Below, in pieces: positions 1 through 64,000 of a stretch of DNA of 64,000 nucleotides. The notes under the pieces were generated by a model, which had not been told where the DNA came from, ran no database searches, and saw nothing but the letters and a program-made list of their open reading frames with translations. The translations under genes and the position numbers were made by a program. Source of the DNA: Cucumis sativus (taxonomy: Eukaryota > Streptophyta > Magnoliopsida > Cucurbitales > Cucurbitaceae); NCBI RefSeq assembly GCF_000004075.3, contig NC_026658.2:930001-994000 (forward strand), written 5' to 3'. Positions within the stretch are counted from its first letter, which is position 1. Every line of letters starts with the position of its first letter.

Positions 1-1428
1 AGATCAAATGATGTCCTATAATCTTCCATTATTATTTGAAGGATGCTTGATCCAAATATATTACATTGTTCGGTGATGTTATGGTTGGATTGTTTAAGTT
101 GTTTGAATTATTAGAACATTTATTTGTTTAAGAAAAAGTATGTAATGTGTTTAGTTTTGGTTGCAGTAATAGAATTAGTGTTATTATTCTACTTTTAAAA
201 TCCCATAATTGATTAAAACTAATGATAATGCTATACGAAATGTGTTATATATGATTTTTATATTAAATCAATTAAATATATATCAATATATATGTTATGT
301 GATAAGAAGTGCATCAGAACATCTTTACTAAGTGGACGCTTTCTTAATATCCATGATGCTCATTGGAAAAGAATTATTTGGACATTTTATCTATTTAAAG
401 TTGCATTAAGATGTTAATACAACTTGTGGATAATTAGCTAAATATCAATGCTTTTGTGTAACTTTATGCTGGACTTATCTCTAGCCATTTCCTCATATGC
501 ATTTTGAGAAAAAGAGTGGAATATCGAGAGAGGATCTACGAGGCGAGCTCTCTGTGTACTTGTTCTTATATCTTTAATGAATTGGGAGTGATAAAGGTAC
601 TATAAAAGTGTCCAGTAGTGAAGAGATGTTTGGGTGCATCCAATTAATCTATAAAAAAAAACTTGTGAGTAACTAATTATTAGACAAAGCAAAGATAGAT
701 GGATGATGACAACTTTAATTTCTCTAATAAATGGATATAAATCTCTACCCAACTTGGTTTTATTTAAAGTGCACTAATTGTAACAATGTGGGGAGATTAT
801 TTGATAGTAAGAGATTTTATTTCTAAATCATAAAATAGTTTGAGTTTTATACATTAGTTTTTCAAATGTGAAAATCTAAATGGATCGAATATCCATTTGG
901 ATTTTATGAAAGTTTTGACTATATATATATTTGAACATATGAGGATGCATCAAATATTGGCTCTATTACCATTCAAAATAGAAAACTGTACAAGTAAAAT
1001 TCCGTTGACAATGAGGGCTCACATTGTACAAGAAAATCTTCTTTTTCTGTACTGTTTTCATGATGGCCATGTCCAACCTAATAAATGGGGATAGAAATAA
1101 CTGAATTAAAGTGTAATAATAATAGCATTGAATGTTCTTTAATTTGCATTGATAAGTTATTAATTTGGTAAAAACATACTTTTACTCCACGTGAAAATTG
1201 ACATGATCATCTTCTATCACAAAGATGAGAGGTTTGAATCTCTCGATCTACAATTATTATACTGAAAAAACTAATCCAACTTATTAAACTAAAAACCTCC
1301 CTCTCATTACCAGCAGAATAAAAGTAAAAGTTAATCATAGGGATCAACTAATTAATTTTGTGGTTGATATATTTCATTCAATAAATGATGTGAAAATTTC
1401 AGTTGGAAGAGCTCTAAGTTACATGCAG
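1..1428. other. Intergenic, left edge
   Basis: AT-rich DNA upstream of the first desaturase gene. I find no open frame with family features. The longest frame here (897-1094, 65 codons) has no recognisable domain and no splice-compatible neighbours, so I do not call it a gene. The last few hundred bases presumably hold the upstream regulatory DNA of the gene at 1493. Confidence 0.5.
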
Positions 1429-1436
1429 TATAAATA
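1429..1436 (+). promoter_or_regulatory. TATA box of desaturase gene 1
   Basis: A consensus TATAAATA lies 57 bases before the ATG at 1493. With the usual 25-35 base spacing, transcription would start near 1460, leaving a leader of about 30 bases. The same octamer occurs upstream of most other copies in the array. Confidence 0.6.
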
Positions 1437-1492
1437 CGTATGCTAGAGGAAATGGAATAACATTGATATAGCTTAAGCAAGCCTCGTCAACA

Positions 1493-4400
1493 ATGGAGGG
1501 ATCAAAACTAGAACAAAAGGATATGGCGGTGAAGCCTCTAAGGTCATTTAGGAAGAAAAAATGGGCTAAGATTAATAGAAGTGTTGCTGGTTCTCTCCTC
1601 TTTGTGCATCTACTTTGTATTTTTGCACCATTTCATTTTAATTGGAGTGCATTTTGGGTTGCATTTGTATTATACGTTATCACAGGTCTATTTGGTATTA
1701 GTGTTTCTTATCATAGAAATCTAGCACATCGAAGTTTTAATCTTCCAAAATGGCTTGAATACTTATTTGCTTATTGTGGAGTTCATGCGCTTCAGGTTTG
1801 CTCTTTAACCATTTCTTGTTTTAGTCTTTTTTCTCTTTTTGAAATATATGTTTTTTCTCCTAATTCTAAATTTCATACTATAATTCTTTCACATATTCCA
1901 AAAAATACTTTGTCTTTACTCGAATGCTTTTGACTTCAAATTCTACCAACAAAAGTAAGTTTTTCAAAAACTATATATATATATTTTTACTTTTCAAATT
2001 TCAACTTATTTTTTAAAACAAGGAAGTGGACAACAAAACAAATAAACTTATTGATAAAATAGTTTATATAAAAAAAAAATTATTTCTCAAAAGAAAAAGA
2101 AAAAAACAAATGTCACCAAACTAGCTTAAATTACTTTAAAGTGTTTTAGCATATCTATTTATTAGAAAATTAAATTTCTCTTTATTTTTAAATTTTGCAG
2201 GGCGATCCAATTGGTTGGGTGAAGATACATAGATGTCATCATCGATTTGTTGATACAGAAAAAGACCCTCACAGCCCTATTCAAGGATTTTTGTTTAGTC
2301 ACGTTACTTGGCTTTTAGATTCTTATGTTTTAACTGAAAAAGTTGGACCTAAATATTTTGATGATTATGAAAAGATAGAAAGGAACGTGGTTATGGTGAA
2401 CATGAAGCAAGGGAGACCAGAAAATAACGTTGGGGACTTGGAGAAGCAAGCATTCTATAGGTTTCTTCGGAAAACATATTTTCTTCATCTGCTTCTTCTT
2501 GCAGTTCTACTATATGCAATGGGAGGAGTTCCTTTCCTGATATGGGGAATGGTAAAATAAAAGCTTTCTCAATCCTTTGAACTCTTAGTTGATGGTAAAT
2601 AACATTATATCGGTTGGATTCGTGTTGAGGAAAACAAGCATTTATCATAATGAGGTTTGACCTCTAATATTTATCTTCCGGTTAGCCAAGAATTGAATAA
2701 GGAATAATGCTTTCAACCATTGATCCAACCACATAAATAATGTCAGATCTCAATGTTATGAAAACCCAATACATCAGTAATATAACAGAAATAGGTATAG
2801 GATAAAAGAAAATTTATTTATAAAACTTCTAACAATACCTACCAACGTAATCAAATATCATAATCTATCTATAATAGATTATGATAGATCGATCATGATA
2901 AATAAAGATCATAGACTATTATATACGTCTATCATGATACAAATAGACACAATATAATAGTTTTTATTTGGTTTACCTTTTGAGTAATTTTTTTTTGTGA
3001 GATTTTATGTTTTAATCTAAAATTTTGGTTATTGAAAAAATTGGTTTAAACTAAGAATTGAAAAGTTATGAGAAATATTAGAGTCTTTATATAAAAACAA
3101 ATGAGAAAAAATCTATATAATTTATTTTAAAATTGGTTATTTTCGAGAGAAAAATTCAAAGAAATTGATTGCGAGGAATTATGAATTTGCATTCAAATAC
3201 TCAAGGTGAAGGTATTTTTGAACTTTTATTAAGGGTATTTTTTAAACTTTTGAAATTTAAAGGTACTCGTCAACGACTTATATCCAAAATTAATGTTTCG
3301 AAAATGTTCTTACTACTATTTGTTAATTATAATTAATTTGATATAATTTGAACTTATATAACATATTTACTTTTATGGATTTAATTTTTTTAAAATTAGT
3401 ACAATTTATATTATTTTTACCTGTTATTTTTTTCAATAATATATCATAATTTAAGATTTTTTTTTATAAAATAAGTATTAATTTAAATTTAAAATAAAAA
3501 TGAAACAAAAAGGACAATAACATAAAATTGGGATGTGGGAAATTTTTATTTTTGTTTTTTGAAATTGATACCAACGTGGGTCAATAGATACATCCAAAAA
3601 ATCTACTAAAATATTAAAAATTTAGAAATCCACGTTTTATAAGAATGTCCTAAACTTAGATATTAGAGTATCTTAAAATACTACCAAATAAATACGTACA
3701 AACGTGTCCATTCCATAAAATAATAAACTATCCAAATATTGGTGAAGGCATTGAAATGAGGAGACAAAATGATGTTTTTACTGCGTGGGGCCTCTATTTA
3801 ATGTATGAGAAAGTAGATTTTAGCAAAGAGGTTGGTTTCATGTAAAAAAGAAAATTAGGTTAAGAAATAGAAAATTTCCAAACTTTCCATGACTTTTCCA
3901 AACACGTATAATATCATAATTTATTGCTATACTTAAAAGTTGCAGAGTTGAGACATTTCTTAACGTACATATTAAAAGCTTATTTAATGCTAATTTTGTT
4001 AATGCACATTTCAACAGTCATGTTTAGATTATTTGCAGGATAGAAAAATAAGAGAAATTATGTATCAAATTATTTATTTGTGGTGTAGGGTGTAAGAATC
4101 GTTGTGGTTTTACACATAACATTTATGGTGAATTCAGTATGTCATATATGGGGAAAACAACTTTGGAAGACAAATGATTTGTCAACAAACAACTGGTAAT
4201 TTTCTTTTTCTCTCTCCCTCGCTCACCCTTTATTAAGTTAGAAATGACCTATAATCTCGTTAGTTACATCATTTAACACTATTCTTACTTATGAATTTGA
4301 TTAATATATGTATATAAGAACCAACCGATCATGAAAATTAACGTTAATTGGAAGAAAATAACATTATTACAATAGTTTGAATACAAGATCCAAGCTTTTG

Positions 4401-4708
4401 AGTCAATTCTATACATGTTGATTTGATATGGCTTAAGTATCTAGATTTTTTCTTAGTCATATAGTTTTGTATATAACCTCTTGTGTGTTGTGTTTAGGTT
4501 GGTGGGTTTACTTGGATTTGGGGAAGGTTGGCACAATAATCACCATGCATTTGAATATTCAGCTAGACATGGACTTGAATGGTGGGAAATTGACTTTGGT
4601 TGGTATGTTATTATGTTTCTTCAAGCCATTGGAGTGGCCACTCATGTTAAAGTACCCTTACAACACCACAAGAAGAAGTTGGCAATGGATGAGACAAAAT
4701 TTATATGA
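1493..4708 (+). CDS. ADS: ADS-type acyl desaturase 1 (four exons)
   Basis: Exons 1493-1795, 2201-2551, 4089-4195 and 4498-4708 join into a 323-residue protein; all introns are GT-AG. The family (plant ADS, related to animal SCD and yeast OLE1) comprises ER or plastid di-iron enzymes that put a double bond into acyl-CoA or lipid-bound acyl chains. Visible ligands are box 1 H74/H79 (HRNLAH), box 2 H111/H114/H115 (HRCHH), the N233...H237 pair in exon 3 that matches the extra Asn and His ligands of SCD1, and box 3 H266/H269/H270 (HNNHH). Hydrophobic pairs at about 32-70 and 195-237 fit four membrane segments. There is no obvious plastid transit peptide, so ER location is inferred. Oddities: GDPIGWVKIH replaces the GDPIDWVSTH shared by most paralogs, and exon 3 opens with Gly where the other + copies have Cys. 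Intron 2 is long (1537 bases). Substrate and regiospecificity cannot be read from sequence. Confidence 0.9.
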
Positions 4709-6963
4709 AAGCCTTCCGAAGACTAAAGTCATCATTTACATAAAAATATATGTTAAACTCATGAATATCTTCTAACGAAGACACAAAATCATGCAATAAT
4801 TCTAAAAGCGAATAAATGTTATTAATTTTGAGTTATACTTTATGTTATAATTTGTATAAGAAAAAGTAAGTGTTATATAGAACCTATGCATATGTTAATG
4901 TTGGTCGTTGGATAGATTTCATACCTAAATTTGAAAACTAAATGACTATATCGAATCTACCACATAAGGACTAGTCTTAATACCAAAAATCAGTTCCAAT
5001 ACAAATATTCTTAAAATCATAAAACAATATGATTGATAGACAAAATCTATTGATTATAGATCAAATATGTTGTATTTGTAAATTTTTAAAAATATTATTA
5101 TAAAAAGTGTTTATTATAGGATAAAGTATGATTAAAAAATTATAAGAGAAAGATTGGGAGGGTAGTTATATATATAGATGATGTATCAAAGTATTTTTGA
5201 AAGCAAATAATTTAGTGAAAAGAAATAGATTGATATGATAAGACTTTGGACATTTCTTGGTGCAGTGTGTGAGAGGATCACGATGTTCACACTCACACAT
5301 GTAATGTTTATTTGTTAAGTCAATAGGCCAATTCGATTTATCTACAAATAATTGGTAACCATACGTGTTGTATCCTTTTCATTATTTTACACTATGAAAG
5401 AAAACGGGATGTGAGGAATGATTTTAAAATTGTTAAAATTATTATTTCGTATAGCAAAGAATAGTCAAATCTCAAGATCATGTACCAAATATATTACACA
5501 TGCGAGTGGTCAATTAATTGTGTGTTAACTGAGACATTTTTAGTATTTTTTATATGGATTTGTGAGGTTTTTCCATTTTCAAAATTGTTCTATATAATGT
5601 AAATATTTTGTCGACTTGTTGTTTTTTTTCTAGAAAATTCATTTTATTGTATCAATTTTTTTAAAATAAGTTATATGTTAAAAGCAGACAATAAAACTTA
5701 TGATTTCAAAATATAATTGTTCATAGATATGTTTTTTCTTTTGCATACAATCTCGAGGATTGATGCATGTCAATTACTCTTATATATATGCATGAATGTA
5801 TGTATATATAGAGTTGTTTATAGAAAAGTTATTTTATATAATTTTTAAAATATATATATACAGATATAACAAAATATTACAATACGTTCATGATAGACCA
5901 TAACAATTAAAATAAAGATCAATATTTGTGTCTATCATGATAAAAATAAATACAAATAGTTTTTTAAAAAATAATATCTGAAATATAAGTAGTAGTTTAT
6001 CTATGATCAACTGTGATATTTTTCTATATCTTCCAAATATTATGGTTTATTTGAGAAATGTATTTAATACTTTTTAAAAAATAATACTTTTATTGATTCG
6101 GGGATAAACAAATTTATTTTACTATTAATTCGTAGGGCGTTAGATAGTTTATTTATACCAATAATCCTATACTCTAGAATTAATTTCATAATGATTGTAG
6201 TATTCAACAAATTGATAAATGGAATCCAATTATTATTATATTAAATGTGCATTTATAGACTAACTCTTGTTTAGACATTACCATTGATATTTAATATTAT
6301 TCAAATAAAAAAAGAAAAGAAAAAATCCAAAAACCAAAAACCAAAAAACCTCTTGGTATACATGTATCTCTGTTATGTTGATGTTCGAGTTTCGCTTTTA
6401 CAACCTTTAATCCAGTAATGAAAATATACGATATTGTCAAATTGAGTATAACTCCTTACACATACGAACATTTTAATAACTAAGAGTTTTGTAATTTAAA
6501 TATTTCTTAAATTTTATTGTACTAAAAAGATTCAAAATATAAGATATTATAAATTTACATTGGTTCATTCCTCACAAATTTAGTGAAGGACTAAGAAGAA
6601 GTACCCCATACTATAACACAATATATAACAACTGTATATTTCAAATAACTTTTAAAACATTGATTACTGATATGCTAGCTATATATTTTTATGAATAAAA
6701 TTTGATTCTCTATCAATTATAATAAATTATAATAATCAATTCAAATTAAATACAAGTAGGTGCCTTAATTAATTAGTTGTTACTTATTTTCTACACAATA
6801 AATTATCCAATAATCACAAATGGGCATCCTTAATGGCTTTGTTAAATATTTGAGAGAATAGTCAAACTTTAAACCAGCTAGCCACTAAAATAGTCAGGAT
6901 CATTAATGACTAATAATATATGGTTTAATACTATATTATTATAGTGAGACATAACATGCACTA
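4709..6963. other. Intergenic between desaturases 1 and 2
   Basis: No intact gene. It holds a decayed desaturase exon 3 (listed separately) and AT-rich, partly palindromic sequence around 5845-6060 with short 'catgataga' motifs similar to the dispersed repeats noted elsewhere. The last few hundred bases lead into the promoter of the next copy. Confidence 0.5.
5266..5354 (+). pseudogene. Relic of desaturase exon 3
   Basis: The segment follows a perfect acceptor-like 'tgcag' and starts with the TGTGTGAG that opens exon 3 in the + strand genes. It runs through a recognisable 'catgtaatgtttat' stretch and ends with 'gatttatctacaaataattg' followed by gt, as in the intact copies (compare 8357-8463). 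It is 89 bases instead of 107: the middle that encodes the His ligand and the WG motif is mostly deleted, and small indels break the frame. I see no exons 1, 2 or 4 around it. It is best read as the last trace of a further array member, or as a partial duplication of gene 1 or 2. Confidence 0.75.
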
Positions 6964-6971
6964 TATATAAA
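6964..6971 (+). promoter_or_regulatory. TATA box of desaturase gene 2
   Basis: TATATAAA lies about 60 bases before the ATG at 7033, in the same relative place as in the paralogs. Confidence 0.5.
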
Positions 6972-7032
6972 ATACATGTTGGAGAGAAAATGGTGAAATA
7001 ATCTAAATTAGAGAGAAGAAAACACTTTGGAA

Positions 7033-9014
7033 ATGGATATGTCAAAACAAGAACTAAATGAAAGGGTGAAGCCTATAATGTCACCAACGAAGAGAGAATG
7101 GACCAACATTGACAAAACCATTGCATGTCTTCTTTTCTTTCTTCATGCCCTCTGTATTTTCGCCCCATTTAACTTTACTTGGAATGCGTTTTGGGTTGCC
7201 CTTATCTTGTATAGTATTACAGGTCTTTTCGGCATCACTATTTCGTATCATAGAAATCTTTCACATAAGAGTTTCCAGCTTCCTAAATGGCTTGAGTATT
7301 TATTTGCTTACTGTGGAGCTCATGCACTTCAGGTTTTATATTATTCGATAATCTTATATTGTAATTATTTTAATAGGATATGATAATCTTGTACTTCATT
7401 TCTTATATATATATATATATATTATCATATTAAATTATATCAAAGTATATTTGAGAATGACTTAAAACCTAACTTTTGATTGTATTGATGTAATTTAGGG
7501 TTTCCATATAATCAACTCACATATTTCTCTCTAAAATAAAATTATCTTTTGATTTTTCTTCATTGTTTACGTTACTTTTGTTGATTTTATAGTCATATAT
7601 CTTTTTTTATTTTCAAATTTTGAATTTGTGTATTTTAGGGTGATCCGATGGATTGGGTAAGTACACATAGATGTCATCACCAATTTGTTGACACAGACAA
7701 AGATCCTCATGATCGTAATCAAGGATTTTGGTTTAGTCATATCAATTGGGCTTTCGATTCCTACCATTTGACTAAAAAGGTTTGTGGTAAGTACTTCAAT
7801 GATTCCAAAGAAACAAAAAGAAACTTGTTCACATTAGTAATGAAGCATGAGAGACCAGATAATGTCAAGGACTTGGAGAAACAAATATTCTATACGTTTA
7901 TTCATAAAACGTATATTCTTCATCCAATTGCTTTGGCAATCTTTCTCTATATGGTTGGAGGACTTCCTTTTGTTTTATGGGGAATGGTAAAATAACATCT
8001 CACTACTATCAATAAATCTTATTATTTATTTTTATTATCTTCATCAACATGGTAATTTAATTTTATATAGTAAAAGGGAAAATGGAACAAATAGTAAGAA
8101 ATAAATCATTGATTAATTCCTAATTCAGGAACGTGTTTTGCTAGTCAGAATTTCAAATGTACTTTTTTTCTTGACTTATATAGTTGTTGGCTTCAAAAGT
8201 GACTTTGTAATAAGAGAGAAACTAAAAAATAATTTAATGTCAAATACATAGATTATATAATTGAAATTATAGCCCTAGTTTATGGTAAATCTCGTGTATT
8301 TTAGGAAATATATATTTGTATTGACGTACCTAACCTTACTGTACCTTTTGATGCAGTGTGTGAGGATAGTAATGTTATATCATGTAATATTTATGGTGAA
8401 TTCAGTATGCCATAAATGGGGAAAGAAACAATGGAGTACAACTGATTTATCTAGAAATAATTGGTAAATTCTTTGTGCCTTCTTTTCAACTTTGGAAGAT
8501 GATTAAATGAAGCGCCCTTTTGGCTCATGAGCATGATGATGGAGCTTAAGGGTATCAACTTAGTTGAGAGATGCATGGGTTTTCTTACGGATTCATTTTC
8601 CTTGAGTATCGTGTTAAAAAATAAAAAGTATCATTGCTTGATATAAAAACCTTTAAAAGATTATCAAACAAGGTTTCAACCTAATTAAGATGTCTTAATA
8701 CATTTACTTATCTATTCTTTTAGTATCTTATTAAACGGGAGAGTATATATGCTCAATTTTTTTCACCTCCAAGTTAAGGATTGAATGTTTATTATATATA
8801 TTGATTATTGGTTAATTTTAGGTGGGTGAGTCTTCTTTCTTTTGGAGAAGGTTGGCATAACAATCACCATGCATTCGAGTATTCAGCTAAGTATGGACTT
8901 GAATGGTGGCAACTTGACTTTGGTTGGTATGTTATTATGTTCCTTAAAGCAATTGGAGTGGCCACAGATGTCAAATTACCCACTCAATGCCACAAGCAAA
9001 GGATGAAACTGTGA
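7033..9014 (+). CDS. ADS: ADS-type acyl desaturase 2 (four exons)
   Basis: Exons 7033-7332, 7639-7986, 8357-8463 and 8822-9014 give 315 residues. The ATG at 7033 is the first in frame downstream of the TATA box; a second ATG two codons later is also possible. Ligands are complete: HRNLSH near residue 73, THRCHHQF near 110, NSVCH in exon 3 and GEGWHNNHH in exon 4. The loop after box 2 reads VCGKYFNDSKETKRNLF, the short + strand version. Exon 2 contains GDPMDWVSTH with Met for the usual Ile. Introns are short (306, 370 and 358 bases). The product is an integral membrane desaturase, probably ER-located since no transit peptide is evident; its substrate is unknown. Confidence 0.9.
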
Positions 9015-10289
9015 GCTCATCAATGGATGAATTTAAAAAATGATGCTTAATTCATACTGAAAGATATAAACACGCCATATAGGATTTACATAATTATTGT
9101 TTGAATTAGATGTATAATCCAACGATATATAATATTCATGTATTAGGGATATAGGATTTATGAAGAAGAATGAGATATTGTAGTTTTAAAAGTATATGGT
9201 GGAAAATTTTCGATATTTGAAACTATTTGTAATAGAAAAAAAATGAAAACTTGAATATTTTGGCTTTTGTAAATAAATATCTATTACTCCAAGGTTGGGT
9301 CGCACATACAAGATAAAAATGTTTTTTCATCTTAAAGCTAACTAATAGGGTTGTGAAGGATCTATTATTGTATATAATGATTCACTGATTTTTTAATATG
9401 AGATTTTAAGATGTTGTCTCTTGAACTTATCAATATATATCGATTAGTGTTTAAATATATTGGATATCCATAGTAGATAAACATGATGTTTCATCTCTTA
9501 ATTAATCCGTCTTGAGATGAGTAGTTCATGTGTATATTTTAAAAGGATAGGGTAGACTCTTCTGTTTTTTGTGTGATTTTGGAATATGATTACAAATTTA
9601 GAAGTCTTGCAGTTTGATTTTTCAACAGACGAAGGATGTGATGAGAAAATATTTAAGGGTTACAAAAAGAAAAAATAGAGATTATTCCTTATACCCACAT
9701 CTACCTGCTAAAGGGGCTAATTAAACTGCTATAAGCCGTCTCTAGCAGGTAGGGAGGATAATGGAGTGAAGGGCTGCTTTTACCCTGCGAAGCCAATCTA
9801 GAAGTCTTACGGCCACTTCTATCCCTTCTTTCTTCATACTTGTTTTCATATACTATTCTATCCAATTAAGCATTGGCTTGATTATTATCGAATTCTGCCC
9901 TATAACGTAACTGTATGATCACTGGCGTTACGTTGAGGTTTTTGTGATGAGATTGACTTCGTGTTAAGGTTTGATTTCAGGGTAGTTCTGAAGGAAGCAA
10001 AAAAGAGGCTAAACTGCTTTTCATAGTCCCCGTTGGATTGATATTCATTTGAATATTTTAAAGAAAAAATGAAAACCAGAATGTAAACAATCCTTCAAAG
10101 AGTAAAATCTACTTAACCCCAATTCAATAGAACTCTCAGTAACAAAAATATATCAATCTACAACTGTTCAACCTTATACGTTTCAACTGATTACATTTAT
10201 GGGTCAGACCAAACCACATCACATCTCCATATGAACTACACTTACATTTTTTTTTATTATAATTCATTTACTAGTATATATTATTAACT
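9015..10289. other. Intergenic between desaturase 2 and BAG-like pseudogene
   Basis: No gene seen. A less AT-rich patch at about 9690-9850 contains a 10-base perfect inverted repeat (listed separately). It looks foreign to its surroundings but I cannot assign it to an element family. Confidence 0.4.
9701..9752. repeat. Inverted repeat, 10-base arms
   Basis: The arms ctacctgcta (9701-9710) and tagcaggtag (9743-9752) are perfect reverse complements around a 32-base loop, within an unusually GC-rich patch. It could be the end of a small transposon or chance; no target duplication was recognised. Confidence 0.5.
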
Positions 10290-10681
10290 GATGAGACGGT
10301 CGATTTGATTCGGAAGGATGATAAGGAGAAAATTAGGTTTGGTGAGATATATATTGATGAATTTGCTGTTTAGGTTGGAATATTCGGTGAAAGGCGTGGA
10401 CTCTGGAATTAGGAATTTCAGGAAAGCGGTGATTAAGAAGGCTATTGCATTAGAGGAGAAGATCGATTCAATTGCTGCTGCGAATGAAGCTACTAATGTG
10501 ATTGATAACTCTCGAACCCGTGACTGGAGTAGAAGCTGTTGATCCGAGTTCGGAAGGAACTCTGGATCTCAAGGTTATAATTCCAGAGCACTTGGAGGAT
10601 AATTCTACTGCTGATAACGCTAATCGCGAATCTGCTGATGATTGTGATGGTGGGAATGCCGATATGGAGTTTCTAAGTTGA
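10290..10681 (+). pseudogene. BAG-domain-like co-chaperone gene fragment, frameshifted
   Basis: Three overlapping reading frames make up one protein-like string. The first, from 10290, reads DETVDLIRKDDKEKIRFGE. The second, from about 10345, continues with a helix of the form ILMNLLFRLEYSVKGVDSG...RKAVIKKAIALEEKID. The third, from 10514, is an acidic tail beginning EPVTGVEAVDPSSEGTLDLK and ending at TGA 10679-10681. The middle part resembles the three-helix BAG domain of plant BAG-family Hsp70 regulators, where a conserved Gly-[VI]-Asp turn separates the helices. There is no start, upstream domain or intron. Codon use and GC content are far above the local background, which suggests relatively recent arrival as a copied exon or retro-copy. 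At least two frameshifts disable it. The family assignment is by eye and moderately sure. Confidence 0.5.
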
Positions 10682-11020
10682 TAGAATTTTCATATCAGAA
10701 AATCAAAGATTTAGGGCACGTCGGTTTAAGTGGGTGTAATTTTAGTTCCAGTGAATTTCAATGGAGAAGGTTAAGATATTCTACAAACTGAAAAGGTGGA
10801 TACAATCTGAGAGAGGAGGCGAGACAAATTCAGGTATGAAAATGGCCTTCTTGACACCCTAAATAGTGCACTGAATTTCACACATGTATCTGCCACAAAT
10901 AGAAATATAGATACGATGATTTAGTCATATAACAATATGTATCATAATTTGCGACGGATGTGCTTTGTTACCAAAGTTTATACTTTTCAGTTTTCAACCT
11001 GTATTATATTCTTATCTAAA

Positions 11021-11110
11021 TTGATAAATTATGCCCGTGACATTAATATATAAGTTTCTATCATATTGATAAATTATGTCCGTGACATTAATATATAAGT
11101 TTTTATCATA
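11021..11110. repeat. 45-base tandem duplication, two copies
   Basis: Copies at 11021-11065 and 11066-11110 start with ttgataaattatg and differ at only two positions by eye (c/t after 'atg', c/t in the 'agttt_tatc' part). The near identity points to a recent replication-slippage or repair duplication. Confidence 0.9.
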
Positions 11111-11413
11111 TCGGTAGAATCCAAAATTCACAGATGTCACGATGAAGAGAACTGAAATCTCACAATGAAGAGGAAGACAATAACTCATGACGAAAACACA
11201 AATCTAGCAAAAACCCACATATTCGAATAATTCAAATAATTGAGAAATGGAACATGAGAAACTTTTTTTTCCAATAAATCCTTATAAAGTGGAAAACGTT
11301 TCTATTTTTTTAACAAAAAAAAAATAGAAAACCTTATCATACACCTATGTTTCTTAAAAAATAAAGAAAAAAAATTGCAATTGATGACCATTTTAGGAAC
11401 AATAATTAAGGAC

Positions 11414-11566
11414 ATAGCAACACATTTAAAAAACAACAAATATAACAAAATTATCGCACTTGTATAGTTGATAGATTTCGTATGATCTATCACTGATAGA
11501 CCAATATCATTAATAGAATTTGACAAATTTTGGTACATTTACAAATTTTTTAAAATGTTGTTATAT
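11414..11566. mobile_element. MITE-like palindromic element with 'tgataga' core
   Basis: The left end (11414-11452, atagcaacacatttaaaaaa...) is an imperfect reverse complement of the right end (11525-11566, ...tttaaaatgttgttatat). The centre carries gatctatcactgatagacc, itself palindromic. It has no coding capacity and is about 150 bases long. Similar structures recur in this window (41713-41857, 42543-42694, 33865-33990). I classify it as a non-autonomous DNA element or foldback-type dispersed repeat; target-site duplications were not resolved. Confidence 0.5.
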
Positions 11567-12142
11567 ACTTAGTTATTTTAAATCTAATTGCTAAATTTAC
11601 AACAACCCCTTCTAAAAAATTGGTGCAAATCTATACATAAATTTAATCTTCTTCCTTTCGACTTATACATAAATTAAATATTTTTTTAATAAAAGAAATA
11701 ACAAGATTAAACTAATATTTGGAGTTAGAAAATGGTGCCTCGTGGCAATAAAAAAGTAATTGAAAGACCATATCATCGTCATAACTATATTATCTATGAA
11801 TTTGTTAACAACTCAAACCATAATATATAACTCAATTGTGTGACATTAATTACTAAGAAATTTATACTTGGAATCTTCCTATGATTCTTATATTAATTTT
11901 GAATTTTTAGTTGGTTAATTAAACTTATATATAAAGATTTATACCAAGTACACATTCTAGGACATTAATTATATATGAAATGGATGATGTATAATGAGTT
12001 GACAAGAATTGTATTTGTTTACTCTTAACGTGTAAAACGATGGTTTTATATTTATATACACATACCATTTTATTTTAATATGACAATTATTAATAGTGGT
12101 ATGAAAAATAATTATTAGGTTGGTTGGTACTAAAGAAAGCAA

Positions 12143-12150
12143 TATAAATA
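12143..12150 (+). promoter_or_regulatory. TATA box of desaturase gene 3
   Basis: TATAAATA is only 20 bases before the ATG at 12170 but 59 bases before the in-frame ATG at 12209. Usual TATA-to-start spacing puts the transcript start near 12175, so the first ATG would not be transcribed. This favours 12209 as the translation start. Confidence 0.6.
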
Positions 12151-12208
12151 AAGAGGTTAGATCTAAGAGATGAGTAATTGGGTTGAGCTAGATCAAGGTT
12201 CTCTTCTT

Positions 12209-14741
12209 ATGGATACATTAAAAGAAGAATCAAAGAAAATGGGGAAGGTTCATCAAATGACATTTGGGAGGAGAAAATGGACCAATGGAGACAAATTAAA
12301 AGCATCTCTCATTTTATCTTTTCACGTTCTATGTATTTTTGCACCTTTTCATTTTAATTGGAGTGCATTTTGGGTTGCGTTTGTATTATATATTCTCACA
12401 GGTCTCTTTGGAATAAGTATTTCTTATCATAGAAATCTTTCCCATAAAAGTTTCAAACTTCCAAAATGGCTTGAATATGTATTTGCATATTGTGGAGTTC
12501 ATGCAATTCAGGTTTGACCTTTTTGAACCATCCTTTGTCTTGCTATTTTGTTTGAATCTATTTTTATTTTGAATTAAACATTAGAACTTTCTATATTATT
12601 TTATAACGTTGAGATTAGAAGTATGTTTATTTACCTCAAACAGACCCATCTTAAAAGAGAAGATGAGAAAGATGGGTGGGGATCTATCGGTTTAAATACT
12701 ATTTTTGTCACCATAATTCTAGTTTTGGTTCTTTTCCGCTCTTGTACTTTAATAAATTTCATTGTCGCAACTATATATAATCTTTTAGCCTAATTCGTTC
12801 AATTTTGTTTATTTTATTCTTTGATGTATTTTTGAAAAATGAACCTCCAAAGGTAGAATATGATGACTTTTTTAAAGTATAAAATTCAACCCATTAACAT
12901 TTTCAAAATAAATTAAAACTAAAAATACACAAAAAGACTAAAGTAGTATATTTTTTTTCAACTTGAATATATCTTAATGTTATTTTTTCAAATCTTTTAT
13001 TCCATAACTGCCATCTATAATCTAAAATATTGAAATAAGTTTCATATCTTGTTGTTTGGTTCATTTTAAATATTTATTTTTCTTTCTAATTGTAGGGTGA
13101 TCCAATCGACTGGGTGAGCACACATAGATATCATCATCAACATACAGATACCGAAAGAGATCCACATAGTCCTGTACAAGGATTTTGGTTTAGTTACGTC
13201 ATTTGGATCTTTGATACCATTACTTTAACCAAAAAAGTCTGTCCAGAGTATTTTATTGATTATAAAGATAAAAAAAGAGGTGCCTTTTCCTTGGTTACTA
13301 AATATGGAAGTCCAAATAATGTTGCTGATATGGAGGATGATCCATTTTATAGATTTATTCATGATACATACTTACTTCATCCAATTGCTCTTGGAGTCCT
13401 TCTCTACATTGTTGGAGGAACACCTTTTTTTATATGGGGAATGGTAAATAAATCTCTCTCCAAAACATGCATAAATTTATTTTTTAAAAAAAGGGTTTCT
13501 TTTACTATCAATTTTAATATATATATCTACATATATAAAGGTTTATGACAATTAGGGATATATTGATATGATCTCTATTGATTCTGCAGTGTGTGAGGGC
13601 AACAGTGTACATGAATGTAGTGTTTATGATTAATTCAATTTGTCATTTATGGGGAAAGAAACAATGGAACACTAAAGATTCCACTAGAAATAATTGGTAA
13701 GTGCTTTATCGTGAATTCTTGTCATTTATTTTTCTTGTCATTTATTTACCTCACCAAATACAATCAAAATAGTTTCGAATTACGATTTGTAACGATTGAG
13801 TCTTTTTATATCGTAAAAAATATCATTATAGTTTAAGAAAATTGCTTACACATGTGTTGAGTTGATAAATTGATTAGAACATGTCTTGAGTTAATAAATT
13901 GATTAGAGATAATTTTTTTATTATTAATAATAAACTATAAAAATAGTGATAGAAATGACTGTCAGATTATAAATTTAATTATGTAATTCTATTATGGACT
14001 TTAATGAGTAGAAAACTTTTGATTTAAGAGTATAATGAAGGTGTTAATAAGAATGTCAACCTAGTAATTGAAATGTCTAAGTATGTTTAAAAACTCTCTT
14101 CCTCTATTATTTTATTCGAAAAAAGGAAAAATAACTTTTAAATATTTATTATAAATAGAAGTCAATATCATTATCAAACCAGAGACCTAAATTAATAATT
14201 AAAATAGATAATCTATTTTTTTAAAAAAATAATCTATTTTTTTAAAAAAATAGATAATTACTTACTATTTGAACTGATACATACCTTTCACAACTCATGT
14301 AACATTAGAAGAAAAAGACACTATACACCATCGATTATTGTACCATTATCATTTAAGAACTAGGTAAACTGATAGAGGTGTGGGTGGTTATTGATGAATA
14401 CCACAGTTGTTTAGCAATATACAATGAAGCCAGTACTATATCTTGTATGTTAAAAAGTTGTATATATATTATATTTAATGAAATCTATCATGATTGTTTG
14501 ATTTTTGTTGCATTTGCTCAGGTGGATTAGTTTGCCTTCATTTGGAGAAAGTTGGCACAATAATCATCATGCGTTTGAATATTCAGCAAGAGCGGGGATT
14601 GAATGGTGGGAAGTTGACATTGGTTGGTATGTTATATTGTTTCTTCAAGCCATTGGGTTGGCCACTGATGTCAAACAACCCTCTCAAGCTCACATGCAAA
14701 GGCTATCTATGGACAAACCAAATGAAGACTGTCAAGAATGA
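12209..14741 (+). CDS. ADS: ADS-type acyl desaturase 3 (four exons)
   Basis: Exons 12209-12511, 13096-13443, 13590-13696 and 14522-14741 give 325 residues. An upstream in-frame ATG at 12170 would add 13 residues, but it lies too close to the TATA box, and the paralogs align from MDTLKEESKKMGK. Ligands are HRNLSH, THRYHHQH (with the rest of the box TDTERDPHS), NSICH and HNNHH. Box 3 is preceded by FGESW rather than FGEGW; as I recall, Arabidopsis ADS1 also has GESW, so this is an allowed variant and not damage. The post-box-2 loop is KVCPEYFIDYKDKKRGAF. Intron 2 is short (146 bases), intron 3 long (825 bases). It is the last copy before a gap of about 7 kb. Confidence 0.9.
14210..14251. repeat. 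21-base tandem duplication in intron 3 of desaturase 3
   Basis: Two exact copies of a 21-base unit starting aatctattttttt (14210-14230 and 14231-14251). The unit is itself close to palindromic (T7-A7 centre), so the stretch could form a hairpin. Confidence 0.85.
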
Positions 14742-17700
14742 TGTTTCACACTCCATATGTGTCTTAAATATAATTGTATGGTATTAAAAGCACTTAGAAA
14801 AAGGTCATTTTCACTAATAATTGTTTGCTTTAATTTCCCTTGTAAAGCGTGTATCAAATAGTAATGTTATTATTATGTTATTAATTTTATGCCTTATTAT
14901 GTATGTCCATATTACAACATTGCCTACTAAATACTATATTTAGATTATATAACAAATATAATCGATTTTAGTAATTGATGGAGCAAATTTTGTTATTAGA
15001 ATTCGAATCAAATAATCAACTAAATCACACTCTAACAAGTTTGGATTGAATTCATGAGCACATGAATTTCTTCAAGAAAAATCGTTTATAACCCAAGCCA
15101 ACAGAGAGGGAGTTTATTGGAAAAAAAAAATTGTCAAGAAAAGATGGTAGAAGTGTAAATTATTTTTTAAAAAAAACATAGTTTGAGTTTTGTAGATCTC
15201 TCTAAAACATTAACATTTGATAATTGAATTCTCATTATCCAATCTAACCATTAACACTCCTAAATCAATTTGATTAGCTAATAAAAAGTTGTCCTAAGTC
15301 ATAAAATTAGTGGAAGTTAGATAGATGAAAAACATACAAAATCTAATTTACACTAATTGTATATTACGAATAAGAGCTAAGATAGGTTGAAAGCGTAATT
15401 TTAATGCACCTAATTATAAATATTGATTGAGTTCAATATATCTTAAAAGTTGATTAGAAGCTTCTAATTGAAATATGTACAACTTACTAAAATAGTAAGA
15501 TATTTGTAGAGGATTAGGGTTGTCAATGACTCAACTTTCTAGGATATTTGTAGAGGATTTTAGTGCTACACAGACGTTGTATTAAAAAATCTAGTTATAC
15601 TCAGAGTTTATATTCCCAGAAGTGAAACAATGTTGAGAAACATAATATCATATTTGGAATACGTAAAAGAACTAATTACCATAACAAAAAATCTAGTTTG
15701 CCTATTAAAAAAAATAGAACTGAAATGTTTATCAAGGACAAATTGACGTTTTTGCTACATTCCGAGGCCAATAACAAAGAGAAAAATACAGAAAAAGCTG
15801 GTTGAAAATGGACTAGAGATCATATCAAATCCTATAACCCTAAGCTGACTAATGTATATATTTACAAAATTTGTTTTGTTTGATGCCTATCTTTTCTTTT
15901 TCCAGAGGATATAATTGGATTCAATAGGTGCATTACACTATCCCAACTTAATATTTATCTAGTCCTTGAGAAGTTTCAGAAGAGATCAACATTACTTGCC
16001 TGAAGTTTAGAAACGAAAATTGTTCTTTAAGGGGTCTCTTAATTAAAGTTGATTATCATTATTGACCATGTTGGAAACCATCTATTCAAAATAGCGATCA
16101 CATCATCCAACTCCATATCATTTTTTATTAATCAATATATTAACGGACAACTTTAACTAAGTGATTATTTAGAACTACTTTTTAAATCATAGTATAAAAG
16201 AGTCACTTTTAAATTTTCGCTAATAGCATGATTTGGATTGAATTAAATATTACATTACAATCTGAAATAACTTTTAACTAAGCATGATTCTTTCTTTATT
16301 TCATGTGGAACAACACTTTAGGTTTTAGAACAGAAAGGATTAAGCTTTCAGCTTTAAAAAACTAATATAGTCAAATTAATTAGGTGTACAAAATGATTAA
16401 GAGTGTTAATTTGAGGACCATTATTAATATTATCCTAATTTAACCAAATCAATTAGGTGCAGAATAATGAACAATTAAATTAGTTCTCTCCATCCCTTAA
16501 GCCAAATCCTATTAGCTATTGTAATGGAGAGTTAATTTTAGATCATGTGTTTCATTCCATACAAAGAAAAAAAATATAGACTAAAATTTAGAAAATGCCT
16601 CCAAACTATCAAATGTTATGATAATACCATTTGAAAGTTCACACAAGATAATTTAAAAACATTGTACCCTTCTAATAATGTGAAAAAAAATCCACCCATA
16701 TTATTCAAATAGTTTTGAAATTACCTCCTTTTTCCAATTTTTTTTAAAAAAACACTCCTTTTCCAAAATATTATAATAAAAAAAATTATGCATCAATTTA
16801 AAGCATGGTTTTTGGATTGGACCCTTTCTTTAATTTAACTTTTGCGTGAAATGCTATGTTATTATATTCCTCTCAAAATATTTTATCGTTTAAGATATAT
16901 ACTAAACTAATTAAGATTGATTGTTAAAACATAGATTATCAATCTACAAATTTAAAGTTTGGATTCTCAATATAGAAGTGTGTATATAGATAAAAATGTC
17001 TTGTTATGAACTTTTTCTAACCATTTTAAGGGTTAATGCAGCTAATTTTAAAAGTTAAAGTTCAAAGAATTTTTAGACTGAGGTTTATATAGTTTCTGTC
17101 TACAAAGATATTTTTGGAATTCTTGTAGAAAAATTTAAAGAGTAACTACGAATTAATATATTTACGAAACATTAAGTACAAAGTTTAGGAAATAGTTTTT
17201 TTCTATCGAGACCTTGCTATCAAATGGAAAACAGGAGGCTAAAGAGCATAGTGTTTTAGAACCACAAGTTGATTTTAGGGTTTCCACAATTTCCTAAGAA
17301 TAATGGGTTGGTTTTACACAGCAAGTTACACTCTTATTAATATGAAAGTTATTGGCCCATGATTAAGTCATGCGATTTCATGCCCATTAAATACAGGCCA
17401 AATGTAATACCCTCCCTTCTAAAATTGTTTTTTGATGATTCCCAACGCTGTTGAAAGAGCATCGGGAGTTACCCATGAAATTTCAGATCTGGATTATATC
17501 TTCTTCCTCTCTTCTCTTCTCAACATGTTCCCTTTAGTTACCTCGGTTTGAAAACAAAAAATTTAGTGCTCCCTCAGTTCGATCTCTTGTCACTAAAACT
17601 AGTTGTTATGGATAGTTCGGTTAATTATTTGATTTGAATTTGACCATAAAATCTGCTCCATCAATTTATTATTTAAAACTTTACATGTTAAAGGAAACTG

Positions 17701-18544
17701 TTAAAGATCAAAGGTTAACCTTCCTGTAATTTTATTTTTCACTTCAAATTCCTGTCCCCTTGCTTGTTGGTTTTTTTTTTCTCTTCTAAGAAGCATGGTA
17801 GAATAATTGAAGAACAATATGTTTATAGGTGTAACAAATATTGGAATGTGTAGTAAAATTGACGTCATGGATTAATTTTACTGTATGCTTAGTAACTATT
17901 TGAGATTATAGTATATTTTCACAATACATAGGTGAAACTCTAATTACTAAACAAACAACAATATATATAAATAAATCATAATTAAAAAAAATAAACAAAC
18001 AACTAAAATAATAATAAATAAACAAATAGCAACATCTATTTGTAATTAATATCAAAATAATTCACAAACAGTCTCAAAGTGCAAATTATGCACCCGCGAC
18101 ACATATAGCCTAAAAATGGCCTAATAGAGTCTAAGTATTGAATTGGAAGACAAAAAATTAGAACAGAAAAGGACCTCTCAAAGTTTTGTGGTCAAGAAAT
18201 AAATGAGATAAATTGATTATTTGAATTGATGTGTGTGATTTGTAAAATTTTTTTTGTCGCAATGACCCAACTACCATATGATATTTATGGTGTACCAATT
18301 TAAAACTAAAATTTGGTTGTATTTAGTATTGAATTGGACGAACAAGATAGCACGTTGTTCCATTTAATTAGGTGTAATATATATATGTAGTAAAGGAATG
18401 CATGTGAGGGTCCCTTAGTTTTTTTATAGTCAAATCTTCTCACGTGGTCTCTAAAGATAGTATATCTCTTTTGTGTGTACATCATTTTCGATGGAATATC
18501 AATTTTTTCCAAAGAAGACAAAGTGCTTAGTATAACTTTAGGGC

Positions 18545-18935
18545 AGTCCCAAATGGAGTTCTAAGCTCTAACAAGACACCAAATTTTATTAAAATGTGGA
18601 TTAACATGATTACAAGCAAGCCTAGAGGAAAGCTTAGTGAGAAGACTCTTAATTAGTTGAGCAATGCAACGCTTTAAAGTTTAGAGCTACAGTACTAAGC
18701 TTGTAGTCTTTGAAGAGTGGATGTCTATTACACCACAAGCCTAAGTATAGCTATAGAATCTTTTCATATATTTAATAAACTCTTTTTGTTTATTCGTAAA
18801 GATTCATTTGTTTCTTTCGATCCAAATGCACCATAGGATGACCCCTGCAGCTTTAAAGATGATGATGTTTCTCTTTTTTGTTAGTTTTATTTGGCAAAAG
18901 AAATCGCAGAGAGAATTGACATCATCATGCAAATG
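18545..18935 (-). mobile_element. LINE ORF2 C-terminal relic with 3' UTR
   Basis: On the - strand the DNA around 18814-18840 reads ILWCIWIERNK, the conserved segment near the end of plant LINE ORF2 polyproteins (reverse transcriptase tail). It is followed by IF, a NKQKEF-like stretch and, further on, a degraded HPLFKDY-like terminus. In-frame stops follow ERNK and the SYT stretch, so the frame is dead. The downstream part has the 'aataaaatttggtgtc' type of 3' end common in these elements. The upstream ORF2 is absent, as expected for a 5'-truncated insertion. Identification is by eye. Confidence 0.55.
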
Positions 18936-19636
18936 GTAACCTATATTTCGTTGTAACGTGTTCTCTACAAGAATCTAGTTTTCAATTAAATTTAATCTTA
19001 ATACTCATTCTCTCTAGCTAAAGTTCTAAAACTCATATTGGAGGATGGAGGTTATGGTTTATTGTACTATTTTTTTCTTTGACTTACATGGTGTTTATCC
19101 CTTCATTTACAAATTTAATTACCTGTTTTAACGTACAATTTGTGATAACATTATTATTATTATATAATTTGAGGTATATATTTGTAAAATGACTAAATAT
19201 ACTTAGATACACAAAGTAAATGAAATATATGCCTTGGTAGAAAATGAGACTAAACATCATAATATATGATATATATTGTGTAACAGCTGCAATCTGTCAT
19301 ACAAATTAGTAAATAAATAAAGGAAAATATAAATTTTCTTTTATGATGAGTTTTGAAAATTGTGGAAAACACTACTTTTAGAAACACGACTTTCATATCT
19401 GTGCTTCTTTTTCCTAATAAAAATACTATAAATCAATGAGGTATTATAAACTTTTGTGCTTAATTTTTATGCAATATTATAAGATAATTAGACTATATAT
19501 TCATGTAAAGATGTGAGTTTAAAATCCTTCTAAACTATCAGCGTAAAAGAAAATATATGTTTCTTTTTTTATTGGACTGAATATTTTTTGAGAGTTTATA
19601 TACTAAACAACACGTTGTTACATCTAAAAACCAATT

Positions 19637-19676
19637 ATAAAGATCATCAAGATTCAATAAAGATCATCAAGATTCA
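19637..19676. repeat. 20-base tandem duplication
   Basis: Two exact copies of ataaagatcatcaagattca, at 19637-19656 and 19657-19676. Likely slippage; no gene nearby. Confidence 0.9.
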
Positions 19677-21839
19677 AGAATGAATCAAGCAAATGGTTTC
19701 CAGCTCAGTCCTTGAATCTCTCACCAAATCACAATCATGAACATATGAAAATGCATAAAATGGTCGGCAATGGATATCAAAATCACATCCATATAAAGAT
19801 TAATTTGCCTTCTGTCATCCCCATAAATTTCACCCTTTTTTCAAGGTTGCAGGGTTGTAGCACACACACATATATATACCAACATGCCTTTTATGGAGGA
19901 GTTTTATTCGTCTTGTGTATGCTTTGTAAATGGGAAGACATTTATTGCCGTTGAGAGACCTTCCATATTTTGCCCAGGAGTTTAAGTCTTTCTGCAATAA
20001 CTTTCTTAGCTAAAAGTGAGCATGGAATAATAAGAACGCATAAATTATATACATAAATTTAATCGATTAAATAACTCGAGTAACCAAATTTTCTTTTTAT
20101 TGAAATGTGTGTATTCCTTGATTTTTCGAAACACAAACTATTTTAGTTTGTAAAATGACGGAAATAATAAAAGTGTAAATAGGTGTTTTTAGGGTTACTA
20201 CCATCTCCTAATTACACCAAACAACTTTCAAATTATAGTTTTTCTCAAATCTTTTCTTATTTTCTTCTTATTGAAAAAAAAAAGAGTTTGACTTTGTTAT
20301 CCAAATCACATTATAAAAAAACATATCGATGACGATCTACATTATTTTTAAAAATAAATAGATAAAAGGTACGTGGAATGCATTAGCTAGTCGGTAAGGG
20401 TCAACTAGTACTTGCAAATGAATTTCTACACGAGATCGGTTTTGTAGATTATCTGAAAACAGAATTTTAAAAACAAAGACGTAAACTGAAAGATGTAATT
20501 GCTTCTTTCAAAGTTTAAAACTTAAATACCATTATTTAAATATGATATTTTTAAATATAATAAAAGAAACAAAAAAATACTTATAAAATATAGTAAAATT
20601 TTATAATTATAAATAAAGTTTATCATATTTATGGTTGATGAAATTTGAAAATTTTACGTGTAAATATTTTCAACATTAATGTTATTTACAATAATTTTTT
20701 TATTAAATATACCTTTTATATGTCTTTAAATATCATAACATGCTTTTTTTTATTATTGTTTTTTAAAATCATTAATATTAATAAAAAATTGACCTTAGCA
20801 ACACAATTATTTTTCACCTTTCCCTACCCTTGAGGTCAATTGTTATAAATGACAATTTAATATATCATAATAGTAGCTAAGGTAAAACTTAATTTGGATT
20901 TTTAGAATCTCTTTCGAAAAAACTTCATATATATCAATAAATATATATATGAAAATAAAATATAAAAGATATCGACAAAAAAAGAATATAAAAAAAAGAT
21001 CAAACACATATATAGGGTTCACTGGTAGTAGTGTGTTAACTAGGTTTATTAAAATTGAGGAAGATGATGTTATTAAAAATGAAAAATTTCTTACGGCTAC
21101 ATGCATAATCTACACACATATATATAGTCTTATCAAAGAATTTTAGCCACTGAAGTTTTTGCACAAAATCAAAAGTCGTAGGCATAACATGGAAAGCTTA
21201 TCATCAACCACTCTGAATACTTTTATCAGGTACCATTTTAAAATATTTAAAAAATATATTGATTATATATTTGAAAATGAACCTTTACAAATCATAAACA
21301 AATTAATTAAGAAAATCATAAAAGGCAGGTTGATATAATGGGTGCTGCTGCAGAAATGAGAAAATGGTGGAATTAATGGGCACGACAGCTTAGGCAAATT
21401 CAATCTTCATATGGATGTGATTTCGCAGTTTAATATGATGATCCTTGAGAGTTGGTGAGAGACTGATTGATTGAGTTGGAGCCATTTTGGTGGATGATGA
21501 TGTATATTTACACCCCCATAAATTATTAATTATAAAATGACTATGAAAAGTATTATGTTAAAAAGTTATCAAAAATATCAACGCAAAAATAAAGCTGATA
21601 TATTTCTCTGCATGTGTTTCTCTGTCTTCCCAACTACTTTGTTTCTAAATCAATGGTAGAAATAAAAATCCAACCTTTAACCATAGCTGATAAATAATAT
21701 TAAATATCTGTATCTACCACTCTAAGGTTTTAAAAATTTTCCTTTCTTCTTTGTATATCAATTAAATTTTGCAGCTACACCTCTGCATCCAATAAATGCC
21801 GTCCTATGTTAACCTATTTTACTTTTGCTTAAAATTCGA

Positions 21840-21847
21840 TATAAATA
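21840..21847 (+). promoter_or_regulatory. TATA box of desaturase gene 4
   Basis: TATAAATA starts 52 bases before the ATG at 21892. The ATG at 21851 lies upstream of the expected transcript start, so 21892 is the first usable start. Confidence 0.55.
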
Positions 21848-21891
21848 CAAATGCCATTTGCCAAAGGTTCTAAGAAAATTGCCCATTGAAC

Positions 21892-22926
21892 ATGCAAACA
21901 GTACAGAAACCAAAGGCAATGGGGAAATCCCCAAGGTCATTCAAGAGGAGAAAATATACCAAGTTGGACAAAATCATTTTCTTTTCCCTATTCATCGTCC
22001 ATATTGCCTGTATTTTTGCACCATTTCATTTTACTTGGCCTGCATTTTGTGTCGCGTTTGCATTGTACTTTATTACTGGCTTATGTATTAGCGTTTCGTA
22101 CCATAGAAATCTTGCACATAAGAGTTTCAAACTACCAAAATCAATGGAATACTTTCTCGCTTATTGTGCGGCACATGCTCTTCAGGTTTATTAACACGTG
22201 ATCAACTTCTACTTCTTTTTTGTTTATGAAATGTTATATATCTATTTTTTAAAATTATTTGTTATTTATTTATTTATTTAGGGTGATCCAATCGATTGGG
22301 TGAGTACACATAGATGTCATCATCAATTTGTTGATACAGAAAAAGATCCACATAGCCCTATCGAAGGATTTTGGTTTAGCCATATCACTTGGCTTTTTGA
22401 TTCTTATAATTTGACCAAAAAAGTTTGTCCAAATTATTTTACCGATTTTCAAAAAGTTGATAGAAGCATATTCATATGGTTCTCCAAGCATGGGAGACCC
22501 GATAACGTTCGTGATTTGGAGAAGCAAACCTTCTATAGGTTTATTCATAAAACATATTTTCTTCATCACATTCTTCTTGCGATCCTACTCTATCAAGTTG
22601 GAGGACTTCCATTTCTTATATGGGGCACGGTAAAGGTTTCATTTATAAACTAACTTTATATAAACTTTCATGTATTCCTCTTGATAATTAACATATCTAA
22701 TATGTAACATTATTTTTTTATTATATGGAAAGTTGTGTTTAAAATACCAAAATTTAAGATATAATCATGTAATGTCTCACGTCCAAGATTTGGAGTCGAT
22801 CAGATTCGGTATCTAAGGACTTTAACATTCTCTTATATTTCTAGTAGATGTGGCTTAGTGACAAACCAAGATAAAGAAAACGTTGGTGGACAATGTGACC
22901 ATGGTAGAATAGGTTATTATCTATAC

Positions 22927-22994
<68 letters not shown>

Positions 22995-24416
22995 ACTTTT
23001 ATATTTAGTAGCTCAATTGAAGAAATCTTATATTGGATGACTTTCTATAGATTTTTTAAGAAACGTGGGAGTGAGGACACTAAAATAACTCAACATTAGC
23101 TTTTGTAGAGATAGGACACAACACTATCAATAAGTTCAAAAAAAGTATATCTGATGATCTAACTAGAGGATTTGGAAAGGATACGTGAGAGAATGTCAAA
23201 GAATCATCATAGTTTTAAATCCAACGTTTAGAATAATCCAAGTCATAATCGTTGGACTTGAGACGTTATAATGATAGTCATAATTCTTTCTCTTCCATTT
23301 AATCAAGCATTTCGATTAGATAATAGATATGCAAATTTTCATTTTGGGCTAACGAAAATAATTTCTTAACTTTAAATTATGTAGTGTGTAAGGATCGTAG
23401 TGCTCATGCACGTAACATTTATGGTGAACTCGGTATGTCATATATGGGGAAAACGTCGATGGAATACTAAAGATTTGTCAAGAAACAATTGGTAAGTGCT
23501 TCTATATCATTCTTTATTTTCATTAATCAAATGTGAGATATTATTTAAATAGTTGATTTTATCCTTAATCTCCATTTCAATATACTAAATTGGATTAGGT
23601 TTGAAAGGACTATTTAAGTATTAATGAGAAACTTTCTTTGACACTTTAAGCTCTTAAAAAATTATTTTAAATACGTTCTAAGTTTGAACAATCATGAAAT
23701 AGAAATTCTACACTTTGCTTTTAAATGTACTATTGTTTTATATACACTCTAAGATTGAAAAAAAAAAGATCAAATGTGGTCCTCGAAGCACATCCAATAA
23801 AATTGGAATGATACATAAATATTACCATGGCTTCATACGATGGGAAAATGGTACAAATTGTTTAAATAGATCGAAAAAACAACGTGTGGATGAGAAAAAA
23901 TAAAAATAATTTTCTTTAAAAAAAATAAAAAAGTAAAAATAAAAGTTTTGTTTATCTACACTAACACTTCTCAAATAGAGATACTCTTCCTATCAATTAT
24001 ATTTTTTTATTATTGACTTAGTGAATTGTGATTGTAAGACTTTTTTATGGCATTATTTCCAACCGTTACCATTCAAAACTTGTTGAAAGAATTCCCCAAC
24101 CATATTATATAGTAATTGCCAATTAATATGTATGTCTCCTTTTTAGCTAGCCTAGGCATATACTATATAATTATGATTTACTATTTATTTGTTAGTTTTC
24201 CTTTTATTCTTTTAAAGGTTGGTAGGTTTGCTTGCATTCGGTGAAGGTTGGCACAACAACCATCATGCTTTTGAATATTCAGCAAGGTTTGGACTTCAAT
24301 GGTGGCAAATTGATTTTGGTTGGTATACAATTAGGGTTCTTCAAGCCATTGGAGTTGCCAAAAATGTTAAACTACCTTCTACAATTCACAAACAAAGGCT
24401 TTTTATAGACTATTGA
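21892..24416 (+). CDS. ADS: ADS-type acyl desaturase 4 (four exons)
   Basis: Exons 21892-22185, 22282-22629, 23385-23491 and 24218-24416 give 315 residues. Ligands are complete: HRNLAH, THRCHHQF, NSVCH and HNNHH. It is the most divergent + strand copy in exon 1. GLFGISVSYH is shortened to GLCISVSYH by a three-base deletion, FWVAF is FCVAF, and the otherwise constant KWLEY is KSMEY. Exon 2 ends ACG where all paralogs have ATG, giving Thr at the exon 2/3 junction. Since all ligands and splice sites are intact, it is probably still an enzyme, but constraint may be relaxed or specificity changed in the first membrane hairpin, which lines the acyl tunnel in SCD structures. Intron 2 carries a long AT microsatellite. 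Confidence 0.85.
22933..22986. repeat. AT dinucleotide microsatellite
   Basis: An uninterrupted run of about 27 AT repeats in intron 2 of desaturase 4. Likely hypervariable in length. Confidence 0.95.
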
Positions 24417-25074
24417 GTCTGCAATAAAAAAATCTATTAATGTTTGGTATTCTCAAGACGATTTGTTTGTTTTTATTTTGTGTGTGAAGGATATAGTGTA
24501 ATTAAGCACCCTTAGCAGCAATTTTGATTATATAGATGTTGCTATTGATGATCTTTATATTTGAAGTTTTTTATGTTTCTCATAAATAATTGTCTATTGG
24601 TATTAAGTTTGAATTTGTTTCTTGATAAATAGGTTAAAAGTATATTGATATAATTAAAGCTACTGTAATCCACAAAAGTTGATTAGTTCTTTAGCTTCCA
24701 TTTTGCCTTTATTTGATTGGTAATTTAAATGGTATGGAAAACTAAAGTTTGATATCAAAATATGTTGGCTAGAATGAGGTGCTAATCTAGTTGAAATGTT
24801 TCGGTGTGCCTTTGACACTCTGTTGAAAACAATACATGTTATGATAATTTTTTTCTCTTGAGATTCTATAATCTAAAGATCATTCTCATTAATAAATATA
24901 TTATGGAGAGAAAATAATCCATAATGTTTGAAAACATAATACTCGAATGACATAAAAAGATTTAAGAAGTCATATAAGACTCCATGTACATATTTATTTT
25001 CTTTTTCTTTCTTTTTTATTTAAAAAACAAGCAAGAACAAGAACTAAATAAATGCAAAAAGATCACAATAATAC
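24417..25074. other. Convergent spacer between + and - desaturase blocks
   Basis: The 3' ends of desaturases 4 and 5 face each other across 658 bases. It must contain both polyadenylation regions. No other feature seen. Confidence 0.6.
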
Positions 25075-27795
25075 TTAAGAGGAATCACATGGTGAAGTGA
25101 TTTTATATTGGATGGCCAACTTTTGCTTATGAAGTTGAGTGGGCAATTTGACATCAGTTGCCAATCCAAGAGCTTGAAGTAATAAGATAACCCACCACGT
25201 GAAGTCAAATTCCCACCATTGAAGACCATGTCTAGCTGAGTATTCAAAAGCATGGTGGTTGTTGTGCCAACCTTCCCCAAAAGAAATCAATCCTATTATC
25301 CTGTCTCTCAAACACATACACAAAAACATTAATTAATTTACAAAACCATCCTAAAATATTAGAAGAGAGAATGAAACTTTTACATGTATATTTGTGTACC
25401 ACACACTTTAAACAAAAAGAATTAATAGCTCCTTGACCTTTGTCAAACAGGTATCTTTTAAACTTGTAAAATCTCAAATAAATCAAACTTACGTTAGAGA
25501 TCTTAAACAAGCCATGGATCTCCCCTTAGCTTAGAAATATAAATCTATCTTTTGTTTTTTATTTTAAAAAATTAAGTCTATAAAATCTACTTCTACCCCT
25601 AACATTCTATATCTATATTGTTACTTGTTATTGATTTTCTTTTAACGTTTCAAATTCTTTTTTAAAAACTATATATTTTAATATTTTTGTTTTTATAATT
25701 CAGTTAGCAATTTTTAAATACTTATTATTATTATTAAGAAATGTGAAAACCATAATTAAAAATTTGAAATGAATATAGATATTACTTTTGAAAAGGAGTA
25801 TAAACAAAATAAGATCAGAATTGTTAAAAACCTAAAACTTTAGGAAATTTAACAAAAACAACTATGGATGGATGATAAGAAAAAGGAGGAGAGAAGAGAC
25901 CAATTGTTCTTTGATAAGTCATTGGTGTTCCACTTTCTGTAGCCCCAAATGTGGCATGCTGAATTCACGAAGAGTGCAGCATGTAAAACACAAATCAGCC
26001 TCACTCCCTGCCCATCACAATTCACAATCAATCTCTTATTATTTTTATTATTTTACCATCTCCTTCTGAATGTCAAATTGTCAAAGCCAACAATTGAATG
26101 CAATACCTTAGTAACAAAAAAAAAAAAAAGTAATAAATAAAAAGAATAAATTGTTTCAATTTGAAAAAACCCTTTAAAATATAACAAAATTTCATAGAAT
26201 TTTTTATATATTTTAGAATTATTTTGATTCATTTTGTTATACTTAAAAATAACCTTATGATAGATTAAATATAATTAAAGTCATAAAATTCAAATTTCCA
26301 CTTAATGTTTGTGAAATTTGAGTAGGTTTGATTTTGTTTTGTTTTAAAAAAAGTACTAAATTATATATGTTTGTATTAAAAGAAAAACTATAAAAATTCT
26401 AGTTCAAACCAATAAATGAACAAAATTTAAATATATATGTGATAGACCGTGATAGACTTAAATGGATATCTATCGCTTTAGATCAAACATAAACGAATGT
26501 TTATTTGTATCTATTGCATTTATAATTAATTGTGAAGGTAAAGTTTTATTATATTTATAGATATTTTTAACTGCTTTATCATTTAAAATTATTTTATTTT
26601 ATTTTATTTACTTGGAGATAACTTTTCAAACTTTTCAATCCCACAATAAACAGGGAGATGGAGAAGCTAACATGTTAAGAATAATGAAGGCAAACAAAAG
26701 AATTGCATTTTTCTATCTTTTTCCCTTGTGTTAATACTTACCATTCCCCAAACAACAAAGGGAAGTCCTCCAAATTTATAGAGAACAATTGCAAGAGCTA
26801 TGGGATGAAGAAGGTATGTTTTACGAAGGAACCTGTAGAAACCTTGTTTCTGCAAATCCTCAACATTCTTTGGCCTTCCATACTTTAGAAAACCCACAAA
26901 CCAATTGCGAGAAAGTGTTCGTTTTGCTTCTCTTTCCTTGAAATCTTCGAGATTTTTCGGATAAATCTTTTCAGTCAAACCATATGAGTCAAACATCCAT
27001 GTCATGTGGCTAAACCAAAATCCTTGCATGGGACTGTGTGGATCTCTATCGGTATCAACAAACTGATGATGATATCTATGCGTACTAACCCAATCAATTG
27101 GATCACCCTATAGCAAAATTAAACGAAGAGATAAAATGTTACAAATAACTTTTTATTTTTTAAAGAAGAGAATAAAGTATTGAAGGATTAGTAGGCTTGT
27201 ACGTACAACCAAATATGTTAACTATGTTGGACACATTTCTTACAAACCCTACCTTATATTTATATCACAAAAGGCGAGTACACAAAAGAAGAGCCGGAGA
27301 GGAGCTTAAGAGATCATACAAAGAACAAGACTACAGAGAACGAAGCTCAAGACATCATACAACGAACAAGGTTAATTAATTACCAAATCTTAATCAATAC
27401 CACCCTTGTCAGTAATGACTTTAATTATAAAACAAACAACACAGTAATACCATAATAATACAGCAAACCTGAAAGCCTTGCACTCCAAGATATGCAAAAA
27501 AGTACTCAAGCCATTTAGGAAGTTTAAAACTTCTATGTGCAAGATTCCTGTGATACGAGAGCGTAATCCCTAAGGCACCTGTAATCAAATATAGTGCAAA
27601 AGCAACCCAAAATGCAGCCCAATTGAAGTGAAATGGGGCCAAGAGAGAAAGCAAATGCAAGAACAAAATTCCAGCAGCAGTACGTCGGTCTAAAGTTGTC
27701 CATTTTCTGTTGAAAAATGCACGTTTAGGATTCACCATTGAAAATTGCTTCTTCTTATCATGTTTATCTTCAACCTCTTTTCTTGCTGCCTCCAT
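25075..27795 (-). CDS. ADS: ADS-type acyl desaturase 5 (four exons, - strand)
   Basis: Exons in transcript order are 27795-27469, 27107-26742, 26007-25901 and 25300-25075, giving 341 residues. The start is the first ATG, giving MEAARKEVEDK, which matches the MEATRKELEDK start of the other two - strand copies. Ligands are HRNLAH, STHRYHHQF, NSACH and HNNHH. Exon 2 has 122 codons against 116-117 on the + strand, because the loop after box 2 is longer (KERE-AKRTLSRNWFVGF). Box 1 is preceded by GALGITLSYH where most paralogs have GLFG. The C-terminus is longer than in the sister copies, ending KITSPCDSS. Its exon 3/4 sequence is intermediate between the + copies and the two distal - copies, which suggests it is the older member of the - class. 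Confidence 0.9.
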
Positions 27796-27883
27796 ATAGA
27801 TGAAAACAAGCACAAGAAATTAGCCAATAGGTAGAACCTTCCCACCTTGGCTACTTCCATTTGTACTCGTTATTTGTCGATGA

Positions 27884-27890
27884 ATTTATA
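27884..27890 (-). promoter_or_regulatory. TATA box of desaturase gene 5
   Basis: TATAAAT on the - strand, 89 bases upstream of the ATG. Sequence around it is not obviously like the promoters of the two distal - copies. Confidence 0.45.
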
Positions 27891-30800
27891 GTCAAACACT
27901 TTGCTTGAAGAATACTAGTTAGGTGGGTTTGGTTCTTTGAAATTAATAGTAGATAGAGCAAATTAATGTTTTTACCCTAAATTTTTTATTGCGAACGATT
28001 ATTGTTGTAAATAGTAATTGTAAAAAAAAAAAAAAAACTTTTATACGAAAAATGTGTTTGCATACATGACACTAGTGTCAAAATTTCAAATCTTAAATTA
28101 AAAATTACCTTTTATTTTATTTTTTTGTAAAAACACCATATTTCTTATTTCACCTTCCATCACACTTCACAACAATCTCAATAAAATAAGTAAAATCCAT
28201 TCAATTAAACTATATTATAATTAAGGAAAAATTATTTCTTTATCTCAAAAAAAAATGAGAAATTAGTATAATTTATGAATGTCGCAAAAATAGCTTTCTA
28301 ATGAATAGATTTTAATGTTAATTAAAATTTTTGTTTTTTTCTTGAGTATCTTTTATTCTCGTAGATGTGATCCATCATATATGAAAATCGAATTCAAAAT
28401 TGCATATTACAAGATTTATTTAAGAATATGGTATAAGTTATTAAAAAACCTTAATAGAAAACCTTTTGAAATAATATATTAATTTTTTAATGTTTGAAAA
28501 TGCAAAATTTTAATTGGTTTAGAAAAAGTTTTACGAAAGACGTTAAAGCCGAAAGAAAGTTGAATTTTTTAAAAAATCAAACCTTTGAGAAATTTTTAAT
28601 TAAATCAAATAGAGAAGTTATTTAAGATGAATAATATATACAGAAAGAACAATCAACCAACATGCAAAATAATAAGTTAAGCAAATCTAGAAAAACAAAA
28701 CTAAGATTTCTTGAAAGAATCGATTCTCTCCTGGTAAATAGATTATTTGAAAGTGCATAATCTAGAAAAACGACGGTTAGATGTATTTCTAAATTTTGTT
28801 TTTAGATATTTTTACCAAAAAAAGCCAACAAAGATAAATAAATTTATAACATAATATCGATATATTAAAGTTTTAACTCAACCGTAATTAACACAATCTT
28901 TCTTAAACAAAGTAGAATTTCGGATCTCGCACTCAAGAAAATATATAGACACTACTAATAAGACTTTTTTTTTTTCCTTTTAGCAGGTTTAATAGCTGAC
29001 AAGAGAGATGTGGATGAGAAGTCTATTATATATATATGTGTGTGTTTAAAGAATCATCGAAATCACAACAAGGCCTATGCAATAGTTAACCCTATAACAA
29101 AATGTTTTTGTTTATCACATCACCACAATTAAAATAACCACTCTTTAATAGATCACTAGGAATTTTAAAAGATGATTTAAGAAATTAACCATACTGCTTA
29201 ATTCGTAACAGTAAGAAAACTGAGGAGAAGAATTATTTTTAATGTCTCTATGCAACAGTTTTTTTCATCCATCCGAACACTTATGATCTCCTTTAATTAA
29301 TAATTATGTTTGTTGCAGCTCCTTTTGTAATCCATTTTTTCACAGTTCATTTCTAAATTTATTAACACTTTCGTTCACTCTCAATACTAAAAAGTTGAAA
29401 AATTAAAATATTAATGTCGATAAAAATATCAAAACCACAAACTAATGAAAATATTGACATTAAAAGAAATTCATTTGTAGATGTTTTGTTTTTATTTAAA
29501 AATAATAATCGTGAGAATGGAGAAAATCTGATTTGGACGAAAATTTTCGATCATGTATATATAGAACAAAATAGTTGAATAATTGAAGAAGGGATATTTA
29601 TGTTTTATGACATTGTCGAACAACATAATATTGAATGCCAACCTGTACTGTCATTACTACTCTACCTATTCACCTGGAAAAATATTACAATAATGCATTC
29701 AAATGTTATAAATGAATGTTCATCTAAAGAGTGATTAGGTTATTCAAATTTGATGATGTTTATTTGGTTCTTGAGATTTTAGGGTGAACACTTCAATTGA
29801 CCAACGATAAAATGACATGATTATTAAATAAAAGACGATCTAGCTAGCTTATTTGGAAAAAGAACAATTAATTTAAATTTGTTGGGTTGATGTGGGTTCT
29901 CCTTCTTCTTTACCTCCTCCATAAGCTTCTTTAACTTTCTCGGTCGACCTTCCTTTGGTTATAAACCTCTAAAATAGAGAGTATGAAAAAGGTGTAGATA
30001 TGAACTTGAGAAAGAAGATGGAGTTTAGAGCTAAGGAGGATGGAGTTCACCTCGATCAACAAAAAAAAAAAAAAAAGTGGGACTAAAGTATTTCTGAAAG
30101 TATTCATTTCAAAACCTCGTCAATGATCAAATTGATATCAGCTTTTACTCAAACATTGGGACTAAAAGTGCATTTTATCTAAAAGAAATTTAAAAATTGA
30201 TTCTCGATTTTTTAATGATAAGATTTTAACCTTTCATTGTTGAAAAAATCTTACATAAAAAATTCTCACAAAAATTTCAAAGAAACCCTATGATGTAAAA
30301 ATTTATTACAATGAAACAGAATAACTTTCTCTCTTAACATCAATTAAAGTAGTAGTTTCTTAAAACTTTTGGCCAGTTATACATTTTTTTCACTCTCAAA
30401 CTAGAAAATACAAAAATGAATTTAATTAGAGTTAACATAATAAGCTTCAAAGTGTTTCTAACTAGTCGTGGAAGACCCTGGCATAAATCATATCTATATA
30501 AATATATATATCATATGGTTGGTGCTAACAGTGAACTTGATCTTAAATATTTTTTATATGAGGAAAATGCACCTACTATTTTGTAAGAAAAAATCACAAC
30601 AAAATTCACCTTAATAAGATATTTGAAAAATAATTCACAACTTCTGCAACATTCATGTATTCACCGACCATCATAACTCTTAACCCTCATAGAATTATAA
30701 CTTACGCTACCAAAGAAACATAGATCATCACTTAAAGATTTTCCTTTTGATATTTATGACAACTTTCATGACTCATTTTAAAGTCCATCCTCAAATGGCA

Positions 30801-32740
30801 TAACACGTCGACAACACACCTTGCATAATCATAATCCTACCATCAAATATGTGCAATGTGGTAGATCTTTTTTTTAATAAGACAGTTTGAATTATTGTTT
30901 TTTTTTTTTTCTTATCTTTTCCCTATTTAATCACACCTAATTCTTGTCCTCTTTTTCAAACCACTGCAACTGTATTTGTACTTTGGAAAAGATATAACTC
31001 TAAACAAACTAAATATACAAATTGCATACACTCACTTTGTTTGGATTGAAATTTGTCAGTATTTTGATTGAAAATCGTATTTAAAATTTTCAAATTATTA
31101 AAATTAGGAAGTTTGCACAAATAGCAAAAAAAATGTTAATAGAACTCATCTCACTTACATTTTCAAATTTTCAAAAATAGCAAATTTAAAAGTAGATTAT
31201 CATCTAATTATTATCATATTTGTCAAATTACAAATATAAAAAAATGTGTAAAAATCGTTTAAAATATTAGTACAGATAACCTATTAATAATAAACATTTA
31301 TCAAGACTAATATTTTTTATTTAACCTAATTATTTGATTTTATAATTGAGTTGGATTGGGAATGAAAGGGTAGATTTGGGCCAAGTGAAGCTTAATGGGC
31401 CTCCAAAAACTGTTTGGACCTAGTTTGAATCACACTAAAAAAGGGCTTTGATTTGGAAAATAATTGTAATATTGTTTAGAGTGAAAAGTTAAATTAATTA
31501 ATTTGATAATAGGACTTTTTGTACTATTACCTTAATTTAATGGCTCAAATTACACCAATCACTTCCCACCAATTTTCTTTCTTTTATGAATAGGCTTAAA
31601 AGTTCATAATACCCTTATTTATTTCTTGCATTTTAATTAAATAAAATCGAAAATACACAATTATGGAAAAATATGGAAATCATGTGCTAGCTTTTTCTAA
31701 AATTTTAAAATTCATCATAAAAGGAAAATTTTCATTTCCTTTCAATTTAAAATATTTTAATTTATTTTTCTTTATTTGTCTTACAAAAATTTCTTTCTAC
31801 AAAATTTGAATTTTCACTTAAATGTTCACAACTGGATTGCATTTTATACCTAATTGTAATTTCAAATCTTTGTAGGTTTATTTGAAATATATTTCAAACA
31901 ATTTCAAATTTATAATGAAGTAAAAACTAAGTAATTTAATATCGAATAACCTAGTATAGGTTCTTTACCGTGTATAGTTATTTACGTTTTTACTTTTAAG
32001 GTTTAGAGAAGTGCAGTATATAAACTTTATCACATTGAATTTTGAAACATTCTCTCTACTAAATATTTGGTATCCTTTTGTGCTCATGGACGTAACTAAC
32101 ACACTATTAAGTGAACCACTTATATTTATTGATTTCATAACATTTCTCTCTATCACTTATTGGAGACCGCCACTTCTAAAATAAGTTGTTTCTATTTAGG
32201 AATGTGATAGAGACGACTAGAGTTTGGGTGAGAAATAAATTTCATATTTTGTTATAGTATATATATATATATATATTATCATATTTTGTTATATTTATAA
32301 ATATTTTCATCGATGCATTAAAAGGATTTGAACGTGTTTAGAAACCATAATTTCAAACACTCCTACCTACATATATATATTTCACACATAAGGTTAAAAG
32401 CCAAAGTTTCTTTATTCCATATAATCTTTAAATAAAGTACATAATATTTTCACTCTCTCTTCATTCAAATGGTCAAAATATCTTCATAAATCATACTTTA
32501 GGATAATTTCTAGTATTATTTTTGTTTTCTACATTTTAGATATTTGAAAAACACATAAAAGTTAAATTCTTGATCAATATCAAACAAAGGGGCATGATTC
32601 GTACACCAAACTACAAATTTAAACTTTGAGCAATAATCAAGAGAGAGTTGAAACGTTTTGTTTGAGACGACTCTTTAAGGGTTTAAAATAATTAATTTTT
32701 AATTCCTTAAAAAGTCATTTTAAATAGTGTTTTAGTATCA
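27891..32740. other. Intergenic between desaturases 5 and 6
   Basis: About 4.8 kb of AT-rich DNA with no gene. The last 350-400 bases (from about 32380) are similar to 39960-40331 and belong to the duplicated block around desaturases 6 and 7. Confidence 0.5.
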
Positions 32741-35103
32741 TTAATCGCTTTTGGGTTGGATGGCCAACTTGTGCATGTGATGTTGAGAGGGTAACTTCAA
32801 ATCAGTGGCTAACCCTATGGCTTGAAGAAACAAAATAACCCACCAAGTTACATCCAACTGCCACCATTCTAGGCCATGTCGAGCTGAATACTCAAATGCA
32901 TGGTGGTTGTTGTGCCATCCTTCTCCAAAGATGAGTAATGCCAACACCCTAAAATCCAAACAAATTCTATATCAGTCCAACTGGTGGCAAAGTCTTAAAA
33001 ATTAAAGATGGTCAAAAGTCATCCTAGTTTAGCCAAAGCATAGTTGGAAATATAAAAATCAATTATATACTTTTTTTTCTTGTTTTCTTTCAAATCAAAT
33101 ACACTCGTTATAGATTTTTAGATTATAATATACTATAATATCCATTTCATCGTGTGTGATCTAGGTTCATTTATATACGTCTCTAGAACCGAAACGTTAC
33201 AAGAACAAATCCAATATCCGAGAAAAATGACTAGACAAAATCTTAAAAGAACTGTAATGTAAAAATGAAAGGAACGTGTGAACGTCACCAATTATTTCTA
33301 GATTGATCTCCAGTGTTCCATGGTTGGTTTCCCCACATGTGGCCTAAAGAGTTCACAGCGAAAGTGACATGTTGAAAGCATACAGTTCTTACACCCTGCA
33401 TTTTCAATGCATTTATTCAACAATTCAACCCTTCCATTCAAACATTCTTTGTAATGTTAACATCAACATATATGATGTTTATGTACTGAAAATTACAAAT
33501 AAATAATGTTTTTCAACCTCACTTCCAAAGCTTGCATAAAAGATATATATATGTATATTTAATTACGTACCTGACGTATATTTTATATGTCAGTTGACAG
33601 TGATTAGTTTTAGGAAATATAGGTTAAAAAACTTGGATTTATTGCAAAATAATCGGTGTATATTAGGTTTTTTATTTCTAAAAACATTTGGATGTATGTG
33701 CAATTAGTCGACACACTAGCATATGTCAAATAAGTTAGACACATATAGAACACACGTTAACTAGGTTGACACATATATTTCAACTTGTGTACGTTAGATT
33801 TTAAGCTAACATGTAGTAGTAGTAATAATAACATTAAATAATATTGTAAATGATAAAACTATTAGAAAACATTTCTAAAATATACTAAATCTTCATATTC
33901 TATCGATGATGAGAGATACAAATATATGACTGTCTATCAATAATAGAGTTAAAATTTTATTATATTTTGTAAATATTTTAGTTCATTTCACTATATTTAA
34001 AATTACTTCTAATGATCATGATAATAGTAATAGGATTTTAAATTGTAACCGGGACAAACCCAAGTATAAAATTTTTAGATCTAATTAAGAGTGTTTGATT
34101 TGACTTTTGTTTTTCTAAAACAAAATATGACAAGTAAATTATTTTAGGAGATTGATTTATATAATTAAGTTGACACATTTGTAATTCTTACGTGATCTTC
34201 TGACCTAGAAGTATATATTAAAAATTAACATTTGAAAATGATGTTTTTTTGGATCAACTCGACTTAAAATAAAAAATAACAAAATTAGTGCTAGAATAAC
34301 TGGGTTTACCATTCCCCAAGTGAGAAAAGGAAGCCCTCCAAGAGCATAGAGGATTATTGCAAGACCAAAATGATGAAGAATGTATGTTCTTCGAAGAAAC
34401 CTGTAAAAGCCTTGATTTTGTAAATCCTCAGCATTGTTAGGTCTTCCATACTTCAAATATCCCACAAACATATTTCTACTAATCTTTCTTTTCTCATCTT
34501 TTGCTTCGAAATCTTCAACATGTTTAGGGCTAACTTTTTTAGTCAAACCATATGAATCAAATATCCAAGCAATATGTCCAAATAAAAACCCTTGTGTCGG
34601 AGTGTGTGGATCTCTTTTTGTATCCACAAACTGATGGTGATATCTATGCGTACTCACCCAATCAATCGGATCGCCCTATAAACACACCGAAAAATAGATT
34701 ATAATTTAAACATTGTCAAGAAAACAATTAAAAAAGAAAAAAAAAAGTGAAGGTGTACTTGAAGTGTATGGACTCCAATGTAAGCAAACGTGTACTCAAG
34801 CCATTTGGGAAGTTTGAAACTCTTGTGTGTAAGATGCCGGTGGTACGAGAGTGTCAAACCGAACAAGCCCGTGATAACGTAGAGTACAAAGGCAAGCCAG
34901 AAGGCTGGCCATGTGAAATAAAATGGTGCGAAAACACAGAGAAAATGCATAACAAGAAAAGCACCAGCAGAACGTTTGTCTAAAGTTGTCCATTTTCTTC
35001 GGAAAAATGGTCTTCGCCGGGACCTAACCCGAGGTTTGTCTTCAACCGCCATAGCCTTCTGATCGCTATTTTTATCTTCCAGCTCTTTCCTTGTGGCCTC
35101 CAT
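32741..35103 (-). CDS. ADS: ADS-type acyl desaturase 6 (four exons, - strand)
   Basis: Exons in transcript order are 35103-34759, 34675-34310, 33395-33289 and 32948-32741, giving 341 residues. The codons upstream of the ATG are open but contain no in-frame ATG. Ligands are HRHLTH (His for the usual Asn after HR), STHRYHHQF, NSLGH and HNNHH. In exon 3 the residue before the ligand His is Gly instead of Cys, shared with desaturase 7. Exon 1 ends CAA|gt, unlike the CAG|gt of copies 1-5, also shared with copy 7. The N-terminal region is rich in Lys/Arg (RVRSRRRPFFRRKW), a cytosolic anchor of the kind seen before the first membrane hairpin of ER proteins. The exon 2 loop is SPKHVEDFEAKDEKRKISR. 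Confidence 0.9.
33865..33990. repeat. MITE-like palindromic repeat in intron 2 of desaturase 6
   Basis: Left aaaacatttctaaaatatac and right ttatattttgtaaatatttt are imperfect reverse complements flanking a centre with 'ctatcgatgatgagaga' and 'gtctatcaataataga'. Same general build as 11414-11566. Confidence 0.4.
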
Positions 35104-35228
35104 TTGAGGAGTAAGAGAGAGTAATGGCAAAATAAAAAAACAAAGATCGATAAAGAGTAGTATAGGAACGTTTTAAAAGCAAAGACTGCCTCAACTCAGA
35201 TGCTAGGTTTCATGCCATGTTATGCCTT

Positions 35229-35236
35229 TATTTATA
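35229..35236 (-). promoter_or_regulatory. TATA box and conserved core promoter of desaturase 6
   Basis: TATAAATA on the - strand is followed downstream by aaggcataac, then a 'gcatgaaa' and 'cctagcatctgagttgag' string. Nearly the same string follows the TATA box of desaturase 7 (43776-43783), with one small indel. Confidence 0.65.
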
Positions 35237-38200
35237 CTAGAATGGGCTTCCATTTTTGGGTACTAAAGAAAAGAAGAAAAGAAGTGAGGGTTTTGGAAAA
35301 TAATAGTAAGTTATTTAAAAAATCTAATGGTCATAATAAAAGTGGCAGCTGGGTCACCAAGACCTCAGTGAATACATTTAAACCAGGACTTGTTGGATGT
35401 GGATGTAATTTTCTTTAATTAAAAGTAAGAATAGGAAATTTGAACCATGTTAATTGGATTTAATTTTTTTAATCAATAAACTATCAGACATATTTATTGA
35501 CAGCAACAATCAGAGACATTTTATGTGAGAAAATTGGAAAGAAGTGTATGAAACAAATATTTTATCCTTATAATTTATATTCTATTTCTTGTTTTTCTTA
35601 AATAATATCATTTAGAAACTGATCTTATTTTTAATTTTTTTAAAAATAATTTAATATAAATTGAAGGGTGAGAATATTTGAATTAGAAACGTGTTATCGT
35701 CATATATATATATATATATAAAAAGTGTCAATAACGATTCTAAAAAAATGTGTTGATGTAGACATGTCATATTAGCCCAGAAAATGTTACCTACCTTAAA
35801 CTTTAAATAATTCATGAACAGAAATAATTTCAGATGTAAATAAAAGAGGATAGAATCTTATTGTTGAAGGAATATCGTGAGGACAAACAAAACATGAAGA
35901 AAGGCCACTCTAGTTAATTAAATTCTTTAAGTGTCTAATTCCTACTTAAATTACTCAATCCTTATCATACTTGCGACCTAAATAGTTAAATTAATATACA
36001 TTATTCCAATATGACCCTGAGTTTAATGATATAGCTACATTATCCTTAAGGTAGGTTGTTTAATTAAGCCATCAATATTATATATTTAGATTCATTAAAA
36101 TTTACTAATTTACTCTATACAAAATTATTTTGTAATTTATGAGTTTGGTTATATAAGATATTGAAGGCATCAAATGATTTTAAATATTTTTCAATTTACT
36201 TAACATACAAAAGTATTTTTTTAAAAAGCTCTACGATTGGTAACTCATTTTTTTTTTCTATTTTTCACTTTTGGAAAATACGTGTGCTTAAAACTATTTT
36301 TTTTAAATGTTTTTTAAATAAGAAACTTGTTTTTTAAATTATGAAGTAAAATTGAAAAGGAATTTTTTAAAAAAAAAACATAAAATAAAAAACAAAATTA
36401 GTTACCAGACATATATGGGACCTTGACGATTGACATAAGATCCGTTTGGATTGACTTTATAATAATAGATTGCGATATTAAGTATAATTTAACCCAAATG
36501 TATGAAAACACTTTTTAAAAATTACAAATATAGGAAAGTGTATCAATAGAACTTCTATCATTTATAAAGTTGGGCTAATTTTGCTTTATTTGCACCTTTT
36601 GAAAAATATAATTATATATGTCAATACTTTAAAACCAATGGCTAAATTTGCAATCCTCTTGTCCTAACAAAAAAAATTAAAAATATATTTTTATTGAAAC
36701 ACTTTTAATTAAAATACATTTTATAAGTTATTCAGGGTAGTTGTCAAAGACTTCAATTATTCTCAAAATTAAACGACTTACCTTTTAAATTAAACATTTG
36801 AAAATATATTCCAAACATACACGTGAATTAAATTGATAAATTTTGTAATTTGGACTAGAAAAAAGTGACCCTATGCAATTTGTCTCAAGAGGTGTAAATG
36901 ATTTTGAACTTAATTATTAAGATTGGAATGTATGAACGCATTCACTTTCTTCACTGTACATACATTTTTTTTCAATTACACTATGGTCCACATTTGAATT
37001 GGAAAACGAAGAAATATTGAAGAAACTTTCTAAAGAATATCGATCATCTACCCTAATGTTAGGTGGGGAAATTTTGGTATACAAATTAAATTAAAGTTGG
37101 TTCGTTGCTCTAAAAATTAATAGGGCAACTGTATTTTTCATTATTACTAACTATCCCATTCATTTATTTGGACACCTTTTAGTTTGATAATGAGGTTGGG
37201 TTGTTTGTTAAAAAGTTGTGTGACAATTTAAATATGTTTTCAAATGAGTGTAGTAGGTAAAAACATATTTTAGAAGAGACCGTAATAACTCAAGTAATAT
37301 GTAATACAAACTTATTATAATATTAACGTTAGTATCATTATATACATTCATCGTTACGTTATTTAACAAAGTTGGAAAAAATAGAGCAAATTTATTTGCT
37401 AAATGCAAGGCTATATTAACATAAGAAAAGAAGATCATCGTTTGTTTGATATCTCTCATGGTTCCCAAACTATGAGGAGATAGTGTAGCCCTTGCTAGGG
37501 CTTAGCCAATATACAAAGGCTACATTAGACTATAGCTTTGATATTATCTACCGTGCTAAATTGGTAATCTTTCCAAGTTGCCTCTTGCGTATGTTACCAA
37601 TAAGGTATCCTCTCCTTGTCTAAGATCAAACTAGAAATAGATATAATGATTCATTTACAAGCTAAGTCATGTCGTTTTTAACATAGGTATAAAACTAAAG
37701 ATGTCACAAAAGAACTTCAAAAGTGAAGATGGGTTTTCTAATCAAAGAGTATGCAATAATACATTGATGTCAAATTTGGGATGGGAGATCAATACATTTT
37801 AATTTTATAACTTGGGAGAAGAACATGATCACCTTCCTCGTCAAAAGAGTATATAGTATGGTGGCTACGTTAAGTAAGAATATGAAAAGGTGAAGAAACT
37901 GAAGAATGTATTTTTCAAAACAGTCGTAAAGATTATTATAAACTAAATTGTAATAGTTTGCACTCAAACACATGCTATTATAACACACAATTATTACAAC
38001 TCATATACGATATAATAACCCTAAACTATAATAACACTTCTCATCTCATCATGTCTCGTACAATTCAAAATAGACTATTATAAAATTGTAAAATATAAAA
38101 TGTGTTAGGTTAAGAAGATCATGCCAAACCACCTTATCCTGACCTCAAAATTTATGAGTGTGGGTATTTAGAGGACAAGTGATGGGGATGGAGTTGGACA

Positions 38201-40331
38201 ATTGATGATTTGATCATGGAGGAAATGAAGAATCAACTGTCGAACTGTCAACTAGCCTTTGAGCTAAACAACAATGACCAAAAGAAATTAATTTCGAAAA
38301 TTTTCACTTCCTACTAAGTTATTAATCAAAGTTTTAACTAAAAGGGTCAAATTACACAGAACTTGAAACTTCAACTTTTCTGCATTATAATTTTTTTCCT
38401 CTAATAATATAGAACAAAAAATTGATTATTGATTCATTAAACGTATGAAGTTGAATTTTATGTTTAATAAAAAATATTCTAAATGAAAAAATTGCTTGAA
38501 ATATTTTAAAGCTTTGAAATTGTAAAAATGAGAACTTCTTTTTCATTCTGCTATATTTAGATATAAGTGGGTCATTTACTATATATGAAAAAGAGTCCAA
38601 CTTTGAATTTTTATTTTTATTTTTACTCTTAATAAATATGTGAATGAAAAAAATGTATGTGGAATAGGTTAAAAACTTTATTGAATACGAGTTTTTTAAA
38701 AAATATATAAGATTGACAAATAAAAATGGTCTATCTAACACTCCCTCTAACCCTAAAATATTTTATATACAATGGTAAACCATGCTTTTACCATTTAATA
38801 TATATAAATGGATTTTTATGAGCATTAAGTGGTCATTTAATGTACATGGACCAAGTCATTAATTGTGATAATTAATTTTCTTTCCATTGGTGGGGAGTAA
38901 AGTAACATGCATGATTGGGTTAAAACTTAAGTTACATATTCAAGTTGAAAAGAATGTGTGGATCACAAGATTATGACACCTACAATGCCCATACTACAAC
39001 GCGTTTGTATTGGAAAAGTTGCCAGACATTCATTCAAGGGTATGGGTTTATCAGAGATATAAAAAGAAAACTATATTACTGATATAGAACTCTAGAACAA
39101 AAACCATTTGAGTTAATTATGACATGGCATTGAAACAGTAGAAGTGTTGATTTACTTGAAATAATTCATATACTAATATGCAATTAAAATCCCAATAATT
39201 GTTATACATTTCGTATCATTTATACTTGACTAAAAAGAATAATCTAATTGATCATATGTTAATCAAATATATAATTTGTTGGAATCGTATAGATGTTTTG
39301 CAATAGGTATGTACATACATATTTCATTTAGCGGTGTCTTATTGATTCTTCCTCTACTAGTTGATGTATTCTGAATCACATATACATATATATTTGTGTG
39401 TGAATCTTTATTTTCATGTTACTTAATTGTGAATTTGGTAACCTAATTAATATATCACATTAAATATAATTAACTTATATGCTATAAAACTTTGTAAATA
39501 GAACATATTAAACAATATGTCTAATTATTTATATTTAGATATATTAGTTGTCAAAATAAATGCAATTAAATATACCATCAATATCAATTTTGAAAATATA
39601 TAAGGCAAGGAAACATAAATCATACAATCAATTGAAGATAACATTATGTCAAAATGAAATAAAATTAATAAAAAATGATATAAAACTCTCCATAATCCAA
39701 CTAACATAATTGAAGTCGTCATTATATATAACTGTATATGATAATATCAGTCGAATTGGTACAAAGTATATCATGTGAATAATAGATACACAAATGAGAA
39801 TTAATTTGGAACAATTAATTAAAAAACGAAAAAAATGTATTGATTTTTTTTCAATGTAAAATTTTAGAAAACTGCCAAATTTACAAATTTTTCCTACCAA
39901 TTAGACTTTCCCAGTTAATATTTATATTTCAATTTGTAACAATGCATTGAATTTAATATATATATCAAAAGAAAGTAGAAGCTGAAAACAACACTATATT
40001 AAATTATTTTGAAACACTTACAAATAATTCACACACTCTTAAGTTTCTCTCTCTTGAATGAAATGGTCAAAAGTATAGACAATTTCCAATTTTCTTTTTT
40101 GCTCTCTACATTTCAAATAATTCAAGAACATAAAATTAGAAGTGTTCAATATCAAACAAATTAAAGGGAATTGACTCATACCACACCACACCACAATTAC
40201 AGAAGTTGAAGAAATTAAAGAAAAGTTGAAAGAGAGAGTATTTTGTTTGAAATGACAGCTTTTTAAAGGTTTAAACTTGGTATCCTTTAAACCTTTAAAA
40301 AAATCATTTCTCAACCATGTTTTACTATTAT
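35237..40331. other. Intergenic between desaturases 6 and 7
   Basis: About 5 kb without a gene. The first part (to about 37170) and the last 370 bases belong to the two duplicated blocks. The middle has an AGCCCTTGCTAGGGCT palindrome (37488-37503) in a locally GC-richer patch (37460-37640) of unknown nature, and a repeat-like stretch at 36510-36650. The frames at 37208-37468, 38385-38741 and 39649-39900 have no family features. Confidence 0.5.
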
Positions 40332-43300
40332 TTACTCGATCTTAGGTTGAATGGCCAACTTTTGCATGTGATTTCGAGAGGGCAACTTCACATCAGTGGC
40401 TAACCCTATTGCTTCAAGAAACAAAATGATCCACCAAGTTACGTCGAACTGCCACCATTCTAGGCCATGTCGAGCTGAATACTCAAATGCATGATGGTTA
40501 TTGTGCCATCCTTCTCCAAACATAAACAATGCCACCATCCTAAAAAGTGAAACTACTAGTTCAATAAAAATATATCAATTGAATATTCATTTAGATTATT
40601 ATAGACTATCAACCTTTATTCAAAATTGTTACATGTCTTAGCCACACCAACTATGACTTTGATATCAATTGATGGAAATAGGTAAAACCTATATGATAGG
40701 ATGAGATTCCATCTCAAGTCCAATTTGAAAGAAAATAGAGTTATTAGTGTATATGGATAATGGCTAGTCATTCATTATTTTAAGCATTCCTCCTGGTCAT
40801 ACTTTGATACAATCGGGGTATGTGATCTAACATCATGAATATTATATTTATGCATGTAATCCTCCTAAAAGTTTCTTTAAAGAGAAAATATGAAAAAGAA
40901 AGATAAACATTAAACATCACCAATTATTTCTGGACTGATCCCCAGTGTTCCACTGTTGGCTTCCCCACAAGTGGCCTGCAGAGTTTAGGAAGAAAGTGAC
41001 ATGTTGAAAGCATACAATTCTTACACCCTGCACACAACAAATAATCAAAATCAATGCCATTATTTATTCAATATAATTAATTCATGAAACCCTTTTCTCA
41101 CCACCCCCTCTCCTTTCAATTTTCAAATATTCTTTCTGATGTAATTAACATATGAATGAACAAATAATTAATGTTATTTATCCCCACTTCAAATATTGTA
41201 CAAAAAGAGAATATAGATTATTGTGTATCTAACTAATGATTTTGCAGCAAATTAAGTATTCATATCTAATTAACCCTGTGACTCAAAACACTCCATCTTC
41301 CCCTATATATTTTGTTAACAACAAAAGAAAATAGTAATAAATAAAATGGACCCAATAATTAAAACCAATTATATATTGTGTTACTAATTACAGCTGTCAT
41401 CCACTTATAAAAATTAGTTGCTAATTAATGTGTCTTAAACTCTTTGTTATTTTTAATTACCATTTTTATACCCACTCCCACTTCTTACCAAAAAAAAAAT
41501 ATATATATAGTATTTAGATTTAAAATAATTAAATATACAACGATATTTTAAAAAAAGTCTAAAGATGATACATAATTATTTGTTGAGAATAAATTTTGTT
41601 ATATTTGCTATTTGAAAAAATAAGTTGTACGTAATTATTATTCTCAAAACTACTACCAATTATAATTATTTCATGTTGACGAGATTTTTTTTCGAATATG
41701 ATAAAATAATATAAAATATTTACAAAATATAGTAAAATCTAAAATTTTATACGAGAAATTAATAAACTTCTATCAATGTCACTAATAACATGTCTATAAC
41801 ACTTTATAAATAGAATATAAAATCTTGTAATATTTTGTAAATATTTTCAACAATTTTATTATGAGAATTGTATTAGATGACAAAAAAGTTTAGAAAAAAA
41901 CAGTTCGTAACACTTTTTTTTTTATATTGTAAATTTGACAAATCAGACGATAATATACTTTTAAATTTATTATTTTTACAAATTTGAAAAAGTAAGTGAT
42001 ATACACTGTAATATTATATTATCGTTTTTTTTTTCTTTTGCTATTTTTACAACCTCTCATTTTACCCTTCATTTATAATAATTACCTTTTAACCCGCTTT
42101 CATTTTAGAAAATTAAACATGTACATTATGTGGCTTATACATATTAAATTCCATAATAATGTGGCTTCAAGATTCAAATCCTTTACATGTTAGTTGATTA
42201 TATATACACACACATAAATCAATTGTGCTATCGTCCTTATTTGGCAAAACAAAAATTAGAAAACTTTGGTTTTTTTTTTTTTTTGCAAACTTGTATAGGG
42301 TGAAATGAATAAGCTAACATGCTGTGTAAAATTAATTATAACAATTATTATTCTAAACTATTTTACATTTAAAATAATAACAAGCTAACATGTAGTGTAA
42401 ACTTATTATTATGATTATTAACTATTTTAAATAACAAAGTTTAGAAACTATTATCACATTTATATCAAAACGACTAAATGTTGCTCTATACGAAAATATC
42501 TCTATTACCATTAGAAAAGTTATTTTAAATGATAAAACAGTTGAAAATATTTATAAATATAACAAAATATATACTATTATATGTGACTATCTATTATTTG
42601 TGTCGTTATATAAACGCAGATAATAGTCTATTACAGTTTAATCATCATAGATACGTTATGATATATATATTTTTTTGTATTTATAAATATTTTAGTTTGT
42701 TTTACTATAGATTAACTATAATTATATATTTTTGTTACTACTAAACTAAAATAAAATTTCTCTAGCTAAAACCTAATTAAATTAAATCGACCTAATAAAA
42801 AGTAAAGTAAAATATTAGTGTGGTAGAAGAACAGATATCTTACCATTCCCCAAACGAGAAAGGGAAGGCCTCCAACAACATAGAGAATAATTGCAAGGCC
42901 AAAATGATGAAGAATGTATGTGCTTCGAATAAACCTATAAAAGGCTTGCTTTTGTAAATCCTCAACATTTTTAGGTCTTCCATACTTCAAATATCCCACA
43001 AAAATATTGCTAAATGTCTTTCTTTTTTCATCTCTTTCCTTAAAACTTTCAACATATTTTGGATTAACTTTTTCTGTCAAACCATATGAATCAAATATCC
43101 AAGCAATATGTCCAAAGAAAAACCCTTCTACTGATGGGCTATGTGGATCTCTTTCCGTATCAACAAACTGATGATGAATTCTATGTGTGCTCGCCCAATC
43201 GATTGGATCGCCCTATAAAACACACAAATATAAAATCACAAAAGAATGGAAAAAGAAAAGAAAATGGCAAGAACATTGACTAGTAAAATATTTACTAACT

Positions 43301-43665
43301 TGAAGAGCATGAACTCCCATATATGCAAATGTGTATTCGAGCCATTTGGGAAGTTTGAAACTTTTGTGCGAGAGTTGTCTGTGGTATGAGAGCGTCACGC
43401 CGAACAAGCCTGTGAGAATGTAGAGTACAACAGCAAGCCAGAAGGCTGGCCATGTGAAATAAAATGGTGCCAAGAGACTAAGCAAATGCATAGCCATAAC
43501 ACCACCAAAAGAGCGTCTGTCTAAAAGTGTCCATTTTCTTCGAAAAAGCGGCCTTCTTCTTCGAGGCCTAACTCGAGCTTTGCCTTCTACCGTCATAGCC
43601 TTGTGATCATTATTTTTATCTTCCAGCTCTTTTCTTGTGGCCTCCATTTGAGGACTAAGGGACAT
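40332..43665 (-). CDS. ADS: ADS-type acyl desaturase 7 (four exons, - strand)
   Basis: Exons in transcript order are 43665-43300, 43212-42844, 41027-40921 and 40539-40332, giving 349 residues. A start at 43647 (MEATRKELEDK) would match the sister copies and give 343; the ATG at 43665 adds MSLSPQ and is simply the first available. Ligands are HRQLSH, STHRIHHQF, NSAGH and HNNHH. Exon 2 has 123 codons, one more than copies 5 and 6, from PSVEGF in place of PTQGF. GDPIDWAST replaces GDPIDWVST. It is the closest relative of desaturase 6, consistent with the block duplication. Intron 2 is the longest of the array (1816 bases) and contains two MITE-like repeats. Confidence 0.9.
41713..41857. mobile_element. 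MITE-like palindromic element 1 in intron 2 of desaturase 7
   Basis: Left end aaaatatttacaaaatatag (from 41713) is the near-reverse complement of the right end gtaatattttgtaaatattt (to 41857). The centre has 'aacttctatcaatgtcac'. About 145 bases, non-coding. Confidence 0.5.
42543..42694. mobile_element. MITE-like palindromic element 2 in intron 2 of desaturase 7
   Basis: Left gaaaatatttataaatataa and right gtatttataaatattttagt are imperfect inverted repeats around a centre with 'ctatctattatttgtg'. About 150 bases. It adds to the length difference between the introns of copies 6 and 7. Confidence 0.5.
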
Positions 43666-43775
43666 TAATGGAAAATTAAAATAAGAACAAAGATAAACAG
43701 TAGTATGGGAGGTTTTGAAAGCACCGATGTCTCAACTCAGATGCTAGGTTTAATTTTCATGCCTTGTTATGCCTT

Positions 43776-43783
43776 TATTTATA
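43776..43783 (-). promoter_or_regulatory. TATA box and conserved core promoter of desaturase 7
   Basis: TATAAATA on the - strand, 111 bases before the first ATG, embedded in the same leader sequence as at 35229-35236. The transcript start predicted from it lies near 43750. Confidence 0.65.
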
Positions 43784-46700
43784 GTAGATCACTGAGGGTT
43801 ACATTTTTGGGTACTAGAAAAAAAATAGTATAAAAGAATAACGGTTACCTTTTGCGTAAACTGATAATAATGAATCATTTAAAAAAGCTAAGGGTCATAA
43901 AAGTGGCAGGTCACCAAGATCAGTGACCACATTAAATTAATACTAAAACTCTCGGCTTGATGATCCCTTCTCTAGTGCATCTACTGAGATATGCCAATAA
44001 CTTCAAGTCCATCCTACTAACATATTGTTATGATCCCATTGAATGAGTTAACCTAATAAAAACTAGAACTCTCTCGATGGATTTGGATGTATGTATGTAA
44101 TTTCTTAATTATGTTTAACAGACATAAACGTATTATAAAATAACGTAACAAACATAGATATGCATACAAAATAATTGCAATAGAGAGTAAAGGTATTAGT
44201 CACACATATAAAAAACAAACTCAAAGTATGAACATGGTATAATAATTCAATGGAAAAGAGTTTACAATATAACAACATTAGTTTAATTTATACATTATAT
44301 TCCAATATCCTGAGTTTAATGAAAGATAATGTACATGTCCTACATTCTCCAATTAAGGGTAGGTTTAAACTCTTAAACTTACATATTTTGTCTACTTCCA
44401 TTAACATTTAATGGGTAATATATAGAAATTATATAGAGATGGGTAGATAATATTAAAAGTTTAGTGACTAAATAGACATAAAAGCTACATAAAACTTAAA
44501 GCTTAAAGATGAGGATTTATAAGATATATGATGGTATATGTTAACTTAATTGAGATATCATGGTGATCCTATTCTTCCTTAGTATATTTTTCAAAAAAAG
44601 AAAAAGAAAAAAACTATTCTTTAAGAAGATTGAACCTAAAATAATTAAATGTTGACGCTATACTTTCATGCATGTGCCTAAATGTCTACATAACTTTGAT
44701 GTTTACAAACGCATTAATTTTCTGATCTATATTTATCTTTTTTTCCTTTAATTTTCTATTGCTATGGTCCACAGTTAAATCTGGAAAAGGAAGAAATATT
44801 GAAGAAGCTGATTAAAGATCCATCGACCCTAATGTTTGTTGGCAAAATTCGGTATATATAAATTAAATAAGTTGGAGGGTCATCCAAATATTAATAGGGC
44901 AACAGTATTCTTCATTGTTTCAAACAATTCATTTGTAATTTATTTAATTGAAGACGGATTGTTGGTTGAAAGTTGTGGAACAATGACATTCGTCTTCCAT
45001 ATTCGTTGGAAACACTTATTTGAACGTTAACCACAGGTTGTACTTTACCTTGTTTATAATTATGCACACATATATATAGTTCAACGACGATACGAAGAAT
45101 AATGATGTATCAGTAATAAAAAATGGTATGGGGTTTGAATCTTCTATATCTACTGCACTAAAAAAAATGGGTAAAAGGATATATTGTTGTACATACTATG
45201 AAATTATTGTTATCATATAAATAAAACATAATAAGAATGAGAGGAAATCACTTTTCAGCAGCTTCTTATCTACATTATGGGAAAAAAGAATCTTGAAATG
45301 GAAGTTTAGAGTTCACTTATATTGTTCATGCACAGAACAGAAAGAAAATAAGAAAAAAGACTTCCGAAAAACAATAGTTTATACAAAATTATAATAATTA
45401 ATATTAGTATTATTATGGCTAAATTTAGTTTGTTGGATAGGACCCATGTGAAGAGTCTTAGTTTTGAAGGAAGACAAGCCTAAGCATGAGGAGTATGACC
45501 TTTATGGGAGGCAGTAAAGGAGCTAAAAATGGAGCTTACTTGGGTAGAAACGAAGTCAAAATGCGTTAACGGAAGCCATAAAGGAAGTCAATTATGGCCT
45601 TTGAGGCCTCTGCCTTGCAGCACCATACTGTGGCGTCGTTGTAAGGCACAGTAGTCTTCTAATTCACGAACACTGCACAACACGCAGCGTTCAATGTTCG
45701 ATTCCCTTGCGTTGTAGCATATCTATTATTAACATGCACCTACAAGGATACATTGTTTACCACACACATACCCATATACATACATATATTAGTAATTTAT
45801 TGTTGTTTGTAGTTATTAGTTGTTTTGTTATGATCAATATTAACTTATTAGTGATTTAATTATTACAAATTATACAATTACTTAAGTTTGAAAGTTCAAT
45901 TTGACACTACACCTTATAAAATTTTGGAGCTTAATTGTTTTAAATTATAAGTTAAAACTTATGATTATAATTGCCACCCAACTACCCTTGTGGTTTTTGC
46001 AATCTCCCTTATAATTAAATATTATCAATGACTGCCTATCATTAACAGTACATAAGCATCAATTATTTAAATAGTTAGCTTGTACTATGATTCTTCAATT
46101 CCTTATGAATCATTCTTCAAATGATTAATTAATTTCTCACGACAAATTCTTAAACCTCTCAATAAAATTTCATAAAAAATATTTAATTATTCATAGGTGT
46201 TCAAAATGATACATTTACACGCCAAATTATTCATACAACAGTACCATTATCCATACATAGGAAGTTTATATAAATCACACATTTACATACAGTCATATGT
46301 AATTGTGTGTATATATATTGTAAAAATAATAACGAAAACATAAAGGACTATTTATTTGAAACTGTTCTATGATTTTACGTTTTTATTTAATTATTATGTA
46401 GGATATAAGCTAATAATTAGACGGGATGTTGTTGTTGATTTGGAGCTAAAATAGACAAAAATGAAATCAATCGAATCAACCCGGGTGGAAATATGATTAT
46501 TTATTTAAAAATAGACCAAGTAAAAAAAATAAAGGATAAAATTGGGCTCTCCAAGTAAAAAGATGATTATTTATTAAAAAGTCGAAGCCAAAAATGTAAA
46601 TTTTGAAGATTTAAATTAAAATAAAACTCAAATATAAGGTTGTAACATTTTAAAAATCTAACCAATAAATTGAAATCCAACACAAACTTGTTAGTTGTAT

Positions 46701-47442
46701 AACATTTTAAAATATATAAGAAAGAAGAAGAACTCAACCGAACAAAATATTCCCAAATATTTGTGATGGAGATGGCCTTAGGGTAATGGGTGATTCGATT
46801 CAACGTCAAATAATTGTGTAGGGACCTAAAGAAATTAATTCTTTTCGGTCATAGATATATATCAATCAAATAATCAGACTTCTTCTTACTCCCAACTAAA
46901 TTCTTACTTAATCAAAGTTGTAATTAAGGTCAGTTGCTTACAGCTTCGTGAAATAGCTTTTAATATTATCACTGTAAAAAAGAAAAAATTGATTATCGAT
47001 CCAATTAAATATTAACATTTTAAAAACCCACAGGAAGTTGAAGAAAGAAGTCCATGCCCTTGGTTTTGTATTGTCTCGTTTAATTTTTGAATTGTTCTTA
47101 TTTGTTTTCTCAAATCATTAATTTTCTTATACTAATTAATACATTATTTTGAACATAATCTTGGTGGTAGTAGCAACTATTCAACAAAATCATCATAATT
47201 ATTTGTAAATATTAATTTGTAATTCCACTATTTATTTAGTTATTTAATTATACTAACAAATTAATATTGTTTTGATATGAACGTTAGTAATTGCACGTAC
47301 GTAATGCTAACTAGAATATATTTAGAATTAAAAAAAAAAAAAAAAAAAAAACGCAACCCAATTAGTTCCTTACTAATTGAAAATTTTGCAATTAGGCCTC
47401 TAAGGCTCCATCTTAATCATCTTTTGTTGGGTTTTGAAGCAA
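43784..47442. other. Intergenic between desaturase array and ROD1
   Basis: The first 1.1 kb is the upstream part of duplicated block B. A GC-richer island lies at about 45420-45720 (listed separately). A poly-A run of more than 20 bases occurs near 47330-47351. No gene is supported; the short frames at 44836-45030 and 46567-46809 have no family features. Confidence 0.5.
45420..45720. other. GC-rich island of unknown origin
   Basis: About 300 bases with much higher GC than the flanks, for example 'ctttgaggcctctgccttgc' followed by 'actgtggcgtcgttgtaagg'. All frames are closed, so it does not look like a current exon. It may be a decayed transposon or LTR fragment or an inserted gene piece; I could not assign it. 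Confidence 0.4.
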
Positions 47443-50263
47443 TTAAGTAAAAGTTTTAGCTAACTTATTGTCGAGGTTCTTCCTCTGCAGGCAGGCTTCA
47501 TAATGTCCGGCAAGGGAATCAAAAAGAAATCCGGCACCGACGCCTACTGCTAAATCGATAGTATAGTGACCTCTAGTACCCAACAATCTAATAACTTGGA
47601 GAAGGTTAAGAAAGTCGAATGTCCAAGCTAACCCCCACCGTTGCACCCGTCGCATGTCCAACGATGCTATCACTGATCCGGCCACATGACCCGAGAAGAA
47701 CAAGAAGAACGATATGTTTCCAACTGGAAAATCCATCTCCGATCCCAAAAATCCCTACAGCTCATCAACAAGAATAACACGGGTAGTTTGAGTTAAATTA
47801 CTATTAGATATTGTATGATGTTGTAGATACCTCTTATAATTTGAAGGTAATTAAGCAGTGAGTGAGTGCACCTGAGGAAGAGGAAGTTGTGTGGAGTAGC
47901 CAAGAATGCCACGGCAAGTGAAGGTGAACACAGCTGCCAGAGTAGGCCTTAGTCTCCCTTCGATTAGCCAAGTCCATAATATGTAGCTTGTTTGCATTGC
48001 CACGAACACCTAAATTACACAACCCCTTAATTAAACTAATTACACTAAATTTAAAATCTATAATTTAATCAAAATACTATAATTCAAACAACTGAATTGT
48101 TGAACTAGTAATATTAATTAGTTAAAAGATTTTAGTTAAATAGAGAACACAGTTGAAAATATATTTGTCAAAGTCAATATAGCTTTATGGGTTATTCCCT
48201 TACTTTAGATGTCGAAGACTCTCATACTCGTTGTACTAAAGAAAAATATACCACAAAATTTAAATTAATATTCTAAAAATCAAACACACAGAAGAAAGAT
48301 TTACCCAGAACAATTCAGAAAAACGAGTCTAAAAAGAAAAATATATCAAGGCCACAAAACTGCATATGCTATAAAGCATTACACTCATCTCTATTGTTCT
48401 CATTTTTTATTTTCTTTTTGGCTTTCTAACACATTCAAGAAACGTTTAGAACATGCTATTCTCAAAAACAAATTTGAAAAAATGAAACATGACCTACTGT
48501 ATATATTTTAGTAAGATCTAAAGACATACGTAATGTCTACTTATTTAAAAAGATTAATATGCCGTATGTTGATGTCATATCATGAGTTAATGTCCATGCT
48601 TTTAGATCAGAAGGTAATCCAAAAAGACACAAAGATTACCAATAAGCAATGCAACTCAAGAAAAGAAAAAATCATTATCAAATTCAAGTCGTATAACATA
48701 TGATATGAAAGTACATAAATTTAAAATTAAAAAGAAATAATAAGGAATAAAAGAAGGTAAGATAACTCCTCAAACTAACTTAAATACTTAATTAATTAAA
48801 GTCATAATTATCACTATGAGGTTCAATCCTTGAATTAAAAAAGCTCTTAAACGTATAAATTTCCACCGTAATTAAATCAATGGCTGAGACATTTTCCAAA
48901 CAAAAAAAAAAAAATGACGGAGACAAAATATAAAAAACTTCAGGACCCATTTGTTTTATAATTCTGTAAATAGAAGTAATGTTAAAATAATCTTTTGTTT
49001 CTATGAGATTTATTCAATTTTAATCCGTATTTTTAAATATCCAATTTTACAAATTGGTTAAATAAAATACATAATTAAAGGATTTTTTTTTTTAAATCAA
49101 CAGGGGAATGAACTAAAAGCCAAAACCAAAACCGAAATTGAATATTTAATAGTATTAAATTTCAGGATCCAAATATCATTTTAACGAAAAACCAAATTAT
49201 ACACTCTTAAAAATGTAGTAAAAAATTTCCAAGAAGTTTCAAGATTTTGATGTTCCTCAAAATTTCACTTGGGGAAGTTTCCTTTTCAACGCATTTCAAT
49301 GAAATTTCCAGATTTCAAGAAAAAAAATCCAATCCATTTTGTCTGAAAGCTCGAGAAAATTTCGAATTTTTTCTTTAATTTTTTTTGTTGGAGTTAAGCT
49401 ACCTATAACAATTTTCATAAGTTAAATATTGGGAACATTAACTTTTGAAATATAATAAAAGTGGTTAAAGTCTATTTAAGGTTTTCTTCTACATATATAG
49501 TATGTATAACAATTCTCCATTAAAATATCATTAAACTTCAATTTTAGTTTTACTTTCCATGGTTAAATTTTAGTCTTTTAATTTACAAATAGTAATAATA
49601 ATAAAAAAAGGGTCTAAAAAATGTGAAAATTATGTTAGAAAAATTATAGATAAGAAAAAATTTAAAACAATTAACATTAAAAAAGAAATATAGCATAAGA
49701 AAGTAAATTGAAAGCTATTTTAAAATGATAATAGTAAAAAAAAAAAAATCGGCAGGTTTGGGAAGTTGAAGAGGCAAAAAAAATGAATACAATTATTGGG
49801 AACATAAATAATAATATTGGAAAAAGAAAAGGTTTGAGCGAAGAAAATATATGATTGGGAGAGTAAAGTTTGGAGAAGAAAAGGGACTAACCGTATTGAG
49901 AGCGGCGAGCAGAGTATTAAGCTCTGGCCACGAGGACAGCACCCTATGAAGTGAGCGCGTTATCACAAACCCTAAATCGAACGGTGGAGAAGCCGGCGGT
50001 ACCATCCGGAGGGTGTACTCCACGTGGACAAAGAATAGCATACCCAACCCGAAGATACACGGTATCCAATGATTCTTCGCTGCGTATGCCACATCTTCCA
50101 CCCTCCATCTCATAAATGACGCCTTCCCTATCCCCATCCCCGTCCCTTTGTAACAATTTCCCCCGCCGTTCAAATCCTTATTCACCACCTTCCCTCCTCC
50201 TCCGTTGCTGTTTCTTTGCCGAAGATTATTGGTGGTTGGAGTTGCAGAACCGTCGAATGCCAT
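47443..50263 (-). CDS. ROD1: Phosphatidylcholine:diacylglycerol cholinephosphotransferase (ROD1/PDCT), three exons
   Basis: Exons in transcript order are 50263-49892, 48009-47872 and 47754-47443, joining in phase 0 to 273 residues. PDCT moves phosphocholine between PC and diacylglycerol in the ER, so acyl chains desaturated on PC can enter triacylglycerol. It is a PAP2-like membrane protein. Hallmarks match Arabidopsis ROD1 as I know it: HWIPC, VEYTLRM and PPFDLGFVITRSL with AALNTVFVAMQT in exons 1-2; TFTCRGILGYSTQLPLPQ in exon 2; and in exon 3 FFSGHVAGS followed by LLGTRGHYTIDLAVGVGAG, which carry the catalytic His and Asp of the superfamily. The N-terminus is a low-complexity Gly/Asn-rich tail. 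It is slightly shorter than the roughly 300-residue Arabidopsis protein. Intron 1 (1882 bases) is long. It is the first gene beyond the desaturase array. Confidence 0.93.
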
Positions 50264-53105
50264 CAGAGATCGGTGAGAGGCACATTGGAGAGGAAGGATC
50301 GGAGAGATTTTTATAAAGCGGAGGTCGGTGGCGGAGGTTTCGAGGAGGAAGTGTATTGGAAATTTTAGAGATCTGAGAATTCTTTTGTTTTTTGCTTTGA
50401 TAGAAACGTGAAGGAAAAAGAAAGAAAGAAAGAAAGAGAGGATTGTTATTTGTTAATGAGAAATGAGAAAGGTAGGTGAATGATGGGTGTAATATGTGGT
50501 TGAACCATTGATTAAATGACCCTTCAACCACTCTTTATTCACACTACGCATTCATTTACCCTAAATTTAACCTTTCCCAAAACATTTTAATTCAATCAAA
50601 ATCAAACTTAAAAAGTAACCCATTCCATTAAATGGGCTACTTTTTAGTGTTTTCATGAAAACATTTCTATTGACACATGAAATAACAAGTAATCTTTTTT
50701 TGAGGAACAAAATATGTCTTTTTCCATCCCTTAATTAAAGCATTCCATGTGCAATTTTGACTAAAAAAGTAAAAAGAAGTGAGTTTTTTTTGTTTTTTTA
50801 TTTGAAATTAATTGGAAATAGGCTTACTTCATCTCACTTCTTTTTTTCTTTTTCCTTATCTATTTCGAAACTGAAAGCAATAGTTTTTTTTTTTTTCTTG
50901 AAAATCTCACTTTGAATTACAATATAATTTTCTTTAAAAAAATCATAAATTCATGATAAGAATTTTTTAAAAAAAAAAACAAATAAATTAAACAACAAAC
51001 AAACAGTAACTTTGAAAGAAGCAAAATCCAAAAACATATATTTAAAACTCGTGTTATTATAAACGAGTGGAAGATTAAAGTATTGAGATTAGAGTATGGT
51101 GTAGACCCACCGCTATAGAAAAAATTGAAATCCAAATCAGTCATAGTTAGTAAGTAGTACAAATTTTTATGTGTCATTGGTGGGAACAATTATGACACTC
51201 CACCTTTTACATTTTGTTGCTTTCCCTTTTCTCTATTACCTATTGGCTGTGAATTGTGGCTTTCCTATTGCTTGGTATACAACTTCCCAACAAATTTCTT
51301 CTATCCCATCCATGGATAGCATCTTTATCTACATCCATTCATTTTCTAAACCTTTTGAGTTGATAGATGACTGTGAGGTGTTTGTTAAACACAAATTGTT
51401 GCATATAACTAAAGAAACTATTTTCACATATATCCAAAAACAACTCCACATTTCTTTATCTATGTTGAGAGAAAATATGGGGACTTAGTTGTGTGATTTT
51501 TTGAGAAATGGAAGCAATGCCATCGGGTAACAAAGGAGAAGTGATGTATAAATGTGGGAAAAATATATTTAAATTAAATTAGTTTCTATATTATCTATAT
51601 TTGTATAGAGATTTTCAATTTTGACTTGTAAGAAATGATAAGTAGTCTTATACAATGAAGATGATGGAAAACAAATTGGCTTTAATTTTGGAGGATTAAA
51701 TTAAAGCAAGTTGAGATGAAGTTTATTAATTTGGTTCATATTTAATTTACTTTATAAAAAATCTTTTGGTGTGTAAGTTACTGAGTTTAAGAGGAGAATA
51801 TGAATGAACTAAACCCCTAACTTAACGAAAGGAATCCTAAAGATATAAAATAATTTATTTAAAAAAAATTTAAGATCAATTTTAAATTAAATTAGCATAC
51901 ATATCTGGACCAATAAATGTGCACTTTCTTTTTTATTGATATAGTTATAAAAACTTTAAAACTATTTTGTAGTAATTCTATGTTTGATCACCTCTTGAGA
52001 AGTTTCCTAAGACGTATATGAGTGAGAATAAAGTGTGATAAAATGATATATGTTGAATTGTGTAGAGACAACTTTCACTCTTAGTGGCAACAATTTTTAA
52101 AATAAACAAAATATTAATGGCAACAATTTTTAAAATAAACAAAATATTAAACAGATAACAATGTCATATGTTACTGAGTATCGCGTGATTAATCGCTAAC
52201 TAGAAAGGTATTGGCCTCTCTCCATATTTATAACACACCTAAACTTTATGTCAATATTTATGACACCCCTGAAAATGGTTACTAAACTTTATGTCAAAGT
52301 CTAAAAACACTCCTAATCTTTTGATTAGTTATTGAAACCATGTCTTTTTTGTTCTTTTTTTATCTACATTCTGAATAAACAATTAAGTTAAAAAATTTTG
52401 GTTTCATTTTTAAGTTTGACTGAAAATGCAACTATTTAGAGAATATGCAATAAAATATAAATTAAACAAAAAAAAAAAGAAAATTGAAACGAAGATAATT
52501 AACTCCAAATCATTATTTAGGATTATATTCCTAAAGAATGCATATGGTGTTTTTAAAGGGCAAAGAAATAAGTTACACTACATGGTTGATTTGAGGCCTC
52601 ACGAAACCCCACAACACAAGGAAGAAAATTGACATCCAAATCGATACTATATCACAAAAAACTTTGTACGGTGGGAATCTTTCTGACACCTCATTAACAC
52701 GTGAACTTGTTTCCAATATTTTGGACATTTCCAAGTATTCAATAATAATAATAATAAAAGTCAATTCAAAATAACATTTGAATGTATCCATATAGTGTTT
52801 ACATGTAATCGATGTAATGGGTGGACATTCCAAAGGGTTACACGTGAAGAAGCTTAATAACTATTCCAAACTTATTCTTTATCATCCATGTATTGTGTTT
52901 GGAGAATACAACACTTACGGAAAACCAACGAAAGAAGCCGAATAGATTTGCATGTACAATAAAATCCCCTCAACAATACATACATCATCTTGATGGAAAT
53001 TAAACAAAATATAGAACAAACAACACGAGATCAAAATACATACATACATACATACGTATATTTTTATGATGTAAAGGAGAAGGAAATTAATTAAGAAGAC
53101 TGTGA
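50264..53105. other. Intergenic between ROD1 and PV42
   Basis: ROD1 5' leader (pyrimidine/purine-rich, GAAA repeats near 50425) then AT-rich DNA. It contains a 33-base tandem duplication (52085-52150), an AAT run near 52741 and a TACA run near 53037. The frame at 51171-51488 starts from a non-ATG codon and has no family features. No gene called. Confidence 0.5.
52085..52150. repeat. 33-base tandem duplication
   Basis: Two copies beginning tggcaacaatttttaaaata, at 52085-52117 and 52118-52150, identical by eye. Confidence 0.9.
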
Positions 53106-55254
53106 TTAGGTTTGGATTTTAGAGAGAAGTGAAAGCCTTATCACTCTAATCATATCTGATAGGGAGATTAGGCCAAGCAGCAAACCATGTTCATCAGTTA
53201 CCCAAATTCTGTGCACGTGTTTTGACAATACCTTCTCCATCACTTCCTCCAACGAGCTTTCCGGCCGACATGTCACCAACTCTCTCACCCCTACCCCTGC
53301 CCCTTCTAACAATGGACTCTTTCTAACTAAATCAGTGAACTCTAGCGCTGTCTGGTGTAGCCATGACTGCAGTGTCGCTAGATGGCACCCCCTTAGGTCC
53401 GTTGCGGAGAATGTCCCTACTAGTTTTTTTCCTCTTCCCTGATAGAAACTCGTATCCACACGTTCGTTAATGCTTAAAGAAACAACCGGGTTCCAAATAT
53501 ATAACGATTAGACTACAATATAACACAATTTACGTCCATCTATCTTTTGACTTACTACAGATTGAGGCCGCATGCTAACGATCTAACATTGAAAAGAGAT
53601 AAGAGAGATTTTAGATCAAGAAAGATGAAGATATCTCTCAATTTTAATAAATAAATCAGTCAGTCATGGGTCAAATTAGATCAAACTCTTCCACTTTTGC
53701 GCTAACTTTTCTACTCTCTATTAATTTCTGGAATGTTTCTTTCTTTTGGTTGTGAGAAAATCTGTTTCTAAGGCTCGAAAATGGAAAAAAAATTGACTTA
53801 CGGTAAAAAGTTGTGCGTGGCTTTGTTGGTCGACGCCGAGCTGAGTACTTCCAACAATGGGAACTGCATTGAGAAAACTAGATTTCATGCACTTGATAGC
53901 TTCAATGACACTGGTTTTATCTGTAATTGCCATGACATTCTCATTCACCATCCCTTCCATTTCCTTCACACTTTGCCTCAGAATCCCTTCAATTTCTACC
54001 ACTTTTCCTCTTAGGAACCTCAACACATCCATCTGGGTCAGCATTCTATAACTCGATGCTGACTCGACCAGCTCCACGCCTACTGCCTCCTCAACCTGCC
54101 CATCCACAGGAACCAGGGCTCGGTGGATCCCCTTGCTGAATATCTCCATACAATCTAATATGCTATAAGATCGAGCAGATGGAGACAAATCATATCAGTT
54201 GAAAATTCAAACAAATTATTTATCATTCCCTACTAGAATCATTTCTAATTGGTTCTAACACTGCAAAAGCTTAAATTCAGATTTTACTACACGTTTCTAC
54301 CTTTCATATCCATTTCCCAAGTCTCAAATTTATCCTTTCATACAAATTTAGTTTCTCGCGCTTATTTTCATTGATTCAATATATCTTATACTCCAAATCA
54401 ATATAAATTTGTATTTTTAGTTTTAATAACTAACTTTGCTTCTTTCCATTACACCATTGTCATTTCTTTTTGGAGTTGTTTTGATCTTTCGCGTTAAGAG
54501 ATTTGATTTAATACCAAAAGAGAAGTAATTGCAATGTTAGAACTCTAGGGGACAATAATTAAGTATATCTACCATTTTTTTCTTTCTGGTATTGAGCAAT
54601 GTTTGCTAAATTTAATTTTCTACATGATGACTATATTTTCAATTGTAGATAAATAAACAATCTAGAGTTCAAAAGGAAAAAAATCAAAGACCAAATTGAA
54701 ATTCATCCCCAAAAACACGAAAAAGTTGAGAATTAATACCTTCTTTTCATGAATTATATTGTAGCCTCTTAATTCACATAATATTTCGATAAATTCAAAT
54801 CAATATCCATCCATCCATCTACTTACCTGGTGTTGGGATTCAAAGTCCAGAGACTCAAACCTTCAACATTATGTCCAATAATATTAGATACTGGAACCGC
54901 CATCTTCCGATCAAGATCAATCAGATCATCACGACCGCCATCGCCATCATGATCATCGCCAGCAATATGAGCCAAGATATCAAGCATGGTGACCATACCA
55001 ATATAATGCTTTCTTAGAACCCCAGTCCGCTTATCAGATTCCATGATCATAGAACCACCTGCGCCAATCCAATGGCCAGGCGGCGCCGCCACGGGAACCG
55101 CCACCACATGATTCGCAACTAGAACGTTCATTGTTTGAGCAAGAGAGGCGGTGTACGGCACCTCCACCAGCCGCTTCTTGTCCCCCATCAGATCTTTCAC
55201 CTTCTTCTCTCCCACCGACGCCTGAGTTTCGGTTCTTTTTGCCGTCGCCTGCAT
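53106..55254 (-). CDS. PV42: PV42-type CBS-domain protein (SnRK1 gamma-like), three exons
   Basis: Exons in transcript order are 55254-54827, 54162-53802 and 53438-53106, giving 373 residues. The start MQATAK is chosen because the Lys/Arg-rich VKDLMGDKKRLVEVPYTASL region follows at the usual distance. The frame stays open upstream, with another in-frame ATG at 55407 that would add 51 low-complexity residues. CBS-type sandwiches are visible: VPYTASLAQTMNVLVANHVVAVPV...YIGMVTMLDILAHI in exon 1, NENVMAITDKTSVIEAIKCM at the end of exon 2, and SSLEEVMEKVLSKHVHRIWV...GLLLGLISLSDMIRVI in exon 3. The overall order matches plant PV42 proteins, relatives of the AMPK/SNF4 gamma subunit; Arabidopsis PV42a/b are linked to pollen and stamen function. 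A role as regulatory partner of SnRK1 kinases is inferred from family. Exon 2 begins by completing a Ser codon (SILDCMEIFSKG). Confidence 0.82.
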
Positions 55255-56066
55255 TTTCCCGGCGGTTTTTTTTTCCTTTTTTTTCTTTTGTGGATTGAGG
55301 ATTTGTGGAGTATTTTTTTTCTTTGAGTTTTTGTAATGTGAATGGATGGAAAGAGAAAGAGAAGAAGCTTTGTTAGGTGTCAAGCTTTGGAGGGGATTCA
55401 GTTGCATGAGGGTGGCTTTGTTGACACGTAACAAAATCCTAGTATTAGCAATGACTTCCCCTTTTTTCTTCACCCTTTAAAACTTGTGGGAATTGTGTAG
55501 TTTAAGATAGGAAATAATCATTAGGTGCATCTTTGTTTGCTTTATTTTATGGCACGTTTTTTCTTGGGCGTAGTTTTCAACTATATTATACATAGATGCA
55601 GTAGTCCGACTGCATCCATAGGTTACACCGGAGAGTCTTATATGGTAGTAATTTAGAGATGGGAAAATGGAGGGTAATCATCATCATCATCAGAGAAGAA
55701 CACATAGGAATAATATCAAAGGCTTGAGTCTAATTTCCATAAACCCAACCATACGTAGGCAATACATTTTCCAAAATATTAGATAAGATGCAACTTATAT
55801 ATAAGTAGGAAAAAAGAAAAAAATATTTTTAATTAGTTTAGAAAAGAATTAAAAATAAAAAAGTTGGACCCACGTGCAGAGCCCACTTAATGAAAGCCCA
55901 AAAGCCCAAAGGCGAAAATCCCGTGACCTCCTTAAATACAAATATTAATTAACATTCCTCCTCAAATTCCCGTGACGCAATAAATAACCTCACCTTCCTT
56001 AACTACAAATACTCCATCCTCCAATTTCCCTCAAATTCCTCATTTCTCCTTCTTCAACCTCTTCCA
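55255..56066. other. Divergent promoter region PV42 / TMM
   Basis: 812 bases separate the two divergent start codons. The PV42 side is a purine-rich (in its sense) leader, with the frame open for about 70 codons. The TMM side is a C/T-rich leader (55930-56066) ending in cttcttcaacctcttcca just before the ATG. CACGTG-containing 'cccacgtgcag' at 55869-55879 is a G-box core and could serve either gene. Confidence 0.5.
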
Positions 56067-57401
56067 ATGGCCACCTTCTTCCAACCTTATTTCCTCACAC
56101 TACTCTTAACCCTTCTCCTCTTCCTTTCTTCCCTCTCTTCCTCCTTCACCGTCATCATGCCCGACTCCGACTCCGGCTCCCCCTCTTCCCTCATCGACGG
56201 CCCTCAATCCGGCTTCTCCCTCCACAATGCCGCCGTCCGTACCGACCCCGCTGAACAATCCGCCGTCTATGACATCATGTCCGCCACCGGTAACTACTGG
56301 GCCACCCAAATCCCCGACGTCTGCGGCGGCCGTTGGCATGGCATTGAATGTATGCCCGATAATCACAATCTCTTCCACATCGTCTCACTCTCTTTCGGTT
56401 CACTGTCCGACGACACCGCTTTTCCAACGTGCGACGCCACCCGGTCCACGATTTCCCCTTCCCTTACCAAACTCCCCCACCTTAAAACGCTATTCTTTTA
56501 CCGTTGCTTTTCTAATAATCCTCAGTTTATCCCTTCCTTTTTAGGGCAGTTGGGTTCTTCCTTACAAACCTTAGTCCTTAGAGACAATGGTCTTATAGGC
56601 CCAATTCCCACGGAATTGACCAATTTGACTCATCTCAAGGTTTTGGATCTTCATGGGAATAACTTAAACGGGTCGATTCCGGTTGGGTTCAACCGGTTGC
56701 TCGGTTTGAGGTCGTTGGATTTGAGTCAAAATAAACTCATGGGTTTGCTTCCGAGTTTGGGCTTGTCTAATTTGAGAATACTTGATGTAAGTCAGAATCT
56801 TTTGACCGGTTCGATTCCTATCGAGATTGTCACGTGTCAGTCTTTGATTAAACTGGACTTGAGCCGTAATCGTTTGACAGGATTGATTCCAAAGTCTATC
56901 GGTGGACTTAGACAATTGGTTCTTTTGGATTTGAGTTATAACCAAATCTCTAGCCCACTTCCGAGTTCGTTTCGACTCTTGAGTTCTTTAGAAGCTTTGA
57001 TTTTGAAAGGAAATCCAATGGATTGTGTTATTTCTAATGATTTGTTTGATGGTGGTATGATGAGTTTAATGACATTGATTCTTTCCAATATGGGCTTTCA
57101 CGGCCCAGTCCCCAATTCTTTGGGTCGGTTGCCCAATCTTAGAGTCCTACATCTTGATGGCAACCACTTCAATGGCTCAATCCCTTCAAGTTTTCAAGCC
57201 TTGAGAAACCTTAATGATTTAAGGCTCAATGATAATGAATTGAGTGGACCAATTCCGTTGCCAAAGGATACCATATGGAGGATGAAGAGGAAGCTTAGAT
57301 TATACAATAACTCTGGATTGTGTTACAACTCTCAGAGTGGAGTTGGTGATGTCTCAGGGTCCCCCTATAATATAGATATCGGTCCGTGTAATGTCCCCTA
57401 A
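56067..57401 (+). CDS. TMM: TOO MANY MOUTHS leucine-rich-repeat receptor-like protein, intronless
   Basis: A single 444-codon exon. TMM is the LRR receptor-like protein that, with ERECTA-family kinases and EPF peptides, sets stomatal spacing. Residues 1-27 form a signal peptide. Then come the family's hallmark VIMPDSDSGSPSSLIDGPQS, DPAEQSAVYDIMSATGN, CGGRWHGIECMPD, SFGSLSDDTAFPTCDATRS and FFYRC stretches, all very close to Arabidopsis TMM as I recall it. About ten LRRs follow (roughly 140-400), then the C-cap WRMKRKLRLYNNSGLCYN...GPCNVP. There is no kinase domain, as expected. Oddity: the protein ends at the second C-cap cysteine; the roughly 45-residue Ser-rich and hydrophobic tail of the Arabidopsis protein is missing, and no frame just downstream encodes one. 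GC and codon use are clearly higher in the first third. Confidence 0.93.
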   Translation: MATFFQPYFLTLLLTLLLFLSSLSSSFTVIMPDSDSGSPSSLIDGPQSGFSLHNAAVRTDPAEQSAVYDIMSATGNYWATQIPDVCGGRWHGIECMPDNHNLFHIVSLSFGSLSDDTAFPTCDATRSTISPSLTKLPHLKTLFFYRCFSNNPQFIPSFLGQLGSSLQTLVLRDNGLIGPIPTELTNLTHLKVLDLHGNNLNGSIPVGFNRLLGLRSLDLSQNKLMGLLPSLGLSNLRILDVSQNLLTGSIPIEIVTCQSLIKLDLSRNRLTGLIPKSIGGLRQLVLLDLSYNQISSPLPSSFRLLSSLEALILKGNPMDCVISNDLFDGGMMSLMTLILSNMGFHGPVPNSLGRLPNLRVLHLDGNHFNGSIPSSFQALRNLNDLRLNDNELSGPIPLPKDTIWRMKRKLRLYNNSGLCYNSQSGVGDVSGSPYNIDIGPCNVP

Positions 57402-59967
57402 CTCAAATGGTAGGACATGTAAATGAACCACGTAATTGTAATGTAAACAATGCATAACATTCAATTTTAAATCATCATTTTCTTCTAGATTGGTGCAAAT
57501 TATATAGCAACAATCAAGTTAAAAAATATTAGTAGATATATTACAATACAAATGAATTGTGGATATTGTAAAATTTATATTTAAGTACTAAACATATACA
57601 TGATTTTTGTTTTTAATAAACAAAACCTTTTTTAAAAAAATTGAAATGAGTACTAAATGAGATCTTAGTTATTCATCGATATAGTTCAACTATTCGTCAA
57701 TAACAAATTCAAACATATAAAAGTATTTTTGTTATAAGTTCGAAGTGGAGATTGAAAAACATTCAAGTTTCAAAGATGAAGTTTATACTAATACGATCGG
57801 GTCAAACTCAATTTTGGTCATATATATATATATAAAAGTATTGAATTCATGTTAAACAACAAACCCTAAACTTTAATAATAAAGAAGCAAACGTGTGAAG
57901 AAGCTTAGGAAGTAGCTATGGATATATAAAGTGAAGAGACAATTTATTTTTCCTCCCCTCCCTCTTCCATTATTTCTTTAAATCCTATGCAAAAAAGGAA
58001 CATTTTTTTTTTTGTAGTTTAGTGATTAAAGTATATCTCAAATTTTAATATATGTATGATTCAAAAAATATATATTATAATTTAGTACTTATAAAGCTTC
58101 ATGATATTTTGTCTTATAAATTATTCATTTATGAAATGTGTACCATACCATATGAGTCTATTTAGAATAATCTTATCATAAATTGAGACCAAAATTGTAA
58201 TCTAAGTTAGTATTTAAGAAGATAGGTTTCAAATGGTAAGCGTTGAATGAAGAAACCAACCTCAACGGTCTTATTTATAATATAATAATGTAAAATAATA
58301 TTATGAAAATTAGATGAATTTAATGAAGGGTTCAAAAAGTTTGAAGTTTCAACCAACCCATTTAGGCCATTGTCATTAATTCTTGTTTCCATGTCACAAA
58401 AGAATAATATATATACACATATGTATATAAATGAATAATTGTTTGAAGCAATTAGCTGGTTTTACTCTCTCATTGCTAACCAATCATTCAATACAACTTT
58501 ATGCCATTTCATCATTCCAATCATTAATGGTTTTCTTCTTTTGTTTACATTTATCAAACTTAAAACATTCAAACTCATCCACACATATATCTTTTTTCTT
58601 TTCTTTTTCTTAACTATAAGAACACTTTAAATGAGAATCCAACTTTTCATGAAAAGGAAAAGTTATATTGGTTGTTGTTAATTTTACATTAAAAAAAAAA
58701 TGTTGGATTTAGAAAGTATTTGGAATGAACCACACGATTGGAATTATGTATAAGGATTTTATCGAGTCACGTGAATTATTTGTGAAGTTCTATCGTATTA
58801 TAAAAATTAAAATTTAAAATTCAAATCAATATAGTGCAAGATGATACATATTTAAATTTTCCTTCATTAGTCGTTATTAAACTTTTGAATTGAATTGGTG
58901 GTTTAAAAAATAGGAACTAATTTTGTAATTAAATATTTTATTTTACAAAATTTAAATGATGTTTAATTATCACATGCTTGATTTATTTTTGAGTGTCAAG
59001 AGAATTTAGAATTCGTTAGATAGTGATAGTTTCAAATTATTTACACAAATATAGAACTTTATTTAGAAAAATTTAAGCCACAAAGAGAAGAGTTTATTTT
59101 TTCATTTAAATATGATTCATAGACGAAGAAAGAATCTTCTAAATTTACTTATATGGATATCTATTGTAATTACTATATTGTTAGATTTTTCTTTTCATTT
59201 TAAACAATAATTTATAGAAGATTAGCAAATATTTCCTTACAAGATCACCAAACAAAAAAGGAAAAAAAAAAAAAAAAGAGTAAATTGGCCATGAACAGGG
59301 ACTTGAATGGCTAACATTACTAACCACTTAGAGAATAATCTATAATCTATTTAGTTAATTCAATCATATTTTCTATATATGATTGTTGTGTTCATTGTAT
59401 TTTCCATCATGTCCTAATCTTTCTTCTTTTGCTTATTTTTCCATCAATATTTTCTTTATGTCTTTAGTGTATATGTTGCTAATTCATGAAGCAACACATC
59501 CACTCTTTATTATTGGTAGAGTAGAGATGAAAATATAAATTATTGTATCATGTGTTGCGAACTATATATGAACTTTTTCATCAAACAATAACTTTTTTAT
59601 TTTTTTTCATAGAGTAGGATTCATTATATATTTGCAAGTAAAGTTTCAATAATTTCTAAATAATTATGACATCTATATGTAGACTTAAAAAATGAAAAAT
59701 TATAATCCAAATTTCTAAAGATTTAAATGGTTAATTACTAGAATCTTGACATAGACTATTAATATTTTATCATGATAACAACATAAATAATAATAATAAT
59801 AATGACAAAAATACACTTTTTAATCTTTATTGTTTGAAATCAATGTCGACTGTTTGATCTATAGGATTTTAAAAGTTATATTTGTTTTGGTACATGAGAT
59901 TTGAAAAATGGTTTAAAGTAAGCTTACGAGGTAAATAAAACGATCATCTTTCAAATTTAATAGACTA

Positions 59968-60290
59968 CACTATAAGAAATATCGTCTCTTCTAATAAAAA
60001 TTTCTCACGATAGACTTTAAAAACATTAGGAGAAAAGACTTTTTCCAACAATTTTTAAACCATTATTGGAAAAGATCCATAGCTATCTCCATCGTTGTTT
60101 TTAACGATTGTTTAGTAAGCATGAGATAGGTTGTAATAGAGACATCATTTTTCAAGGTGTGTTGAAACAAATTAAAGTAAGGAGAAAAATTATTAATTTA
60201 TCGTCACAAAAACTTTTTCGATGCATTTTAGACTCTTTTTTTATTACAAAAAATGTTGTAAAAAACCCTCATTTCTTTTTGTTTTGAATT
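59968..60290. mobile_element. CACTA-type DNA transposon end (fragment)
   Basis: The element end starts with CACTATAAGAAAT, a close match to the CACTACAAGAAA terminus of plant CACTA (En/Spm) transposons, preceded by CTA as a possible three-base target duplication. The next roughly 250 bases have the semi-repetitive subterminal look of the family ('caacaatttttaaaccattat', 'tgttttt aacgattgttta'). No matching right terminus (..TTCTTATAGTG) was found in the window, so it is likely truncated or the partner is too diverged. The right limit given is approximate. Confidence 0.45.
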
Positions 60291-61329
60291 CTAAATAAAC
60301 TAGATATATAAATTAAACATATGGGTCACAAACTAAAATGTGTATATTTTCAAACATAACAAAATACCATCATCTATATTTAATAAACTACGATAGATCG
60401 AAAGAGATCGATATTATTTATGTTTATGGTGATATAATAATAAAAGGATAAAATCGTTATCATGCACGTTTTGAGATATACTATTTTATTTAATAGATGT
60501 TAAGATGAGAGAGGTAGAAAAGTGGGGGCATACAATACATGATTGAGCTTATATATAAAATAATAATCATAGAACATCATTGTCATATAAAAGATATAGA
60601 TTAAATCAATGACTAAATATTTACCCTAAACATTTCTTTCCAAAGTCACCAACTACGTCATTGACTTCAATAATTAGATGCAAATCAAAGTACTCTTCAC
60701 ATATACTATCATACTCTTCATTACAAACTATATATACCAATACACTCTTTTCTTTTTTTCTTTTTTAAAGAAGTAGTGATATTTAATTCTTTTAAAAGTT
60801 TACAATGGTTTTCAATAAATACTTCAAATCTATATATCATATGAATAGTTTTCAGGTCATCATCATCAAACTTGTTTTAAAGTTTTGAAGTAGTTTTGTT
60901 ATAATTAAATTTAAGTATACTTTAGCAATTAGTGTGCTAATGATCTTGATTGGGTTTAAGAAAAATAAATTATGACATATATATATTAATTAAAACCCTA
61001 TTCTTTCTTGGTTAATGTTCATAAATATATTTATTTTACCCTAGCTTTGAATTATTCCATCCTAACTTGTCATGCAATAAATTTTGATTTTTCTTTTTTA
61101 TTAGAATATTTTGATATATTTTTATGTGAGTGGTGAGAAAAAAATGCATAAATATAGGTGATGTCGGGAATGCATCTAACTATTACTCTTTTGTATGATT
61201 GGTATATATGAAGATGAAATTAAATGTTAATAAAATCTATTATTACTCATGGAAGAAAAAAAAATTATAGAATCTAAAATTGTACTTATACTTGATTGTA
61301 TGTTTACAACCGATGTAAAAAAGGTGTTG

Positions 61330-62290
61330 TTGAAAGTATTTAATCAATCAAATAGAATTCACAATCTTCGATCGTGAACTTCAATTAAGTAGCAGTCCTA
61401 GTAGCAAGGTCGAGTCAAACCATAGGGAGACTATGATAAAATCTCTTTGACCTAAATAAGTCGTCTTAGAAAAGTATTAATACAATGAGTTTTTGGGTTC
61501 TGGTCGATAGGAAAACAAAATGTAGGAAAGCAAAATACAGATTGACCAAAAAAGAAAACGAAACATGAGATTATGTATTTGTCAATTAAGAGATTGTGGG
61601 TCTATATATTGATTAATTCATTGGTTTATCATATAAAGTTCGTGAGTTAACTGATTATCAAGTCTAATCGACTGCTTGAAAATGTTGGATAGATATTTAA
61701 GGATAACTAAATGCGAATTTCGATTCCTAAATTAACTAGGTATTGTCATGCATACCTTACTTAGCTAATCACATGAAACTCATAAACTGATTAGAACATT
61801 AGATTAAGTCTCATAAACTGATTAGAACATTAGATTAAGTCGGTCAAATATGACCCAACACACTTCCATTCATTGGTTTAATTCGTTGCCTTTTGCTATT
61901 GATTGACACTGAAAGCGTTAGAAGTTGAACTAAAGCTATAACTAAAATGTATTATTTGCTACTCAAAGTAACCATGCTTTCATTACAATTAATGGATAAC
62001 TACAACATGCATAGCATAGATGAAAGACCATACACATATACATGATTAAGTTGTCAATTTAATCTACTTAGTATGCTCATTATCTTAATTTATGAGGATG
62101 AATCACATGCAATAACTTTGTCTAATTTGACAAAAAAATCACAAAGAAACATAATTATATGAACATAAAGCAAGCCAAATATGTAGAGATATATGTTAAA
62201 AGAATAAAGCTTAGAATCCTCTGACCTAAAGCTAAAATGGAGGGAGACTAAGATAAAATCCCTCTAACCTAAAGAATAAAACTCTTCATT
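61330..62290. repeat. Possible LTR-retroelement-derived remnant
   Basis: The sequence around 61345-61450 (a 'cgatcgtgaacttc', 'agcaaggtcgagtcaaacc', 'agggagactatgataaaatc' series) resembles the non-coding LTR/leader portion of plant Ty3/Gypsy elements, and a related 'gggagactaagataaaatcc' string recurs at about 62244. There is no coding part. It is an old, broken fragment at best, with family uncertain. Confidence 0.3.
61780..61841. repeat. 31-base tandem duplication
   Basis: Two identical copies beginning tcataaactgattagaaca, at 61780-61810 and 61811-61841, inside the repeat-like segment. Confidence 0.9.
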
Positions 62291-63144
62291 TTAACTTCAT
62301 CTTATTGGCTTGTTTTGCATATGGGAATGGAGGTACCACGAATGAAAGCCAATCTTCTTCAACTTTAGCTCTCAAATACATTCACATTTGCTCCTCATCT
62401 CACAACTTATTCGTACAACTTTTGAAAATGGTGACCATATTCAACCTCCCGTGGGGATCCACCATAATTTTCTCTTCTACTATTTTTAAAGAACAACCAA
62501 AACTTCTACTATTGCTGTTTGGTCTCTCAAATACCTGAATAATAAGGCTGCAAATGAGACCCAAAATGAGTTAATAAGAACCCTAAAGAAGTTGAGAAAA
62601 CCTAATTAGCTGAAATTTTGTTTATTTTTTTAAAAGGAAAAAGGGGGTTCCCAATTCCCATCAGATTATTTGTTAAAGAAATAAAATTGCTCTCCCGAGT
62701 CGTTTCGGTTGGGAATTTGTACACAGCTGGAATATTTGAATTTTAAAATTACTAATAAAAAAAGAGAGATAGAGTCAGACATGGAGGCGTGAAGAAGACT
62801 ATTGGGGGGGGGACGACGCCATTTCTCTCTCTTTCTCTTCAAAACGCTCTCAATCGCCTCTCTCTTCTCAGACAAAGCCCAACATTCGTCCAACTTCCTC
62901 TCTTTTTTTTTTTTTTTTTCAACTTTTTTACACACCCAAAATCAAAACCCAATCAAACCAAACCAAACCCATTCCCTTTCTCTTCTTTTTTTCAAATGTT
63001 TGTTTCTTCCTCCATCCCTTTACGCTTCGCATCTCTCTCTTCTTCTTTCTGTAACATATAGTTAACTCTGTGTAAGCTAATTAAGCAACACCCACCTTTG
63101 TTTTTTTCTACACATTAACTTCCCTCTGATTTGCCTCTGTTTTC

Positions 63145-63814
63145 ATGGCCTTTCGCCCCTTCTCCTGCTGTGGAATTGGTTTGGATCGGTACGTTTGGAC
63201 TAACTCACTTTAACTCTTTTGATTTACTTCGTTTATGTATTTGGTTTTATGTTTTCCTCTCTCGGTTGTCCTTCTTACTTCTTTTTCTCTGCCCCCTTTT
63301 GGTTTTCTGAAGGATTTAGCTTCTGGGTTGGGCTTGATATCTTTTGTTTTCTGTAAATCTTTTGAGTATTGTATTTGGGTTGTTCCAATTCTTAGCCCGG
63401 GTCTGACTTTGAATTTGTGAGATATTGTTTGAACTTCAAACGGGACTTTTACCGAGCAGTTTGCGGGCCTGGTGTCTTTGGAGGGAAGAGAGATGGGTTT
63501 TGGATGTAGAAGTTGAATTTTGGATGACATAAGAATTTTTCGTGAACTCTACTTCTTTTTGTTGATCTGATTCTAATACTGCGTTATGATCCTTACTCAA
63601 ATGATGGAAAAATTTTGCAACTTTCTGGGAGGTTTGTTTTTGTTTGTTGACTGTTCTATTCTGCAGGAAAGAAAGAGGGAAGAAACAGCAAACATGGAGG
63701 GTCTTTTCGTTGAAAGAATTACACTCGGCTACAAATAATTTTAATTATGATAACAAGCTTGGAGAAGGAGGATTTGGTAGCGTTTACTGGGGACAGCTGT
63801 GGGATGGATCACAA
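63145..63814 (+). CDS. PTI1-like receptor-like cytoplasmic kinase, 5' part (runs off the window)
   Basis: Exon 1 (63145-63188) encodes MAFRPFSCCGIGLD plus two bases of Arg. Exon 2 (63667-63814) continues RKERGKKQQTWRVFSLKELH and ends at WDGSQ before a GT. The ATNNFNYDNKLGEGGFGSVYWGQLWDGSQ region contains the kinase glycine loop GEGGFGSVY. It closely matches the Arabidopsis PTI1-like kinase At3g15890 as I recall it, whose next exon carries the VAIK-type lysine; that exon is not in the last 186 bases, so the rest lies to the right. Two adjacent Cys near the N-terminus could be S-acylated for membrane attachment (inference). A C/T-rich leader precedes the ATG. Confidence 0.82.
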
Positions 63815-64000
63815 GTAATCAATGCGTTAGCTTTTCTTAATTTTCAAACTCTAGTAATTATTTTCTTAATGATGATTAAAGGATGCCTAACTTATCATAG
63901 TTTATCTTATCAATTGATGTGACATAGATTTATTAAGATTTGGTATATTATTCTTCAACGTGTTTCAAGGAAACTATGCCACCATTCTTGGTTAGAGTCA

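Follow-up and report, generated by a model that had tools for sequence, protein, structure and literature searches.

What did the run of desaturase genes at this cucumber locus grow from, and what have its copies become? In the 64,000-nucleotide stretch analysed here (C4:930001-994000, the window), seven complete genes of the FAD5/ADS type lie between positions 1493 and 43665, which are the first codons of the first and the last gene. Our best explanation, drawn from sequence comparison and held at a probability of about 0.7, is that the array grew from a gene for plastid FAD5, that its copies lost the transit peptide and translate the former intron 2 as an insert, and that they are working desaturases under purifying selection.

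The array and its relatives in the genome

The first-pass annotation had described seven intact genes, four on the plus and three on the minus strand, with a common exon layout, and frames, splice sites and ligands all bear this out. Each gene runs in an open frame from ATG to stop and, as a four-exon model, has GT/AG at all three introns and exon phases of 0,0,2. Each also keeps nine histidines and an exon-3 asparagine (ten of ten ligand columns), residues whose metal-ligand roles come from the SCD1 structures. Names below follow gene order against Table 1 of PMC4777478, a 2016 paper.

Gene 1 (CsFAD5.6), 1493..4708, plus strand: exons 1493-1795, 2201-2551, 4089-4195, 4498-4708; 323 aa
Gene 2 (CsFAD5.7), 7033..9014, plus strand: exons 7033-7332, 7639-7986, 8357-8463, 8822-9014; 315 aa
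Gene 3 (CsFAD5.8), 12170..14741, plus strand: exons 12170-12511, 13096-13443, 13590-13696, 14522-14741; 338 aa from the first ATG
Gene 4 (CsFAD5.9), 21892..24416, plus strand: exons 21892-22185, 22282-22629, 23385-23491, 24218-24416; 315 aa
Gene 5 (CsFAD5.10), 25075..27795, minus strand: exons 27795-27469, 27107-26742, 26007-25901, 25300-25075; 341 aa
Gene 6 (CsFAD5.11), 32741..35103, minus strand: exons 35103-34759, 34675-34310, 33395-33289, 32948-32741; 341 aa
Gene 7 (CsFAD5.12), 40332..43665, minus strand: exons 43665-43300, 43212-42844, 41027-40921, 40539-40332; 349 aa from the first ATG

A count of seven is right for the window, but the window edge cuts the array, which comprises nine genes on C4 (C4:922416-973665), two of them to the left. 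Along it stand one minus, five plus and three minus genes, all nine with open frames and ten of ten ligand columns. Exon searches gave no match between C4:910001 and the first gene, nor between the last gene and the end of the window. Order, strands, spacing and histidine-box sequences all match the chromosome 4 tandem cluster CsFAD5.4 to 5.12 of PMC4777478, which lists 14 CsFAD5 genes, with pairs on chromosomes 1 and 7, and counts nine family members in Arabidopsis. The array, its size and its tandem origin are already published there.

When the genome (226.6 Mb, 88 contigs) was searched with exon 2 of gene 5, 16 places were found: nine on C4, four on C1, two on C7 and one on C3. Full gene models, all of their introns bounded by GT/AG, were obtained for fourteen of these. 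Of the remaining two, one is an orphan exon 2 on C1; the other, on C3, is a dead copy with stops in exons 1, 2 and 4, for which no exon 3 was found. The ligand columns are complete in 13 of the 14 full copies; C1_a has Ala instead of Asn. The single relic that had been claimed for the array was not recovered, as no C4 match fell outside the gene models (tblastn at E 0.01, blastn at E 0.001). Permissive alignment of the exons of three genes to positions 4901-6900 left an exon-3-like trace at about 5268-5364 (plus strand) that did not rise above shuffles. A second such scan, of the window to 46000 with the exons of six genes, left another at 28335-28396 (minus strand), whose score of 20 barely passed the best of 12 shuffles (16).

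The genes are homologous to membrane desaturases. SCD1 is matched at E 3.6e-32, and cyanobacterial homologues are 50% identical to plastid FAD5. With PF00487, the general Pfam desaturase model, two single exons score at E 3e-5 and 0.002, each under the curated cut-off, and a whole-genome search with it returned seven places, none in the array. Against the reported cucumber pattern of five exons and 127-128 residues between histidine boxes 2 and 3, plastid FAD5 fits (127 residues), whereas the other 13 copies, with the stretch described below left unspliced, have four exons and 149-156 residues. The membership of these 13 in the FAD5/ADS family rests on homology and ligands.

A plastid FAD5 gene at the left end

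The outermost gene of the array, at C4:924339-922416 on the minus strand and just outside the window, has five exons. It was published as CsFAD5.4 with 287 aa, but its open frame is 93 codons longer here, and the full product of 380 aa has its histidine boxes at 156, 193 and 325. The N-terminus is long and Ser/Pro-rich and looks transit-like. The same length of 380 aa and the same box positions (156/193/325) are given in PMC4777478 for CsFAD5.1, which was assigned to unplaced scaffolds, and so the published CsFAD5.1 and CsFAD5.4 appear to be one plastid FAD5 gene. That paper predicts that CsFAD5.1 goes to the chloroplast and 5.5 to the mitochondrion, and finds no signal in the remaining twelve, the short form of 5.4 among them. 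A separate CsFAD5.1 locus was considered and rejected: when the genome was searched with plastid FAD5, five places lay in its own C4 gene, three of them at 98-100% and two at 78% and 90%, and all other places among the matches listed stood at 80% or less.

A probably coding stretch at the intron-2 site

Intron 2 of plastid FAD5 (84 nt, C4:923533-923450, GT..AG) contains three in-frame stops and sits between ER and CGEPNNVGDL. At the same site, all 13 other full copies (eight on C4, three on C1 and two on C7) carry an in-frame, stop-free stretch within a coding exon, of a length divisible by three: 66 nt in ten copies and 84 nt in the three C4 minus-strand copies. It would add 22-28 residues after histidine box 2 and before box 3. 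GT..AG stands at the exact ancestral borders in nine of the 13 copies, and one end has been lost in four. In the window the stretches are as follows.

Gene 1, 2342..2407, plus strand: 66 nt, stop-free, GT..AG ends present
Gene 2, 7780..7845, plus strand: 66 nt, GT..AG ends present
Gene 3, 13237..13302, plus strand: 66 nt, acceptor AG lost; a GT-AG pair 63 nt apart, shifted by 11 nt
Gene 4, 22423..22488, plus strand: 66 nt, GT..AG ends present
Gene 5, 26883..26966, minus strand: 84 nt, donor GT lost
Gene 6, 34451..34534, minus strand: 84 nt, GT..AG ends present
Gene 7, 42985..43068, minus strand: 84 nt, GT..AG ends present

An exon-2 alignment of the 13 copies has an invariant Lys at the end of the stretch and an invariant Pro four residues on, while the Val that begins it and the Pro two residues on are conserved at 90% or more. 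The GT..AG borders shared by the nine copies point to an intron origin. DNA similarity between the plastid intron and the inserts ranked 7 of 500 shuffles for CsFAD5.12 and 23 to 411 for the others, which we do not take as homology, and the intron origin would therefore rest on position, frame and ends.

The direction of the change can be read from relatives. Two Prochlorococcus homologues lack the insert, and PMC9570219 gives five exons for the FAD5 clade of Arabidopsis and poplar, a comparison of reported structure. The insert is therefore probably derived and, given the five exons of plastid FAD5 as well, so probably is the four-exon layout of the seven window genes. The same observations speak against the opposite course, in which the insert would be ancestral protein that turned into an intron in plastid FAD5; a tree alone gives no direction to a change between plastid FAD5 and the remaining copies, but we regard this course as hardly credible and the least probable of those considered.

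Substitutions in the stretch have the pattern expected of a protein-coding segment. Under a codon model, omega was 0.32 in the stretch (22 shared codons) against 0.20 in 277 other codons, and omega=1 was rejected for the 13 copies (2dlnL 17.6-22.0 under three frequency models) as well as for subsets of eight and six copies with GT..AG (2dlnL 7.1-11.7). Parsimony placed 47, 35 and 64 changes at codon positions 1, 2 and 3, for which a hand-computed chi-square against equality is 8.7 with 2 df. Constraint is weaker in the stretch than elsewhere, with uncorrected pN/pS at 0.53 and 0.34, respectively. In neutral simulations along the third-position tree and rate, all 13 tips remained stop-free in 0 of 20000 runs; at half and a quarter of this rate, they did so in 0.17% and 2.5% of runs. 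By these measures, the stretch evolves as protein.

PMC4777478 assigns five exons to all CsFAD5 genes, and its Methods state that introns were confirmed by full-length cDNA amplification. If that check covered these genes, the stretch would be spliced in at least some transcripts, and the cDNA statement is the strongest point against constitutive exonization. Judging from the published histidine-box positions, the eight models of CsFAD5.5-5.12 cut 21, 22 or 28 residues out of exon 2. Five of the eight (5.5, 5.6, 5.9, 5.11 and 5.12) lose exactly as much as the ancestral GT..AG stretch would take out, and models 5.7 and 5.8 agree with a GT-AG pair that is displaced by 11 nt and stands 63 nt apart. 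Within 30 nt, CsFAD5.10 offers no GT-AG pair that would give the published length, and pairs of 63 and 66 nt are likewise missing from both C7 copies. This pattern suggests that the published models of 5.5-5.12 were fitted by homology.

All copies could have an ordinary intron here, as these gene models and the cDNA statement have it, with chance accounting for its freedom from stops. We consider this very improbable: omega lies below 1, also in the copies with GT..AG, all 13 stretches are divisible by three and stop-free, neutral simulation rarely leaves all 13 tips free of stops (0-2.5%), and four copies are without a splice end.

Alternatively, the stretch might be an exitron, partly spliced in the GT..AG copies, in which case each of these genes would give desaturases of two lengths. 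Nine of 13 copies have the ends at the exact borders, and removal would keep the frame; the fit of seven published models to the ancestral or shifted pair, together with the five exons and cDNA checks of the 2016 paper, would agree with such splicing. Yet the ancestral pair is unusable in four of the 13 copies, and CsFAD5.10 and both C7 copies are without any pair of the tested length nearby. A 66-nt intron would also be shorter than every other intron in the 14 models (the shortest has 73 nt), which is not so for the 84-nt stretches. On balance we think partial splicing of this kind unlikely, though it deserves more weight than the ordinary intron. Plant exitrons and exonized introns are likewise in-frame, stop-free and within a coding exon, with intron-like ends; what differs is that the cucumber state is common to a whole duplicated clade and shows purifying selection. 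Our preferred reading, a former intron now translated, must itself accommodate CsFAD5.8, which is without the ancestral AG but still has an in-frame GT-AG pair nearby.

Ancestry and possible function of the copies

In a tree that omits the insert and takes the two Prochlorococcus homologues for its outgroup, plastid FAD5 is the first to branch off, and all 13 copies with the insert fall on one side of a branch whose support (93/79) is not strong. The minus trio of the window forms a clade (98/95), and the plus copies form another together with the C1 and C7 copies (97/95). Whether the five C4 plus copies are a clade by themselves is neither supported nor rejected (p-AU 0.489), and the tree gives no resolution of the inner order of the plus class. 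The claim that strand and sequence class coincide holds within the window, where there are two classes, but the plus class also takes in three C1 and two C7 copies, and in the wider array the minus-strand plastid FAD5 lies outside both classes.

The first-pass annotation had explained the two classes by an early inverted duplication into two arms, each of which then expanded. The two clades count in its favour, and it is compatible with the other readings discussed here. Against it, plastid FAD5 is on the minus strand and yet outside both classes, C1 and C7 copies sit inside the plus class, and a simple inversion would give the same picture. We hold it tentatively, with the odds somewhat against it.

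By NG86, dN/dS was 0.14-0.36 on ten gene pairs, and with the core omega of 0.20 this indicates that the copies are under purifying selection on average. PMC4777478 gives Ka/Ks of 0.80-1.28 for six tandem pairs, described as near-neutral; the published ratio for 5.10/5.12 is 1.09 (Ka 0.305, Ks 0.332), whereas we obtained 0.14 (dN 0.198, dS 1.39). The near-neutral values are not reproduced.

Putting these observations together, we propose that the most likely source of the nine-gene tandem array is the plastid FAD5 at its left end, and that loss of the transit peptide in the copied lineage preceded the split into two classes. With the peptide lost, the products would most likely be at the ER. 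Splicing of intron 2 would also have stopped before the class split, so that the former intron is now translated as 22-28 residues that separate histidine box 2 from box 3. Each copy is most likely an active di-iron desaturase maintained by purifying selection, and chain length or carrier probably differs from one to another. What the sequences show is the gene anatomy, the position of the insert, its open frames and the selection on it, the missing splice end in four copies, and the tree; that the insert was once an intron, and where the products reside, whether they are active and on which substrates, is what we infer.

Mouse and human SCD1 (4ymk, 4zyo) offer a structural guide. Their histidine boxes align with gene 5, and its insert falls in an unaligned part that follows histidine box 2 and precedes the next matched segment, where gene 5 is 19 residues longer than 4ymk. 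In the SCD1 structures we take this region to be the cytosolic cap, next to the acyl-CoA head group, which would put the insert on the cytosolic side near the acyl-carrier site. A structure of the insert from a fold of exon 2 alone had low confidence (pLDDT 57.7) and was not used. SCD1 Tyr104 lies at the tunnel end; the residues aligned with it are I, V, V, S, I, F, L, V and I in array order and V, F, I, Y and N elsewhere, variation that suggests that chain length may differ among the copies. It is conceivable, if rather doubtful, that exonization of intron 2 was itself a founding step, in which a desaturase released from the plastid gained a cytosolic loop of 22-28 residues by the acyl-carrier pocket; the 13 copies would then have diverged in chain length and carrier, and some would still alternate between a long and a short form through splicing.

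In Arabidopsis, FAD5/ADS3 and ADS1/ADS2 have the histidine boxes and comprise plastid and non-plastid members, as in cucumber; the four exons and the 22-28 residue insert would set the cucumber expansion apart from these members. The cucumber locus we presume to be syntenic with the Arabidopsis ROD1-FAD5 region; no paper with both locus numbers was found.

Relative to PMC4777478, the models given here differ in that those of CsFAD5.5-5.12 lacked the insert and plastid FAD5 was seemingly counted twice (5.1 and 5.4). Among open PubMed Central papers we found nothing on exonization in the FAD5/ADS family, and what appears to be new is an exonized intron 2 common to the expansion, which sequence evolution supports and RNA must decide. 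If this is true, the published cucumber models are without a conserved piece of protein, which expression constructs made from them would miss. The analysis also bears on the published plastid FAD5 gene count and on the claim of near-neutral evolution. The array appears to offer a case of one intron-to-coding change common to 13 copies, with the unchanged parent in the same array, so that a single genome allows the states on either side of the change to be compared.

Of the CsFAD5 copies, PMC4777478 includes expression for 5.1 and for none of the others. A literature search with the locus numbers of six genes of the chromosome 4 cluster (all except CsFAD5.6, 5.7 and 5.10) led to the 2016 paper and two others. 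Among the FAD5/ADS genes whose expression changed in a drought and grafting study, Table 1 of PMC8854630 includes Csa4G006100, which is part of CsFAD5.7, and Csa4G006160, which is CsFAD5.12. The latter number is given to an RBOH gene in PMC9250653, and is thus used inconsistently.

Genes to the right of the array

The immediate right neighbour of the desaturase array is a PDCT/ROD1-type gene, and two further genes lie beyond it:

47443-50452, minus: PDCT/ROD1-type gene, one exon of which matches PF24788 at E 2.4e-45
53106-55476, minus: CBS-domain gene (domain match)
55953-57401, plus: LRR protein gene, a long single frame (domain match)

Since ROD1 and FAD5 are likewise near each other in Arabidopsis, the array and its neighbour may represent an old microsynteny of two lipid genes. 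The CBS-domain and LRR genes are oppositely oriented, and the LRR protein resembles TOO MANY MOUTHS.

Altered copies and fragments elsewhere in the genome

Three loci lie on other contigs of the assembly (C1 and C3, stretches L026 and L036):

C1:14597621-14599773 (L026): FAD5/ADS copy, Asn ligand replaced
C1:14596831-14597178 (L026 6831-7178): orphan FAD5/ADS exon 2
C3:33605994-33606875 (L036): FAD5-like dead copy with in-frame stops

In the first, the exon-3 Asn ligand is exchanged for Ala (VASIGH motif), so its product may be inactive or altered. The orphan exon shares 98.9% identity with exon 2 of a C1 gene ~2 kb away and is oppositely oriented to it, which suggests either that part of the gene was recently duplicated in inverted orientation or that the assembly is in error at this place. 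A search of the dead C3 copy for exon 3 did not find it; at most 20 bases separate exon 2 from the following exon 4. Among the matches listed in a whole-genome search with plastid FAD5 are additional FAD5-like single-exon fragments at C3:2658937, C2:4072602, C4:18195688 and C6:17337089.
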